The notes under the pieces were generated by a model that searched no databases, was not told the origin of the DNA, and saw nothing but the letters and a program-made list of their open reading frames with translations. A stretch of DNA of 48,542 nt from Alphaproteobacteria bacterium. GTDB lineage: Bacteria > Pseudomonadota > Alphaproteobacteria > Caulobacterales > Aquidulcibacteraceae. Shown piece after piece: positions 1 through 48,542 of this stretch (the first letter of the stretch is position 1; each line of letters opens with the position of its first letter). The DNA lies in assembly GCA_016124255.1 (NCBI GenBank), contig WGOB01000082.1, positions 1 to 48,542 of the forward strand, given 5' to 3'. The translations under genes were made by a program, and so were the position numbers.

Positions 1-342
1 CCACAGGCCCGAGACGACGACCTTGCGCCGTCCGTTCGCCGCCAGCGCGTCGCGCACCTTGCGGTCGTCCCACGAGTTCATCGAGGTGCGCTCGAGCAGG
101 ACCTTGTCCGGGAACACGTCGAGCAGCTCGGGATAGGTGAAGCCGGAGAAGCTCTCGGTCTCGACGGTGGTGATCGTGGTCGGGATGCCGAAGATTCGTG
201 CCGCCTTGGCCAGGGCCACCGTGTTGTTCTTCAGAACCTGCCGGTCGATCGACTGCACGCCGAACGCCATCTGCGGCTGGTGGTCGATGAATATCAGCTG
301 GCAGTTGGTCGGGGTCAGGACTTCGAGCTTCGGATTGGACAT
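1..342 (-). CDS. isochorismatase-family hydrolase (YcaC-like), 3' part missing
   Basis: The reading frame opens at ATG 342-340 and runs off the left edge, so only the first 114 residues are present. It begins MSNPKLEVLTPTNCQLIFID and carries the Asp of the isochorismatase fold in the context FIDHQPQMAFGV, as in the YcaC group of cysteine hydrolases. The cut end falls just after KVVVSGLW, so the catalytic Cys would lie outside the window. An AGGAG ribosome site at 354-350 supports the start. It is divergent from the winged-helix/ATPase regulator at 608, separated by about 265 bases that probably hold both promoters. The substrate is unknown; YcaC-type proteins are often poorly characterised amide or ester hydrolases. 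Confidence 0.85.
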   Translation of the reverse strand, partial: MSNPKLEVLTPTNCQLIFIDHQPQMAFGVQSIDRQVLKNNTVALAKAARIFGIPTTITTVETESFSGFTYPELLDVFPDKVLLERTSMNSWDDRKVRDALAANGRRKVVVSGLW

Positions 343-607
343 CTGAGATCTCCTGCAGGCCGTGGGAGCAGCTTGTCGACGACGTCGCCGCCATGCGGCG
401 CGGGCCGCCGCACAAGGACGGTTGGACCGCGTCCTCCAACCGCCGTCCCGAGCCTGCGGCGCCCAGCCATCGGTAACCAGTTAATGCTTGTGAATCGCTG
501 CAAAGCCGGTCACGGCAAGGGCGACGCACGCACCCAATCCGTGCGATGCTGCAACCGCGCAAACCGTGATGGACAGCGCAGCCACGATCCGTGTGGAGGC
601 GGAACCC

Positions 608-3436
608 GTGGAAGACAGCTCGTTCACGTTCGGGCCGTACGTTCTATCCGCCCAGCAACGCGTGCTGCGGGACGGCGATCGGCCCGTGCCGCTCGGCAGC
701 CGGGCGATCGGCCTGCTGTTCGCGCTCGTCGAACGTGCCGGGGAGGTCGTCGGCAAGGACGAACTGATCGCCAGGGTGTGGCCGGATACCTTCGTCGAGG
801 AGTCCAACCTGCGGGTCCACGTCGCCGCCCTGCGCCGTGCGCTCGGCGACGGGCGCGGCGGGGCACGCTACATCCTCAACGTGCCCGGCCGCGGCTACTC
901 CTTCGTCGCCCCGGTGTCGACCGCAGGCGCCCGCGATCCGGCACCCGCCCGGTCCGGGACTACCGCGGACCGCGGCCGTCACCTGCCGATCCGGCTGTCG
1001 AGAACCATCGGCCGGTCGGCCGTCATCGGCGACCTCTCCAGGCACCTCCCGGCCCGGCGCTTCGTGACGATCGTCGGCCCGGGCGGCATCGGAAAGACCA
1101 CGGTGGCGCTCGCCATCGCGGAAGAGCTCGGTGCCGCCTACGCCGATCCCGTCCGCTTCGTCGACCTCTCGTCGCTTTCGACTTCCCGATCCTTTCCCGC
1201 CGCCATCATCGCCTCGCTCGGCATCGGGCTGCCGTCCGGCAACACGATCGCCGGGCTGATCGAGAGCCTGCGTGACAGGCATGGGCTGATCGTCCTCGAC
1301 AACTGCGAACTGGTTCTGGAGGAGGTCGCCGAATTCGCCGAGGCGGTGCTTCGCGCGGCACCTGACGTCCACATCCTCGCCACCAGCCGGGAGCCCCTGC
1401 GGGCGGACGGCGAATGGGTTCACAGACTCGGTCCCCTCGACGCGCCACCTGCAAGGTCGCCGCTCGACGCACGATCCGCACTCGCCTATCCGGCCGTCGA
1501 ACTGTTCCTAGATCGCGCGTCCAGCAGGGCCGCCGGCTTCCAGCTCACCGACGAGACGGCCGAGGTCATCGGCGAAATCTGCCGGCGGTTGGACGGTATG
1601 CCGCTTGCGATCGAACTCGCCGCGGCCACGGTCGACACGTTCGGGGTCCACGAACTCGCGAGGCGGCTGCACGATTGCTTCGCCGTGCTGACCCGCGGCC
1701 GGCGCACCGCCCTGCCCCGGCATCAGACCCTGCGTGCCACACTCGACTGGAGCTACGGCATCCTGACGGCACGAGAGCAGACCGCGTTGCGCAGACTGGC
1801 GGTCTTCCATGGCCGCTTCACGGTCGACGCCGCTACTGCGGCTCTCGCATCGGCCGACCTGGCCCCGACGGAGGTGCCGGACATCCTGTCCGACCTCGTC
1901 GCCAAGTCGCTGGTGATCGCGGAAGTCGGGCTGAGGACCGACCGCTACCGGCTGCTGCTCACGACACGTGCCTACGCGATGGAACGCCTGGACGAGAGCG
2001 GCGAGAAAGATGACGTCCATCGACGATACGCACGATTCCTGACTGCGTTCCTGCGGGGCTCGGACGTCGAGCGCGAGACGTACTCACCGGCCGAGTGGCG
2101 CGAGGCCTACGCGTATCTCATCGACGACATCCAGGGTGCCTTCGACTGGGCGTTCTCCGGTTCGGGCGAGGCCGCCCTTGGCGTCTCGCTGACGATCGAA
2201 TCGGCGCCGGTCTGGTTCCGCATGTCGCTGATGGGAGACCACCGCGAGCACGCGGCAAGGGCGCTTGCGCACCTGGATCTGGCGGCGGCCAACCACGACG
2301 AGGCCGAGATGCGCCTCGCAATCTCCCTGGGCCACGCCAGCTGGCACGTCTCGGGCCCAGGCGCCGAGATGGCGAAGGCCTTCGGCCGGGCGCTCGGGAT
2401 CGCCGAGCGCATCGGTGACGCGCGCTGCCAGATGCGGGCACTTTGGGGGCTCTGGAGCGAGCGCAATGTCTGCGGCGACTATCCCGGAGCCGCGCGAATG
2501 GCCGAGCGCTACGAGTCGGCGGCACTCGGGTCCGGCGACCGCTCCGAGCTCGTCATCAGCGACCGCATGCTCGCGCTCTCAAGCCATTTCGTGGGGCGGC
2601 AGGCCAAGGCGCGCCTGCACGCCGAGCGGACCCTGGAACATGCCTCCGCCGACGGCAGCAAGGCGCAGCTCGGCTCCTTCCAGTTCGACCTGCGGGTCGG
2701 AACGAACGCCGTATTGGCACGCATACTCTGGCTCCAGGGCTTTCCCGAACAGGCCGTCGGGACCGCGGAAGCGGCTGTCGGGCTCGCGTTCGAGCTCGGG
2801 CATACGCTGTCGCAATGCTTCGCCCTGTACTCGGCCTGCATGGTGGCGATCTGGACCGGCGACACGGATCTTGCGGCGAACAACGCCGCCCGCCTCATCG
2901 ACCGCGCGGCGAAGCACGCGCTGACGTTCTGGGAGGCCTGGGGCCGCAGCTACAAGATCGCCCTTGCCCTGCCAGGCGATCCCGAAGGCCTTGCGAACCA
3001 CCCGGACCGGGACGCCTGGCGGAACCCGATTTGCGGAGCCCAGCTCCCGGAGGTCATGACCACCCTGAACACCGGCTTTCTCGACGCGGCGCTGCTGGCA
3101 CGGATCGGGGCCATGCCGGAGAATTGGTGCGCGAGCGAGATCGAACGCGCCCACGGCGAAGCCCTGCTGCTGTCGGCGGGCAACGACGCGCAGGCGCAGG
3201 CCGAGGCCCGGTTCCACCGCGCGCTCTCGATCGCCCAGGACCAGGGCGCGCGTTCCTGGGAATTGCGGGCCGCGACCAGCCTTGCCCGGTTGATGCGCCG
3301 GCAGGGGCGGGCCGCCGAGGCCGAGGCGACCCTGGCACCGGTCGTCGAGTTCTTCACCGAGGGGCACGGCACCGCCGACCTTGCGGATGCCGGCGAACTG
3401 CTGGCCGACCTGCGGCGTTCCCTTCGCGCCGCCTAG
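608..3436 (+). CDS. winged-helix DNA-binding regulator fused to a STAND-type ATPase
   Basis: Predicted cytoplasmic transcription regulator. Residues 5-105 form an OmpR/PhoB-type winged helix (FGPYVLSAQQRVL to YILNVPGRGYSFVAPV). A P-loop ATPase follows, with Walker A GPGGIGKTT near residue 157 and a Walker-B-like LIVLDN. The remainder is a long helical TPR-like sensor region. This arrangement is typical of signal-sensing STAND regulators. The frame is open from GTG 566 and ATG 569, but no ribosome site precedes them. GTG 608 has GGAGG at 595-599 with 8-base spacing and starts right at the winged helix, so 942 residues are preferred. The gene is divergent from the isochorismatase-family gene and followed by a Tat hydrolase, its plausible targets (inference). 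The inducer is unknown. Confidence 0.85.
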   Translation: MEDSSFTFGPYVLSAQQRVLRDGDRPVPLGSRAIGLLFALVERAGEVVGKDELIARVWPDTFVEESNLRVHVAALRRALGDGRGGARYILNVPGRGYSFVAPVSTAGARDPAPARSGTTADRGRHLPIRLSRTIGRSAVIGDLSRHLPARRFVTIVGPGGIGKTTVALAIAEELGAAYADPVRFVDLSSLSTSRSFPAAIIASLGIGLPSGNTIAGLIESLRDRHGLIVLDNCELVLEEVAEFAEAVLRAAPDVHILATSREPLRADGEWVHRLGPLDAPPARSPLDARSALAYPAVELFLDRASSRAAGFQLTDETAEVIGEICRRLDGMPLAIELAAATVDTFGVHELARRLHDCFAVLTRGRRTALPRHQTLRATLDWSYGILTAREQTALRRLAVFHGRFTVDAATAALASADLAPTEVPDILSDLVAKSLVIAEVGLRTDRYRLLLTTRAYAMERLDESGEKDDVHRRYARFLTAFLRGSDVERETYSPAEWREAYAYLIDDIQGAFDWAFSGSGEAALGVSLTIESAPVWFRMSLMGDHREHAARALAHLDLAAANHDEAEMRLAISLGHASWHVSGPGAEMAKAFGRALGIAERIGDARCQMRALWGLWSERNVCGDYPGAARMAERYESAALGSGDRSELVISDRMLALSSHFVGRQAKARLHAERTLEHASADGSKAQLGSFQFDLRVGTNAVLARILWLQGFPEQAVGTAEAAVGLAFELGHTLSQCFALYSACMVAIWTGDTDLAANNAARLIDRAAKHALTFWEAWGRSYKIALALPGDPEGLANHPDRDAWRNPICGAQLPEVMTTLNTGFLDAALLARIGAMPENWCASEIERAHGEALLLSAGNDAQAQAEARFHRALSIAQDQGARSWELRAATSLARLMRRQGRAAEAEATLAPVVEFFTEGHGTADLADAGELLADLRRSLRAA

Positions 3437-3580
3437 CACCGCCACAGGCCGCACTCACACCGATTCACATCGCTTAACTCGCGCGGCCGCGCGCCGGGGT
3501 CGATCGTGACTGTCGACTCAGCGCAACCTTCGCGGCCGACATCCGCCCTCCGGGCCGGCCCGAAGCGACAGGAGCCATCC

Positions 3581-4555
3581 ATGCAGCTTGCAGGCCAGGC
3601 CGATCCGACCCGTCGCGACGTTGTCGCCGGGGGCATCGCAGCCGCCGGCGTGACGGCGCTGCCGGCCGCCGCGCTCACCACCCCCGCGTTCGCCAACACA
3701 CCGCAAGGAGCCGAAGTCATGAGCACGATCACCACCAAGGACGGTGTCGAGATGTTCTACAAGGACTGGGGGCCGAAGACCGCCCAGCCCCTGGTCTTCC
3801 ATCACGGCTGGCCTCTGAGCAGCGACGACTGGGATGCGCAGCTGCTGTACTTCCTCGCTCAGGGCTACCGCGTGGTGGCGCACGACCGGCGCGGCCACGG
3901 CCGCTCGAGCCAGGTGTTCGACGGCCACGACATGGACCACTATGCCGCGGACATCGCCGCGGTGGTCGAGCACCTCGACCTGCGCAATGCCGTCCACATC
4001 GGCCACTCCACCGGCGGCGGCGAGGCGCTGCACTACACCGCGCGGCACGGCCAGAAGGCGGGCCGGGTCGCCAAGCTGGTGCTGATCGGCGCGGTGCCGC
4101 CGATCATGGTCAAGACGCCGGCCAATCCCGGCGGCCTGCCGGTCGAGGTGTTCGACGGCTTCCGCGCGGCCCTCGCCGCCAACCGATCGCAGTTCTACCT
4201 CGATGTCGCGAGCGGCCCGTTCTACGGCTACAACCGGCCGGGCGCCGAAGTCTCGCAGGGGATCATCCAGAACTGGTGGCGCCAGGGCATGATCGGTGGC
4301 GCCAAGGCGCACTACGATGGCATCAAGGCGTTCTCGGAGACCGACTTCACCGAGGACCTCAGGATCGTCGAGGTGCCGACGTTGGTCATGCACGGCGACG
4401 ACGACCAGATCGTCCCGATCGCGGATTCGGCACTCCTCTCGGCCAAGCTGCTGAAGAAGGCCACGCTCAAGGTCTACAAGAGCCTTCCGCACGGCATGTG
4501 CACGACCCATGCCGAGGTGATCAACCAGGACCTCCTCGCATTCATCAAGGGCTGA
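3581..4555 (+). CDS. Tat-exported alpha/beta hydrolase (non-heme chloroperoxidase-like), copy 1
   Basis: A 324-residue alpha/beta hydrolase. A twin-arginine leader (TRRDVVAGG, then an Ala-rich stretch to TPAFA) occupies residues 1-39. The catalytic fold starts at MSTITTKDG. Visible elements are the oxyanion segment HHGWPLS, nucleophile Ser143 in GHSTGGGE, Asp in HGDDDQIVP (about 273) and His304 in LPHGMC. Family members are cofactor-free perhydrolases/esterases often annotated as non-heme chloroperoxidase. ATG 3581 has AGGAG at 3570-3574. A near-identical paralogue lies on the minus strand at 22839-23825 with a different leader. The enzyme is probably periplasmic, and its substrate cannot be deduced. 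An internal start signal may give a cytoplasmic form. Confidence 0.87.
3705..3721 (+). promoter_or_regulatory. internal ribosome site and ATG inside the Tat hydrolase gene
   Basis: AAGGAG (3705-3710) lies 8 bases before an in-frame ATG (3719-3721), codon 47 of the hydrolase. Initiation here would give the enzyme without its Tat leader, starting MSTITTKDG. The paralogue at 22839-23825 preserves the same arrangement. It could be a working second start or a fossil of the ancestral start after a leader was added. Confidence 0.5.
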
Positions 4556-4628
4556 ACAACTGAGGATCCCGGTAGCGGGGCGGTGCGATCGTCGCGACAC
4601 CGCCCCACCGGTCCGGAGGGCGGGCGCC

Positions 4629-5153
4629 GTGAGAGTCCTGATACTGCTCACCACCGAGCAAGGCGGCCACGAGGCCGTGTCGCTCGGCCGGAACTGGGTC
4701 GAGCGGTTCGCGGCGATCTACTACCGGCTGAACGACGCCTCGGCAGAGATCGTGCTGGCGTCGACCGAAGGCGGTCCGCCGACCTGGGGGCTCCCGCAGG
4801 GAGACGGGGCGGCTGACAGCGCGGCGACCGCCAGACTGCGCGACGACCGCCAGGTCCGCGACCAACTCGCCGACACCCTGCGATTCGACCAGATCTTCCT
4901 GGAGGATTTCGACGCCGTCGTCTGCTTCGGCTGCTCGGGCCGAGACGACACGATCGACGGTGGCGGCCTGCCGGTCAGCCTGATCGCTGATGCCCTGGGC
5001 GCCGGGATGACAGTGGCCGCGGTCTGCGCCGACCTGGCCGAGCTGCCCCGGGAAATCCGCTCTGGCCTGCTGATCGTCGGAAGCGAGCTGACCCGGCCGG
5101 ACGCGATCGGCCGTGCCCTGCTGGCATCGCTCGAAGGACGAGACGCCCGCTGA
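4629..5153 (+). CDS. DJ-1/PfpI-superfamily-like protein
   Basis: A 174-residue protein that reads like the class I glutamine-amidotransferase/DJ-1 fold. It starts VRVLILLTTEQGG, then has a strand-turn SAEIVLASTEGGPPTWG, an aspartate region FDAVVCFG and a nucleophile-elbow-like TVAAVCADLAELP with a candidate Cys. The His that usually follows the Cys in PfpI proteases is absent, so chaperone/deglycase or other non-protease activity is possible, or the site may be inactive. The start is GTG 4629 with GGAGG about 9 bases upstream. It lies 73 bases after the Tat hydrolase on the same strand and may be cotranscribed. The family assignment is moderate; function is unknown. Confidence 0.6.
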   Translation: MRVLILLTTEQGGHEAVSLGRNWVERFAAIYYRLNDASAEIVLASTEGGPPTWGLPQGDGAADSAATARLRDDRQVRDQLADTLRFDQIFLEDFDAVVCFGCSGRDDTIDGGGLPVSLIADALGAGMTVAAVCADLAELPREIRSGLLIVGSELTRPDAIGRALLASLEGRDAR

Positions 5154-5202
5154 CCTGCAGGCCCCAAGGGCACTCTCCTGAGCCGGCCGCCCGCTCGGCG
5201 AT

Positions 5203-6080
5203 TCAGGCGGACACGTGCCGCGCGACCTCCGCATGGGTCGCGAACCATGCGTCGCCGGCCGCCTGGATGTGCTCGATCAGCTTTTCCAGGATCCAGATGC
5301 GGGAGCGGTAGCCGGTGACGTGCGGGTGCATGGTCAGCAGGAACAGCCCGCCCTCCTCGCGCGCCCGGTCGTACTCGCGCCGGAAGATGTCGAACACGGT
5401 CTCAGGTGCCGTATACGGGCGCAGGCCGCCGAAGCGGTGCATGTTGAAGTATACCGCGTCGTCGCGGATCCACTCGACCGGCAGTTCGACGATGCCGGTC
5501 GGCTCGCCGTCCTCCAGCAGTTCGTAGCAGTCGTCGTCGGCCATCAGCGAGCTGTCGTAGAGCAGGCCCAGTTCGCGTTCGATGCGCAGGGTGTTGGGGC
5601 TGAAGTCCCAGCTCGGGGTGCGCAGGCCGACCGGGCGCACGCCGGTGATCTTTTCCAGCGTGTCGGCGGACCGGAACATCAGGTCGCGCTCGGCCTCGTA
5701 GGGCAGCACCGAGTTCAGCTCGTGGATCCAGCCGTGGATGCCGATCTCGTGACCTTCCGCGACAAGCATGCGCTGTTCGTCCGGATGCAGCAGGGCGGCG
5801 ACCGCCGGCACGAAGAACGTCGCCTTCACCCCCGCCCTGTCGAGCGCCGCCTTGATTCGCGGCACGCCCTTTCGGGTGCCGTACTGCCCCCAGGACATCC
5901 GGCCGATCGAATTGCCGCCATCGCGCAGCTCATTGGTCTCGTGGTCGGAGTCGAAGGACAGCGCCACCGCGACCCGCGCGCCACCTGGCCAGGCGGCGGG
6001 GCACAGCGATCGCCCGGCCCGCACCTTGCCGACCTTGTTCCGCCAGGTCTCCTCCGGCCACTGCCAGGGCTCGAGCTCGG

Positions 6081-6084
<4 letters not shown>
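5203..6084 (-). CDS. polysaccharide deacetylase-like hydrolase (NodB/PuuE fold)
   Basis: A 293-residue cytoplasmic-looking protein (no signal peptide) of the NodB-homology superfamily. Motif 1 is SFDSDHE around residues 43-49 and motif 2 is HGWIH with metal His117 and His121. Further conserved blocks are LRTPSWDFSP and FLLTMHPHVTG. The DSDHE variant and the missing export signal resemble the HpPgdA/allantoinase-PuuE branch, which hydrolyses small amides or cyclic ureides, more than cell-wall deacetylases. The ATG at 6084 overlaps the stop of the upstream transporter ATPase (ATGA), so it is the last gene of the transporter operon. It probably acts on the imported compound (inference). Confidence 0.85.
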
Positions 6085-7102
<1,018 letters not shown>

Positions 7103-7106
<4 letters not shown>

Positions 7107-8074
7107 GCCACGCGCTCCAGCGGGTGATGGCAGCGATAGGCCCGTCCGGCCGCCGCGCGGCGCGGCGGATCCTCCCGGCAGGACCCGGACGCGTGGGCGC
7201 AGCGCGGCGCGAACGGGCAGCCCGGCGGCAGGGCCAGCAGCGACGGCGTTGTGCCGGGGATCTGGTTGAGCGGACGGCCGGGCTCGGCGGTCGCGGGCAG
7301 CGAATCCAGCAGGCCGCGCGTGTACGGATGGCGCGGGTCGCGCAGTACGGTCGCGGTCGCCCCCTCCTCGACGATCCGCCCGGCATACATGACGAGAATC
7401 CGCTCGGCGAGGCTGGACACCGTGGCGAGGTCATGGCTGATCCAGACCAGCGCGGTTCCGCTCTCGCGCGCCAGTTCGCGCATCTCGAACAGGATCTGCG
7501 CCTGGATCGAAACGTCGAGCGCGGTGGTCGGTTCGTCGGCGACGATAACCGCCGGGCTGTGCGCCATGGCGATGGCGATGGCGACACGCTGGCGCATTCC
7601 GCCGGAGAATTCGTGCGGGAAGGCATCCAGCCGGGCACGGGCATCCGGAATGCCGACCCGCGCCAGGACCGCGGCCGACCGCTCGCGCGCCGCCTTGTCG
7701 GACACGGCGTCGTGCGCCCGGATCGCCAGCGACATCTGGGTCCCGATCGACAGCACCGGGTTCAGGGTCATCATCGGATCCTGGAACACCATGGCGATGC
7801 GGCGCCCGCGCAATCGCCTGAGTGCCCGCGTCGGCATGCCGACGAGTTCCTCGCCCTCCAGGCGCACCGAGCCATCGACGATCCGTCCCGGTGGGTCGAT
7901 CAGGCCGAGCAGCGAGAAGCCGGTCACCGACTTGCCGGATCCGCTCTCGCCGACCAGCCCGAGGATCTCGCCGGGGGCCAATGCGAACGACACGCCGTCG
8001 ACCGCCTTGACCACGCCGGCGCGGGTGAAGAAATGAGTGCGCAACCCCTCGACCTCGAGCAGCGGCGCGTTCAT
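7103..8074 (-). CDS. peptide-type ABC transporter ATPase, DppD/OppD family
   Basis: A 323-residue partner ATPase of the importer. It shows Walker A GESGSGKS, signature FSGGMRQR, Walker B VIVADEPTTALD, switch His in WISHDLATV and the C-terminal PPGCPFAPRC cysteine motif of the OppD/DppD family. It starts in a 4-base overlap with the DppC-like permease stop (8071-8074) and ends overlapping the next ATPase, consistent with translational coupling. In this family both ATPases are needed for a working importer. Confidence 0.93.
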
Positions 8075-8952
8075 CGATGCAGCCTCGGGTTCAGCTGGTC
8101 GCGGACCTGGTCGCCGACCAGGTTGATGGCGACGATCAGCACGATCAGCGCGACGCCGGGATAGACCGAGATCCAGTAGCGCCCGCTCATCATGTAGACG
8201 AAGCCGTTGGAGATCAGCATGCCGAGCGACGGCTCGGTGACCGGCAGTCCGAGGCCCAGGAACGACAGCGTCGCCTCCAGCGCGATCGAGTTGGCGATCT
8301 GCACGGTGGCGACCACGATCAGCGGCGGCATGCAGTTCGGCAGCAGATGGCGGAACACCACGCGGGCCCGCGACAGCGGCGTGGCGGTCGCCGCCTCGAT
8401 GTAGTCCTTGCGCCGCTCGGCGGTCGCGGCCCCGTAGGCGGTCCGGGCGAAATAGGCGTATTGCGCCGCCACCAGCGCCGTCACCAGCTGTGCCTTCCCT
8501 TGGCCGAGCAGGGCAACCAGCACCAGCGCCAGCAGGATCGCCGGAAACGACAGCTGCAGGTCGACGATCCGCATCACCAGGGTCTCGACGATGCCGCCGG
8601 CATACGCGGCGGTCACACCGAGGCTGGCGCCGATCGCGAGCGCCACGCCACCCGCCAGCAGGCCGATCTGCACCGAGATCCTGAGGCCGTAGAGGATCGC
8701 CGACAGCAGGTCGCGGCCCTGGGCGTCGGTACCGAGCAGGTGCACGTAGCCGCCGCTGCCGACGTGGCCGGGCGGGCGACGGGCGTCGAGCAGCGACAGG
8801 CCTCCGAGGTCGTACGGATCCTGCGGGGCGATCAATGGCGCCGCGACCGCCACCAGCACGATCGCCGCGACCATGGTCAGGGCCGCCACGGCCACCGGGT
8901 TCTCGCGAAAGCCGGCCCAGAACCGGCCGAGCGGGGTCGACGTGTCGATCAT
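8071..8952 (-). CDS. peptide-type ABC transporter permease, DppC family
   Basis: A 293-residue inner-membrane permease. It begins MIDTSTPLGRFWAGFRENPV and has the OppC N-terminal segment, a first membrane helix at about 20-42, the periplasmic loop LLGTDAQGRDLLSAI typical of DppC, and four to five further helices. The EAA-like cytoplasmic loop reads AATATPLSRARVVFRHLLPN. The ATG at 8952 overlaps the stop of the DppB-like gene by four bases, so the start is fixed well. The same frame stays open upstream, but that part lies inside the DppB gene and is not coding. Confidence 0.92.
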   Translation of the reverse strand: MIDTSTPLGRFWAGFRENPVAVAALTMVAAIVLVAVAAPLIAPQDPYDLGGLSLLDARRPPGHVGSGGYVHLLGTDAQGRDLLSAILYGLRISVQIGLLAGGVALAIGASLGVTAAYAGGIVETLVMRIVDLQLSFPAILLALVLVALLGQGKAQLVTALVAAQYAYFARTAYGAATAERRKDYIEAATATPLSRARVVFRHLLPNCMPPLIVVATVQIANSIALEATLSFLGLGLPVTEPSLGMLISNGFVYMMSGRYWISVYPGVALIVLIVAINLVGDQVRDQLNPRLHR

Positions 8953-9923
8953 GACGCGGCCCCTCGCGAGATCCGCGGGTCGAGCGCCGCGTAGGTCAGG
9001 TCGATCACCAGGTTGATGGTGACGAACAGCAGCGCCACCAGGATCAGGTAGGCGACCATCACCGGCCGGTCGAGGCTGGTGATCGAGTCGATGATGAGCT
9101 TGCCCAGGCCGGGCCAGGAAAAGATCGTCTCGGTGACCACCGCGAAGGCCAGGGTCGATCCCAGCTCGAGCCCGAACACCGTCACGATCGGCACGGCGAT
9201 CAGCTTGAGGACGTGGCGCATCACGATCGTGCCTTCGGACAGGCCGGCGGCGCGCGCGAACTTGATGGTGTCGGTCAGCAGCACCTCGCGGGTGCCGGCA
9301 CGGGCGAGCCGGATCATCATGGCGAGCTTGAACAGCGACAGGTTGACCGCCGGCAGCAGCAGGTGGGACAGGCCCTCGGGCGTCAGGAAGCTCCACTCGA
9401 TCCCGAACACCGTCACGGTCGGCCCGCGTCCGCCGGCCGGCAACCAGCCGAGCGACACCGCGAAGGTCAGGATCAGGATCAGCCCGACCCAGAAGGTCGG
9501 CACCGAGAAGCCGAGGATCGACAGGCCCATGATGGTCTTCGACGAAACGGCGTCCGGCCGGTAGCCCGCCCAGATGCCGAGCGGCACGCCGATGAACGTG
9601 GCGCCGAACACCGCCGCCAGCGTCAGTTCCAGCGTCGCCGGCAGCCGGCTCAAGATCAGGTCAAGCACCGGCGTGGCGTACACGAAGGACCGCCCGAAAT
9701 CGCCCTGGGCGACATTGCCGATGAAGACCAGATACTGCTCCCACAGCGGACGGTCGAGGCCGAAGCGGGCGATGATCAGTTCGCGCACGTCCTGCGGGGC
9801 GTCCAGCGGGATCAGGACTTCCATCGGGTTGCCGATGGCGTAGACGCCCACGAACACGATCACCGACATGACGAACATGACGACGACCGCCTGCAGGCAG
9901 CGCTGGATGACGTATCCGGCCAT
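8949..9923 (-). CDS. peptide-type ABC transporter permease, DppB family
   Basis: A 324-residue permease that starts MAGYVIQRCLQAVVVMFVMS. It has six predicted membrane helices, the OppB-type loop RFGLDRPLWEQYLVFIGN, the GDFGRSF motif and the EAA-loop-like block AAGLSEGTIVMRHVLK. It forms the translocation pore with the DppC-like protein. It follows the binding-protein gene after 92 bases that contain a strong stem-loop, which probably lowers expression of the membrane genes relative to the binding protein. Confidence 0.92.
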   Translation of the reverse strand: MAGYVIQRCLQAVVVMFVMSVIVFVGVYAIGNPMEVLIPLDAPQDVRELIIARFGLDRPLWEQYLVFIGNVAQGDFGRSFVYATPVLDLILSRLPATLELTLAAVFGATFIGVPLGIWAGYRPDAVSSKTIMGLSILGFSVPTFWVGLILILTFAVSLGWLPAGGRGPTVTVFGIEWSFLTPEGLSHLLLPAVNLSLFKLAMMIRLARAGTREVLLTDTIKFARAAGLSEGTIVMRHVLKLIAVPIVTVFGLELGSTLAFAVVTETIFSWPGLGKLIIDSITSLDRPVMVAYLILVALLFVTINLVIDLTYAALDPRISRGAAS

Positions 9924-9965
9924 CGTCCGGGCGTTCTCCGGTTACGTGCGGTCGCGGAAAGCGGC

Positions 9966-9991
9966 GGGCCGGACGTTCGGTCGTCCGGCCC
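9966..9991 (-). terminator. intercistronic stem-loop between binding protein and permease
   Basis: A perfect 10-bp inverted repeat (9966-9975 and 9982-9991, arms GGGCCGGACG and CGTCCGGCCC on the plus strand) encloses a 6-base loop. It sits just after the binding-protein stop, inside the transporter operon, without a T-run. Such elements act as partial terminators or protect the upstream mRNA, giving excess binding protein. The structure is seen; the role is inference. Confidence 0.6.
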
Positions 9992-10015
9992 AGGCAGTCT
10001 TTCAGTCGGAGCCGA

Positions 10016-11620
10016 TCACTTCGCCGGCGTGATGAAGTAGGCCAGCGTGTCCTCGTCGTTGCGCGGTGCCATCTTGAGCTTGCCCTTGTCGGCCGCCCAG
10101 ACGGTCTGCAGCGTGACGATCGAGATGTAGGCGCGGTCGGCCATGATCAGGTCCATCGCCTGCTCGTAGAGCGCCTTCCGTTTGGCGTCGTCGAGTTCCT
10201 TGCCGGCCGCCTGCAGCAGCTCGTCCACCTTCGGGTTGCTGTATTCGATGCGGTTGAAGGCGCCCAGCTTCAGCTCCGGGGCCGGAGAATGCGCCATCGA
10301 GCCGAGGGTGTAAGAGGCCTCGCCGGTCAGCGTGCCCCAGCCGTTCATGAAGATGGAGTACTCCTTCTTCGCCTGGGCCGGGAAGTAGACCGAGCGCGAG
10401 ATCGCGTTGACGTTGGTCTTGACGCCGATCTGCGCGAACATCTGGCCGAGGCCCTGGCAGATCGCGCCGTCACCCGGCAGACGGTCGCTGGTGCAGTACA
10501 GGTCCATCTGGAAGCCGTTCGGGAAGCCCGCCTCGGCCAGCAGCTTCTTTCCCTTGGCCGGGTCCGGCTTGCGCTCCGGAACCTTCGCGCTCCAGCCGAA
10601 GAAGCCCTTCGGCATCAGCTGGTTGTTGGGAGTGCCGAGCCCCTCCAGCACCACGTCGACCATGGTCTGGCGATCGATCGCCAGGTCGAGCGCCTCGCGG
10701 ACCTTCGGGTCGCGCAGCGGGTTCTTGGCCAGCGGCTTGCCGTCGATGTCGTAGACCTTCGGCGTCTGCTCGCGCTGGTCCAGCTGCAGGTTCATCACGT
10801 AGACGCTGTCGGCGAGGAAGGTGTCGATCTTGGGATCGCGCTTCAGCGCCTGCCAGTCGGCCGATGAGACGTAGTTGACCAGGTCGACCTGGCCGGCCTT
10901 GAGGGCCGCGAGGCGGGAGGAGTCGTTCGGCATCTCCTTGCGGACGACCTTCTCCCACGCGCCCTTGCCGCGCCAGTAGCCGTCGAACCGTTCGAGCACC
11001 AGGTCGCCCTTCGGCTCCCACGAGACGAACTTGTACGGGCCGGTGCCGACCGTCGCCTTGCCCGAGTTGAAGCCGTCGGGCGCCGTCTCCTTGGTCGAGA
11101 AGTCCTTGGCCGCCTTGTGCGAGACGATGAACAGGCGGACGAAGTCGTTCGGCAGCGTCGCCGCCGGTCCGTCGGTCTTCATGTGCACCGTGTGCGGGTC
11201 GATGATCACGACCTCCTTCACCCGCCGGACATAGATCAGCAGGGTGGTCGGTCCGGTCACCACGGGGATGCGCTCGATCGAGAACTTCACGTCCTCGGCG
11301 GTGAAGTCGGAGCCGTCGTGGAACTTCACGCCCTTGCGGAGCTTGAACTCCCAGGTCGTGTCGTCCAGCGGCTTCCACGATTCCGCGAGGCCCGGCTCGA
11401 TCTGCAGGTTGTCCCCCGACCAGACGAGGGTGTCGAAGATGTGCTTCATGGCGTCGGCATGCACGCCCAGAGCCGAATAGTGCGGGTCCATCGATTCCGG
11501 TCCGCCGCGCACGCCGACCGTCAGCGTCTGCGCGGAAGCCGTCCCGATCGCCGTGCCGGTCGCGGCGACGCCGAGCGCAAGTGCGAAGGCGCCGGCCTTG
11601 AGCATTTTCCCGAGTTTCAT
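10016..11620 (-). CDS. periplasmic substrate-binding protein, SBP family 5 (peptide/nickel type)
   Basis: A 534-residue binding protein with a Sec signal peptide (MKLGKMLKAG, hydrophobic core, probable cleavage after IGTASA). The mature part starts QTLTVGVRGGPESMDPH and has the family 5 landmarks VKFHDGSDFTAEDVKFS and VGTGPYKFVSW, plus RDPKVREALDLAIDR. It is the first gene of the transporter operon, running away from the MarR-type gene across a 174-base region with two palindromic sites. Family 5 proteins bind peptides, nickel chelates, opines, glutathione or other amides, so the ligand is open. Confidence 0.93.
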   Translation of the reverse strand: MKLGKMLKAGAFALALGVAATGTAIGTASAQTLTVGVRGGPESMDPHYSALGVHADAMKHIFDTLVWSGDNLQIEPGLAESWKPLDDTTWEFKLRKGVKFHDGSDFTAEDVKFSIERIPVVTGPTTLLIYVRRVKEVVIIDPHTVHMKTDGPAATLPNDFVRLFIVSHKAAKDFSTKETAPDGFNSGKATVGTGPYKFVSWEPKGDLVLERFDGYWRGKGAWEKVVRKEMPNDSSRLAALKAGQVDLVNYVSSADWQALKRDPKIDTFLADSVYVMNLQLDQREQTPKVYDIDGKPLAKNPLRDPKVREALDLAIDRQTMVDVVLEGLGTPNNQLMPKGFFGWSAKVPERKPDPAKGKKLLAEAGFPNGFQMDLYCTSDRLPGDGAICQGLGQMFAQIGVKTNVNAISRSVYFPAQAKKEYSIFMNGWGTLTGEASYTLGSMAHSPAPELKLGAFNRIEYSNPKVDELLQAAGKELDDAKRKALYEQAMDLIMADRAYISIVTLQTVWAADKGKLKMAPRNDEDTLAYFITPAK

Positions 11621-11713
11621 GCTGTGCCTCCTTGTCCCTGATTTCGGAGCACCGCCATCCCCGACAGCGACCCTCCGCCCCGATTGGTCCGCCTAGACGA
11701 GTGGACCACAAAA

Positions 11714-11727
11714 ATTCCATTTGGAAC
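11714..11727. promoter_or_regulatory. palindromic operator-like site 1 (MarR-type)
   Basis: ATTCCATTTGGAAC is a near-perfect 14-base palindrome in the region between the binding-protein gene and the MarR-type gene. The same pattern, with consensus GTTCCAWWTGGAAC, recurs 54 bases away at 11768-11781. Size and symmetry fit a MarR-family dimer site; binding by the adjacent regulator is inference. Confidence 0.55.
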
Positions 11728-11767
11728 TTGTTTTCACCAGATTGTGAGGCGAGAATTTCCGCGTCAA

Positions 11768-11781
11768 GTTCGAAATGGAAC
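11768..11781. promoter_or_regulatory. palindromic operator-like site 2 (MarR-type)
   Basis: GTTCGAAATGGAAC is the second 14-base site, ending 13 bases before the regulator start codon. Read on opposite strands, the two sites share CAAGTTC(C/G)AAATGGAA over a longer stretch than the palindrome itself. Occupancy here would block the regulator's own promoter or ribosome loading, which suggests autoregulation. Confidence 0.55.
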
Positions 11782-11794
11782 TAATCGGACGCCA

Positions 11795-12367
11795 ATGACC
11801 AGCCAGAACAAGCGTCCCCGGGAGGATGCCGAAATCGTACCCCTGACGATCCAGCGCGGATCCACGGGCCTGGAGGCCCTGACCGAGGCGAAGCTGTGGC
11901 GCAACCCATGCTGGTTCGCCTTCCGGTTCAATCACATCGCGCTGCGCTACAACGCGCCGCTGTATGGCTGGATCAAGCGGCGCACCGGGCTCAGCCGGCC
12001 TGAGTTCGTGGTGATCTATTCGCTCGGCCTGCTCGACGGCGCGCTCGCCCGCGACATCAGCTACTCGTCGGGCTTCCCCAAGAACACGCTGAGCCGCGCG
12101 ATCGAGAAGCTCTGCGGTCTCGGCCTGATCGAGCGCCGGGTCGACGAGACCGACCGGCGCAACCAGACCCTGCACCTGCTGCCCGCCGGCCGCCGGATGT
12201 TCAACGAGACGCTGCAGCAGTTCGTGGCGTTCGAGGAGCGCATGCTGCAGTCGCTGTCGCCGGGCGAGCGCGACACCCTGTCCAACCTGCTTGCGAAGAT
12301 CGTTCTCGACACTCCGAACTGGGCGGTCGAGATCGACGACGAAGATGATCCGGAGGATCCCGCCTGA
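11795..12367 (+). CDS. MarR-family transcriptional regulator
   Basis: A 190-residue winged-helix regulator. The DNA-binding region includes RPEFVVIYSL, then DISYSSGFPKNTLSRAIEKL as the recognition helix, and the wing LIERRVDETDRRNQ, which is the usual MarR pattern. C-terminal helices should form the dimer interface, and the tail is acidic (EIDDEDDPEDPA). The ATG at 11795 gives MTSQNKRPRE; the open frame extends further upstream, but that part covers the operator region. No good ribosome site is visible, so expression may be weak or leaderless. The stop overlaps the creatininase-family start (TGATG), so regulator and catabolic genes form one operon. It probably controls both divergent transcripts. 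Confidence 0.88.
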   Translation: MTSQNKRPREDAEIVPLTIQRGSTGLEALTEAKLWRNPCWFAFRFNHIALRYNAPLYGWIKRRTGLSRPEFVVIYSLGLLDGALARDISYSSGFPKNTLSRAIEKLCGLGLIERRVDETDRRNQTLHLLPAGRRMFNETLQQFVAFEERMLQSLSPGERDTLSNLLAKIVLDTPNWAVEIDDEDDPEDPA

Positions 12368-13077
12368 TGCGCATCGCCGACAGCAACTGGATGCAGATCG
12401 AGCGGTATCTGCAGCATGACGACCGCTGCGTGCTGCCGATCGGGTCGACCGAGCAGCATGCCCAGCTCTCGCTCTGCGTCGACATGATCCTCGCCGAGAT
12501 GGTGGCCATCGACGCGGCCGAGCCGCTCGGCGTGCCGGTTTATCCGGCGATCCCGTTCGGCATCGCGCCATACTTCGCGGCGTTCCCGGGGTCCGTCTCG
12601 CTTCGCGTCGAGACCCTGCTGGCGGTGGCCCGCGACCTGATCGCCTCGTTCCGGCGCAGCGGCTTCCGCCGCGTGCTGCTGGTCAACGGCCATGGCGGCA
12701 ACCAGCCGGTCGCAGCCCTCGCCCAGGAACTGATGGCGGAGTGGCCGGAGATGTCGATCCGCTGGCACCAGTGGTGGAACGCGCCGCGGACATGGGCCGA
12801 GGTGCAGCGCATCGACAGGGTCGGCAGCCATGCCAGCTGGATGGAGAACTTCCCCTGGACGCGCCTCGACAGCGCCCCCGCACCCGACGGCGAAAAGCCG
12901 ATGATCGACACCGCGCTGCTGAAGGCATGCGCCCCTGACGCCGCCCGCAAGATGCTGGGCGACGGTAATTTCGGCGGCGCCTGGCAGAAGCCGGACGCCG
13001 AGATGCTGGCGCTCTGGAAGATCGGCGTCGAGGAGACCCGCGAAGCACTGGAGGGCCCATGGCCGAGCCGATCCTGA
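12367..13077 (+). CDS. creatininase-family amidohydrolase
   Basis: A 236-residue metal-dependent amidohydrolase of the creatininase superfamily. The metal/active-site motif LPIGSTEQH supplies Glu29 and His31, with Asp39 in LCVDM. FPGSVSLR and LVNGHGGN are the other hallmarks, and HASWMEN carries the late His and Glu. Known members open the creatinine ring, hydrolyse formamides in cofactor biosynthesis or cleave other cyclic amides. The GSTEQHA variant and short length do not identify the substrate. Its 3' end overlaps the next gene by 19 bases. Confidence 0.88.
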   Translation: MRIADSNWMQIERYLQHDDRCVLPIGSTEQHAQLSLCVDMILAEMVAIDAAEPLGVPVYPAIPFGIAPYFAAFPGSVSLRVETLLAVARDLIASFRRSGFRRVLLVNGHGGNQPVAALAQELMAEWPEMSIRWHQWWNAPRTWAEVQRIDRVGSHASWMENFPWTRLDSAPAPDGEKPMIDTALLKACAPDAARKMLGDGNFGGAWQKPDAEMLALWKIGVEETREALEGPWPSRS

Positions 13078-14099
13078 TCTGGGGCGCCGGGGCGATCGGC
13101 GGCACGATCGGCGCCTACTTGGCGCGTGCCGGCATCGACGTCCTGATGGTCGACATCGTGCCGGAGCACGTCGAGGCCTGCCGCACCGCCGGCCTCGCCA
13201 TCGAGGGACCGATCGAGGAGTTCACCCAGGTCGTCCCGGCGGTCACGCCGGACGAGCTCGAGGGCACGTTCTCCCGGGTCGTGCTCGCGGTGAAGGCCCA
13301 CCACACCGCCGAGGCGGTCGACCGGCTCGCTCCGCATCTCGCCGACGACGGCTTCGTCCTGTCGGCGCAGAACGGCCTGAACGAGATCATCATCGCCCGT
13401 CGTGTCGGCGCCGAGCGCACCATGGGCTGCTTCGTCAACTTCGGTGCCGACTGGCACGGCCCGGGCCGGATTCTCTACGGCAACCGCGGGGCCTGCGTGG
13501 TCGGCGAGGTCGACAAGTCGATCCGCGACCGCACCCGCGACATGCACAGGCTGCTGCAGGTGTTCGAGCCGGACGCCGAGCTGACCGGCGACATCTGGTC
13601 GTATCTCTGGGGAAAACTCGGCTACGGCGCCATGCTGTTCGCCACCGCGCTCACCAACGACTCGATGTCCGCCAACTTCGCCGATCCGGAGCGGACCGAC
13701 GCCTGGATCCGGCTCGGCCGGGAAGTGGTCTCGGTCGCGGTCGCCAAGGGCGTGATGCCACGCGGTTTCGCGGGCTTCGATCCGACGGTTTTCATGCCGG
13801 GCGCCCCAGAAGCCGGCGCGCGCGCCTGCATCGCCTCGCTCGCCGACTACACCAGCCAGACGGCCAAGACGCATTCCGGCGTCTGGCGCGACCTCGCGGT
13901 CCGCAAGCGCCGCACCGAAGTCGACGTCCAGATCGCCATCATCGCCGAGATCGCGGACGAGGTCGGCGTCGACGTGCCTGCCATCCGCACCCTGGTCGAC
14001 CTCGTCCACGACGTCGAGGAAGGCCGCCGTCCGCTGTCCCGAGAAACCCTCCAGGTCCTGATCGACACATGCAGATCCGCTTCGACGACCGCGTCGTAA
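13059..14099 (+). CDS. ketopantoate reductase-family oxidoreductase (PanE/ApbA-like)
   Basis: A 346-residue NAD(P)H-dependent 2-oxoacid/2-hydroxyacid oxidoreductase-like protein. The Rossmann motif WGAGAIGGTIG is at residues 8-18; LAVKAHHTAEAVDRLAP and SAQNGLNE are conserved NADPH/substrate segments. The C-terminal helical domain contains the candidate catalytic Lys in SYLWGKLGYGA. A biosynthetic PanE role is unlikely inside a catabolic operon; oxidation of a hydroxy acid released from the imported compound is more likely (inference). It overlaps its neighbours by 19 and 31 bases. Confidence 0.87.
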   Translation: MAEPILIWGAGAIGGTIGAYLARAGIDVLMVDIVPEHVEACRTAGLAIEGPIEEFTQVVPAVTPDELEGTFSRVVLAVKAHHTAEAVDRLAPHLADDGFVLSAQNGLNEIIIARRVGAERTMGCFVNFGADWHGPGRILYGNRGACVVGEVDKSIRDRTRDMHRLLQVFEPDAELTGDIWSYLWGKLGYGAMLFATALTNDSMSANFADPERTDAWIRLGREVVSVAVAKGVMPRGFAGFDPTVFMPGAPEAGARACIASLADYTSQTAKTHSGVWRDLAVRKRRTEVDVQIAIIAEIADEVGVDVPAIRTLVDLVHDVEEGRRPLSRETLQVLIDTCRSASTTAS

Positions 14100-14824
14100 T
14101 CGTCACCGGCGCCGCCCAGGGCATCGGCCGGGCCATCGCCAGGGGCTTCAAGGAAGCCGGCGCCCTCGTGCACCTCGCCGACATGGACGGCGACGGCGTC
14201 GCGCGCACTGCCGGCGAACTCGGCTGCGATCACCACGTCGTCGACCTCGGCGACCGCGACTCCGCCCGCGCCCTGGTCGAGCAGGTGCTCGCCGCGCGCG
14301 GCCGGCTCGACATCATGGCGCTCGCCGCCGGCGGAGTCCGGGGCCAGGTCGGCCGACCGATCGAGGAGATCACGCCCGACGACTGGCGGAAGATCTTCCA
14401 ATCCAATGTCGACGGCGCGTTCTGGCTGGCGCAGGCCGCCGCGCCCGCGATGAAGCGGGCCGGCTTCGGCCGGATCGTCACGATCTCGTCCGGTGCGGGC
14501 CTCCGGCCGAGCCTCACCGGCATCCAGGCCTACTCCGCCGCCAAGCACGCCCTTGTCGGGCTGACCAAGCAGCTCTCCTGGGAGCTGGGCCCGTTCGGCG
14601 TCACCGTGAACTCGGTCGCACCGGGCTTCGTGCGCTCAAACCCGGCCACCGAGCGGCAATGGGACAGCTACGGTCCGGACGGCCAGCAGCGTCTGGTCGA
14701 CGGCATTCACACCAAGCGGCTGGGCACGGCCGACGACATCGCGGCGGCCGCGCTGTTCCTGGCGTCCGACTCCGCAGCCTGGATCAGCGGCCAGATCCTG
14801 TCGGTCGACGGAGGCCGGTCGTGA
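14069..14824 (+). CDS. short-chain dehydrogenase/reductase
   Basis: A 251-residue classical SDR. Cofactor motif TGAAQGIG is near residue 13, an acidic residue in HLADMDGDG suggests NAD preference, the catalytic Ser is in ISSGAG and the YxxxK motif reads YSAAK. It ends SGQILSVDGGRS, typical of FabG-like enzymes. The canonical NAG of strand 4 is replaced by AAG in ALAAGG. It overlaps the upstream reductase by 31 bases and the peptidase by four, so it belongs to the same operon. The substrate alcohol or ketone is unknown. Confidence 0.9.
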   Translation: MQIRFDDRVVIVTGAAQGIGRAIARGFKEAGALVHLADMDGDGVARTAGELGCDHHVVDLGDRDSARALVEQVLAARGRLDIMALAAGGVRGQVGRPIEEITPDDWRKIFQSNVDGAFWLAQAAAPAMKRAGFGRIVTISSGAGLRPSLTGIQAYSAAKHALVGLTKQLSWELGPFGVTVNSVAPGFVRSNPATERQWDSYGPDGQQRLVDGIHTKRLGTADDIAAAALFLASDSAAWISGQILSVDGGRS

Positions 14825-16218
14825 GCGATCCTGTCATCGAGCGCCTGCAGGCCGACCGTCTGGGTGTCCTGAGCCGTCTCGGCGCGTTGCTCGCGGCCCG
14901 ATCGGTCAGCACCGATCCGGCCTACGCCGACGGCATGGCCGAGGCCCGCGCCATCCTGCTGGACCGCCTCGCCACGGCGGGCTTTGCGAACGTCGGGCTG
15001 CTGGAGGCCGGCGGCCATCCCGCCGTCTACGGCGAGTGGCTGGGTGCCCCCGGACGGCCGACGATCCTGGTCTATGGCCACTACGACGTGCAGCCCCCCG
15101 ATCCCGCCGAGCTCTGGAAGAGCCCGCCATTCGAGGCGACGGTCCGCGACGGCCGGCTCTATGCCCGCGGCGCATCCGACGACAAGGGCCCCTCCTCGAT
15201 CGCCATCGAGACGGTGGCGGCGTTCCTGGCGACCGAGGGCGGTCTGCCGGTGAACGTCAAGATCCTGCTGGAAGGCGAGGAGGAGATCGGCAGCGCCACG
15301 CTCGGCGACATCCTCGAGACCAACCGCCGTCGCCTCGCCGCCGACGCGGTGCTGTCCGCCGACGGCGGGCGCTGGCGGGCCGACATGCCGAGCATCGCGG
15401 TCGGCTCGCGCGGGATCGCCGCCCTGGACTTCACGGTGACGACGGCGGTCAAGGACCTGCACTCAGGCCGCTACGGCGGTGTGGTCCCGAATGCCCTGCA
15501 CGTTGCGGCCCGGCTGATCGCCGGCCTTCACCACCCTGACGGCCGCCCGGCGGTCGCGGGCTTCCTGGACGGCGTGGTCGAGCCGTCGGAGTCCGAGAAG
15601 CGCTCACTCGCGGCCATCCCGTTCGACGATGCCGGCTACTACACCGACCTCGTCACGGCGCCGGCCGGCGAGCCCGGCTACGCCACGCTGGAGCGCCTCT
15701 GGTACCGGCCGACCATCGATGCCAACGGCCTGTGGGGCGGCTACACGGGCGCCGGCGGCAAGACCGTGATCCCCAACACCGCCCACGCCAAGCTGTCGAT
15801 GCGCCTGGTCCCCGGCCAGGATCCGGCGGCGGTCACCGCCGCCACGGTCAGGCATCTCCGCGAGCATTGTCCGCCCGGGGCGACCCTGTCGATCCGCGAG
15901 GGCCATCCCTCCGCGGCGTACCTGGTGCCGGACGCGCATCCGCTGCTGCTGGCGGCCGAGGCGGCACTGCAGGACACGACCGGCCAAGTGCCGCTGCGGG
16001 TCCGGAACGGCGCGACGCTCCCGCTGTCCGACATCGTCCGCTCGCGCCTCGGGATCGACACGGTCATGTTCTCGTTCTCGACCGCGGACGAGGACTTCCA
16101 CGCCCCGAACGAGTTCATCCGGCTGTCGGCATTCGAGGACGGGTTCGCGGCCTGGGTCTCGATCCTGCGGCGCCTGGGCACACTGACGCCCCAAGAGTTC
16201 GAGGCGTTCCGGCGCTAG
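14821..16218 (+). CDS. M20-family metallo-dipeptidase/amidohydrolase
   Basis: A 465-residue zinc peptidase of the M20 clan. Metal and catalytic residues are visible in YGHYDVQP (His, Asp), GASDDKGP (bridging Asp), EGEEEIGS (catalytic Glu plus metal Glu), a lid-domain DLHSGRYGG, and the last His in DFHAPNE. The length and the LWKSPPFEA and RLYARGASDDKG segments match the DapE/CNDP-like dipeptidases. The start is GTG 14821, overlapping the SDR stop (GTGA). As the last gene of the plus-strand operon it probably cleaves a peptide or N-acyl bond of the imported substrate or intermediate. Confidence 0.92.
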   Translation: MSDPVIERLQADRLGVLSRLGALLAARSVSTDPAYADGMAEARAILLDRLATAGFANVGLLEAGGHPAVYGEWLGAPGRPTILVYGHYDVQPPDPAELWKSPPFEATVRDGRLYARGASDDKGPSSIAIETVAAFLATEGGLPVNVKILLEGEEEIGSATLGDILETNRRRLAADAVLSADGGRWRADMPSIAVGSRGIAALDFTVTTAVKDLHSGRYGGVVPNALHVAARLIAGLHHPDGRPAVAGFLDGVVEPSESEKRSLAAIPFDDAGYYTDLVTAPAGEPGYATLERLWYRPTIDANGLWGGYTGAGGKTVIPNTAHAKLSMRLVPGQDPAAVTAATVRHLREHCPPGATLSIREGHPSAAYLVPDAHPLLLAAEAALQDTTGQVPLRVRNGATLPLSDIVRSRLGIDTVMFSFSTADEDFHAPNEFIRLSAFEDGFAAWVSILRRLGTLTPQEFEAFRR

Positions 16219-16547
16219 CCGCCGCCACCGGGCCGGCATGCCTCGGCTTCGGCTCCGGCCGCTGATCCCGGGCGCATCGTCAGTGGCGCTCGTCCTTGCG
16301 GGCATCCTTGTGGTAGCTGAGGCCGATATCGTCGGCGCCCGCCATCATCGCGAGCGCCAGCGGATCGACGTCGACGGCTCGACCTCGGCGGTCTGCGCGA
16401 GCGTCGTGTCGACACCGGGATCCCCCGTGATGGCCAGCAGGTCGCGACGGCGGCCCGGTATGCGCCCAGTGCCGGACTGCCGGCCCGGCAACTCAGGACT
16501 GAGACCGTCCACACCACTCGGCGACTCCTGGCCGACGGCCGCGAGCC
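16219..16547. other. 329-base convergent intergenic region, no gene recognised
   Basis: The region lies between the M20 peptidase (+) and the FixJ-type regulator (-). No frame gives a convincing protein. Two short inverted repeats stand near the regulator's end: GCCGG-4-CCGGC (16471-16484) and CTCAGGACTGAG (16492-16503). They could serve as a terminator but lack a T-run. Confidence 0.4.
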
Positions 16548-17240
16548 TCAGGCTCCGCTGTCTCCCCGCATCGGCAGAGGCAGCGTCTCCCATGCCCGGA
16601 TCAGTTCGACGATCGACGTCGCCTTCATCTTGCGCATGACGTTGCTGCGATGCAGCTTGACCGTCACCTCCCTGATGCCGAGGTCGAAGGCGATCTGCTT
16701 GCTGAGACGGCCGCGCGCAACCTCGTGCAGAACCTCGCGCTCACGCGGCGTCAACGTCGCCAGGCGTTCAACCGTGCGCCTGACGACCTCCGCCTTCGCG
16801 CGCTGGCAAGCGTCGATCTCGATCGCGGAAACCACCGCATCGAGCAGTGTCTGGTCGCGGACCGGCTTGGTGAGGAAATCGACGGCGCCGGCCTTCATGG
16901 CCTGGACGGTCATCGGTATGTCGCCGTGCCCGGTCAGGAAGATGATGGGCATTGAATTGCCGTTCTGCGCCAGGCTTTCCTGCAGGTTCAGCCCGCTGGT
17001 CCCCGGCATGCGCACGTCGAGGATCAGGCAGCCCGGACGGTCCAGGACCTCGGCATCGAGCAGTTCGCGGGTCGAAGCGAAGCTGGCCGGCTGGAGTCCC
17101 GCCGACAGCACCAGTTCGGACAATGCCTCCCGGACGGACGCATCGTCGTCGACGATGATGACGAGCGGTTGCTCCGCGTCGCCACGGCTCTGCGGTGACA
17201 ACTGCGCCGATGTCCGCTGGAGCGGATGTTCATCAATCAT
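16548..17240 (-). CDS. FixJ-family response regulator (receiver + LuxR-type HTH)
   Basis: A 230-residue two-component regulator. The receiver has the acidic pair VDDD, phospho-acceptor Asp in CLILDVRMPG, Thr in FLTGHGDIP and Lys in LTKPV. The C-terminal output domain carries the LuxR/FixJ signature LTPREREVL and a helix-turn-helix around LSKQIAFDLGIREVTVKLHR. An N-terminal extension of about 20 residues precedes the receiver. It overlaps the lone receiver upstream by eight bases. It is the last gene of a three-regulator cluster. The cognate kinase is most likely the MASE1-PAS kinase at 18792-21218. Confidence 0.92.
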   Translation of the reverse strand: MIDEHPLQRTSAQLSPQSRGDAEQPLVIIVDDDASVREALSELVLSAGLQPASFASTRELLDAEVLDRPGCLILDVRMPGTSGLNLQESLAQNGNSMPIIFLTGHGDIPMTVQAMKAGAVDFLTKPVRDQTLLDAVVSAIEIDACQRAKAEVVRRTVERLATLTPREREVLHEVARGRLSKQIAFDLGIREVTVKLHRSNVMRKMKATSIVELIRAWETLPLPMRGDSGA

Positions 17241-17619
17241 GCTGTCCCTCCATCTTACGGTCGCGCAAGGCTTCGCCGACGGCCGCGAGCAGGGCTCTGG
17301 CGTCGAAGGGTTTGCGGAAGAACCCGCTGATCCCCTGGGCGCGGTCCCGGTCTGCGATCTCGTGGCGGCCGGTGATCAGGAACACCGGCAGTTCCGGCCG
17401 CACCTTCTTCACCATGTCACGGAGTTCGAAGCCGTCGGTGCCCGGCATCCCGATATCGGTGATGAGCGCGTCCACCCCGGCAAGACCGCTGTCGAGCAGG
17501 GATTTTGCCGACGGATAGCCACGGACCACGTAGTTCGCGGATTCCAGCAGGTCCTGCAGTGACTCGATGAGCCTCGGGTCATCGTCGACGATCGCCACGA
17601 CCGGTCTGGCTTCACTCAC
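17233..17619 (-). CDS. single-domain response regulator (receiver only)
   Basis: A 128-residue receiver without an output domain. VDDDPRLIES holds the acidic pocket, ALITDIGMPG the phospho-acceptor Asp, FLITGRHE the conserved Thr and FFRKPFD the Lys. It overlaps both flanking FixJ-type genes (4 and 8 bases), so all three are translated from one mRNA. Lone receivers in such clusters serve as phosphate sinks, allosteric regulators of the kinase, or relays; which applies here is unknown. Confidence 0.9.
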   Translation of the reverse strand: MSEARPVVAIVDDDPRLIESLQDLLESANYVVRGYPSAKSLLDSGLAGVDALITDIGMPGTDGFELRDMVKKVRPELPVFLITGRHEIADRDRAQGISGFFRKPFDARALLAAVGEALRDRKMEGQHD

Positions 17620-18281
17620 GCCGGATCTCCCCCGCCGCGGCGCGAATGAGTGACCGGGATTCCCAGTCTCTCCGAGAAGCGAACGAGATCCGCGAGCGAC
17701 GCCGCCGCCATTTTCTGCATCACGTTCCTTCTGTGGATCTGCAGCGTGACCTCGCTGATCCCGAGTTCGGCCGCCGCCTGCTTGTTGAGAAGGCCGCTCA
17801 CCACCAGGGGCAACACCTCTCGCTCACGGGGTGTCAGGCCGAGATAACGTTGCCTCAGCTGGACGAGATCGGCGCGCTCGGACCGGTCCCGCCGGTCGCG
17901 GTCGATCGCCGCGTGGATCGCGGCGACGAGGTCGGTGTCGTTGAACGGCTTGGCGAGGAAGTCCACGGCCCCATGCTTCATCGCCCGGACGGACGACGGA
18001 ATGTCGCCATGACCGGTGATGAAGACGATCGGCGGATGGTCGCGCCCGGCGATCTGGCTTTGCAGGTCGAGGCCGTTGATGTCGGGCAACTCGACATCGA
18101 GGATCAGACAGGACGGGAGATCCGGCTTGTCGGCGGCGACATACTCGCCGGCCGATCCGAATGCGATCGCCTGCATGCCATGCGATGCGAGAAGTTCGCC
18201 GATCGCCTCCCGGAGGCGTTCATCGTCATCCACGACGAAGACCACATGATCATCGGCGGTCATGGCATTGTCGGCGGTCAT
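17616..18281 (-). CDS. FixJ-family response regulator (receiver + LuxR-type HTH)
   Basis: A 221-residue regulator with receiver motifs VVDDDERL, CLILDVELPD, FITGHGD and LAKPFND, then LTPREREVLPLV and the helix-turn-helix KQAAAELGISEVTLQIHRRN. The start is ambiguous because ATGACCGCCGA is tandemly repeated (18281 and 18263), giving MTADNAMTADD. The upstream ATG is chosen because it overlaps the stop of a decayed kinase frame (ATGA), as in coupled kinase-regulator pairs. First gene of the three-regulator operon. It differs clearly in sequence from the regulator at 16548, so the two may read different promoters. Confidence 0.9.
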   Translation of the reverse strand: MTADNAMTADDHVVFVVDDDERLREAIGELLASHGMQAIAFGSAGEYVAADKPDLPSCLILDVELPDINGLDLQSQIAGRDHPPIVFITGHGDIPSSVRAMKHGAVDFLAKPFNDTDLVAAIHAAIDRDRRDRSERADLVQLRQRYLGLTPREREVLPLVVSGLLNKQAAAELGISEVTLQIHRRNVMQKMAAASLADLVRFSERLGIPVTHSRRGGGDPA

Positions 18282-18424
18282 GGCATCGCCCCCGCCGGTA
18301 CCAGGGGCGCATGCGGGGGCCACCCTCCGCGCGATCCGCCCTTGCCCGCGCACGACAGCCCGCCGTCGGCCTCCACGATCGAGCGGCAGGTCACTGCAGC
18401 CATCCCTTGTTCTATGGTCGTAAG
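18278..18424 (-). pseudogene. decayed 3' end of a sensor histidine kinase gene
   Basis: The frame ending at TGA 18280-18278 reads TTIEQGM, AAVTCRSIVEADGG and then degenerates. It matches the G2-box end of a histidine kinase, compare TTKQQGM and AICRSIVESHGG in the intact kinase at 18792. The DNA keeps TGCCGCTCGATCGT in both. The G2 glycines are lost (a two-residue gap) and no upstream kinase sequence remains in frame. The stop overlaps the regulator's ATG by ATGA, so an ancestral kinase was translationally coupled to that regulator and then mostly deleted. Confidence 0.65.
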
Positions 18425-18791
18425 GAGAAATCCGGATTCGCCGGCAGACGGTTCGGCACGGCGGAGACGGCCACTGCTCTCTGGGCAGTCAAGATCGAAG
18501 CCGCTACTCCCGCGTGCACTCGATGGTCTGCAGTTCATGCCGTACCGTAGCGCTTCTTCAATCGCCCGGCATCCTATGGAAATCCATGAATGCGCCTCCG
18601 GGGCCGAACCGGGCCATCAAGGGTCGACTGCCGTATTGGCGGCAAGGATATCCTTTCCCAGTCCGCAGCCTGACCGCCATCTGCCGGCGGCTTCCGTGCC
18701 CGGTCTGCAGGACAGCGAGGATACATACTGAAAGTAGAGCGCGTCTTCGCCGCAAGGGTACTCCGGCCTGTCCGGGCACGGGCATCCGGGC
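18425..18791. other. 367-base leader of the response-regulator operon, no gene recognised
   Basis: The stretch lies between the kinase stop and the kinase relic; none of the open frames resembles a protein. It holds a 14-base near-palindrome at 18575-18588, a perfect palindrome AAGGATATCCTT at 18644-18655, and an inverted repeat GCCG-6-CGGC just beside it. These may be regulator sites for the operon that starts at 18281. Confidence 0.45.
18575..18588. promoter_or_regulatory. palindromic site TATGGAAATCCATG
   Basis: A 14-base near-palindrome (arms TATGG and CCATG around four A/T bases), about 300 bases upstream of the first response-regulator start. A close relative, CATGGAAAACCATG, lies upstream of the kinase gene at 21337-21350, and flanking bases (GCATC on one side, AATGC on the other) also agree. 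The shared pattern in front of kinase and regulators suggests a binding site for one of the FixJ-type proteins (inference). Confidence 0.45.
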
Positions 18792-21218
18792 TCACGACGT
18801 CTCGGTCACTGCCAGCGGAAGCGTGAAGGCGACCGTCCCCCCTCGATCGTCGTTGTTGACCGCCCAGAGACGGCCGCCGTGCGATTCAACGATCGAGCGG
18901 CAGATGGCCAGCCCCATCCCCATGCCCTGCTGCTTCGTCGTGAAGAACGGTTCGAAGACGCGCTCGGCATCCGCGAAGCCTCCGCCGGAGTCGGTAACCT
19001 CGACGCGGATCGCGTCGGTACCGTCGCGGCACGAGCTGATCCAGAGGGTCCGAACGCCGTCGAGCAGTCCGTCCATGGCCTCGATCCCGTTCCGGAGCAG
19101 GTTCACCATCACCTGCTGCACCTGGACCCGATCGAGCGCAACCAGCGGCAGGCCGGGATTCAGGTTGGTCTCGAGCCGGATGACCTTGGCCGTGATCTCG
19201 TCCGCCATGAGCCTGCAGACCTCGCTGATCAGGCGATTGACGTCCTCGGGCGATCTCGCCTGCGGCGAATGACGGAAAAGCGCGCGGACCCTGCCGATCA
19301 CCTCCGCCGCCGAGTTTGCGTCCCGGATGATCCGCTCGGCCGTGATCTTTGCCCGGTCCAGGTTCGGGGGATCGGCAGAGAGCCATCGATGGCAGGCATG
19401 GGAGTTGGCGACGATCGCCGCCAGCGGCTGGTTCACTTCGTGAGCGATCGTCGCCGAGAGCTCGGCCAGGCTTGCAGCCTGGCTCTGCCGGGCAAGGCTT
19501 TCGTGGGCCGCGCGCAGCGCCTCCTGTGCACGCACCTCGTCTTCGATGTCGATCGACGCGATGTACCATTGGACGATCGCACCGGAGGAATCGCGCAACG
19601 GCTGGGCGCGTGCCTCGATCCAACGATAGACGCCCTGCTTGTCGCGACGGCGGAACCGATTGACGAACGCTTCGCCATTGGCAAATCCGTTCGACGCCCT
19701 TTCGAACATGGTCGGGAAGTCGTCCGGATGCGCCAGGTCTTTCGCGAGGGCGTTGAAGTCCTCGATGTGCGACAGCGGCGATCCTACCTGCTCGAGGTAC
19801 CGCTTGCTGGCGTAGGTCATTTTTCCTGACGGCGAGAAGCTCAGGATATTGACCGGCATGGCGTCGACCAGTTCCTGGAGTCCCCGCTCCCTCTCCCGCA
19901 GCGCTTCCTCGGCACGCACCTGATCGTCGATGTCGTGGCATAGGCCGTACCACTGGACAATCCGCTGACCCTCGTCACGCAACGGATTGGCGGCGCTCGA
20001 CATCCAGCGATAGGCGCCGTCGAAACGCCGCAGCCGATAGCGCATTCGGAACGGCTCGCCGGTGGCGAGCGAGCGCCTGAGGGTACCCCTGAATTTCTCT
20101 GCTTCCTCGGGATGCACGGCCTCGCTGAGCGCCTCCAATCGGCTCATGCCCGGCTTGTCGGTGTCCGGCACGTCCATTCCGAGGAATTCGACCATCCGTC
20201 TGTTGAAGAAGATCGGCTCGCCGTCGGGGTTCAGACGCCAGAGATGGCTCGGGACCATGCCCACGAGTTGCGAGAACTCCCACTCCCGGTCGCGCAACGC
20301 GTCCACGTTCTGGCGCAGCGTGACCAGCGCCTGCTGATGCTGACGGGAGATGGCGGCCACGATGAGGGCGGAGAACGCCGAGATCGCCAGAAACAGATGC
20401 AGCATGACCTGCTTCTCCTTCTGGGACTCGGGATCGCCGGCGAACTGGCTGGCGCCGGAGATCGTGAACACCGCCGTGATCAGCGCGAGCAGGGCCAGAG
20501 TGATGGCGGCGCCCTTGAATTCGAAACGCACCGACGCCCAGAGAAGAGGCGGCATGATCATGTAGGCGAACGGCAGGTAGCCGCTCAGGGACAGCGCCGC
20601 GACGCCGAGAAAGATCAGTCCCAGGACGGATGCTTCGCCCCATCGCTTGGCGGACAGTGCAGCGGCGCCACGCCAGTTCTGGAACACGACCAGCGCCAGG
20701 GGTGCGACGATCAGCACCCCGGTGGCATCTCCGATCCACCATAGCGGCCAGGCGGCCGTGAACGATTGCGACTGGATGCCGAACCAGGCGAGCGTCGCGC
20801 TGCCCACCGTCGCGCTCACGACCGGGGCCGCTCCTGCACCCATCACGACGAAAACGAGGACCTCGCGCAGGGTCTCCAGTCGGACCGGACGGCCGCAGAA
20901 GCGATGCACGAGCCAAGCGCCGGCCATCGCCTCGAGCGCGTTCCCGGCATAGATCAGGACGGCGGCCGGCAAGGGGCTGTGGAACCACAATGCGTTGCCG
21001 GCGAGTTCAGACAGACAACCGACCCCCACCCACCAGGGCCAGCTCGGTCCGGAGGCGAGGACGAGCGTCGCGATGAACAATCCGGCCGGCGGCCAGATGG
21101 AAATCCCGGTTCCGGGCACGATCGCCAGAGACTGAGCGAACCCGCAACCCAGCACATACGCTGCGGAGAACAGGCCCAAGTACATCAATCGAGGTCGATG
21201 CAACCAGACGCTTGTCAT
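18792..21218 (-). CDS. MASE1-PAS-PAS sensor histidine kinase
   Basis: An 808-residue membrane sensor kinase. Residues 1-300 hold about eight membrane helices of the MASE1 sensor type (GTGISIWPPAGLF, WWIGDATGVLIVAPLAL). Two PAS/PAC units follow (about 320-440 and 450-575; PAC ends IVQWYGLCHDIDD and IVQWYIASIDIED). The kinase core has the H-box SATIAHEVNQPLAAI, N-box NLLRNGIEAM, G1 DSGGGF, F-box FEPFFTTK and G2 GMGMGLAICRSI. It is the FixL/DctB-like HPK4 type that normally pairs with FixJ- or NtrC-type partners, here presumably the regulators at 16548-18281. The ligand is unknown. Confidence 0.92.
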   Translation of the reverse strand: MTSVWLHRPRLMYLGLFSAAYVLGCGFAQSLAIVPGTGISIWPPAGLFIATLVLASGPSWPWWVGVGCLSELAGNALWFHSPLPAAVLIYAGNALEAMAGAWLVHRFCGRPVRLETLREVLVFVVMGAGAAPVVSATVGSATLAWFGIQSQSFTAAWPLWWIGDATGVLIVAPLALVVFQNWRGAAALSAKRWGEASVLGLIFLGVAALSLSGYLPFAYMIMPPLLWASVRFEFKGAAITLALLALITAVFTISGASQFAGDPESQKEKQVMLHLFLAISAFSALIVAAISRQHQQALVTLRQNVDALRDREWEFSQLVGMVPSHLWRLNPDGEPIFFNRRMVEFLGMDVPDTDKPGMSRLEALSEAVHPEEAEKFRGTLRRSLATGEPFRMRYRLRRFDGAYRWMSSAANPLRDEGQRIVQWYGLCHDIDDQVRAEEALRERERGLQELVDAMPVNILSFSPSGKMTYASKRYLEQVGSPLSHIEDFNALAKDLAHPDDFPTMFERASNGFANGEAFVNRFRRRDKQGVYRWIEARAQPLRDSSGAIVQWYIASIDIEDEVRAQEALRAAHESLARQSQAASLAELSATIAHEVNQPLAAIVANSHACHRWLSADPPNLDRAKITAERIIRDANSAAEVIGRVRALFRHSPQARSPEDVNRLISEVCRLMADEITAKVIRLETNLNPGLPLVALDRVQVQQVMVNLLRNGIEAMDGLLDGVRTLWISSCRDGTDAIRVEVTDSGGGFADAERVFEPFFTTKQQGMGMGLAICRSIVESHGGRLWAVNNDDRGGTVAFTLPLAVTETS

Positions 21219-21336
21219 CGGCAGCTCCTAGCGGACAAAGAACGCCCCGGGACGCCGTCGATGTCTGCTCAATACCTCGATGTCAGGGCCAGGCCTCCCG
21301 TGCTGATCATAGTTTGCCCGGTCACCGCCCGCATCT

Positions 21337-21350
21337 CATGGAAAACCATG
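21337..21350. promoter_or_regulatory. perfect palindrome CATGGAAAACCATG upstream of the kinase gene
   Basis: A perfect 14-base inverted repeat with 5-base arms and a 4-A centre. It lies about 120 bases before the kinase start and just beyond the stop of the EAL gene. It matches the site at 18575-18588. A regulator dimer site in the kinase promoter is the simplest reading. Confidence 0.5.
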
Positions 21351-21414
21351 CAATGCACGGCAGTGCCGGTGTCATTGATCACTCCAAGAACAACCAGGAC
21401 GAGCGAATCCCGCC

Positions 21415-22518
21415 TCAGCCCGCGCCAACCCGGCCGAGCGTGACGACACGGCCCCCTGGAGCCACGGCAGGCCGCGGCCGCCCGTCGGTCAGATGCAGGA
21501 CGAGATCCGAGAGCGTCATGGCGCCGGCACCATCGGATCCCTGCATCAGGCCGATGCCGATGTCACGGAGCCTGGCCACGGTGACCACGTCCTCGACGCC
21601 ATTGGCGACCACTTCGGCCCCCAGGGTCTCGGCCAGCGCGACGGCACATCCCGCGATGGCCTGCGCGACCGGATCGGACAGAAGTCCCTCGACCACGGCG
21701 CGGTCGAGTTTGATCTGCGAGAATGGAAGGGACTCGATCACCCGCATCGACGCGCCGCCCGCCCCGAAGCCGTCGAGCGCGATCGACACTCCCCTCGCGT
21801 TCAGGGCCACCGCGACCGCCTGCGCCAGATCGTTCCGCCGCATGGCGACGCTCTCGGCGACCTCGACGCCGATCCGGTCGACGGCGATGCCTTCGCGGCG
21901 GCACGCTTCCTCGACCTCGCGCACGAGGTCGAGATGCTGGAAGTCCCCGGCCGCGACGTTGACCGAAACCCGAATCTCCCGCCCCAGGTCCTTGCTGAAG
22001 CGGACGGCGGCCGCCGCGGCGGCGATCATGCGGCCGGTGATCCGGTGCAGCCGCCCGCTGCTCTCCATGAACGGGACGAACTCATCCGGCAGGCGGACCC
22101 GGCCCTCGGGGCCGATCCATCGCACGACCACCTCGGCGGCGACGATGCGCCCGGTCGCGACGTCCCGGATCGGATTGAAGTACGGAACGAAGTCGCCGAA
22201 CAGGATGCCGTCGTCGATCTCCGCAAGTCGGCCATGGTCGTCCGGATCGGAGACCGCCGTTCCCTGGACCCGTCGGAGACGGAGGCTGACATAGCTCGCG
22301 GCGATCACGCCCATGCCCAGCACCACGATCAGCAGGTCGGTTCGCCCGGGCGGCCAACCAAGGAATGCGATCAGCTGATCCTCGAAGCCCTGCCAGGTGA
22401 GCCCGACCAGGGCAAGGGCGGCATTGACCACGACGGTCACGCTGCCGATGGAACCAAGCGGCTTCGCTGCCTGGACTTCGCTGCCGACGGCGATATGTGG
22501 CTTGTGGACCGGACCCAT
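21415..22518 (-). CDS. membrane-anchored EAL-domain protein with degenerate active site
   Basis: A 367-residue protein with two membrane helices (about 24-41 and 62-79) and a cytoplasmic EAL domain from about residue 104. The fold is recognisable from YFNPIRDVATGRIVAAEVVVRW, VSVNVAAGDF, KLDRAVVEG and AETLGAEVVANGVED. The signature Glu is kept in AAEVVVRW, but the DDFGTG motif reads LDGFGAG (one metal Asp lost), and the usual AEGVE reads ANGVE. Hydrolysis of cyclic di-GMP is therefore doubtful; nucleotide binding or protein contact is more likely. Start ATG 22518 has AGGAG 6 bases upstream. No GGDEF domain is present. Confidence 0.8.
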   Translation of the reverse strand: MGPVHKPHIAVGSEVQAAKPLGSIGSVTVVVNAALALVGLTWQGFEDQLIAFLGWPPGRTDLLIVVLGMGVIAASYVSLRLRRVQGTAVSDPDDHGRLAEIDDGILFGDFVPYFNPIRDVATGRIVAAEVVVRWIGPEGRVRLPDEFVPFMESSGRLHRITGRMIAAAAAAVRFSKDLGREIRVSVNVAAGDFQHLDLVREVEEACRREGIAVDRIGVEVAESVAMRRNDLAQAVAVALNARGVSIALDGFGAGGASMRVIESLPFSQIKLDRAVVEGLLSDPVAQAIAGCAVALAETLGAEVVANGVEDVVTVARLRDIGIGLMQGSDGAGAMTLSDLVLHLTDGRPRPAVAPGGRVVTLGRVGAG

Positions 22519-22838
22519 CTCTCGCTCCTGTTTCCGGGGAACGCTGGCGCCGTCCCGGCCGACGCGCTTGTTCTTCGCCGGCGGGAACGAGATGCAGTCT
22601 GGGCGGTCCGGCGGGCAGGCCGCCATTGGACAGCCGGCTAGTCGATACCGACGATTTGTTGGAGTCACCTGCCCGAAGGTACAGGTCGGCCTCGCGAGCT
22701 TTGGTTCGTGTGCCCGTGATGCAACGGGTCGGCCGCGGCCGACGGCGATACGGAATCGATCACGGCGCCCGGATCCGGCCGCGGACGATGGCGTCCGCAG
22801 CCGGCGCCGAGCGCCGCTCTCATGCAGGGTCGTGTCGG
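22519..22838. other. 320-base intergenic region, no gene recognised
   Basis: The region separates the second Tat hydrolase (its stop is at 22839) from the EAL gene start, both on the minus strand. No frame resembles a protein. GTCGGCCGCGGCCGAC (22728-22743) is a perfect 16-base palindrome that could form a short stem, but in DNA this GC-rich it may be chance. The EAL gene promoter presumably lies here. Confidence 0.35.
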
Positions 22839-23825
22839 CTACGACCTTACGAAGCCGAGGAGATCCTGGTTGATCACCTCGGCATGGGTCGTGCACATGC
22901 CGTGCGGAAGGCTCTTGTAGACCTCGAGCGTGGCCTTCTTCAGCAGCTTGGCCGAAAGCAGCGCGGAGTCCGCGATCGGGACGATCTGGTCGTCGTCGCC
23001 GTGCATGACCAGCGTCGGCACCTCGACGGTCCTGAGGTCCTCGGTGAAGTCGGTCTCCGAGAACGCCTTGATGCCGTCGTAGTGCGCCTTGGCGCCGCCC
23101 ATCATGCCCTGGCGCCACCAGTTCTCCACGATCCCCTGGGACGCTTTCGCGCCGGGCCGGTTGAAGCCGTAGAACGGGCCGCCGGCGAGGTCGAGGTAGA
23201 ACTGGGACCGGTTGGCGGCAAGGGCCGCGCGGAGGCCGTCGAACACCTCGATCGCGAGGCCGCCGGGATTGGCCGGCGTCTTGACCATGATCGGCGGCAC
23301 CGCGCCGATCAGCACCAGCTTGGCGACCCGGCCCGCCTTCTGGCCGTGCCGGGCGACGTAGTGGAGGGCCTCGCCGCCGCCGGTCGAGTGGCCGATGTGG
23401 ATGGCGTTGCGCAGGTCGAGGTGCTCGACCACCGCCGCAGCGTCCGCGGCATAGTGGTCCATGTCGTGGCCGTCGCCGACCTGGGTCGAGCGGCCGTGGC
23501 CGCGCCGGTCGTGGGCCACCACGCGATAGCCCTGCGAGACGAAGAACAGCATCTGCGTGTCCCAGTCGTCGCTGCTCAGCGGCCAGCCGTGATGGAAGAC
23601 CAGGGGCTGGGCGGTCTTCGGCCCCCAGTCCTTGTAGAAGATCTCGACGCCGTCCTTGGTGGTGATCGTGCTCATGACTTCGGCTCCTCTCTCCGAGCTG
23701 TGCGGGCGGGTTGCGTAGGAATAGGCGGCGGCCGGCACCAAGGCGGTTCCGGCGACCGCGATTGCGGCTGCGGTCAGGAGGTCTCGGCGAGACGTTCCCA
23801 GGTCCGAAGCGTGCTTTTCGGCCAT
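22839..23825 (-). CDS. Tat-exported alpha/beta hydrolase (non-heme chloroperoxidase-like), copy 2
   Basis: A 328-residue paralogue of the hydrolase at 3581-4555. From MSTITTKDG onward the two are nearly identical, including HHGWPLS, nucleophile motif [17 protein letters not shown] and [10 protein letters not shown]. The leader is different in sequence but also twin-arginine ([17 protein letters not shown]). GGAG precedes the ATG at 23825. An internal AGGAG (23688-23684) stands 8 bases before in-frame ATG 23675 (codon 51), as in copy 1. It lies 72 bases downstream of an SDR on the same strand. A recent duplication with separately acquired leaders, or leader divergence after duplication, are both possible. 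Confidence 0.87.
23673..23688 (-). promoter_or_regulatory. internal ribosome site and ATG inside Tat hydrolase copy 2
   Basis: AGGAG (23688-23684) and ATG (23675-23673), 8 bases apart, lie in frame at codon 51 right after the leader. The bases between them match those in copy 1 (GCCGAAGTC). A leaderless cytoplasmic form could be made from here. Confidence 0.5.
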
Positions 23826-23897
23826 GTCCGTATCTCCAGGTGAATATGCGAAGACTTGTCGCCGCGTCGGTGCGTGGCCGGCGCGTGGCGGTGCCCG

Positions 23898-24647
23898 CTA
23901 GACGAGCGCCATCCCGCCATCGACCGGCAGGTCGATGCCGTTGACGAAGCTGCTGGCACCAGACGCGAGGAACAGCGCCGCCCGCGCGATCTCGTCGGCC
24001 TCGCCGAACCGACCGCTCGGGATCATGTCGGCCATCATCCTGGCGAAGCCCGGCCGGTCCTCGTCGGATATCCCGAGCTTGCCGAGGATGGCGGTATCGA
24101 CCGGCCCGGGACTCAGAACATTGACGCGGATCCTCCTGGCCTTCAGTTCGAGGGCCCAACTGCGGGCGAACGCCGCGATCGCAGCCTTGGTGCCGGCGTA
24201 GACCGCGTGGTTCGCAAGGACCTTCCTGGAAGCCAGCGACCCGATCAGGACCACGCTGCCGCCGTCCCGGATGACCGGCAGAAGTGCCTGCGTGCTGAAG
24301 AACAGGCCGCGCGTGTTGACCGCGAACTGCTGGTCATACGCCTCGACCGTCACATCGCTGGACTGCGCCAGGCTGATCACCCCGGCATTGGCGACATAGA
24401 TGTCGGCGCCGCCGAACCGCCAGTGGATCTCGTTCGCCAACTGCTTGTGGTGATCGAGATCCGCGATGTCGCCCGTGATCCCTACCGCCCCAATGCCGAT
24501 CTCCGCGACCGCGGCATCGAGGGCTTCCTTCCTGCGGCCGGTGATGACCACCTGAGCGCCCTGTTCCACGAACAGCCGTGCCGTCGCCTTGCCGATCCCG
24601 CTGTTGCCGCCGGTGATGACGGCGACCTTTCCGTCCAGACTTCGCAT
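23898..24647 (-). CDS. short-chain dehydrogenase/reductase
   Basis: A 249-residue classical SDR with TGGNSGIG near residue 12, an NADP-type Arg pair in ITGRRKE, the NAG motif in YVANAGVIS, Ser in LIGSLAS, catalytic YAGTK, and the ending VNGIDLPVDGGMALV. The ATG at 24647 has AAGGAAG upstream. It resembles SDRs of the YciK/FabG-like group that are often next to hydrolases and TetR/LysR regulators. The substrate is unknown. It precedes Tat hydrolase copy 2 on the same strand and may be cotranscribed with it. Confidence 0.9.
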   Translation of the reverse strand: MRSLDGKVAVITGGNSGIGKATARLFVEQGAQVVITGRRKEALDAAVAEIGIGAVGITGDIADLDHHKQLANEIHWRFGGADIYVANAGVISLAQSSDVTVEAYDQQFAVNTRGLFFSTQALLPVIRDGGSVVLIGSLASRKVLANHAVYAGTKAAIAAFARSWALELKARRIRVNVLSPGPVDTAILGKLGISDEDRPGFARMMADMIPSGRFGEADEIARAALFLASGASSFVNGIDLPVDGGMALV

Positions 24648-25083
24648 CGGTGCTTCCTTGTCGATCGCGGTCCGCGGGTTCGGTCGCCGACCGGCAGACC
24701 CCGCCCCGAACTGCACCGATACTTGTGGTCCGGGGTGCCGCGGCGGTATCGCACCTAGGCATAGGTTCTGCCGGCCATTGGGTTGATGGCCCTATGCGCA
24801 TGGAGAGGCCAGCCGGCACACATGGACAGGTCCGGCGGCGGTGCCGGATCGTCTCCGGATCGTCGCCCGCCGCACTGCCCGTCCGGGTCTGACCAAAGCT
24901 CAGGATCACCTGGCGAAGCGCTATCGCGACCTATCCGTCGGCACAGTTTCGCCGCCCCGCCGGGTGACGCGATCATCCGCGCCGATCCCGAGCAAGCCTC
25001 CCTGAACCGGGGCTTGCCGATGCCGGCCGCCCCACGCACGGCGGGAAGCGGACGGTCCCGACAGCGAGCAACGGAGTCCTCAC
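24648..25083. other. 436-base divergent intergenic region, no gene recognised
   Basis: The region separates the SDR (-) from the NDH-2-like flavoprotein (+) and should hold both promoters. Open frames here are arginine/proline-rich and look like chance frames of GC-rich DNA. No EcfG-type site, clear palindrome or RNA structure was noticed. Confidence 0.4.
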
Positions 25084-26295
25084 ATGCTACAGCGGATTGT
25101 CATCATCGGTGCCGGCTTCGCCGGCATGTACGCGGCGCTGTCCGCAGCCCGCCTGCGCCACGCCAACGGCGTTTCGCCCAAAGACCTCGAGATCGCGCTG
25201 GTCGCCCCGGAACCCACGCTGGTCGTTCGGCCCCGGCTCTACGAGCCCGATCCGGAGACCCTGACGGCTCCGCTCGGGGATGTCCTGAAGGCCGTCGACG
25301 TGCTCTACGTCCAGGGCCGCGTCGAAGCCATCGACACGAATGCTGGATCGGTCGAGGCCGTCGACCCCCAGGGACAGGCTTTCGCACTGGCATACGACCG
25401 GCTGGTGCTCGCCACCGGTAGCCGGCTGTTCCGCCCGCCCGTACCGGGCCTCGCCGAACACGGCTTCAGCGTCGACCAGCTCGGCGACGCGATCGCACTC
25501 GACCTGCACCTGAAGGACCTCGCCGCTCGACCGGAGACAACCGCCCGCAACACGGTCGTCGTCGCCGGCGGCGGCTTCACCGGCATCGAGGTGGCGACGG
25601 AAATGCCCGCGCGGCTCCGTGCCGTCCTTGGCGAGGGGACGCAGGTGCGCGTCGTCATCGTCGATCGCGGCGAAGCGATCGCCCCCGACATGGGGCCGGG
25701 GCCGCGCCCGATCATCGAGAGCGCCATGCGGGACCTCGGTGTGGAGACGCGCCTCGGTGCCGGCGTCGAAGCATTGGACGGGACCAGGGTGACGCTGACC
25801 AGCGGCGAGTTCATCGAGAGCGAGACCGTGATCTGGGCGGCGGGCATGCGCGCCAGCCCCCTGACCGAGCAGGTAGCCGCCGAACGCGACCGGTTCGGAC
25901 GCCTGATCGTCGACCCGCAGCTGCGCGTGCCCGGGGCCCCGTCGGTCTTCGCCGCCGGCGACACCGCCCAGGCGGCGACCGACGATCTCGGGCACAGCTC
26001 GCTGATGTCGTGCCAGCATGCGAACCGCCTCGGTGCCGTTGCCGGCTACAACGCGGCGGCGGATCTGCTGGGAATTCCGACCGAACCGTATCGCCAGAAG
26101 AACTACGTGACCTGTCTCGATCTCGGCGGCGCTGGCGCGGTGTTCACCAGGGGCTGGGACCGTGCGGTCGAGATGACCGGCGACAAGGCGAAGGCGACCA
26201 AGGTCGAGATCAACACGAAGTGGATCTACCCGCCGGCGGCAGACAGGGAGGCTGCCTTCGCCGCAGCGGAGTGGGCGCGCCTGGTCGACTACTGA
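25084..26295 (+). CDS. NDH-2-like NAD(P)/FAD-dependent oxidoreductase
   Basis: A 403-residue two-dinucleotide-fold flavoprotein. The FAD motif IVIIGAGFAGMYAA is at the N-terminus, the NAD(P) motif VVVAGGGFTGIEVA near residue 160, and the second FAD motif PSVFAAGDTAQA near 295. ATGSRLFRPP is the usual ATG motif. The layout matches type II NADH dehydrogenase and related quinone reductases. No membrane helix is evident, though NDH-2 proteins bind the membrane by amphipathic C-terminal helices. It lacks cysteines of the disulfide-reductase type. It is convergent with the methyltransferase; no partner genes are visible. Confidence 0.87.
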   Translation: MLQRIVIIGAGFAGMYAALSAARLRHANGVSPKDLEIALVAPEPTLVVRPRLYEPDPETLTAPLGDVLKAVDVLYVQGRVEAIDTNAGSVEAVDPQGQAFALAYDRLVLATGSRLFRPPVPGLAEHGFSVDQLGDAIALDLHLKDLAARPETTARNTVVVAGGGFTGIEVATEMPARLRAVLGEGTQVRVVIVDRGEAIAPDMGPGPRPIIESAMRDLGVETRLGAGVEALDGTRVTLTSGEFIESETVIWAAGMRASPLTEQVAAERDRFGRLIVDPQLRVPGAPSVFAAGDTAQAATDDLGHSSLMSCQHANRLGAVAGYNAAADLLGIPTEPYRQKNYVTCLDLGGAGAVFTRGWDRAVEMTGDKAKATKVEINTKWIYPPAADREAAFAAAEWARLVDY

Positions 26296-26447
26296 ACATC
26301 CGGATGGCCTGCGGGTTCGGGCGAACCACGCCCGCGCCCGTGGGCACCACGACCCGAACCGGACGGTCCGCCGGCGGCGTCACCTGCAATGGGCCAACCG
26401 GTGCCCCGCGCAGTGTTCGGCGCCGTGACCGACCCAAGCAGGCGAGG

Positions 26448-27434
26448 TCAAGGCGCCAGCCGTGCCCGGAACAATGTGCAGCCATCGGCGAGCCGGGTTC
26501 GGACGATACCGACGAAGCCGGCCTCGGTCATCCACGACCGGTACTGGCCCTCGGTATAGGATTCCCCGGCGCGATAGAGGTTCAGGAAGGTCAGGTTCAG
26601 GAAGACTCCCTCCGGAGGTCCGAGGCGGTCGTCGTCCACCACTCCCCATCCCGCCACGGCGATTTCCCCGCCGGCGTTCAAGCTCCGCGCCGCATTCAGG
26701 ATCGCGCTGCGGGCCTGGTTCGGCGGCATGACCTGAACGACCGCCTTGAGGATCGCCAGGTCGTGGCGGCCGCGCGAAGGCGCCAGCGTGATGTCCCCCT
26801 CCTCGACGGCCACGTCGGGCGCACCGTGTTCGGCCAGGATCTCCGGCGCGACGGCGGCGACGGCGGGCAGTTCCATCAACGTCGTGGCGAGGTGCGGCCA
26901 GCGTTCGCGCAACCCGGCGAGAATGGTGCCGGCACCGCCACCGATGTCGATGACCGAGCCGATCCCGGACAGATCCATCGCCTCGGCCAGCAGTCGGCCG
27001 AAGATCACGCCGCCCGGCGCAAGCTTGCGGCAGAAGGCCGCCGCGGCCGCAGGATCGGGATCCGCGAAGTCGTGCAGGGCGGCCGGGCGATTCTGCCGCA
27101 GCGAGTCCGCGGTCAGGAGGTCGGCGCCCCAGAGTTCGCGCAGCAGCGCGTGGTCGCTCCCGCGATAGGCGGGCTGCGCCGCGTCGAGAAAGGCCGCCGC
27201 TTCCGCGCTGTTGCGGAACTCGCCCGCCTCGACCTCCAGGAGGCCGATGCTGGCAAGGGCATAGAGCAGCCGCGACAATCGCTCCGGGTCGACTTCGAGC
27301 GTCGCCGCAAGTTCGCGGGCACTCGCCGGGCCGCGACCGAGCAACGTGAACAGATCGAGTTCCATCCCGGCGCGCATCGCCATAGCCGGCGCAACGTCCG
27401 CGATGAGCCGATCGATCCGGTCAGAGTTCACCAT
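26448..27434 (-). CDS. SAM-dependent O-methyltransferase (COMT/acetylserotonin family)
   Basis: A 328-residue protein with an N-terminal winged-helix dimerisation domain (SARELAATLEVDPERLSRLL to GEFRNSAEA) and a C-terminal class I methyltransferase domain. The SAM motif VIDIGGGAGTILAGL is near residue 165, followed by the conserved LKAVVQVMPPNQA and LNAGGEIAVAG segments. Homologues methylate small phenolics, carotenoid or polyketide intermediates. A catalytic His in the usual HxxH-like position before the Asp is not obvious here. No biosynthetic neighbours are present, so the substrate is open. Confidence 0.85.
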   Translation of the reverse strand: MVNSDRIDRLIADVAPAMAMRAGMELDLFTLLGRGPASARELAATLEVDPERLSRLLYALASIGLLEVEAGEFRNSAEAAAFLDAAQPAYRGSDHALLRELWGADLLTADSLRQNRPAALHDFADPDPAAAAAFCRKLAPGGVIFGRLLAEAMDLSGIGSVIDIGGGAGTILAGLRERWPHLATTLMELPAVAAVAPEILAEHGAPDVAVEEGDITLAPSRGRHDLAILKAVVQVMPPNQARSAILNAARSLNAGGEIAVAGWGVVDDDRLGPPEGVFLNLTFLNLYRAGESYTEGQYRSWMTEAGFVGIVRTRLADGCTLFRARLAP

Positions 27435-27568
27435 GAGGCTCGGGCGTCCGCGTCGATCGATTGCTTTGCGAGGTCAGAACCCCATGGCCGGCGCGGCGCT
27501 GACTTCCGGACGGCCCGATCCGCCGTGCGGGCCGGCCGAGACCATGGCCAGCCCGCACGTCACGTGAA

Positions 27569-27916
27569 TCAGCCGGCCGCCGCGGTTACCACGATCTCGA
27601 TCAGGACATTCTCGCCGAGATCGGCGACGCCGATGGTGGCGCGCGCCGGCAGGTCGTCGGGCGCGAGCCATTCGTTCCATGCCTCGTTCATGGCGCTCTT
27701 CTGGCCCATGTCGGTGATGTAGAGCGTGGCGGACAGCAGGTTCTTCTTGCTGGTGCCGGCCTCGACCAACACCTTCTCGATCTTGGCGAGCGCCGATGCG
27801 GTCTGGCTCTTCATCGACTGGGTCAGATCGTCTCCGATGACCCCGGCGACATAGACCGTGCCGGCATGCTCGACAGCCCGGTGCATGATCGGCGTGCGCA
27901 TTTTCCTGGTGATCAT
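27569..27916 (-). CDS. RidA family protein (reactive intermediate deaminase)
   Basis: A 115-residue RidA/YjgF/Rid protein that would hydrolyse reactive enamine/imine intermediates. It has the start-strand region HAGTVYVAGVIGDD, the central ATLYITDMGQ, and the active-site Arg in LPARATIGV plus Glu in VLIEIVVTA. These match the catalytic Arg and Glu of active Rid proteins. Its length is normal for the family. GAGG lies just before ATG 27916. It sits between the methyltransferase and an IS remnant; no operon partner is clear. Confidence 0.88.
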   Translation of the reverse strand: MITRKMRTPIMHRAVEHAGTVYVAGVIGDDLTQSMKSQTASALAKIEKVLVEAGTSKKNLLSATLYITDMGQKSAMNEAWNEWLAPDDLPARATIGVADLGENVLIEIVVTAAAG

Positions 27917-27998
27917 CGCGATGTCCTCGGAAGCGGGATGGAAGCAGGTTCATGCATATCCCCTCCCCGGTGACTTTCAAACCGTGATTTCCGAGGCG

Positions 27999-28416
27999 GT
28001 GAGCCGGCATGGTCGCCCAGCTCGTCACGGACGCGCTATCTCATGGGCGATCTGGCGCCGCGGCCGCCTCGGCGCCCTGCGACACCAATCCAACCAGGGA
28101 AGCCATTACGCCAGCGAGCCATTCCAGCGACCGTTGGCCGACAACGGCGTCACCTGCTCGATGAGCCGGTCAGGCAACGTTTGGGAAAACGCAGCGATGG
28201 AGAGCTTCTTCTCGTCGCTCAAGACCGAACGCGTCCGTCAGAAGGTCTACCGCACTCGCGAGGCCGTCTGCGCCGACGTGTTCGGTTACATCGAGCGGCT
28301 TCTACAACACGACCCGTAGGCACTCGACGATCGGCTACCTCAGCCCCGTCGAGTTCGCGAGATGCGTCATGCTAGCCCAACCACGTGTCCACGGAACCGG
28401 CAGCAGGCTAGGCTGA
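27999..28416 (+). pseudogene. IS3-family transposase remnant (C-terminal catalytic part)
   Basis: Fragments of an IS3-family OrfB integrase domain appear in three joined frames. MVAQLVTDAL (from 28009) shifts to WAIWRRGRLGAL and SHYASEPFQRPLADNGV, then SMSRSGNVWENAAMESFFSS and YRTREAVCADVFGYIER. A further +1 shift near 28300 gives FYNTTRRHSTIGYLSPVEFA. The DDE-region Glu is preserved in NAAMESFF, but the 5' part is gone and at least two frameshifts are present, so it cannot make transposase. It marks an old insertion between the RidA gene and sodC. Confidence 0.85.
28386..28410 (+). repeat. right terminal inverted repeat of the IS3-family remnant
   Basis: TGTCCACGGAACCGGCAGCA resembles the right end of IS elements of this group, which typically read TGTCCACGAAACC followed by G/C-rich bases. 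It lies in the expected place at the end of the transposase frame. No matching left end was found upstream, which agrees with 5' deletion. Confidence 0.45.
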
Positions 28417-28750
28417 CTCCCACCATCCCTTCTCCCGAGCCTGGTCGAGCAGGTGCTTCACCGACGACACATGCCATTTGAGACGCCCCCATTCGGCGTC
28501 GGCACGTGCATGTCGGTGAGTGGCACGGCGACCGCTGCAGGATCTTGGCGTCCGCGAGACCATCCCGTACCAGGCGCTTTGCACCCGGGATCTGGGCGTC
28601 GCGCCACCACTCCCGTTCGGCCGGACGATCTTCCGGAGTGCCTCCGGACGCGAACATTTCCGATTGTCATCGATCAAGAGCAGACATCCACCAGTGTTTT
28701 CGTGGAAGCGCGATCCGCGTGCAGCATCGAACTCACTCCCGTCGTTCCGG
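28417..28750. other. 334-base region with possible decayed coding fragments
   Basis: No intact gene is recognised between the IS end and sodC. On the minus strand two protein-like stretches in different frames follow each other: AEREWWRDAQIPGAKRLV (about 28620-28540) and KWHVSSVKHLLDQAREKG (about 28470-28420). They may be halves of one frameshifted small gene. No family was recognised. Confidence 0.25.
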
Positions 28751-29287
28751 CTATCTCTCGATCACGCCGCATGCGATGCGGTCCCCGGCATCGCCGGACG
28801 GCTGGGACGTGTAGTCGTCAGCGCCGGAGTGGATGACGACGGCGGAGCCATCGTCGTCGAACAGCCCGGCATCTTCGAACCATCCGCCCTCCACCGACAA
28901 CCGGTCTACGAAGAATTCGGCGGACAGGTTTCCGCCCTCCGCGACTGAGATATTCGGCAAGTCACCCGGATGCGGGCCATCTTCGGTCAGGACGCCGTGC
29001 TTCTCCCCGGCGGAAAGATGGCCTCCAGCCGATTCGAAACCGCCCGCAGGATCACATCGTCCTGTCTCATGGATGTGAAAGCCGTAGTCTCCGGGTGCCA
29101 GACCTTGGACGCTCGCGGTCACGAGCATGACGCCCGAGTCCGTACCTCTGAACTCGACGGTACCCACGGCCTTGCCATGCCTGTCCTTCAACTCCGCGCT
29201 GGCCGAAGAACCGGCAGTCCCTCCCGCGACCGTCGGCGCGAACCCGACCAGGACCGCCCCCAATATCGCTGTCGACATTTTCAGCAT
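28751..29287 (-). CDS. sodC: periplasmic Cu/Zn superoxide dismutase
   Basis: A 178-residue exported enzyme converting superoxide to peroxide and oxygen. The N-terminus MLKMSTAILGAVLVGFAP is a Sec signal peptide. Metal ligands lie in GFHIHETG (copper His pair) and the Zn loop GGHLSAGEKHG; HPGDLPNI, VVIHSGADDY and the active-site Arg in GDAGDRIACGVI are all present. Cys pairs in GRCD and IACG can form the structural disulfide. The chosen ATG (29287) has GGAG 9 bases upstream; a second ATG is at 29278. An EcfG-type promoter (29386-29361) precedes it. Confidence 0.95.
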   Translation of the reverse strand: MLKMSTAILGAVLVGFAPTVAGGTAGSSASAELKDRHGKAVGTVEFRGTDSGVMLVTASVQGLAPGDYGFHIHETGRCDPAGGFESAGGHLSAGEKHGVLTEDGPHPGDLPNISVAEGGNLSAEFFVDRLSVEGGWFEDAGLFDDDGSAVVIHSGADDYTSQPSGDAGDRIACGVIER

Positions 29288-29360
29288 CACCTTGGTCTCC
29301 ACACTGGTTTCGGGGCGTCGCCCCCATGCCATGGGGGGCACGCCGTGCCTTCAGCGCGTC

Positions 29361-29386
29361 AACCGCAAGCCCGGATCGATTGTTCC
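29361..29386 (-). promoter_or_regulatory. EcfG-type promoter for sodC
   Basis: On the minus strand GGAAC (29386-29382), a 16-base spacer and CGGTT (29365-29361) lie about 75 bases before the start codon. The -35 is the exact EcfG consensus of alphaproteobacteria; the -10 differs slightly from CGTT and is identical to that of the catalase promoter. Confidence 0.6.
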
Positions 29387-29591
29387 AGGCGGCAGCCATT
29401 CCGTGACGGCATCCGATTGTCACAGCCTTCCCCCTTCTGTGGCCCTTTACACCCTCCAACGCCCAACCAAGTGGGAAGGTACGTTGGCTTCGACTGGCAA
29501 AGAACAGAAGGACCGACACGCAATCCGACGGGGAAGATCAGTGTCTCGCACTTGGCGAATACCCACTGCGCGGGAAGGAAGGACATCCGTC

Positions 29592-30155
29592 ATGGCCGAA
29601 AGGCTGAGCCCCATTCATCAGGAAATCGTCGATCAACTGCCTCTCCTGCGGGCGATGGCCAGGGCACTCACCCGCAATCCTCCGGAGGCAGACGACTTGG
29701 TTCAGGAAACGCTGACCAAGGCCATCACCCACATCGACAAGTTCGCGCCCGGCACGAACCTGCGGGCATGGCTCTGCACGATCGAGCGCAACACCTTTTA
29801 CACGAACTATCATCGCAAAGCGCGAGAACCACTTCTCGACGTCGAGCACATGCCGGGAGTCTGCGTCCAGGCGCCCCAGGAATGGAGCGCCAAGCTCCGC
29901 GCGGTCGACGGAGCAATGCGGGAGCTTCCTGTGGACCAGCGCGAAGCCCTGATGCTGGTCGGCGGCATCGGCATGAGCTACGAGGAGGCGGCGGAGGTCT
30001 GCGACTGCGCTCTCGGCACCATCAAGAGCCGGGTCAGCCGCGGCCGGACCGCGCTGCTCCAGCAATTGGATGCCACCGACGAAAGGGACTTCCTCGAGGA
30101 GCCGACCGCCCCTGCCGTACCGCATGTGATCGGCGGATCGCCCCTTCAGGAATGA
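29592..30155 (+). CDS. ecfG: EcfG-type extracytoplasmic function sigma factor (general stress response)
   Basis: A 187-residue ECF sigma factor of the EcfG (ECF15) class, master of the alphaproteobacterial general stress response. Region 2 reads ARALTRNPPEADDLVQETL and KFAPGTNLRAWLCTIERN. Region 4 reads LPVDQREALMLVGGIGMSYE and CALGTIKSRVSRGRTAL. The ATG at 29592 is preceded by GGAAGGAAGG. A C-terminal tail of about 20 residues is extra. The normal partners NepR and PhyR are not upstream; a NepR-like small gene lies downstream, convergent. No GGAAC-type site precedes this gene, so autoregulation is not evident. Confidence 0.9.
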   Translation: MAERLSPIHQEIVDQLPLLRAMARALTRNPPEADDLVQETLTKAITHIDKFAPGTNLRAWLCTIERNTFYTNYHRKAREPLLDVEHMPGVCVQAPQEWSAKLRAVDGAMRELPVDQREALMLVGGIGMSYEEAAEVCDCALGTIKSRVSRGRTALLQQLDATDERDFLEEPTAPAVPHVIGGSPLQE

Positions 30156-30192
30156 GTCGAAGCGTTCGAGGACGCGCCGGACGCGAATCCAC

Positions 30193-30432
30193 TCAATTGA
30201 AACGAGAGCGATCACCGGAAGGATGGCCATCGCCGTCATCCTTCCGAACCTTCTCGTACGCGTCGGCTATCCGGCGGCCCAGGCTGACCCACTCTTCGGG
30301 CAGTCGGTCTTCCGCCGCATAGTAGTGAAACAGCGCTTTGAGTTCTCGACTCAGCGGCTCCTCGGACCCGCCGTCGCTCCTGCCATCACGTGCATCGGAC
30401 GCCTGCTTGCCGCTGGTCCCTTTCTTCCTCAC
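30193..30432 (-). CDS. small NepR-like protein, candidate anti-sigma factor
   Basis: A 79-residue soluble protein. Its core LSRELKALFHYYAAEDRLPE and following EWVSLGRRI fit the NepR pattern: Leu-rich helix, acidic-Leu-Pro turn, aromatic, second helix, as in LR.LYD....EP.PDRF..LL. NepR proteins of about 60 residues hold EcfG inactive until phosphorylated PhyR removes them. GTG 30432 is chosen because GGGAGGTGG (30445-30437) stands at ideal distance; an upstream ATG at 30471 has no usable ribosome site. It is convergent with ecfG (37 bases apart) and downstream of the catalase gene on the same strand, unlike the usual nepR-ecfG operon. Alternative: an unrelated small stress protein. Confidence 0.55.
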   Translation of the reverse strand: MRKKGTSGKQASDARDGRSDGGSEEPLSRELKALFHYYAAEDRLPEEWVSLGRRIADAYEKVRKDDGDGHPSGDRSRFN

Positions 30433-30510
30433 GGCGCCACCTCCCGAGAGCCCGCGGGGGGTCTCACCCATCTCCGGCAGTTGGGGTCGACCCCCGCAGG
30501 CTGTGTCGTA

Positions 30511-32625
30511 TCACATCGCCACAATACGCGGCTCGCGCTCCCAGTGCCGGAGATCCCGGCAGGCGGCGACGTACGCGGCGATCTCCTCCTGGCTGCCAAG
30601 CGGCATGAAGGCGCCGTCCCGGCCATCAAACACGCCGGCCTTCTTGAGCAACGGCGTCGCAGCGTCGACGAAGCCGATGAACTTGAGGTGGGCGAACGCA
30701 TCCGCGACGAAGTCGCGTGCCTGCGGCTTGCCCGACAGCGCCTCGCCGCCCGCATCGGAAGTGACGAGGGCGATCGCGTCGAACAGCACGGAGGGTCCAC
30801 CGTCAATCTGATGGTCCGCGGCGATCCGCGTTCCGTCGCTGCCGTCGACCCCGCCGATGCACGGCGCCACAATCTCCAACGCCGCGCCTTCCTTCTCCAG
30901 TTCGGCGCGAAGACCCTCCAGGACCGAAACGTCGGCGCCGTCGGTGACCAGCACGCCGACCTTCCGTCCGGCCAGCGTTCGAGGTTCGTTGCGGATGATG
31001 CTCAAAGCCGGCGACTCCGGAAGATCATGTCGTGTCGGCACGGCCGCCTCGGCCGGTGGCGGCATGTCGTCCAAACGCAGCCCGTCGGCCACGTTCCGGG
31101 CCAGACCATCGTCGATGTTCAGCAGATGCGCGACCATTCGCGCCCTGATGGCCGGCGTCTGGACCTTGCTGAGTTCGAAGATCAGCGCGTCGGCGATATG
31201 CCCCCGCTCGGGTCCTGCCTGGCTGATGTAGAACTGCCGGGCCTGGCTGTAGTGGTCGGCGAAGGTCTCGGAACGCTCCCTGCGCGTCTCGCCCTGCTCG
31301 GCGCTGGCATAGGCGTCAAACCCACGCCCGGGATCCTCGCGAGGCCCCTCCTCCCAGGAGTTCGGTTGGTAATTCGCGCGGCCCTTAGGCACCCCGACCC
31401 GCATGTGGCCGTCGACCTGGAAGTTGTGCATCGGGCAGCGCGGCCGGTTCACCGGGATCTCCGTGAAGTTCGGACCGCCGAGGCGCTTCAGCTGCGTGTC
31501 GAGATAGGAGAAGTTGCGGCCCTGCAGAAGCGGATCGTTGGTGAAGTCGATGCCGGGCACGATGTTCTGGGTGCAGAACGCCACCTGTTCGGTTTCGGCG
31601 AAGAAGTTGCCGACCACCCGGTCGAGAACAAGGCGGCCGACACGACGCACCGGGACCTGCTCCTCGGGAATGATCTTGGTCGGGTCGAGGACGTCGAACT
31701 CGAACGCATCGGCGAACGCGTCGTCGAACAGCTGCAGACCAAGCTCCCATTCCGGGTAGTTTCCGGACCGGATCGCGTCCCACAGGTCACGCCGATGGAA
31801 GTCCGGATCGGCACCGTTCAGCTTCAGTGCCTCGTTCCACGCCACCGACTGCAGACCGAGCTTCGGCTTCCAGTGGAACTTGACGAAGGTCGAATTGCCC
31901 TCGGCGTTCACCAGCCGGAAGGTGTGAACCCCGAAGCCCTCCATGAACCGGAACGACCGCGGGATGGTTCGATCGGACATGATCCACATGACCATGTGCA
32001 TGCTTTCCGGCGTCAGCGAGATGAAGTCCCAGAAGTTGTCGTGTGCGGTCTGCGCCTGCGGAAAGCCGCGGTCGGGCTCCTGCTTGGCCGCATGGATCAG
32101 GTCGGGGAACTTGATCGCGTCCTGGATGAAGAATACCGGGATGTTGTTGCCGACCAGGTCCCAGTTGCCCTCGCGGGTGTAGAACTTGACCGCGAAGCCG
32201 CGCACGTCGCGGGCCAGGTCCGGCGAGCCCTTGTTGCCGGCCACTGTCGAGAACCGCACGAACACGTCGGTCCTCCGGCCCTTCTCCCGGAACGGGTCGG
32301 CCCGGGTGATCTCCGACAGGGATTCGTACGCCTCGAAGTATCCGTAGGCGCCCATGCCGCGGGCGTGCACCACCCGTTCCGGAATGCGCTCGTGGTCGAA
32401 GTGGAAGAGCTTCTCGCGGAGATGGAAGTCCTGGAGGACGGTCGGTCCGCGCGCCCCGACCTTGAGCGAATTCTGGTCGTCCGCCACGGGAATCCCCTGG
32501 GCCGTGGTCAGAGCCGGCTTGTCCGGACCGGCGGTCTGATGAAGTTCCCCGCCACTGCCGCTTGCCAGGGCCTGTTCGCCGATCCTGATGACATCGCGCG
32601 TTTTCGCGTGGTCCTGCTGTGCCAT
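30511..32625 (-). CDS. katE: large-subunit catalase (HPII/KatE type) with C-terminal DJ-1-like domain
   Basis: A 704-residue heme catalase of clade 2. The active-site His lies in [12 protein letters not shown], the distal Asn region in [12 protein letters not shown], and the proximal heme Tyr in [10 protein letters not shown]. After residue 560 comes the flavodoxin/DJ-1-like domain found in HPII ([20 protein letters not shown]), without a clear nucleophile Cys. The ATG at 32625 has GGAGAGG upstream. It is transcribed from an EcfG-type promoter at 32736-32711, fitting its role in stationary-phase and stress defence. The NepR-like gene follows 78 bases downstream. Confidence 0.95.
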
Positions 32626-32690
32626 GATCCTCTCCGCTATCGCTGGATCCCGGTCGTATCGACCGCAACGCGACGATGCCGCGCGCGCCC

Positions 32691-32722
32691 GGTGAACCGG
32701 TCCCCCGCGAAACCGGTTCACC
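32691..32722. terminator. 11-bp stem-loop between stress gene and catalase promoter
   Basis: GGTGAACCGGT (32691-32701) and its exact inverse ACCGGTTCACC (32712-32722) enclose 10 bases. On the minus strand it lies 36 bases after the stop of the gene at 32758, a plausible terminator, but without a T-run. It also overlaps the -10 of the EcfG-type catalase promoter, so it could instead be a protein-binding site. Confidence 0.5.
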
Positions 32723-32736
32723 CGCCAACATGTTCC
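32711..32736 (-). promoter_or_regulatory. EcfG-type promoter for the catalase gene
   Basis: GGAAC (32736-32732), a 16-base spacer and CGGTT (32715-32711) on the minus strand, about 85 bases before the catalase start. The layout is the same as at sodC. Confidence 0.65.
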
Positions 32737-32757
32737 GAGACTGTGGGGCGACCAGCG

Positions 32758-33351
32758 TCAGACCAGCGTCGTGCCGCCCCTTCCCAACGGATCGCCGACC
32801 ACCTCGGTCGGAACCGGATGGACATGGATGTCCGTTGCACCGTGGTTCACGAGGATCTCACGAGCCTTCGGCTCTTCGGCGGGCTCATGGAGCTTGATCC
32901 ACAGCACGATGCCGCCACCCCTGAGCTGTTCTCGCATGAACGCCTCGCGGTGCCGTCCGGCGGCACCCCCGACGCCCTCAACGGCGGCGGCAGCCCCTCC
33001 ACCCAGGACCGCGGCACCAACAACGGCCATCAAGGCCGTGCCGCCCGTAAGGATAGTGGCACCCGAGGCAATGAACGCTCCGACAATCCCGGCCATTCCG
33101 GCTGCCAGTGTGCGCGCCTGTCGGACGTCGGGATCGGTGACCACGCTCTGGCGTCCGGCTTCGGGGTCCTCCGCCAGCCTGCGGCTGGGCTGGTCGACGG
33201 TCTCGTCGCTCAAGAGATGGTGCTGAGCCAGCAGGCTCAATTCCGAACGGTCCCAGCCAGCGCCCGTGATGGCATCGACTGCACCCTCAAGCGCCTCAGT
33301 CGACGGCAGGACGCCTGCAATTTCCAGGGTCTGGGTCTCGGTCCGGGTCAT
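32758..33351 (-). CDS. glycine-zipper stress protein with YflT-like (GSP17M) domain
   Basis: A 197-residue protein of unknown function. Residues 10-42 (VLPSTEALEGAVDAITGAGW then LSLLA) resemble the general-stress-protein-17M/YflT fold, where an alpha-beta unit reads F....A..A...L...G. Residues 81-132 form a Gly/Ala-rich helical hairpin (glycine zipper) likely in the membrane. A C-terminal ferredoxin-like segment reads GGIVLWIKL and REILVNHGATDIHVH. The ATG at 33351 has GAGG just upstream. It follows the CBS gene by 47 bases on the same strand and is probably cotranscribed with it. Such proteins are common in stress regulons. Confidence 0.75.
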   Translation of the reverse strand: MTRTETQTLEIAGVLPSTEALEGAVDAITGAGWDRSELSLLAQHHLLSDETVDQPSRRLAEDPEAGRQSVVTDPDVRQARTLAAGMAGIVGAFIASGATILTGGTALMAVVGAAVLGGGAAAAVEGVGGAAGRHREAFMREQLRGGGIVLWIKLHEPAEEPKAREILVNHGATDIHVHPVPTEVVGDPLGRGGTTLV

Positions 33352-33398
33352 CTTCGCCTCGCTTCCGGTGCGTGGTGTCGCAGCCTCGCCCCCTCGGC

Positions 33399-34013
33399 TC
33401 ACAGCTTCGATTTCATCGCGGCTTCGCGCCGTTTCCGGAGAGTTGCGCGTGGCCGGTCGAGCGGTTCGTGTGCCGCACGGCCGTCCACATACAGGGTCGG
33501 ACCCTCCGCGTAAGTCACCAGAATGCCGAGTTCCGCCGACGCGGCCCGGCCCGGTGTCACTGCCAGCCGCCGGCGTATCAGCGCAGGGTCGACAGGCTCG
33601 CGCGGCCAATCCACCGGCAGGTCGTTTCCGTCCTTCGACAGCGCCAGAACGCCCACCATCAGATGGTCGCGATCGACCACGCAGAAATGCTCGATCTCCG
33701 TCTGCGCAACGATCGAAGCGCCGAGCGCGAGCGGATCGTCCTCGTACAGGAAGGGAACCGTCGGGAGCATGCAGTCACGTACCGACTGCCGTTCTTCAGC
33801 CGACCTCGTCGCAACTAGGCCAAGCGACAGGACGCCGACGATCGCGTCGCCGTCGACCACGGGCGCGAAGGACCGGCCCTGCTGCTGCATCCGCCGGAGC
33901 GCCTCGGTCATGGAGTGATCCGGATGCAGCACGACGTCCATGGGCCAAGTGACGTGATCTCCGACCAGCGGCCCGTCGGAGCCGTACCGCGAATTGCTTG
34001 GCAAAGGGCACAT
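33399..34013 (-). CDS. CBS-domain pair protein with basic C-terminal tail
   Basis: A 204-residue protein with two CBS motifs (about 18-75 and 80-130): MDVVLHPDHSMTEALRRM and FAPVVDGDAIVGVLSL, then VPFLYEDDPLALGASIV and FCVVDRDHLMVGVLAL. CBS pairs bind adenosine nucleotides or NADH and act as energy sensors. A C-terminal extension has LGILVTYAEGPTLYVDGRAA and ends in a basic stretch. The ATG at 34013 is used; the frame is open further upstream but without protein-like character. It is divergent from the flavin disulfide reductase. A GGAAC at 34051-34047 lacks a matching -10, so its promoter is unclear. Confidence 0.82.
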   Translation of the reverse strand: MCPLPSNSRYGSDGPLVGDHVTWPMDVVLHPDHSMTEALRRMQQQGRSFAPVVDGDAIVGVLSLGLVATRSAEERQSVRDCMLPTVPFLYEDDPLALGASIVAQTEIEHFCVVDRDHLMVGVLALSKDGNDLPVDWPREPVDPALIRRRLAVTPGRAASAELGILVTYAEGPTLYVDGRAAHEPLDRPRATLRKRREAAMKSKL

Positions 34014-34194
34014 GATAGCAACCTGAGATGTTTCAGCAGCCTCGCCGTTCCTGCCGATGTCGTCCCGTACCCCGGCGATTTCAGGGCATTTGGTCCGATC
34101 CACCGCCTGCACCGACCGATCCGGCGTCCTCGCGCCTTGCAACTGCCGGCCGGGGGCTTTGGTTGCCTACCGGCGGCGCATCTCCGCACCAGAT

Positions 34195-34220
34195 GGAACA
34201 TCTCGGCATCCGGACCCGTT
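34195..34220 (+). promoter_or_regulatory. EcfG-type promoter for the flavin disulfide reductase
   Basis: GGAAC (34195-34199), 17-base spacer and CGTT (34217-34220) on the plus strand, about 60 bases before the start at 34281. Both boxes match the EcfG consensus exactly. Confidence 0.7.
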
Positions 34221-34280
34221 GCTTGGGAGCATCAAGAAGTGCTCGGACCGGATTGTCCGGCGACCTCGAAGGAACACGAC

Positions 34281-35669
34281 ATGATCATTCACAACGACGT
34301 CCTGATCATCGGTGATGGACAGGCAGCGACCCCCCTCGCCCTCGCGCTCGCAAGAGCCTGCAAGTCGGTCACCGTCGCCGAGCGCAGGCAACTCGGCGGC
34401 TCCTGCGTGAACTTCGGATGCACGCCGACGAAGGCCGCGATCGCGTCGGCGCGCGTCGCCCATCTGGCACGCCACGCGGACGACTACGGGGTCCGGGTTG
34501 CCAGCGTGGACGTCGATTTCCCGGCGGTGCTCGACCGGGCCCGGCGCATCCGCGACCGCATGCGCGGCTCGCTTGCCGATGCGCTCGGCCCGTCGGACAA
34601 CCTGCGGCTGATCCACGGACACGCCCGTTTCCTCGGCCGCGATGGCGACGGGTTCCGGGTCCGCATCGGCGAAGATGATGTGATCAGCCCCGCGGTGGTC
34701 CTGGACACCGGCACCCGCTCGGTACTGCCGCCGATTGAAGGGCTCGATGCGGTCGACTTCCTCGATGCTGGAAACTGGCTCGAGCATTCCGATCTGCCCG
34801 GACACCTCGCCGTCCTCGGCGCCGGCTACATCGGCCTCGAGATGGCGCAGTTCTACAGGCGCATGGGGAGCCGTGTCACAGTCATCGACACGGCCAGCCA
34901 GGTCCTCGGTGACGAGGACGAGGACGTCGCCGACGCTCTTCGCAGGTCGCTGGAGGCGGAGGGCATCGCGTTCGCCCTGGAGGCGACCGTGACGACCGTG
35001 AGCGACCGGGGTGACAGTCTGCGCCTGTCATTGCAGCGGGAGTCGCCGTCTCAGCCGGCAACCACGCTGGACGTATCGGGCCTGTTCGTGGCCACCGGCC
35101 GGCAACCCAACACCGACGATCTGGGCCTCGATGCCGTCGGAGTCGCCACAGATTCCGCTGGATTCGTGGAAGCTGACGAACGCCTGCGCACCAGTGTTGA
35201 CGGCATCTGGGTCGCCGGTGACATCCGAGGCGGACCGATGTTCACGCACACCGCCTGGGACGACGGCAGGATCCTGCAGTCACAGCTGCTGGGCGATGCC
35301 CGGAACAGCACCCTGCGCACGGTGCCTTACGCAGTGTTCACCGATCCGCAGCTCGGCCGCGTCGGGGTCTCCGAGCGCGAGGCCCGCGCGACCGGTCTGA
35401 GGTTCATGGCCGGACGATTCGACATGGCCTCGAACGGCAAGGCCCAGGAGCAGGGAGACGAGGCCGGCTTCATCAAGGTCGTCGTGGACCCCGACAGAAA
35501 CACACTCCTCGGCGCCGCCGTGCTTTCCGCCGATGCCGCTGAGTTGGTCCACGTCTATGTCGACCTGGTCGACAAGGGCGCGTCAATCGACACTGTCCGT
35601 GATGCCGTCTACATCCACCCCACGCTGGCGGAAGCCGCGCAGTCGGCCCTGTCGACGGCGCGAAGCTGA
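34281..35669 (+). CDS. class I pyridine nucleotide-disulfide oxidoreductase (mercuric-reductase-like)
   Basis: A 462-residue FAD enzyme with the FAD fold DVLIIGDGQAATPLAL, redox-active pair GGSCVNFGCTPTKA, NAD(P) motif LAVLGAGYIGLEMAQ, second FAD motif DGIWVAGDI and the C-terminal dimerisation domain with the catalytic His in VYIHPTLAEA. It belongs with mercuric reductase/lipoamide dehydrogenase-like proteins but has no N-terminal metal-binding domain and no C-terminal Cys pair, so mercury reduction is unlikely. The first glycine motif is GDGQAA instead of GxGxxG. An EcfG-type promoter precedes it, so a thiol-redox role under stress is inferred. AAGGA is upstream of the ATG. Confidence 0.88.
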   Translation: MIIHNDVLIIGDGQAATPLALALARACKSVTVAERRQLGGSCVNFGCTPTKAAIASARVAHLARHADDYGVRVASVDVDFPAVLDRARRIRDRMRGSLADALGPSDNLRLIHGHARFLGRDGDGFRVRIGEDDVISPAVVLDTGTRSVLPPIEGLDAVDFLDAGNWLEHSDLPGHLAVLGAGYIGLEMAQFYRRMGSRVTVIDTASQVLGDEDEDVADALRRSLEAEGIAFALEATVTTVSDRGDSLRLSLQRESPSQPATTLDVSGLFVATGRQPNTDDLGLDAVGVATDSAGFVEADERLRTSVDGIWVAGDIRGGPMFTHTAWDDGRILQSQLLGDARNSTLRTVPYAVFTDPQLGRVGVSEREARATGLRFMAGRFDMASNGKAQEQGDEAGFIKVVVDPDRNTLLGAAVLSADAAELVHVYVDLVDKGASIDTVRDAVYIHPTLAEAAQSALSTARS

Positions 35670-35677
35670 AGGACACG

Positions 35678-35703
35678 GAACACTCCGGTGGCGAGATCCG
35701 TTT
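35678..35703 (+). promoter_or_regulatory. EcfG-type promoter for the CBS gene at 35744
   Basis: GGAAC (35678-35682), 17-base spacer and CGTT (35700-35703), beginning 9 bases after the stop of the reductase gene and 40 bases before the CBS start. It would add a second transcript to any read-through. Confidence 0.65.
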
Positions 35704-35743
35704 CGTCTCCGGGAACTCCAGCCCCCTCGAAGGAGACTCCGCC

Positions 35744-36178
35744 ATGAGGTCCGCCGGCGTGATGACAACCGACGTTGCTTACGTGTCGCCGGACGACACT
35801 CTGCGCCGGGCCGCCGAGAAGATGGACGACCTCAACGTCGGGGTGCTGCCCGTGTGCGACGCCAACGAACTGATCGGCGTCGTGACCGATCGCGACATCA
35901 CGATCCGATCGACCGCCGCCGGCCATGCACCAGACGAGACCGCCGTTTCCGAGGCAATGACCACCGACCTCAAATGGTGCCTGGAGGACGATCCGGTCGC
36001 GGATGTGGTGGCCGAGATGACCGATCTGCAGGTACGCCGCATGCCCGTGCTCGACGGCAACCGGCGGCTCGTGGGGATGATCTCACTCGGGGACCTGGCC
36101 ACGCGCTGCGAGGACGAATCCATCTCGATCGAACACGCCCTGGCCCGGATCTCCCAGCCCTCGCGTCCGGACCGCTGA
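35744..36178 (+). CDS. CBS-domain pair protein
   Basis: A 144-residue protein that is almost only a CBS pair: VMTTDVAYVSPDDTLRRAA then GVLPVCDANELIGVVTDRDI, and AMTTDLKWCLEDDPVADVV then RRMPVLDGNRRLVGMISLGD. The TDRDI segment is the typical nucleotide-binding motif of stand-alone CBS proteins. AAGGAG at 8-base spacing supports the ATG at 35744. It is clearly related to the CBS protein at 37001 and has its own EcfG-type promoter. A partner enzyme is not identifiable. Confidence 0.88.
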   Translation: MRSAGVMTTDVAYVSPDDTLRRAAEKMDDLNVGVLPVCDANELIGVVTDRDITIRSTAAGHAPDETAVSEAMTTDLKWCLEDDPVADVVAEMTDLQVRRMPVLDGNRRLVGMISLGDLATRCEDESISIEHALARISQPSRPDR

Positions 36179-36186
36179 GGCGTCGG

Positions 36187-36789
36187 TCAGTGCCCGGTCG
36201 TGGCGCCGGGGTGCGGATCTTCGACCTTCGCAGGCGTCAACCGACCCCGGTTGGCGCGCAAGCCGCGCAATAGTTCCTCCACATAAGGAATGATCTCGAA
36301 GACAATGTTGGCAAGCAGCAGCGTCGTCAGATAGGCAGCCGGCAGCTGCTCGGACTTCCACGCCAGACTGAATCGAGCCGTGTCAGGGCCTGCTCCGAAC
36401 AGTGCCAGGAACTGTTCCCAGTGGCGCGACACGACGATCACGAGCGCCATCAGCGGGATCACCTCAAGGTAGCTGTGAACGTGCTGCTCGATGGGAGTCA
36501 CGGTACGGGCGGTGGTGGCGTACTGAACGTCCCAGAGCGCGGTCGCCTCGTGGACGAAGAAGGCAGCGATCATGAAGGCGATGATCAGTGCGTTGATCTC
36601 CAGGAACAACGCGGCCAGCAGCGGCAGTCCGACTTCGACGAACATCAGCAGGTGAATCAGCGACTCCTTGGCACCCGTGGTGGTCTCGATGTTCGAGGCC
36701 CGGTGGCACAGCCAGTCGGCGAACCCGACGGCGAGCCAGAGCGGGATGACGCCATACATCAGGATCAGAACGGATGGGTCGGACAACAC
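36187..36789 (-). CDS. His-rich integral membrane protein of unknown function
   Basis: About 200 residues with four predicted membrane segments (7-25, 45-80, 110-125, 155-170). Charged and His residues inside or near the helices are striking: WLCHRASNIETTTGAKESL, IHLLMFVEVGLPLL, FFVHEATALWDVQYA, TPIEQHVHSYLEVIP. The pattern of repeated His/Glu suggests a metal site, as in membrane di-iron enzymes, but no known family is firmly recognised. GTG 36789 is preferred (GGAGG at 36799-36795); GTG 36795 would overlap its own ribosome site. It converges on the CBS gene with 8 bases between stops. An EcfG-type promoter precedes it. Confidence 0.75.
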   Translation of the reverse strand: MLSDPSVLILMYGVIPLWLAVGFADWLCHRASNIETTTGAKESLIHLLMFVEVGLPLLAALFLEINALIIAFMIAAFFVHEATALWDVQYATTARTVTPIEQHVHSYLEVIPLMALVIVVSRHWEQFLALFGAGPDTARFSLAWKSEQLPAAYLTTLLLANIVFEIIPYVEELLRGLRANRGRLTPAKVEDPHPGATTGH

Positions 36790-36821
36790 CGTCACCTCCG
36801 GGCAGCACGACTTCGGCCTTC

Positions 36822-36847
36822 AACCCCAGTGCTGAGGGACGGGTTCC
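36822..36847 (-). promoter_or_regulatory. EcfG-type promoter for the His-rich membrane protein
   Basis: On the minus strand GGAAC (36847-36843), 16-base spacer and GGGTT (36826-36822), about 33 bases before the GTG start. The -10 is one base from the CGGTT seen at sodC and katE. The start-proximal position supports function. Confidence 0.5.
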
Positions 36848-36891
36848 GACAGCCGCACCGTGAGGAGCACGCCGATTCTTGCAGCGCCGCG

Positions 36892-36917
36892 GGAACAGTG
36901 TCCGTCCCTGCTTCGTT
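36892..36917 (+). promoter_or_regulatory. EcfG-type promoter for the CBS-cupin operon
   Basis: GGAAC (36892-36896), 17-base spacer and CGTT (36914-36917), about 84 bases before the CBS start at 37001. It is back to back with the promoter of the membrane-protein gene, so the two transcripts diverge from one region. Confidence 0.7.
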
Positions 36918-37000
36918 GGATCAGCGTGACCATGTGCCGACAGCCCCCCGCGGGGCGCCGGTCGGTTCCGGCGTGTCGGCGCCAACCGAGGAGATCGATG

Positions 37001-37435
37001 ATGAAAGTACGCGATGCGATGACCGACACCGTGCAGGTCGCCAGCCCTGACCAATCCATTCAGGCGGCCGCGCAGATCATGTCCGACATAGACGCGGGGG
37101 TGCTCCCGGTCGGCGAGAATGACCGCCTTGTCGGAATGCTCACCGACCGGGACATCGCCGTGCGGGCGGTCGCCCTGGGCAAGGACCCGCAGACCGCGGT
37201 GCGCGACGTCATGAGTGATGACGTGAAGTATTGCTTCGACGACGACGACGTTACGCAGGTCTGCGGCAACATGGCCGAGCAGCAGATTCGGCGGCTGCCG
37301 GTCGTCGACCGCGACAAGCGGCTGGTCGGCATTCTCTCGTTGGCCGACGTCGCGACCACCGACGGCGGTCAGTCCTCGGGCCGCGCCCTCTCCGGCATCT
37401 CGCAGCCGGGCGGCCACCATTCCCAGGCCCATTGA
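37001..37435 (+). CDS. CBS-domain pair protein
   Basis: A 144-residue CBS-pair protein: MKVRDAMTDTVQVASPDQSI, GVLPVGENDRLVGMLTDRDI, then VMSDDVKYCFDDDDVTQVC and RRLPVVDRDKRLVGILSLAD. It ends with a short His-containing tail. GAGGAG (36988-36993) favours the second of two adjacent ATGs. It is a paralogue of the protein at 35744, with the same block order. It is cotranscribed with the cupin gene and has its own EcfG-type promoter. Its role is presumably sensing adenylate state; the target is unknown. Confidence 0.88.
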   Translation: MKVRDAMTDTVQVASPDQSIQAAAQIMSDIDAGVLPVGENDRLVGMLTDRDIAVRAVALGKDPQTAVRDVMSDDVKYCFDDDDVTQVCGNMAEQQIRRLPVVDRDKRLVGILSLADVATTDGGQSSGRALSGISQPGGHHSQAH

Positions 37436-37501
37436 GAAGAGCCCCGGACGAATTCGTCGAGGCGACAGCGCATCGAAACGCGGCATCGGCAGGAGGCTGA
37501 G

Positions 37502-37843
37502 ATGACAATCGACACGACCGTGAAAAAGCTCACCAGCGAGGCCTCGCCGCGGGGGGCCATGGGGCAGAAGTACCTCGCCGCCGGCAAGCGGGTATCGATG
37601 CGGCTCTGGGAGAGCGAGACGCCGCATGCGAAGGACCCGGTCAGGCGCGAATACGAAACAGTCGGTTCCGTGGTCTCCGGCCGCGCCGAGCTGACGATCG
37701 AGGACCAGACGGTCAAGCTCGAGCCGGGCGATTCCTGGCTGGTGCCCGCCGGCGCACGCCACGCCTATCGGATCGTCGAGGCGTTCACTGCGGTCGAGGC
37801 GACCTCCCCGCCCGCCGAAGTGCATGGCCGCGACGAGCCCTGA
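37502..37843 (+). CDS. cupin-domain protein
   Basis: A 113-residue single-domain cupin. Motif 1 region is YETVGSVVSGRAELTIEDQT and motif 2 is LEPGDSWLVPAGARHAYRI, whose His and Gly/Pro spacing are typical. Motif 1 lacks the usual HxH pair, so metal binding would be incomplete; a regulatory or structural role is possible. AGGAGG lies 5-6 bases before the ATG. It follows the CBS gene by 66 bases and is followed by a strong stem-loop at 37858-37881, which probably ends the operon. Confidence 0.85.
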   Translation: MTIDTTVKKLTSEASPRGAMGQKYLAAGKRVSMRLWESETPHAKDPVRREYETVGSVVSGRAELTIEDQTVKLEPGDSWLVPAGARHAYRIVEAFTAVEATSPPAEVHGRDEP

Positions 37844-37857
37844 TCGACATCGCGATA

Positions 37858-37881
37858 TCCGGTGGCGAACACGCCACCGGA
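37858..37881 (+). terminator. 10-bp stem-loop after the cupin gene
   Basis: TCCGGTGGCG (37858-37867), loop AACA and CGCCACCGGA (37872-37881) form a perfect stem 15 bases after the cupin stop. There is no T-run, which is common in GC-rich alphaproteobacteria. It probably separates the CBS-cupin operon from the SYLF gene. Confidence 0.65.
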
Positions 37882-37929
37882 CGGCACGGGGGGCAACGCA
37901 AGACGCGTTCAACTGAACGGAGACTTGAG

Positions 37930-38682
37930 ATGCGTATGCACGACAGCCTGCGCCAGTATGCGGCTCCGCTGCTGGTCGGTTGCGCGATCGCGACCGCCCC
38001 GACGCTCGCGGTCGGGCTCGACAACGAACCGACGCCAGGCGTCACGCCGACACCAACCGAGAACGAGACCAATCCGAACACGCCCGACGCTGCCGAAGCC
38101 GATCGAACGGCTGCCCAGGAACTGGTCGACGAAGCGGTGACCGTCGTGAATGCGATGCAGTCCGACCCTGAAGTCGCCGCCCTCATGCGTCGGGCCGAGG
38201 GCATCTACATCGTGCCCGACTTCGGCCGCGCCGCCCTCGGCATTGGCGGCGAAGGTGGTGCCGGCGTGATGCTCTCGCACCAGGACGGCACCTGGACCGG
38301 CCCGGCATTCTACGATGTCGGCGGAGTCACGGCCGGCCTGGAGGCCGGCATCTCGGGGGGCCGGGTCGCCTTCCTCCTGATGAGCGATCAGGCGGTCCAG
38401 AACTTCAAGCAGAAGGACTCGTTTTCGCTCAGCGCCGACGCCGGGTTCACCATACTGAACTACTCGGCCAACGCCGGCACTTCCTGGGGCAAGGGCGATG
38501 TCGTCACATGGTCGGACACCCAGGGGGTGTTCGCCGGCGCCGGGGTCGGCGTCTCGGATGTCAAATGGAACGCCGGCCGGAACGCGCAGTACTACGGCTC
38601 CAACGTGATGCCGAACAGCGTCCTCGCGGGCAACGTGCGCACCGAACGGGGCGGACACCTGAAGGACGCGCTCGCCGGATAG
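37930..38682 (+). CDS. exported SYLF-domain (Ysc84-like) protein
   Basis: A 250-residue protein with a signal peptide (to about residue 28) and a Pro/Thr/Asn-rich linker (TPGVTPTPTENETNPNTPD). The SYLF/Ysc84 domain contains AEGIYIVPDFGRAALGIGGE, GAGVMLSHQDG, WTGPAFYDVGGVTAG and QAVQNF. SYLF domains bind phosphoinositides in eukaryotes; bacterial members are exported or lipoprotein-like and of unknown function. The start ATG 37930 has GGAG upstream. No EcfG-type site is seen directly before it. It is convergent with exoD. Confidence 0.87.
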   Translation: MRMHDSLRQYAAPLLVGCAIATAPTLAVGLDNEPTPGVTPTPTENETNPNTPDAAEADRTAAQELVDEAVTVVNAMQSDPEVAALMRRAEGIYIVPDFGRAALGIGGEGGAGVMLSHQDGTWTGPAFYDVGGVTAGLEAGISGGRVAFLLMSDQAVQNFKQKDSFSLSADAGFTILNYSANAGTSWGKGDVVTWSDTQGVFAGAGVGVSDVKWNAGRNAQYYGSNVMPNSVLAGNVRTERGGHLKDALAG

Positions 38683-38728
38683 GCAGCGCCGACATTCGCC
38701 GGGGGCGGCGCCCGCCGCCTCCGGCCCT

Positions 38729-39346
38729 CTACATCATCATGCTTGCGACGAACACGCCGGCGGCCACTGTCATCGCCATGGCGACGATCGATAGCAAGCC
38801 GTCATGAGCGGAGAGCGCCAATCCGTACACGGCGATCACGGCCCCGACGACCGAACTGGCCGTCGGCACGAGTTCGAGTAGCGGTATGACCGACGCCATC
38901 AGCAGGCAGACTGCCGCGATGGCACGTGCGAACGGCCCCATGGTCAGGAACTCCAGGCGCGGCCCGATCACCCGGTCAACCTGTTTGGCGACCTTGCCTG
39001 ACCACTTCCCGCCGCGGCGCAGCGCTGCGTGGTCGATGCTCCGGTTCACCAGAAATCCTGGAAGCCATGGACCGTGCCGGCCGATCAGCATCTGCCCCGC
39101 GACCAGGATCAGGCACGCGCCGACCAGGCTGGAGAAGCCGGGTACCGCGCTCAACGGAGACACCACGAGAATGCTCGGCATCAGCAGCATCGGACCGTAA
39201 GACCGCGGGCCGACATGATCCAGTATCTCGCCGATCCGCACGCGCTGCCCTCCGTCGCCCGCCTCGGCGATCCGTTCGACGACCTCGCTCAACGTTTGGA
39301 CCCGTGGCGGCCGCCGACAGCCGCGATTGCTCATGGTGCCGTCCAT
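38729..39346 (-). CDS. exoD: ExoD-family membrane protein
   Basis: A 205-residue membrane protein of the ExoD family, linked in rhizobia to exopolysaccharide synthesis and alkaline tolerance. A cytoplasmic N-terminal part contains TLSEVVERIAEAG and VRIGEILDHVGPRSYGPMLL; PSILVVSPLSAVPG and GRHGPWLPGFL are family landmarks, followed by several helices. ATG 39346 (MDGTMSN) and ATG 39334 (MSNRG) are both possible starts, with only weak ribosome sites. It diverges from the formate dehydrogenase operon. No clear EcfG-type promoter was found on this strand. Confidence 0.85.
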   Translation of the reverse strand: MDGTMSNRGCRRPPRVQTLSEVVERIAEAGDGGQRVRIGEILDHVGPRSYGPMLLMPSILVVSPLSAVPGFSSLVGACLILVAGQMLIGRHGPWLPGFLVNRSIDHAALRRGGKWSGKVAKQVDRVIGPRLEFLTMGPFARAIAAVCLLMASVIPLLELVPTASSVVGAVIAVYGLALSAHDGLLSIVAMAMTVAAGVFVASMMM

Positions 39347-39424
39347 CGCTCCGTTCACTTCCCTGGCCACTGTCCGACGGGTACGCACACGGGCCGCCGG
39401 ACCGGTTCGCGTCGCGCTCCCTTG

Positions 39425-39449
39425 GGAACAATCCACGCTGTCGTCCGTT
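39425..39449 (+). promoter_or_regulatory. EcfG-type promoter for the formate dehydrogenase operon
   Basis: GGAAC (39425-39429), 16-base spacer and CGTT (39446-39449), about 34 bases before the first gene of the operon. Both boxes are exact. It implies formate dehydrogenase is made as part of the general stress response. Confidence 0.65.
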
Positions 39450-39482
39450 GCGTCGGAGAAGGAAACCTTCGAGGTGTTCCCG

Positions 39483-39683
39483 ATGGCCGACGACGACGTG
39501 AAGACGGACAGGCGCAGCTTCCTCGGGATGGCCGCCGCAGCAGCAGCCGGTGGCGTTGCCGCGCCCCGGATGGCAGTTGGACCTGAAACTCCGCCGATAT
39601 CGGGCTCGGCGACGACGGCAGCGGCGGACACCTATCAGGAGACTGAGCACATCCGCGCTGCCTACCGGCGAATGCGGTTCTGA
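39483..39683 (+). CDS. small Tat-signal protein of formate dehydrogenase operons
   Basis: A 66-residue protein with a twin-arginine motif (KTDRRSFLGMAAAAAAGGVA) and a short mature part ending YRRMRF. Proteins of this kind (formate dehydrogenase region TAT target) occur just upstream of FDH alpha genes in many proteobacteria; their function is unknown. GAGGTG lies about 8 bases before ATG 39483. It ends 27 bases before the alpha subunit, so it is certainly in the same operon. Confidence 0.8.
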   Translation: MADDDVKTDRRSFLGMAAAAAAGGVAAPRMAVGPETPPISGSATTAAADTYQETEHIRAAYRRMRF

Positions 39684-39710
39684 GCGCGATCGAACGGAGG
39701 GAGAACCCGG

Positions 39711-42700
39711 ATGCTGCGGAGGAAGCCACATGACAATGGAACCGGTCGGAGCCGACTGCGGGCTGCCCGGCCCGACACGACGGTGGATCGGCGGAGGTTC
39801 CTGGCGAGTGCTGGCCTCGCCGCCGGCGGGTTGGCCGCGGTCGGGACCGCGGGCGGCGGGATGGTCCGCAAGGCTCGCGCCGAAGGCGCAAAGCCGTCGT
39901 CAGTCGAGCGGCGCAAGACCGTCTGCCCGTTCTGCGCCGTCGGCTGCTCGATCTGGGCAGAGGTCGAGAACGGCGTGTGGACCGGCCAGGAGCCCGTGTT
40001 CGAGAGCCCCGTCAACATGGGAACGCACTGCGCGAAGGGCGCTGCCACCCGCGAACTGGCCATCGGCCATCGGCGCCTCAAGTACCCCACCAAGTTGGAC
40101 AACGGTCGCTGGACGCGCATTTCGTGGGCGCAGGCGATCGACGAGATCGGCGACCGGATGCTGAAGATCCGGGAGGAGTCCGGCCCCGACTCCGTTTACT
40201 GGCTCGGCTCGGCGAAGTTCTCCAACGCGGCCGGCTACCTGTTCCGCAAGTTCGCGGCGATGTGGGGAACCAACAACGTCGACCACCAGGCCCGCATCTG
40301 CCACTCCACGACCGTCGCCGGCGTCGCCAACACCTTCGGCTACGGCGCGATGACCAACTCCTTCAACGATATCCACAATGCGAAGTCGATCTTCCTTCTC
40401 GGCGGCAATCCGGCCGAGGCCCACCCGGTCTCGATGCTGCACCTGCTCCGCGCCAAGGAGAACGGCGCCAAGCTGATCGTCGTCGATCCGCGGTTCACGC
40501 GCACGGCGGCCCATGCCGACGAATTCGTGCGCATCCGGACAGGGACCGACGTGGCATTCCTTTGGGGAGTGCTCTGGCACATCCTCGAGAACGGTTGGGA
40601 GGACGAGCAATTCCTGCGTCAACGGGTCTTCGGCTTCGATGAGATCCGCCGGGAGGTCGCGAAGTATCTGCCGGGCGAGGTCGAGGACATCACCGGAGTG
40701 CCGCGCGACCAGATCGAGCGCGTGGCCAGGATCGTGGCCGAGAACCGGCCAGGGACGCTGATCTGGTGCATGGGCCTGACCCAATCGACCATCGGCAACA
40801 GCAACACGCGGGCAGCATCGATCTTCCAGCTGGCGCTCGGCAACGTCGGCAAGTCGGGCGGCGGCACCAACATCTTCCGTGGCCACGACAATGTGCAGGG
40901 AGCGACCGACCTCGGCGTGCTGTGCCATACCCTGCCCGCCTACTATGGCCTTACCACCGGCGCCTGGAGGCACTGGGCCCGCGTCTGGGACGTCGACTAC
41001 GAGTGGCTGAAGGGACGCTTCGCCTCGCAGCAACTGATGGAGGCTGACGGCATCCCGGTGTCGCGCTGGTTCGACGGCGCGCTCGAGGCGAAAGAGAACA
41101 TCGAGCAACCGGACAACATCCGCGCCATGGTCTTCTGGGGCCACGCCCCCAACTCACAGTCGCGCGGACCCGACGTGAAGGCCGGCCTGGAGAAAGTCGA
41201 TCTGCTGGTGATCGTCGATCCCGTGCCGACCCTGTCATCGGTCCTCGGCGACCGGCAGGACGGCGTCTATCTGCTGCCGGCGGGCTCGACCATGGAGATC
41301 GCCGGGTCGGTGACCAACTCGCAGCGGGCGCTGCAATGGCGCGAGCAGGTCATGGCGCCGATGTTCGAGGCCAAGGGTGACTACGAGATCATGTATCTCT
41401 TCGCCCGAAAGTTCGGCTTCGCGGAGGAACTCTGTCGCCACATTGCGGTCGAGAACGACGAGCCGGTTGCCGAGGACATCCTGCGTGAGATCAACCGGGG
41501 TTCCTGGACGATCGGATACACCGGCCAGTCGCCCGAGCGCCTCAAGCTGCACATGGAGCACCAGGACAAGTTCGACAGCACCACCCTGTTGGGCATGAGC
41601 GGTCCGGTGAAGGGCGAGTACTACGGGCTGCCCTGGCCCTGCTGGGGGCCGCCGGAGATGCGGCATCCCGGGACCCGCAGCCTGTGGGACCAGTCGCTGC
41701 CGGTCGCCAAGGGAGGTCTGCCGTTCCGCGCGCGCTGGGGCGTCGAGCACGACGGACAGAACCTGCTGGCGGAAGGCTCCTACCCGGCCGGGTCCGAGAT
41801 CGAGGACGGGTATCCCGAGTTCACGTACGCGATCCTGCAGAAGCTGGGCTGGCATACCGAGTTGACGCCGGTGGAGCAGCTGGCGATCGCGGCGGTCGCC
41901 GCCGGATCCTTTCGACCTGAGATGTTGACGCTGACAGGCGCCGAGGCCGAGCGACGCCTGCGGAGCCTGCTCGACGACAATGCCGGGAAGACCCGTCCGT
42001 CGCGCAAATCCGGGCATCTCGACCTCGAGGACGGCGACGGGTCGACGGATGTCACGCCGGGCCCGACGGCCATCGAGCAGACGGACCCGACCGCACGGGA
42101 GGCGGCGCGAACCTACGAACGCTACACGCCGGAGGGCATCGAGAAGAAGAAGCCGGGGAGCGACACCGGCACCGGCAAGGCCGATCTCGGCGGCGGGGGC
42201 GAGGACGGCGGTCAGAAGATGAGCGACGGTGACAGCTTCGAAGGCAGGCTGCTTCGGGTGAACTGGAAGACCGATCTCTCCGGGGGCATTCAGCGCGTGG
42301 CGATCGCGCATGGCTGCGCGCCGTTCGGCAATGGCAAAGCCCGTGCCGTCGTATGGAACTTTCCCGACCCGGTGCCGATACACCGCGAGCCCCTGTACAC
42401 GCCTCGGCGCGATCTCGTGGCGAAGTACCGAACCTATGACGACCGTTTGAAGTATCGCGTGCCGACGCTCTACTGGTCGATCCAGAAGGAGGACTTCAGC
42501 AAGGAGTTTCCGCTGATCCTGACCACCGGGCGCCTGGTGGAGCATGAAGGCGGCGGCGACGAGACGCGCTCGAACATATGGCTCGCCGAGCTGCAGCAGG
42601 AGATGTTCGCTGAGGTCAACCCCGAGGACGCCCGTGCCCGAGGCATCGCGGACGGCGACATGATCTGGCTGCACACGCCCGAAGGGGCCCGAATCAAAGT

Positions 42701-42920
42701 GGCCGTGCAGAGCACGACGCGCGTCGGCCGCGGCACCGTCTTCATGCCTTTCCACTTCGGCGGCCACTACCAGGGCCGGGACCTGTCGGCGAAATATCCC
42801 GAGGGCACGGTCCCCTACGTGGTCGGCGAGGCCGCCAACACCGTCGCGACCTATGGCTATGACGTCGTGACCTTCATGCAGGAAACCAAGGGCACGCTCT
42901 GCCGGATCGAGCGGGCCTGA
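39711..42920 (+). CDS. fdhA: formate dehydrogenase alpha subunit (molybdopterin, Cys-type, Tat-exported)
   Basis: A 1069-residue catalytic subunit oxidising formate to CO2 in the periplasm. The Tat leader reads DRRRFLASAGLAAGG. The [4Fe-4S] ligands are Cys72, Cys75, Cys79 (CPFCAVGC) and Cys107 (THCAKGA). The Mo ligand is Cys197, next to His198 in RICHSTTVAG, so no selenocysteine is used. Molybdopterin-domain blocks include FLLGGNPAEAHPV and GLTQSTIGN; the C-terminal dinucleotide-binding domain holds LTTGRLVEHEGGG. Residues about 765-850 are an unusual Gly/Asp/Lys-rich insert without fold-like pattern. The beta and gamma subunits follow directly. Confidence 0.95.
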   Translation: MLRRKPHDNGTGRSRLRAARPDTTVDRRRFLASAGLAAGGLAAVGTAGGGMVRKARAEGAKPSSVERRKTVCPFCAVGCSIWAEVENGVWTGQEPVFESPVNMGTHCAKGAATRELAIGHRRLKYPTKLDNGRWTRISWAQAIDEIGDRMLKIREESGPDSVYWLGSAKFSNAAGYLFRKFAAMWGTNNVDHQARICHSTTVAGVANTFGYGAMTNSFNDIHNAKSIFLLGGNPAEAHPVSMLHLLRAKENGAKLIVVDPRFTRTAAHADEFVRIRTGTDVAFLWGVLWHILENGWEDEQFLRQRVFGFDEIRREVAKYLPGEVEDITGVPRDQIERVARIVAENRPGTLIWCMGLTQSTIGNSNTRAASIFQLALGNVGKSGGGTNIFRGHDNVQGATDLGVLCHTLPAYYGLTTGAWRHWARVWDVDYEWLKGRFASQQLMEADGIPVSRWFDGALEAKENIEQPDNIRAMVFWGHAPNSQSRGPDVKAGLEKVDLLVIVDPVPTLSSVLGDRQDGVYLLPAGSTMEIAGSVTNSQRALQWREQVMAPMFEAKGDYEIMYLFARKFGFAEELCRHIAVENDEPVAEDILREINRGSWTIGYTGQSPERLKLHMEHQDKFDSTTLLGMSGPVKGEYYGLPWPCWGPPEMRHPGTRSLWDQSLPVAKGGLPFRARWGVEHDGQNLLAEGSYPAGSEIEDGYPEFTYAILQKLGWHTELTPVEQLAIAAVAAGSFRPEMLTLTGAEAERRLRSLLDDNAGKTRPSRKSGHLDLEDGDGSTDVTPGPTAIEQTDPTAREAARTYERYTPEGIEKKKPGSDTGTGKADLGGGGEDGGQKMSDGDSFEGRLLRVNWKTDLSGGIQRVAIAHGCAPFGNGKARAVVWNFPDPVPIHREPLYTPRRDLVAKYRTYDDRLKYRVPTLYWSIQKEDFSKEFPLILTTGRLVEHEGGGDETRSNIWLAELQQEMFAEVNPEDARARGIADGDMIWLHTPEGARIKVAVQSTTRVGRGTVFMPFHFGGHYQGRDLSAKYPEGTVPYVVGEAANTVATYGYDVVTFMQETKGTLCRIERA

Positions 42921-42931
42921 GGAGGCTCGAA

Positions 42932-43531
42932 ATGGCCAGAATGAAATTCCTCTGCGATGCCGAACGCTGCATCGAGTGCAATGCCTGTACGACGGCCTGC
43001 AAGAACGAGCACGAGGTACCCTGGGGAATGCAGCGTCGCCGTCTGGTTACGGTCAACGACGGCGAGCCGGGCGAGAAGTCGCTCTCGGTGTCGTGCATGC
43101 ACTGCACCGACGCGCCGTGCATAGCGGTCTGCCCGGTGTCCTGCATCTACCAGACGGACACCGGTATCGTCCTACACGACAAGACCATCTGCATCGGCTG
43201 CGGCTACTGCTTCTACGCGTGCCCGTTCGGCGCACCTCAGTTCCCACGGAGCTCGAACTTCGGCACCCGCGGCAAGATGGACAAGTGCACCTTCTGCGCC
43301 GGCGGCCCGGAGACCGACGGATCCGAAGCCGAGTTCGGGAAGTACGGCCGGAACCGGGTTGCCGAGGGTAAATTGCCGCTCTGCGCCGAGGTCTGCTCGA
43401 CGCGCGCCCTGCTGGGCGGCGACGGCGACGTGGTCGCCGATATCTACAAGGAGCGCGTGATCCGCCGCGGCTATGGCAGCGGGGCCTGGGGCTGGTCGAC
43501 CGCCTACTACGGCCCCACCCATGATAGCTGA
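42932..43531 (+). CDS. fdhB: formate dehydrogenase beta subunit (four-cluster ferredoxin)
   Basis: A 199-residue electron-transfer subunit with four Cys groups: CIECNACTTACKNEH, CMHCTDAPCIAVCP, CIGCGYCFYACPFGAP, and a last group split between CTFC and LPLCAEVC. These would bind four [4Fe-4S] clusters. It has no C-terminal membrane helix, unlike E. coli FdnH, so it rests on the cytochrome b subunit. GGAGG 6 bases before ATG 42932 supports the start. It carries electrons from the alpha subunit to the gamma subunit. Confidence 0.95.
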   Translation: MARMKFLCDAERCIECNACTTACKNEHEVPWGMQRRRLVTVNDGEPGEKSLSVSCMHCTDAPCIAVCPVSCIYQTDTGIVLHDKTICIGCGYCFYACPFGAPQFPRSSNFGTRGKMDKCTFCAGGPETDGSEAEFGKYGRNRVAEGKLPLCAEVCSTRALLGGDGDVVADIYKERVIRRGYGSGAWGWSTAYYGPTHDS

Positions 43532-43545
43532 CGAAGGAGAACGCC

Positions 43546-44781
43546 ATGCTCCGTGCAGTCGCAATGGCCGTCACCGCCGCGCTGGTCGTCCTCCTGGTCT
43601 ACACGGTGTATCTCGGCACGATCTCGAGCGACCTGATTCTGCCCACGAACGGCGTCATCGGGAAGACGACGCCCGACGATGCCGCCGGGGGTGGCGCCGG
43701 CCAGCAAGCCCTGCGGGCCCGCACCGACTTGCAGCGCTGGCGAGCGGTCTCGGGGCCGAGCGCCAATCAGCCCGATCCCAAGGCCGACATCATGGGCAAC
43801 CCCGGCACCGAGGCCCGCCCCCCGGATCCGGCGACGATCACCGGCCCGGATGGCCGGTCGCTCGTTCGAGGCTGGCTGAGCCGCCAGCAAGGCCAGTCCG
43901 GCATCCTCCAGGAACCAAGGCGGGTACAGGGCCGCACGTCGCTGCCCGGGCCGGTGAAGGGAGTCTTCGTCCAACCCCAGGGGCGGCTCTGGCGCAGCAC
44001 GCACAACGGACCGATCGTATTCGGCGGCGCCTTCTACCTGATCGGCGTCGCCGCGTTGCTGGCCGCGTTCCTCTCGGTCCGCGGACGCGTTCCGATCAAG
44101 GACGGCTTCAGCGGCCAGACAGTGACGCGCTTCAGCGCGTTCGAGCGTGCGAACCACTGGATGTCTGCGGTCAGCTTCGTGCTGCTGGGACTGACCGGCC
44201 TTGTGCTGCTGTACGGCAAGCCGCTGATCCGGCCATGGCTCGGTGCCGACCGGTTCGGAAATCTGGCCGAGGGCAGCATGTGGCTCCACATGGCGCTCAT
44301 TGCGCCGTTCACGCTGGGCCTGATGACCATGCTCGCCACCTGGACCTGGCAGAACCTACCCACGCGCCTAGACTTCGAGTGGCTGCGGCAAGGCGGCGGC
44401 TTCATTCGCGATGACCAGCCGAACCCGCCGGCCGAACGGTTCAACGCCGGCCAGAAGCTGATCTTCTGGGCCGTGATCCTCGGCGGGCTGACCCTGGTCG
44501 CCAGCGGGCTCGCGATGATGTTCCCGTTCCAATGGGGCGGATATGGCAGCATGCAACTCGCCCAGAGCATCCACGCGATCGTCGCCCTCCTCATGATCGG
44601 TGTCATCTTCGGCCACATCTACATCGGCACGGTCGGCATGGTTGGAGCATTCGACGCCATGTGGAGCGGCCAGGTCGACCGCAATTGGGCGAAGGAGCAC
44701 CACAGCCGTTGGTACAACCGGCTCACGGCACCAGGCGATGGGGCCGGCAGCCGGCCGGAGGAACGGCGGAGGTCCGCATGA
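43546..44781 (+). CDS. fdhC: formate dehydrogenase gamma subunit (cytochrome b556)
   Basis: A 411-residue membrane anchor carrying heme b and the quinone site. After an N-terminal helix or signal (1-28) comes a long periplasmic, Pro/Gly-rich region to about residue 150, then four helices of the FdnI type. Heme-ligand candidates lie in FSAFERANHWMSAV, MWLHMALIAPF and SIHAIVALLMIGVIFGHIYIG. GTVGMVGAFDAMWSGQVD and WAKEHHSRW are family landmarks. The extended N-terminal region is longer than in E. coli FdnI (about 217 residues). The stop overlaps the next small gene by ATGA. Confidence 0.93.
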   Translation: MLRAVAMAVTAALVVLLVYTVYLGTISSDLILPTNGVIGKTTPDDAAGGGAGQQALRARTDLQRWRAVSGPSANQPDPKADIMGNPGTEARPPDPATITGPDGRSLVRGWLSRQQGQSGILQEPRRVQGRTSLPGPVKGVFVQPQGRLWRSTHNGPIVFGGAFYLIGVAALLAAFLSVRGRVPIKDGFSGQTVTRFSAFERANHWMSAVSFVLLGLTGLVLLYGKPLIRPWLGADRFGNLAEGSMWLHMALIAPFTLGLMTMLATWTWQNLPTRLDFEWLRQGGGFIRDDQPNPPAERFNAGQKLIFWAVILGGLTLVASGLAMMFPFQWGGYGSMQLAQSIHAIVALLMIGVIFGHIYIGTVGMVGAFDAMWSGQVDRNWAKEHHSRWYNRLTAPGDGAGSRPEERRRSA

Positions 44782-44915
44782 AGGGGTTCCTGTTCGGAAC
44801 CGCCGCCCTGGCCGCGCTTGCCGCGGCCACCGGCTTCATCTACGACCGGGTGGCGGTCGATTCCTCGCAGGACTTCAGGTCCAGCCCCTACGTCCACGTA
44901 TCGGGGCACGGCTGA
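44778..44915 (+). CDS. 45-residue single-helix protein of the formate dehydrogenase operon
   Basis: A small protein with one membrane helix or uncleaved signal (MKGFLFGTAALAALAAATGF) and a short polar tail ending YVHVSGHG. The ATG overlaps the gamma-subunit stop by four bases, and GGAGG (44768-44772) precedes it, so it is translated with the operon. No family was recognised. It may be a small accessory subunit of the enzyme (inference). Confidence 0.6.
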   Translation: MKGFLFGTAALAALAAATGFIYDRVAVDSSQDFRSSPYVHVSGHG

Positions 44916-44962
44916 GCCCGGGTGCCACACGCTGCCGCCCTCTGTCGTCGTCATCCTCTGCC

Positions 44963-45913
44963 TCAACGCCGGCTCCTGGCGGCATCGCCACGCGGCAACG
45001 TCAGGGAGAGGCCGACCCCGCCGCCGATCACGGCGAAGGTGACGGCCAGTGTCGCCCACACCGGAACCGCCACGAACTCGGAGGTGAAAATTTTGACCCC
45101 GATGATCACCAGCAGCAGCGACAACGCCGGCTTCAGGTAGCGGAAGCGCTCGATCACGCCATGCAGCGCGAAGTACAGAGCGCGCAGGCCGAGCAAGGCG
45201 AACACGTTCGACGTGAAGACGATGAACGGGTCTTGGGTGACACTGAAGATCGCCGGGATGGAGTCGATCGCGAACACCAGATCGGTCGCCTCGACGACGA
45301 CGAGGGTTGTCAGCAGTGGCGTCGCATAGATCTCACCGTCGCGCTTCACGAAGAAGCGGTGACCGTGAAACCGGCGGGTCACGTTCAGCTTGCGCTCGGC
45401 GAAGCGATAGACCCGGCTCTGCTTCGGATCCCGGGCATTGTCCAGGCCGCCGCGCAGGAACAGCCGCATGCCGCTCCAGACCAGCAGCGCTCCGAAGATC
45501 AGCATGACCCATTCATAGTTGCGGATCAGGGTGACGCCGACGGCGATGAACGCCCCGCGCATCAGCAGCGCCGACAACACCCCCCAGACCAGGACCGTGT
45601 GCCGTTCTTTGTCGGGGACCCGGAATGCCCGGAAGATGACGACGAACACAAAGATGTTGTCGAGACTGAGCCCCTTCTCGAGGGCGAAGCCCGTGAAGAA
45701 GCTCAACGCGGTATCGACATCCGCAACCACCGCCAAGCCGAGGCCGAACACCACGGCGGCCGCGACATAGCCGGCGGTCAGCATGAGGGACTTGCGGACA
45801 CCGATATGCTGTCCGCGAAACAGCAATAGATCGGTGACGAGCAGCGCGAGCACGATCGCAACGAACGCCGTCCAGGCGTACCACGGCGCTTCGAACTCTG
45901 CACCGGCGGACAT
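44963..45913 (-). CDS. TerC/Alx-family integral membrane protein
   Basis: A 316-residue membrane protein with about nine helices. The TerC landmarks are ALEKGLSLDNIFVFVVIFR, where the acidic residues of the metal site lie, and VVVEATDLVFAIDSIPAIFS, the second copy of the site. The LysE-like repeats and the loop RFFVKRDGEIYATPLL match the Alx/TerC subgroup, linked to manganese export, pH stress and tellurite resistance. It converges on the formate dehydrogenase operon. An EcfG-type promoter stands before it, back to back with that of the SDR-Ku operon. Confidence 0.92.
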   Translation of the reverse strand: MSAGAEFEAPWYAWTAFVAIVLALLVTDLLLFRGQHIGVRKSLMLTAGYVAAAVVFGLGLAVVADVDTALSFFTGFALEKGLSLDNIFVFVVIFRAFRVPDKERHTVLVWGVLSALLMRGAFIAVGVTLIRNYEWVMLIFGALLVWSGMRLFLRGGLDNARDPKQSRVYRFAERKLNVTRRFHGHRFFVKRDGEIYATPLLTTLVVVEATDLVFAIDSIPAIFSVTQDPFIVFTSNVFALLGLRALYFALHGVIERFRYLKPALSLLLVIIGVKIFTSEFVAVPVWATLAVTFAVIGGGVGLSLTLPRGDAARSRR

Positions 45914-45980
45914 TTCACTCCCGCTTGCCGCTGATCAAGGGCGATGGCGGCAAGACGAGACTGTCGGCCGCTGGGGATCG

Positions 45981-46005
45981 AACGCACGCCGGCACGGAAT
46001 GTTCC
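45981..46005 (-). promoter_or_regulatory. EcfG-type promoter for the TerC gene
   Basis: On the minus strand GGAAC (46005-46001), 16-base spacer and CGTT (45984-45981), about 68 bases before the start at 45913. Exact consensus in both boxes. Confidence 0.65.
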
Positions 46006-46044
46006 GAGCTTCTCGGGAACGATGCGGCCCGGCTGACTGCGGGC

Positions 46045-46069
46045 GGAACAAACTCAGGCGCGACCGGTT
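46045..46069 (+). promoter_or_regulatory. EcfG-type promoter for the SDR-Ku-LigD operon
   Basis: GGAAC (46045-46049), 16-base spacer and GGTT (46066-46069; CGGTT if read one base earlier), about 44 bases before the GTG start. The -10 form resembles those of sodC and katE with a spacer one base shorter. Confidence 0.5.
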
Positions 46070-46112
46070 GCAGTCTGCACATCGACCAACTTCATCCAAC
46101 GAGGAGCGTCGC

Positions 46113-46967
46113 GTGTCCGAGCAAGTCCAGCCACCGCAGACCCAACCGGTCCAGCCCGGCCGAGAGCACGATATGAACCCCCGTCCGGAGTTCGAGCCCC
46201 GCTATCCGGGAGTGGGCAAGCTCGCGGACCGTGTCGCGCTGATCACTGGCGGCGACAGCGGAATCGGTCGCGCCGTCGCAGTCGGGTTCGCGCGCGAAGG
46301 GGCGGACGTCGCCATCGTCTATCTCGAAGAGCATGCGGACGCCGAGGAGACGGCCGCCCTGGTAAAGGCCGAGGGGCAGCGCGCATTGCTGATCGCGGGC
46401 AACATCGGCGAAGAGTCGTTCTGCCACGACGCGGTCGGCAAGGTCGTGGAAGCCTTCGGCAGGCTCGACATTCTCGTGAACAACGCCGCCGAGCAGCATG
46501 AGGTCGCCAGCATCACCGAACTCAGCGGTGCCCAGCTTGAGCAGACCTTCCAGACCAACGTGTTCGGCTACTTTTACATGACGAAGGCTGCGCTGCCGCA
46601 CCTGCCCACGAACGCCGGAACCATCATCAACACCACCTCGATCACCGCCTATCACGGCTACCCGACGATGCTGGACTACAGCGCGACGCGCGGAGCGATC
46701 GTGGCGTTCACGCGCTCGCTCTCGACCGCTCTCGCCGATCGAGGCATCCGGGTGAACGCCGTGGCGCCCGGTCCGATCTGGACGCCGCTGATTCCCGCCT
46801 CGTTCGAGGCCGGGAAGGTCGCGCGGCACGGTGCCAGCTCGACGATGGGCCGTCCGGGACAGCCGGCGGAGGTCGCGTCCTGCTATCTGTTCCTGGCGAG
46901 CGGTGACGCATCCTACATGTCCGGCCAGGTGCTGCATCCGAACGGCGGACAGATCGTCGGCTCTTGA
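46113..46967 (+). CDS. short-chain dehydrogenase of the YghA/general-stress type
   Basis: A 284-residue SDR with an N-terminal extension of about 40 residues (PPQTQPVQPGREHDMNPRPE). The core has TGGDSGIGRAVA, AIVYLEEHADAEET, the NNAAEQHE motif and the ending SGQVLHPNGGQIVGS, matching the group of B. subtilis general stress SDRs and E. coli YghA. The catalytic Ser is in NTTSITAY, and the active-site Tyr reads YSATRGAIV, so the usual Lys of YxxxK is Arg here, an unusual change. GTG 46113 has GAGGAG at 6-base spacing. It leads the Ku-LigD genes and is preceded by an EcfG-type promoter. Confidence 0.88.
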   Translation: MSEQVQPPQTQPVQPGREHDMNPRPEFEPRYPGVGKLADRVALITGGDSGIGRAVAVGFAREGADVAIVYLEEHADAEETAALVKAEGQRALLIAGNIGEESFCHDAVGKVVEAFGRLDILVNNAAEQHEVASITELSGAQLEQTFQTNVFGYFYMTKAALPHLPTNAGTIINTTSITAYHGYPTMLDYSATRGAIVAFTRSLSTALADRGIRVNAVAPGPIWTPLIPASFEAGKVARHGASSTMGRPGQPAEVASCYLFLASGDASYMSGQVLHPNGGQIVGS

Positions 46968-47052
46968 GCCCGAGATCCGCTGGAGAATTGCAGCCGGTCG
47001 TCGTTCCGCCGGTCCGCGCGGGCCGGAGACCTGAAACGTCAAAGTCTCGATC

Positions 47053-47985
47053 ATGGCAGCCAAGGCATCGACCAAGAGAAGCGCGACCAGCGCGTCGAAG
47101 CGTAGATCCACCCGTACGCACCGCCGGACGGATACGCAGGGGCCGGCGCAGGGAACTCGCCCGCTCTGGAGCGGAACCCTGCGGCTCGCGCTCGTCTCCA
47201 TCCCGGTCAAGCTGTTCGCGGCGACCCGGAGCGGCGCTCGAATCAGCTTCCACCAGGTCCACGAACCCTCGGGCAAGCGCGTGCGCTACCAGAAGGTCGT
47301 CCCCGGCCTCGGTCCTGTCGATACCGACGAGATCGTGAAGGGATTCGAGCTGGAGCAGGGCCGGTACGTGCTCATCGACCCCGAGGAGATCGAGGACCTC
47401 AAGCTCGAGGCCAAGAGGACGCTCAACCTGGCGCAGTTCGTCGAGCACGGCGAGATCGATCCGATCTGGTTCGCCCGGCCGTATTACGTCGTGCCTGACG
47501 GCGAACCGGCCGAAGAGGCTTACGGGGTGCTGCGGGACGCCCTGCGATCGTCGAAGCGCATCGGGCTCGGGCAGTTCGTGATGCGGGGTCGGGAGTACGT
47601 CGCGGCAATCAAGCCTTGCGGCAACGGCCTGCTTCTCGAAACGCTGCGCTTCGCCGACGAGGTCCGCACCGCCGCCCCGTTCTTCTCCAGTGTCGACGAC
47701 GTCGAGCCGGACGCCGAGTTGCTGGACCTCGCCGAGGAGTTGATCGAGCGCAGGAGCGCCGCCTTCGACCCTGAGCGATTCGAGGACCAGTACACCAAGG
47801 CGCTGCGCGAAATGGTCGATGCGAAGGCGAGACGCCGCAGGCCGGTCGGCGTCGACGAGGCGGAGCTGCCGTCCGGTGGAGCCAAGGTCATCGACCTGGT
47901 TGACGCCCTGAAACGCTCGGTGAGGAGCGCCGAGCGACCGTCCACCCACAAGTCCTCTGGCAACGCGAGAAATAAGGCAGGCTAG
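47053..47985 (+). CDS. ku: Ku protein of bacterial non-homologous end joining
   Basis: A 310-residue DNA-end-binding protein. The Ku core starts at LWSGTLRLALVSIPVKLF (about residue 37) and includes ISFHQVHEPSGKRVRYQKVV, GFELEQGRYVLI and IDPIWFARPYYVVPD, all standard Ku motifs. A Lys/Arg/Ser/Thr-rich leader of about 35 residues precedes the core, which is uncommon, and a basic tail ends the protein. It forms a homodimeric ring that loads on broken ends and recruits LigD, encoded immediately downstream. It is transcribed after the SDR, likely from the EcfG-type promoter at 46045. Confidence 0.95.
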   Translation: MAAKASTKRSATSASKRRSTRTHRRTDTQGPAQGTRPLWSGTLRLALVSIPVKLFAATRSGARISFHQVHEPSGKRVRYQKVVPGLGPVDTDEIVKGFELEQGRYVLIDPEEIEDLKLEAKRTLNLAQFVEHGEIDPIWFARPYYVVPDGEPAEEAYGVLRDALRSSKRIGLGQFVMRGREYVAAIKPCGNGLLLETLRFADEVRTAAPFFSSVDDVEPDAELLDLAEELIERRSAAFDPERFEDQYTKALREMVDAKARRRRPVGVDEAELPSGGAKVIDLVDALKRSVRSAERPSTHKSSGNARNKAG

Positions 47986-48542
47986 ATGGTGCGCCCAACC
48001 CCGCAGGCCGATCCTCTCCGGCGCTACAAGGAGAAGCGGCGGTTCGACCGCACGCCCGAACCAAGCGGCCGGCAGCGAAAATCCGACGATCGCCTCTATG
48101 CGATCCAGAAGCACGATGCCCGCCGACTGCACTACGACCTGCGGCTCGAACTCGACGGCGTGCTGAAGAGTTGGGCGGTCACCAAGGGGCCGAGCTTGGA
48201 TCCGTCGGAGAAGCGGCTGGCCGTACGAACCGAGGACCATCCTCTCGACTACGCGACCTTCGAGGGGCGCATTCCCGAGGGACACTACGGCGCCGGCACC
48301 GTGATGCTGTGGGATCGCGGGTACTGGGAGCCGGTCGACGACCCGCACGAAGGCCTGGACAGGGGAAAGCTGGTGTTCGAGTTGCACGGCCAGCGGCTGC
48401 AGGGGCGCTGGGCCCTGGTGCGCTTCAGGGGCGACGGACGCGGCAAGCGCGAGGACTGGCTGTTGATCAAGGAGCGGGACGACAAGGTGGACCGGGATGC
48501 CGATGTCACCGCCGCGTTCGGTTCGAGCGTCGCGTCCGGCCG
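47986..48542 (+). CDS. ligD: LigD multifunctional DNA ligase, 5' part (phosphoesterase domain)
   Basis: The gene begins one base after the Ku stop codon and runs off the right edge; 185 residues are visible. They form the 3'-phosphoesterase domain: YAIQKHDARRLHYDLRLELD with its metal His and Asp, LKSWAVTKGPSLDP, RTEDHPLDYATFEG and EGHYGAGTVMLWDRG. With this domain first, the order phosphoesterase-ligase-polymerase as in Pseudomonas LigD is expected, but the later domains are outside the window. It repairs double-strand breaks with Ku. Confidence 0.93.
   Translation, partial: MVRPTPQADPLRRYKEKRRFDRTPEPSGRQRKSDDRLYAIQKHDARRLHYDLRLELDGVLKSWAVTKGPSLDPSEKRLAVRTEDHPLDYATFEGRIPEGHYGAGTVMLWDRGYWEPVDDPHEGLDRGKLVFELHGQRLQGRWALVRFRGDGRGKREDWLLIKERDDKVDRDADVTAAFGSSVASG

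Follow-up and report, generated by a model that had tools for sequence, protein, structure and literature searches.

Additional copies of the alphaproteobacterial stress sigma factor EcfG are typically encoded away from the phyR-nepR-ecfG locus (PMC3892343), and their purpose is called unexplained or elusive in the abstracts of two papers (PMC3892343, PMC4814048). Here we describe such a copy in a window of 48,542 bases (the whole stretch of DNA that was analysed, referred to as contig C3 of an alphaproteobacterial bin). Among the closest described cases is EcfG2 of Rhizobium etli, which, as proposed for the sigma factor in the window, stands beside a canonical EcfG, belongs to a sub-group found on plasmids, and controls a catalase (katG) among targets that are partly distinct; unlike in the window, no promoter motif was found for the EcfG2 targets, NepR control was called unclear, and the sections available describe no compact target island (PMC3892343). 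In Methylobacterium extorquens, the NepR paralog MexAM1_META2p0735 resembles the small protein of the window in being an additional protein of NepR type that has an EcfG-type promoter, and it acts as a negative regulator. Its partner there is PhyR, and binding to an EcfG was not seen (PMC4814048), whereas the window gene lies behind katE and beside a divergent sigma factor, with putative binding. Sphingopyxis granuli TFA also carries extra EcfG and NepR copies (EcfG1/EcfG2, NepR1/NepR2) with variable -10 boxes, but its ecfG1, ecfG2, nepR2 and phyR2 are in a single locus of the usual kind (PMC7083833).

Stress-gene block and its candidate promoters

Stress-protection genes occupy a 17-kilobase block of the window, together with nine promoter sites, a sigma factor gene and a likely brake gene. 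Over the 48,542 bases of the window, the pattern GGAAC-N16/17-SGTT matched exactly 9 times, always within 29361-46069. The original prediction had listed these sites in the right orientation before their genes and noticed none in the first 28 kb, and both statements held, as the matches are exact and none occurs before 29361; eight positions were also given correctly, while the site of one CBS gene starts at 35677 and not at 35678. A codon-usage gene finder places all nine between genes, each has a same-strand start codon 19-85 bp downstream, as expected of EcfG-type promoters, and the -10 element is GGTT in four.

The stress genes are bordered on the left by a decayed and frame-shifted transposase remnant (28029..28370, plus strand), presumably of IS3 type. 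The region 27918-28316 matched Pfam rve_2 just above the cut-off (1.1e-4) and rve and rve_3 below it, and the tail of the remnant runs on in a different frame. Next is sodC (28751..29287, minus strand; Cu/Zn superoxide dismutase, Pfam Sod_Cu 1.4e-36), whose ORF extends to 29341 with the ATG at 29287 as the likely start; site 1 (GGAAC-N17-GGTT, 29361..29386, minus) lies 73 bp from this ATG and 19 bp from the GTG at 29341. The EcfG-type sigma factor gene (29592..30155, plus) lacks a site in the 250 bp that precede it, also when one mismatch is allowed. Convergent with it is the gene of a NepR-like small protein of 92 aa (30193..30471, minus), 39 bp downstream of a katE-type large catalase gene (30511..32625, minus; Pfam Catalase 2.2e-181). 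Site 2 (GGAAC-N17-GGTT, 32711..32736, minus) precedes the katE start by 85 bp, and the NepR-like gene follows katE. A related locus, L070, has a site at the matching place (13923-13947) upstream of its own katE, the product of which is 81% identical over 693 aa. Two minus-strand genes without a site follow, one for a protein without a Pfam family (p32758, 32758..33351), which adjoins katE in L070 too, and one for a CBS-domain protein (33399..34013; Pfam).

Site 3 (GGAAC-N17-CGTT, 34195..34220, plus) lies 60 bp before a flavin disulfide reductase gene (34281..35669, plus; Pfam Pyr_redox_2 5.8e-55), and site 4 (GGAAC-N17-CGTT, 35677..35702, plus) 41 bp before a CBS-domain gene (35744..36178, plus; Pfam). 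Sites 5 (GGAAC-N17-GGTT, 36822..36847, minus) and 6 (GGAAC-N17-CGTT, 36892..36917, plus) are divergent. The former is 26 bp from a membrane protein gene (36187..36795, minus), to which the Pfam scan assigned no family and whose relatives, by a relative search, are on Rhodopseudomonas, Pantoea and Erwinia plasmids; the latter is 83 bp from a likely operon (37001..38682, plus; Pfam) of CBS (37001-37435), cupin (37502-37843) and SYLF/Ysc84 (37930-38682) genes, with no extra site upstream of cupin or SYLF. An ExoD-family membrane protein gene (38729..39337, minus; Pfam) has no site. Site 7 (GGAAC-N16-CGTT, 39425..39449, plus) is 33 bp upstream of the formate dehydrogenase operon (39483..44781, plus), which begins with a small TAT protein (39483-39683, recognised by reading the sequence) and continues with the alpha (39711-42920), beta (42932-43531) and cytochrome b (43546-44781) genes (Pfam). 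Finally, the divergent sites 8 (GGAAC-N16-CGTT, 45981..46005, minus) and 9 (GGAAC-N16-GGTT, 46045..46069, plus) lie 67 bp before a TerC-family membrane protein gene (44963..45913, minus; Pfam TerC 4.5e-50) and 43-46 bp before an SDR oxidoreductase gene, respectively. The latter opens a unit (46113..48542, plus; Pfam adh_short_C2, Ku and LigD_N) of SDR (46113-46967), Ku (47053-47985) and the N-terminal part of LigD (47986 to the contig end at 48542).

The sites thus precede nine likely transcription units (sodC; katE with the NepR-like gene; disulfide reductase; CBS; membrane protein; CBS-cupin-SYLF; formate dehydrogenase; TerC; SDR-Ku-LigD). Their sequence and placement support the view that they are good EcfG-type promoter candidates, marking a coherent set of stress genes.

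The sigma factor, its relatives and the origin of the contig

The sigma factor showed Pfam Sigma70_r2, Sigma70_r4_2 and PhyR_sigma2 above cut-off, with its nearest relatives in a Rhodospirillaceae bin (72%) and on a Tistrella plasmid (69%). In a tree of 35 of the 80 named loci and seven other proteins, with only two long outgroup rows, it fell inside the EcfG-like rows in a well-supported clade with L070, the genus Tistrella, and the sequences G218 and L072. The phyR-nepR-ecfG locus of the bin is on another contig (C41), with the bin's only Pfam NepR hit and its own divergent sites, and a Pfam scan of the 44 genes predicted on the window contig found no PhyR. By these comparisons the window gene is a divergent EcfG paralog and not the main EcfG of the bin. 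The description of it as "the EcfG gene itself" inside the cluster was consequently abandoned, given the main locus on C41 and the separate, well-supported clade.

A parallel stretch, which could not be seen from the window by itself and was missed in the original prediction, is present in Tistrella mobilis KA081020-065, where the relative of the sigma gene is on the plasmid pTM1 and not on the chromosome. Like the window, pTM1 (336-361 kb and 672-676 kb) has the 69% identical sigma factor, a NepR-like gene, Ku-LigD, SDR and katE, with EcfG-type sites upstream of Ku, SDR and a CBS-katE pair. Between 336 and 352 kb there are 6 strict sites, five intergenic and in place and one inside a gene (control pattern, 0); those in place precede hypothetical/DUF2934, Ku-LigD/hypothetical and SDR genes, and the katE-CBS pair has one site. 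Unlike in the window, the gene order is different, the sigma and NepR-like genes are ~12 kb apart, and formate dehydrogenase, sodC and TerC are not annotated in the two stretches. The L070 row holds sodC, sigma, NepR-like, katE, p32758 and SYLF (27%) genes, with a DUF892 gene between. In G218, the only strict site falls within the sigma gene, and no strict site was found near the katE relatives in G045, G050 and G011 (L279-L281) or near the membrane-protein relatives (L314-L317).

Tetranucleotide correlations of the two halves of C3 with the bin were 0.61-0.68, as compared to 0.73-0.91 for all 20 of 20 other stretches of 18 kb. The contig, in a contig-wide difference that had escaped the original prediction, is compositionally foreign to the bin and is either an acquired element or a mis-binned contig. 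DNA comparison of its left 19.6 kb and right 19.8 kb with 40 relatives returned only scattered gene-level matches. The possible marks of mobility on the contig are its foreign composition and the left-edge transposase remnant only, the right side being cut by the contig end; Pfam detected no integrase, replication or transfer gene among the 44 predicted genes, the tRNA scan found no tRNA, and the Rfam scan returned nothing informative.

It is possible, though less likely than not, that C3 was mis-binned and originates in an organism that is Tistrella-like or belongs to the Rhodospirillales, in which the sigma/NepR-like pair may be the resident general stress switch, so that neither mobility nor paralogy would be needed. 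The composition, an outlier against every sampled stretch, agrees with such a source, and so do the nearest relatives of the sigma factor and the lack of any Pfam NepR hit in three Tistrella-genus genomes and in the genome of L070. Moreover, a sigma factor of the wider clade in genome G375 shares one locus with a NepR-like gene, PhyR and an HWE kinase (Pfam), and this was therefore counted as a main locus. The plasmid location of the T. mobilis sigma gene and the reported contamination of the bin (1.04%) argue against mis-binning, yet both are still compatible with it.

Candidate regulators of the nine sites

Alternatively, the nine sites may belong to the ordinary general stress response of the host, with the canonical EcfG as their reader and the paralog in an incidental or minor role; we regard this as rather unlikely. 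Five of the nine sites have the standard CGTT and could be read by any EcfG, the C41 locus has divergent sites of its own, a target cluster in which no sigma gene was found exists on contig C92, and minor EcfG copies are described in Methylobacterium (PMC4814048). Against it, an A directly after GGAAC, a feature picked after looking, was present in 8/9 window sites versus 10/43 other intergenic sites of the bin, relatives of the sigma factor accompany similar targets on other replicons, and C3 and C41 may come from different cells.

The -10 element was also compared across loci. GGTT was found in 12 of the 17 distinct sites in eight stretches of the sigma clade (including G218 and two other Tistrella-genus stretches), as compared to 46 of 234 sites in the remaining named loci, and in 8/11 of the clade sites that precede a gene (Fisher, 2e-5 and 3e-4, respectively, for a feature picked after looking); an earlier count over five clade stretches gave 10/13. 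The share in the window itself (4/9) showed no reliable difference from other loci (p 0.09), nor did the N17 spacer differ (6/9 window sites versus 19/43 of the other intergenic sites of the bin).

The NepR-like nature of the small protein behind katE could not be seen in the original prediction. The protein had no match to Pfam NepR (PF18557), even at E 10, and is therefore named NepR-like only; HMMER with the NepR HMM gave no match either. Profile-profile comparison against a NepR profile built from 105 sequences, to which L070-L072 contributed none, matched the window and L070 proteins (prob 87.7, P 3.4e-6, 0/200 shuffles), a six-member family (hhalign, prob 94.1, P 1.3e-7, 0/200 shuffles), and its four other members alone (prob 90.4, P 1.4e-6), the similarity covering a core of ~30 residues. 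With a two-row profile, a member was found on the sigma factor's own contig in 6 of the 7 genomes given (the bin, the genome of L070, three of one genus, and G375); two of these were used to build the profile, and the four others scored E 2e-6 to 5.4e-5. G218 has a related sigma factor and no clear NepR-like partner by this profile. A search of the class with the window protein alone gave 2/384 other genomes at E < 0.01, both weak, and the plasmid search with the small proteins gave nothing informative. It is improbable, in our view, that the protein is unrelated to NepR: the silence of Pfam and HMMER and the missing copy in G218 would fit such a reading, and the shuffle-controlled profile match and the sharing of contigs with the sigma clade speak against it.

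In the whole bin (3.34 Mb), the pattern had 104 matches versus 70 for a reversed control. The block has 0.54 sites per kb, a density ~19 times as high as in the remaining 3.32 Mb of the bin, which hold 95; this comparison is made less secure by the differing composition of the contig. Of 98 matches that could be classified (the other 6 having repeated letters or a stretch end no more than 150 bp away), 46 were in genes and 52 were intergenic, and 40 of the intergenic ones had a start on the same strand at most 400 bp away; for the control, 3 of 31 classified sites were intergenic (the first 30 listed plus others on retrieved stretches, 39 of the 70 being left out, mostly for lack of a retrieved stretch). 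Dinucleotide shuffles gave a mean of 0.97 matches per window and a largest count of 8, with 0/100 reaching 9. From the rest of the bin, 0.48 matches are expected in the 16.7-kb span (quoted range 0.35-0.5), and 20,000 uniform random placements gave at most 7 in an equal span. Chance matches in GC-rich DNA can be rejected with near certainty, despite the 46/98 bin matches in genes and the 2 strict matches versus 1 control in a 16.5 kb gammaproteobacterial (Pantoea) plasmid stretch, since nine of nine window sites are intergenic and in place and no placement reached nine.

The high density around the sigma gene had been put forward as the unusual point. The density is indeed high here, but ecfG genes in general tend to have targets clustered round them, with at least 5 sites in 20 of the 80 named loci that surround EcfG-like genes (five loci were omitted, from the distance profile only), and C92 is denser, with 5 sites in 2.2 kb upstream of typical stress genes and no match to the window sigma factor found. 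Both results weaken any claim of uniqueness.

A putative stress-gene island with its own switch

Taken together, the sequence features make it fairly probable that the block forms an island of stress genes that carries its own EcfG/NepR-type switch and nine sites before nine likely transcription units. In unstressed cells, the NepR-like protein would hold the window sigma factor; upon stress, a PhyR from another locus, as the contig has none, would remove it, and the freed sigma factor would read the nine sites. As the NepR-like gene is within the katE unit, the brake would climb along with the response, giving negative feedback. The package may also move between alphaproteobacterial lineages, as suggested by the related sigma, NepR-like and target genes found together on pTM1 and partly in the Rhodospirillaceae bin. 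Only tentatively do we extend this to a transferable general-stress regulon with its own EcfG, a NepR-like brake outside Pfam and GGTT-type targets that fit the clade, from which a recipient would gain a ready-wired response, partly insulated from its own EcfG.

The NepR-like family is missed by the current Pfam profile, so that NepR may be present in some of the genomes in which it is recorded as absent. Because an extra EcfG, its likely brake and nine target units lie in one compact cluster, the role of an extra EcfG becomes testable here, and the candidate regulon could be rebuilt in a laboratory host without EcfG. A block with nine sites, its own switch and a likely brake would amount to a stress response that could be passed on as one package, which suggests that stress regulons may spread across lineages already wired.

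Nine EcfG-type sites in a block of stress genes

Exact matches to GGAAC-N16/17-SGTT (S being C or G) were identified nine times in the window, all within 29361-46069, and the pattern scan detected none before 29361, in line with the original observation that no such site was noticed in the first 28 kb. As also noted originally, they are correctly oriented before stress genes (sodC, katE, the disulfide reductase, CBS, membrane protein, CBS-cupin, formate dehydrogenase, TerC and SDR-Ku-LigD genes); all nine are intergenic with respect to the predicted genes, with a same-strand start codon 19-85 bp downstream.

Scanning the whole bin (3.34 Mb) gave 104 strict matches versus 70 for the reversed control pattern, and thus many of the strict matches elsewhere in the bin must be background. 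Position relative to genes was classified for 98 of the 104 strict and 31 of the 70 control sites; since 52/98 of the former were intergenic versus 3/31 of the latter, a genuine regulon is indicated, with up to forty additional sites in the bin. The comparison with the genome average bore out the local concentration: the 16.7-kb span holds nine sites where 0.48 would be expected, and the highest count in 20,000 random placements was seven.

The window sigma and its NepR-like neighbour

The gene at 29592-30155 (+) encodes an EcfG-type sigma factor according to Pfam. The sole Pfam NepR match in the bin lies on another contig, C41, beside phyR and an ecfG whose product shows 45% identity to the window sigma; this phyR-nepR-ecfG locus has two divergent strict sites of its own. 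The window sigma is not the primary EcfG of the bin. The statement that the EcfG gene itself lies in the cluster therefore holds for an EcfG-type gene, but not for the primary copy, which is on C41 and falls in another clade.

A 42-protein tree placed the window sigma, with starred support, beside the sigma of a Rhodospirillaceae bin (locus L070, 72% identity), three Tistrella-genus copies (68-69%), that of genome G218 (58%, without partner or cluster) and that of locus L072 in genome G375, while the C41 EcfG joined Hyphomonas, Caulobacteraceae and Hellea at weaker support (90/50). Two of the Tistrella-genus genomes, G093 and G221, are probably Tistrella, as they belong to one genus with G318, whose match coincides in coordinates with plasmid pTM1. 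The bin itself probably lies near Caulobacterales, judging by this tree and by DNA matches between its order mates and named Caulobacteraceae and Hellea loci. Among the matches listed for 36 genomes from the bin's genus or family, none exceeded 50% identity over most of the window sigma, one partial match, in G014, having 55% over 73 residues; in the class search, at least 5 of 384 other genomes had a match above 50% over most of its length.

A 92-aa ORF (30193-30471) follows katE on the same strand, 39 bp behind it. As its product had no match by Pfam or by direct HMM search, we call it NepR-like and withhold the name NepR, the assignment being based on profile comparisons. A tblastn comparison with seven stretches gave a homolog in L070 (E 2e-4), which likewise follows katE. 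Compared with a NepR profile of 105 sequences, none of them from L070, L071 or L072, the pair gave an hhalign probability of 87.7 (P 3.4e-6), a score reached by 0/200 column shuffles. The two-sequence profile then identified one member each (E 2e-6 to 5.4e-5) on the contig of the sigma gene in Tistrella mobilis KA081020-065 (G442), G221 and G093, at about 12 kb from the sigma gene, and in G375, at 6 kb; the profile search found no member in G218 (best E 0.28, on another contig). Together the six members matched NepR with a probability of 94.1 (P 1.3e-7, 0/200 shuffles), and the four newly found ones alone with 90.4 (P 1.4e-6). Pfam NepR had no match in G093, G221 or G442, where EcfG-type sigma genes are present; the NepR-like profile matched all three. 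Since the NepR-like gene of the window is positioned behind katE, the katE site would drive both.

L072 carries, within 7237-16574, the wider-clade sigma, PhyR, an HWE kinase (Pfam) and the NepR-like ORF. Given the sigma with PhyR and the kinase, the NepR-like gene there belongs to an apparent main stress-response locus. All three strict sites in 20 kb of L072 read GGAACA-N16-GGTT.

Parallel loci and the origin of the contig

Published work describes additional copies of EcfG and of NepR, a plasmid-encoded EcfG2 that has a catalase among its targets, and variation of the -10 box (PMC3892343, PMC4814048, PMC7083833, PMC6599016). No description of a self-contained EcfG-NepR island was found among the titles and abstract beginnings listed for open-licence papers on EcfG and horizontal transfer, islands, plasmids, clustered targets or mobile elements.

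A parallel to the window island is plasmid pTM1 of T. mobilis, which at 336-361 kb encodes cold-shock proteins, LigD, Ku, SDR, the NepR-like protein (annotated as hypothetical), topoisomerase IB and the sigma, among others. Six strict sites were found at 336-352 kb, where the control pattern gave none; one lies within a gene, and the other five precede SDR and two divergently oriented pairs, DUF2934 with a hypothetical gene and Ku-LigD with a hypothetical gene. Near the sigma gene a further site precedes a PQQ dehydrogenase gene, and katE sits behind a CBS gene which is itself preceded by a site. In L070, sodC is followed by the sigma gene, the NepR-like gene, katE, its neighbour and a gene for a SYLF protein (27% identity); a DUF892 gene comes after the sigma gene, and katE is preceded by a site. 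The katE neighbour (32758-33351 in the window) encodes a protein without a Pfam family.

GGTT occupied the -10 position at 12 of 17 distinct sites in eight sigma-clade stretches versus 46/234 in other named loci (Fisher 2e-5), or at 8/11 when only sites before genes were counted (Fisher 3e-4); the window alone, with 4/9, does not differ from other loci (p 0.09).

Other results do not fit. No strict site was found in the fetched stretches near katE relatives in G045, G050 and G011, nor near membrane-protein relatives in four genomes. The island membrane protein has its closest plasmid-borne relative (68%) on the conjugative Rhodopseudomonas plasmid pBAL398.3. Three EcfG-type sites there (5878-10339) precede other genes, which encode an isoaspartate methyltransferase, a four-helix copper protein and DUF6496; one site is just 7 bp upstream of its gene's annotated start. 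None precedes the membrane-protein relative itself, and no sigma gene is annotated within the 30.6 kb seen. Another relative, on a Pantoea ananatis plasmid, is accompanied by two strict matches, and as Pantoea is a gammaproteobacterium the background is not nil. Genes for a formate dehydrogenase and for a general stress protein lie close to the Pantoea relative.

In tetranucleotide composition, both halves of the window contig (C3) correlated with the bin at 0.61-0.68, versus 0.73-0.91 for 20/20 other 18-kb stretches. The summed frequency difference was 0.13 between the halves and 0.25-0.28 between them and the bin; their mutual correlation, 0.70, was little above that with the bin. Either C3 was acquired, as a replicon or island, or it is another organism's contig placed in the bin. 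If it is mis-binned, setting it against C41 and other bin sites means comparing two organisms; what was found for the nine sites themselves (number, placement and local density) holds in both cases. The left border of the stress genes, between sodC and the last gene to its left, carries a decayed, frame-shifted transposase remnant (about 28029-28370), presumably IS3-type; on the right, the contig end cuts the block short. By Pfam, none of the 44 predicted C3 genes encodes a PhyR, integrase, relaxase or replication protein.

Elsewhere on C3, two alpha/beta hydrolase genes (3706-4538 and 22856-23688) in opposite orientation share 93% DNA identity, with a third copy (76%) on contig C71. The region 16548-21185 encodes a MASE1-PAS histidine kinase and three response regulators, two of LuxR type and none PhyR-like.

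Gathering of targets around ecfG genes

Contig C92 of the bin has five EcfG-type sites in 2.2 kb (2172-4406), denser than the window cluster, each 30-57 bp upstream of a small gene; these genes encode a glycine-zipper protein, two DUF1328, one DUF883 and one CsbD-like protein. The window sigma had no match on C92. Across 80 named loci around EcfG-like genes (up to 20 kb each), 248 strict sites were identified versus 52 control matches; 20 of the 80 had five or more sites, with a maximum of ten, and density over 75 loci fell from 0.60 per kb adjoining the sigma gene to 0.04 per kb at a distance of 9-10 kb. Targets thus tend in general to gather around ecfG genes. The concentration around the sigma gene, originally considered unusual, is not unique, and the window stands at the high end of this trend.
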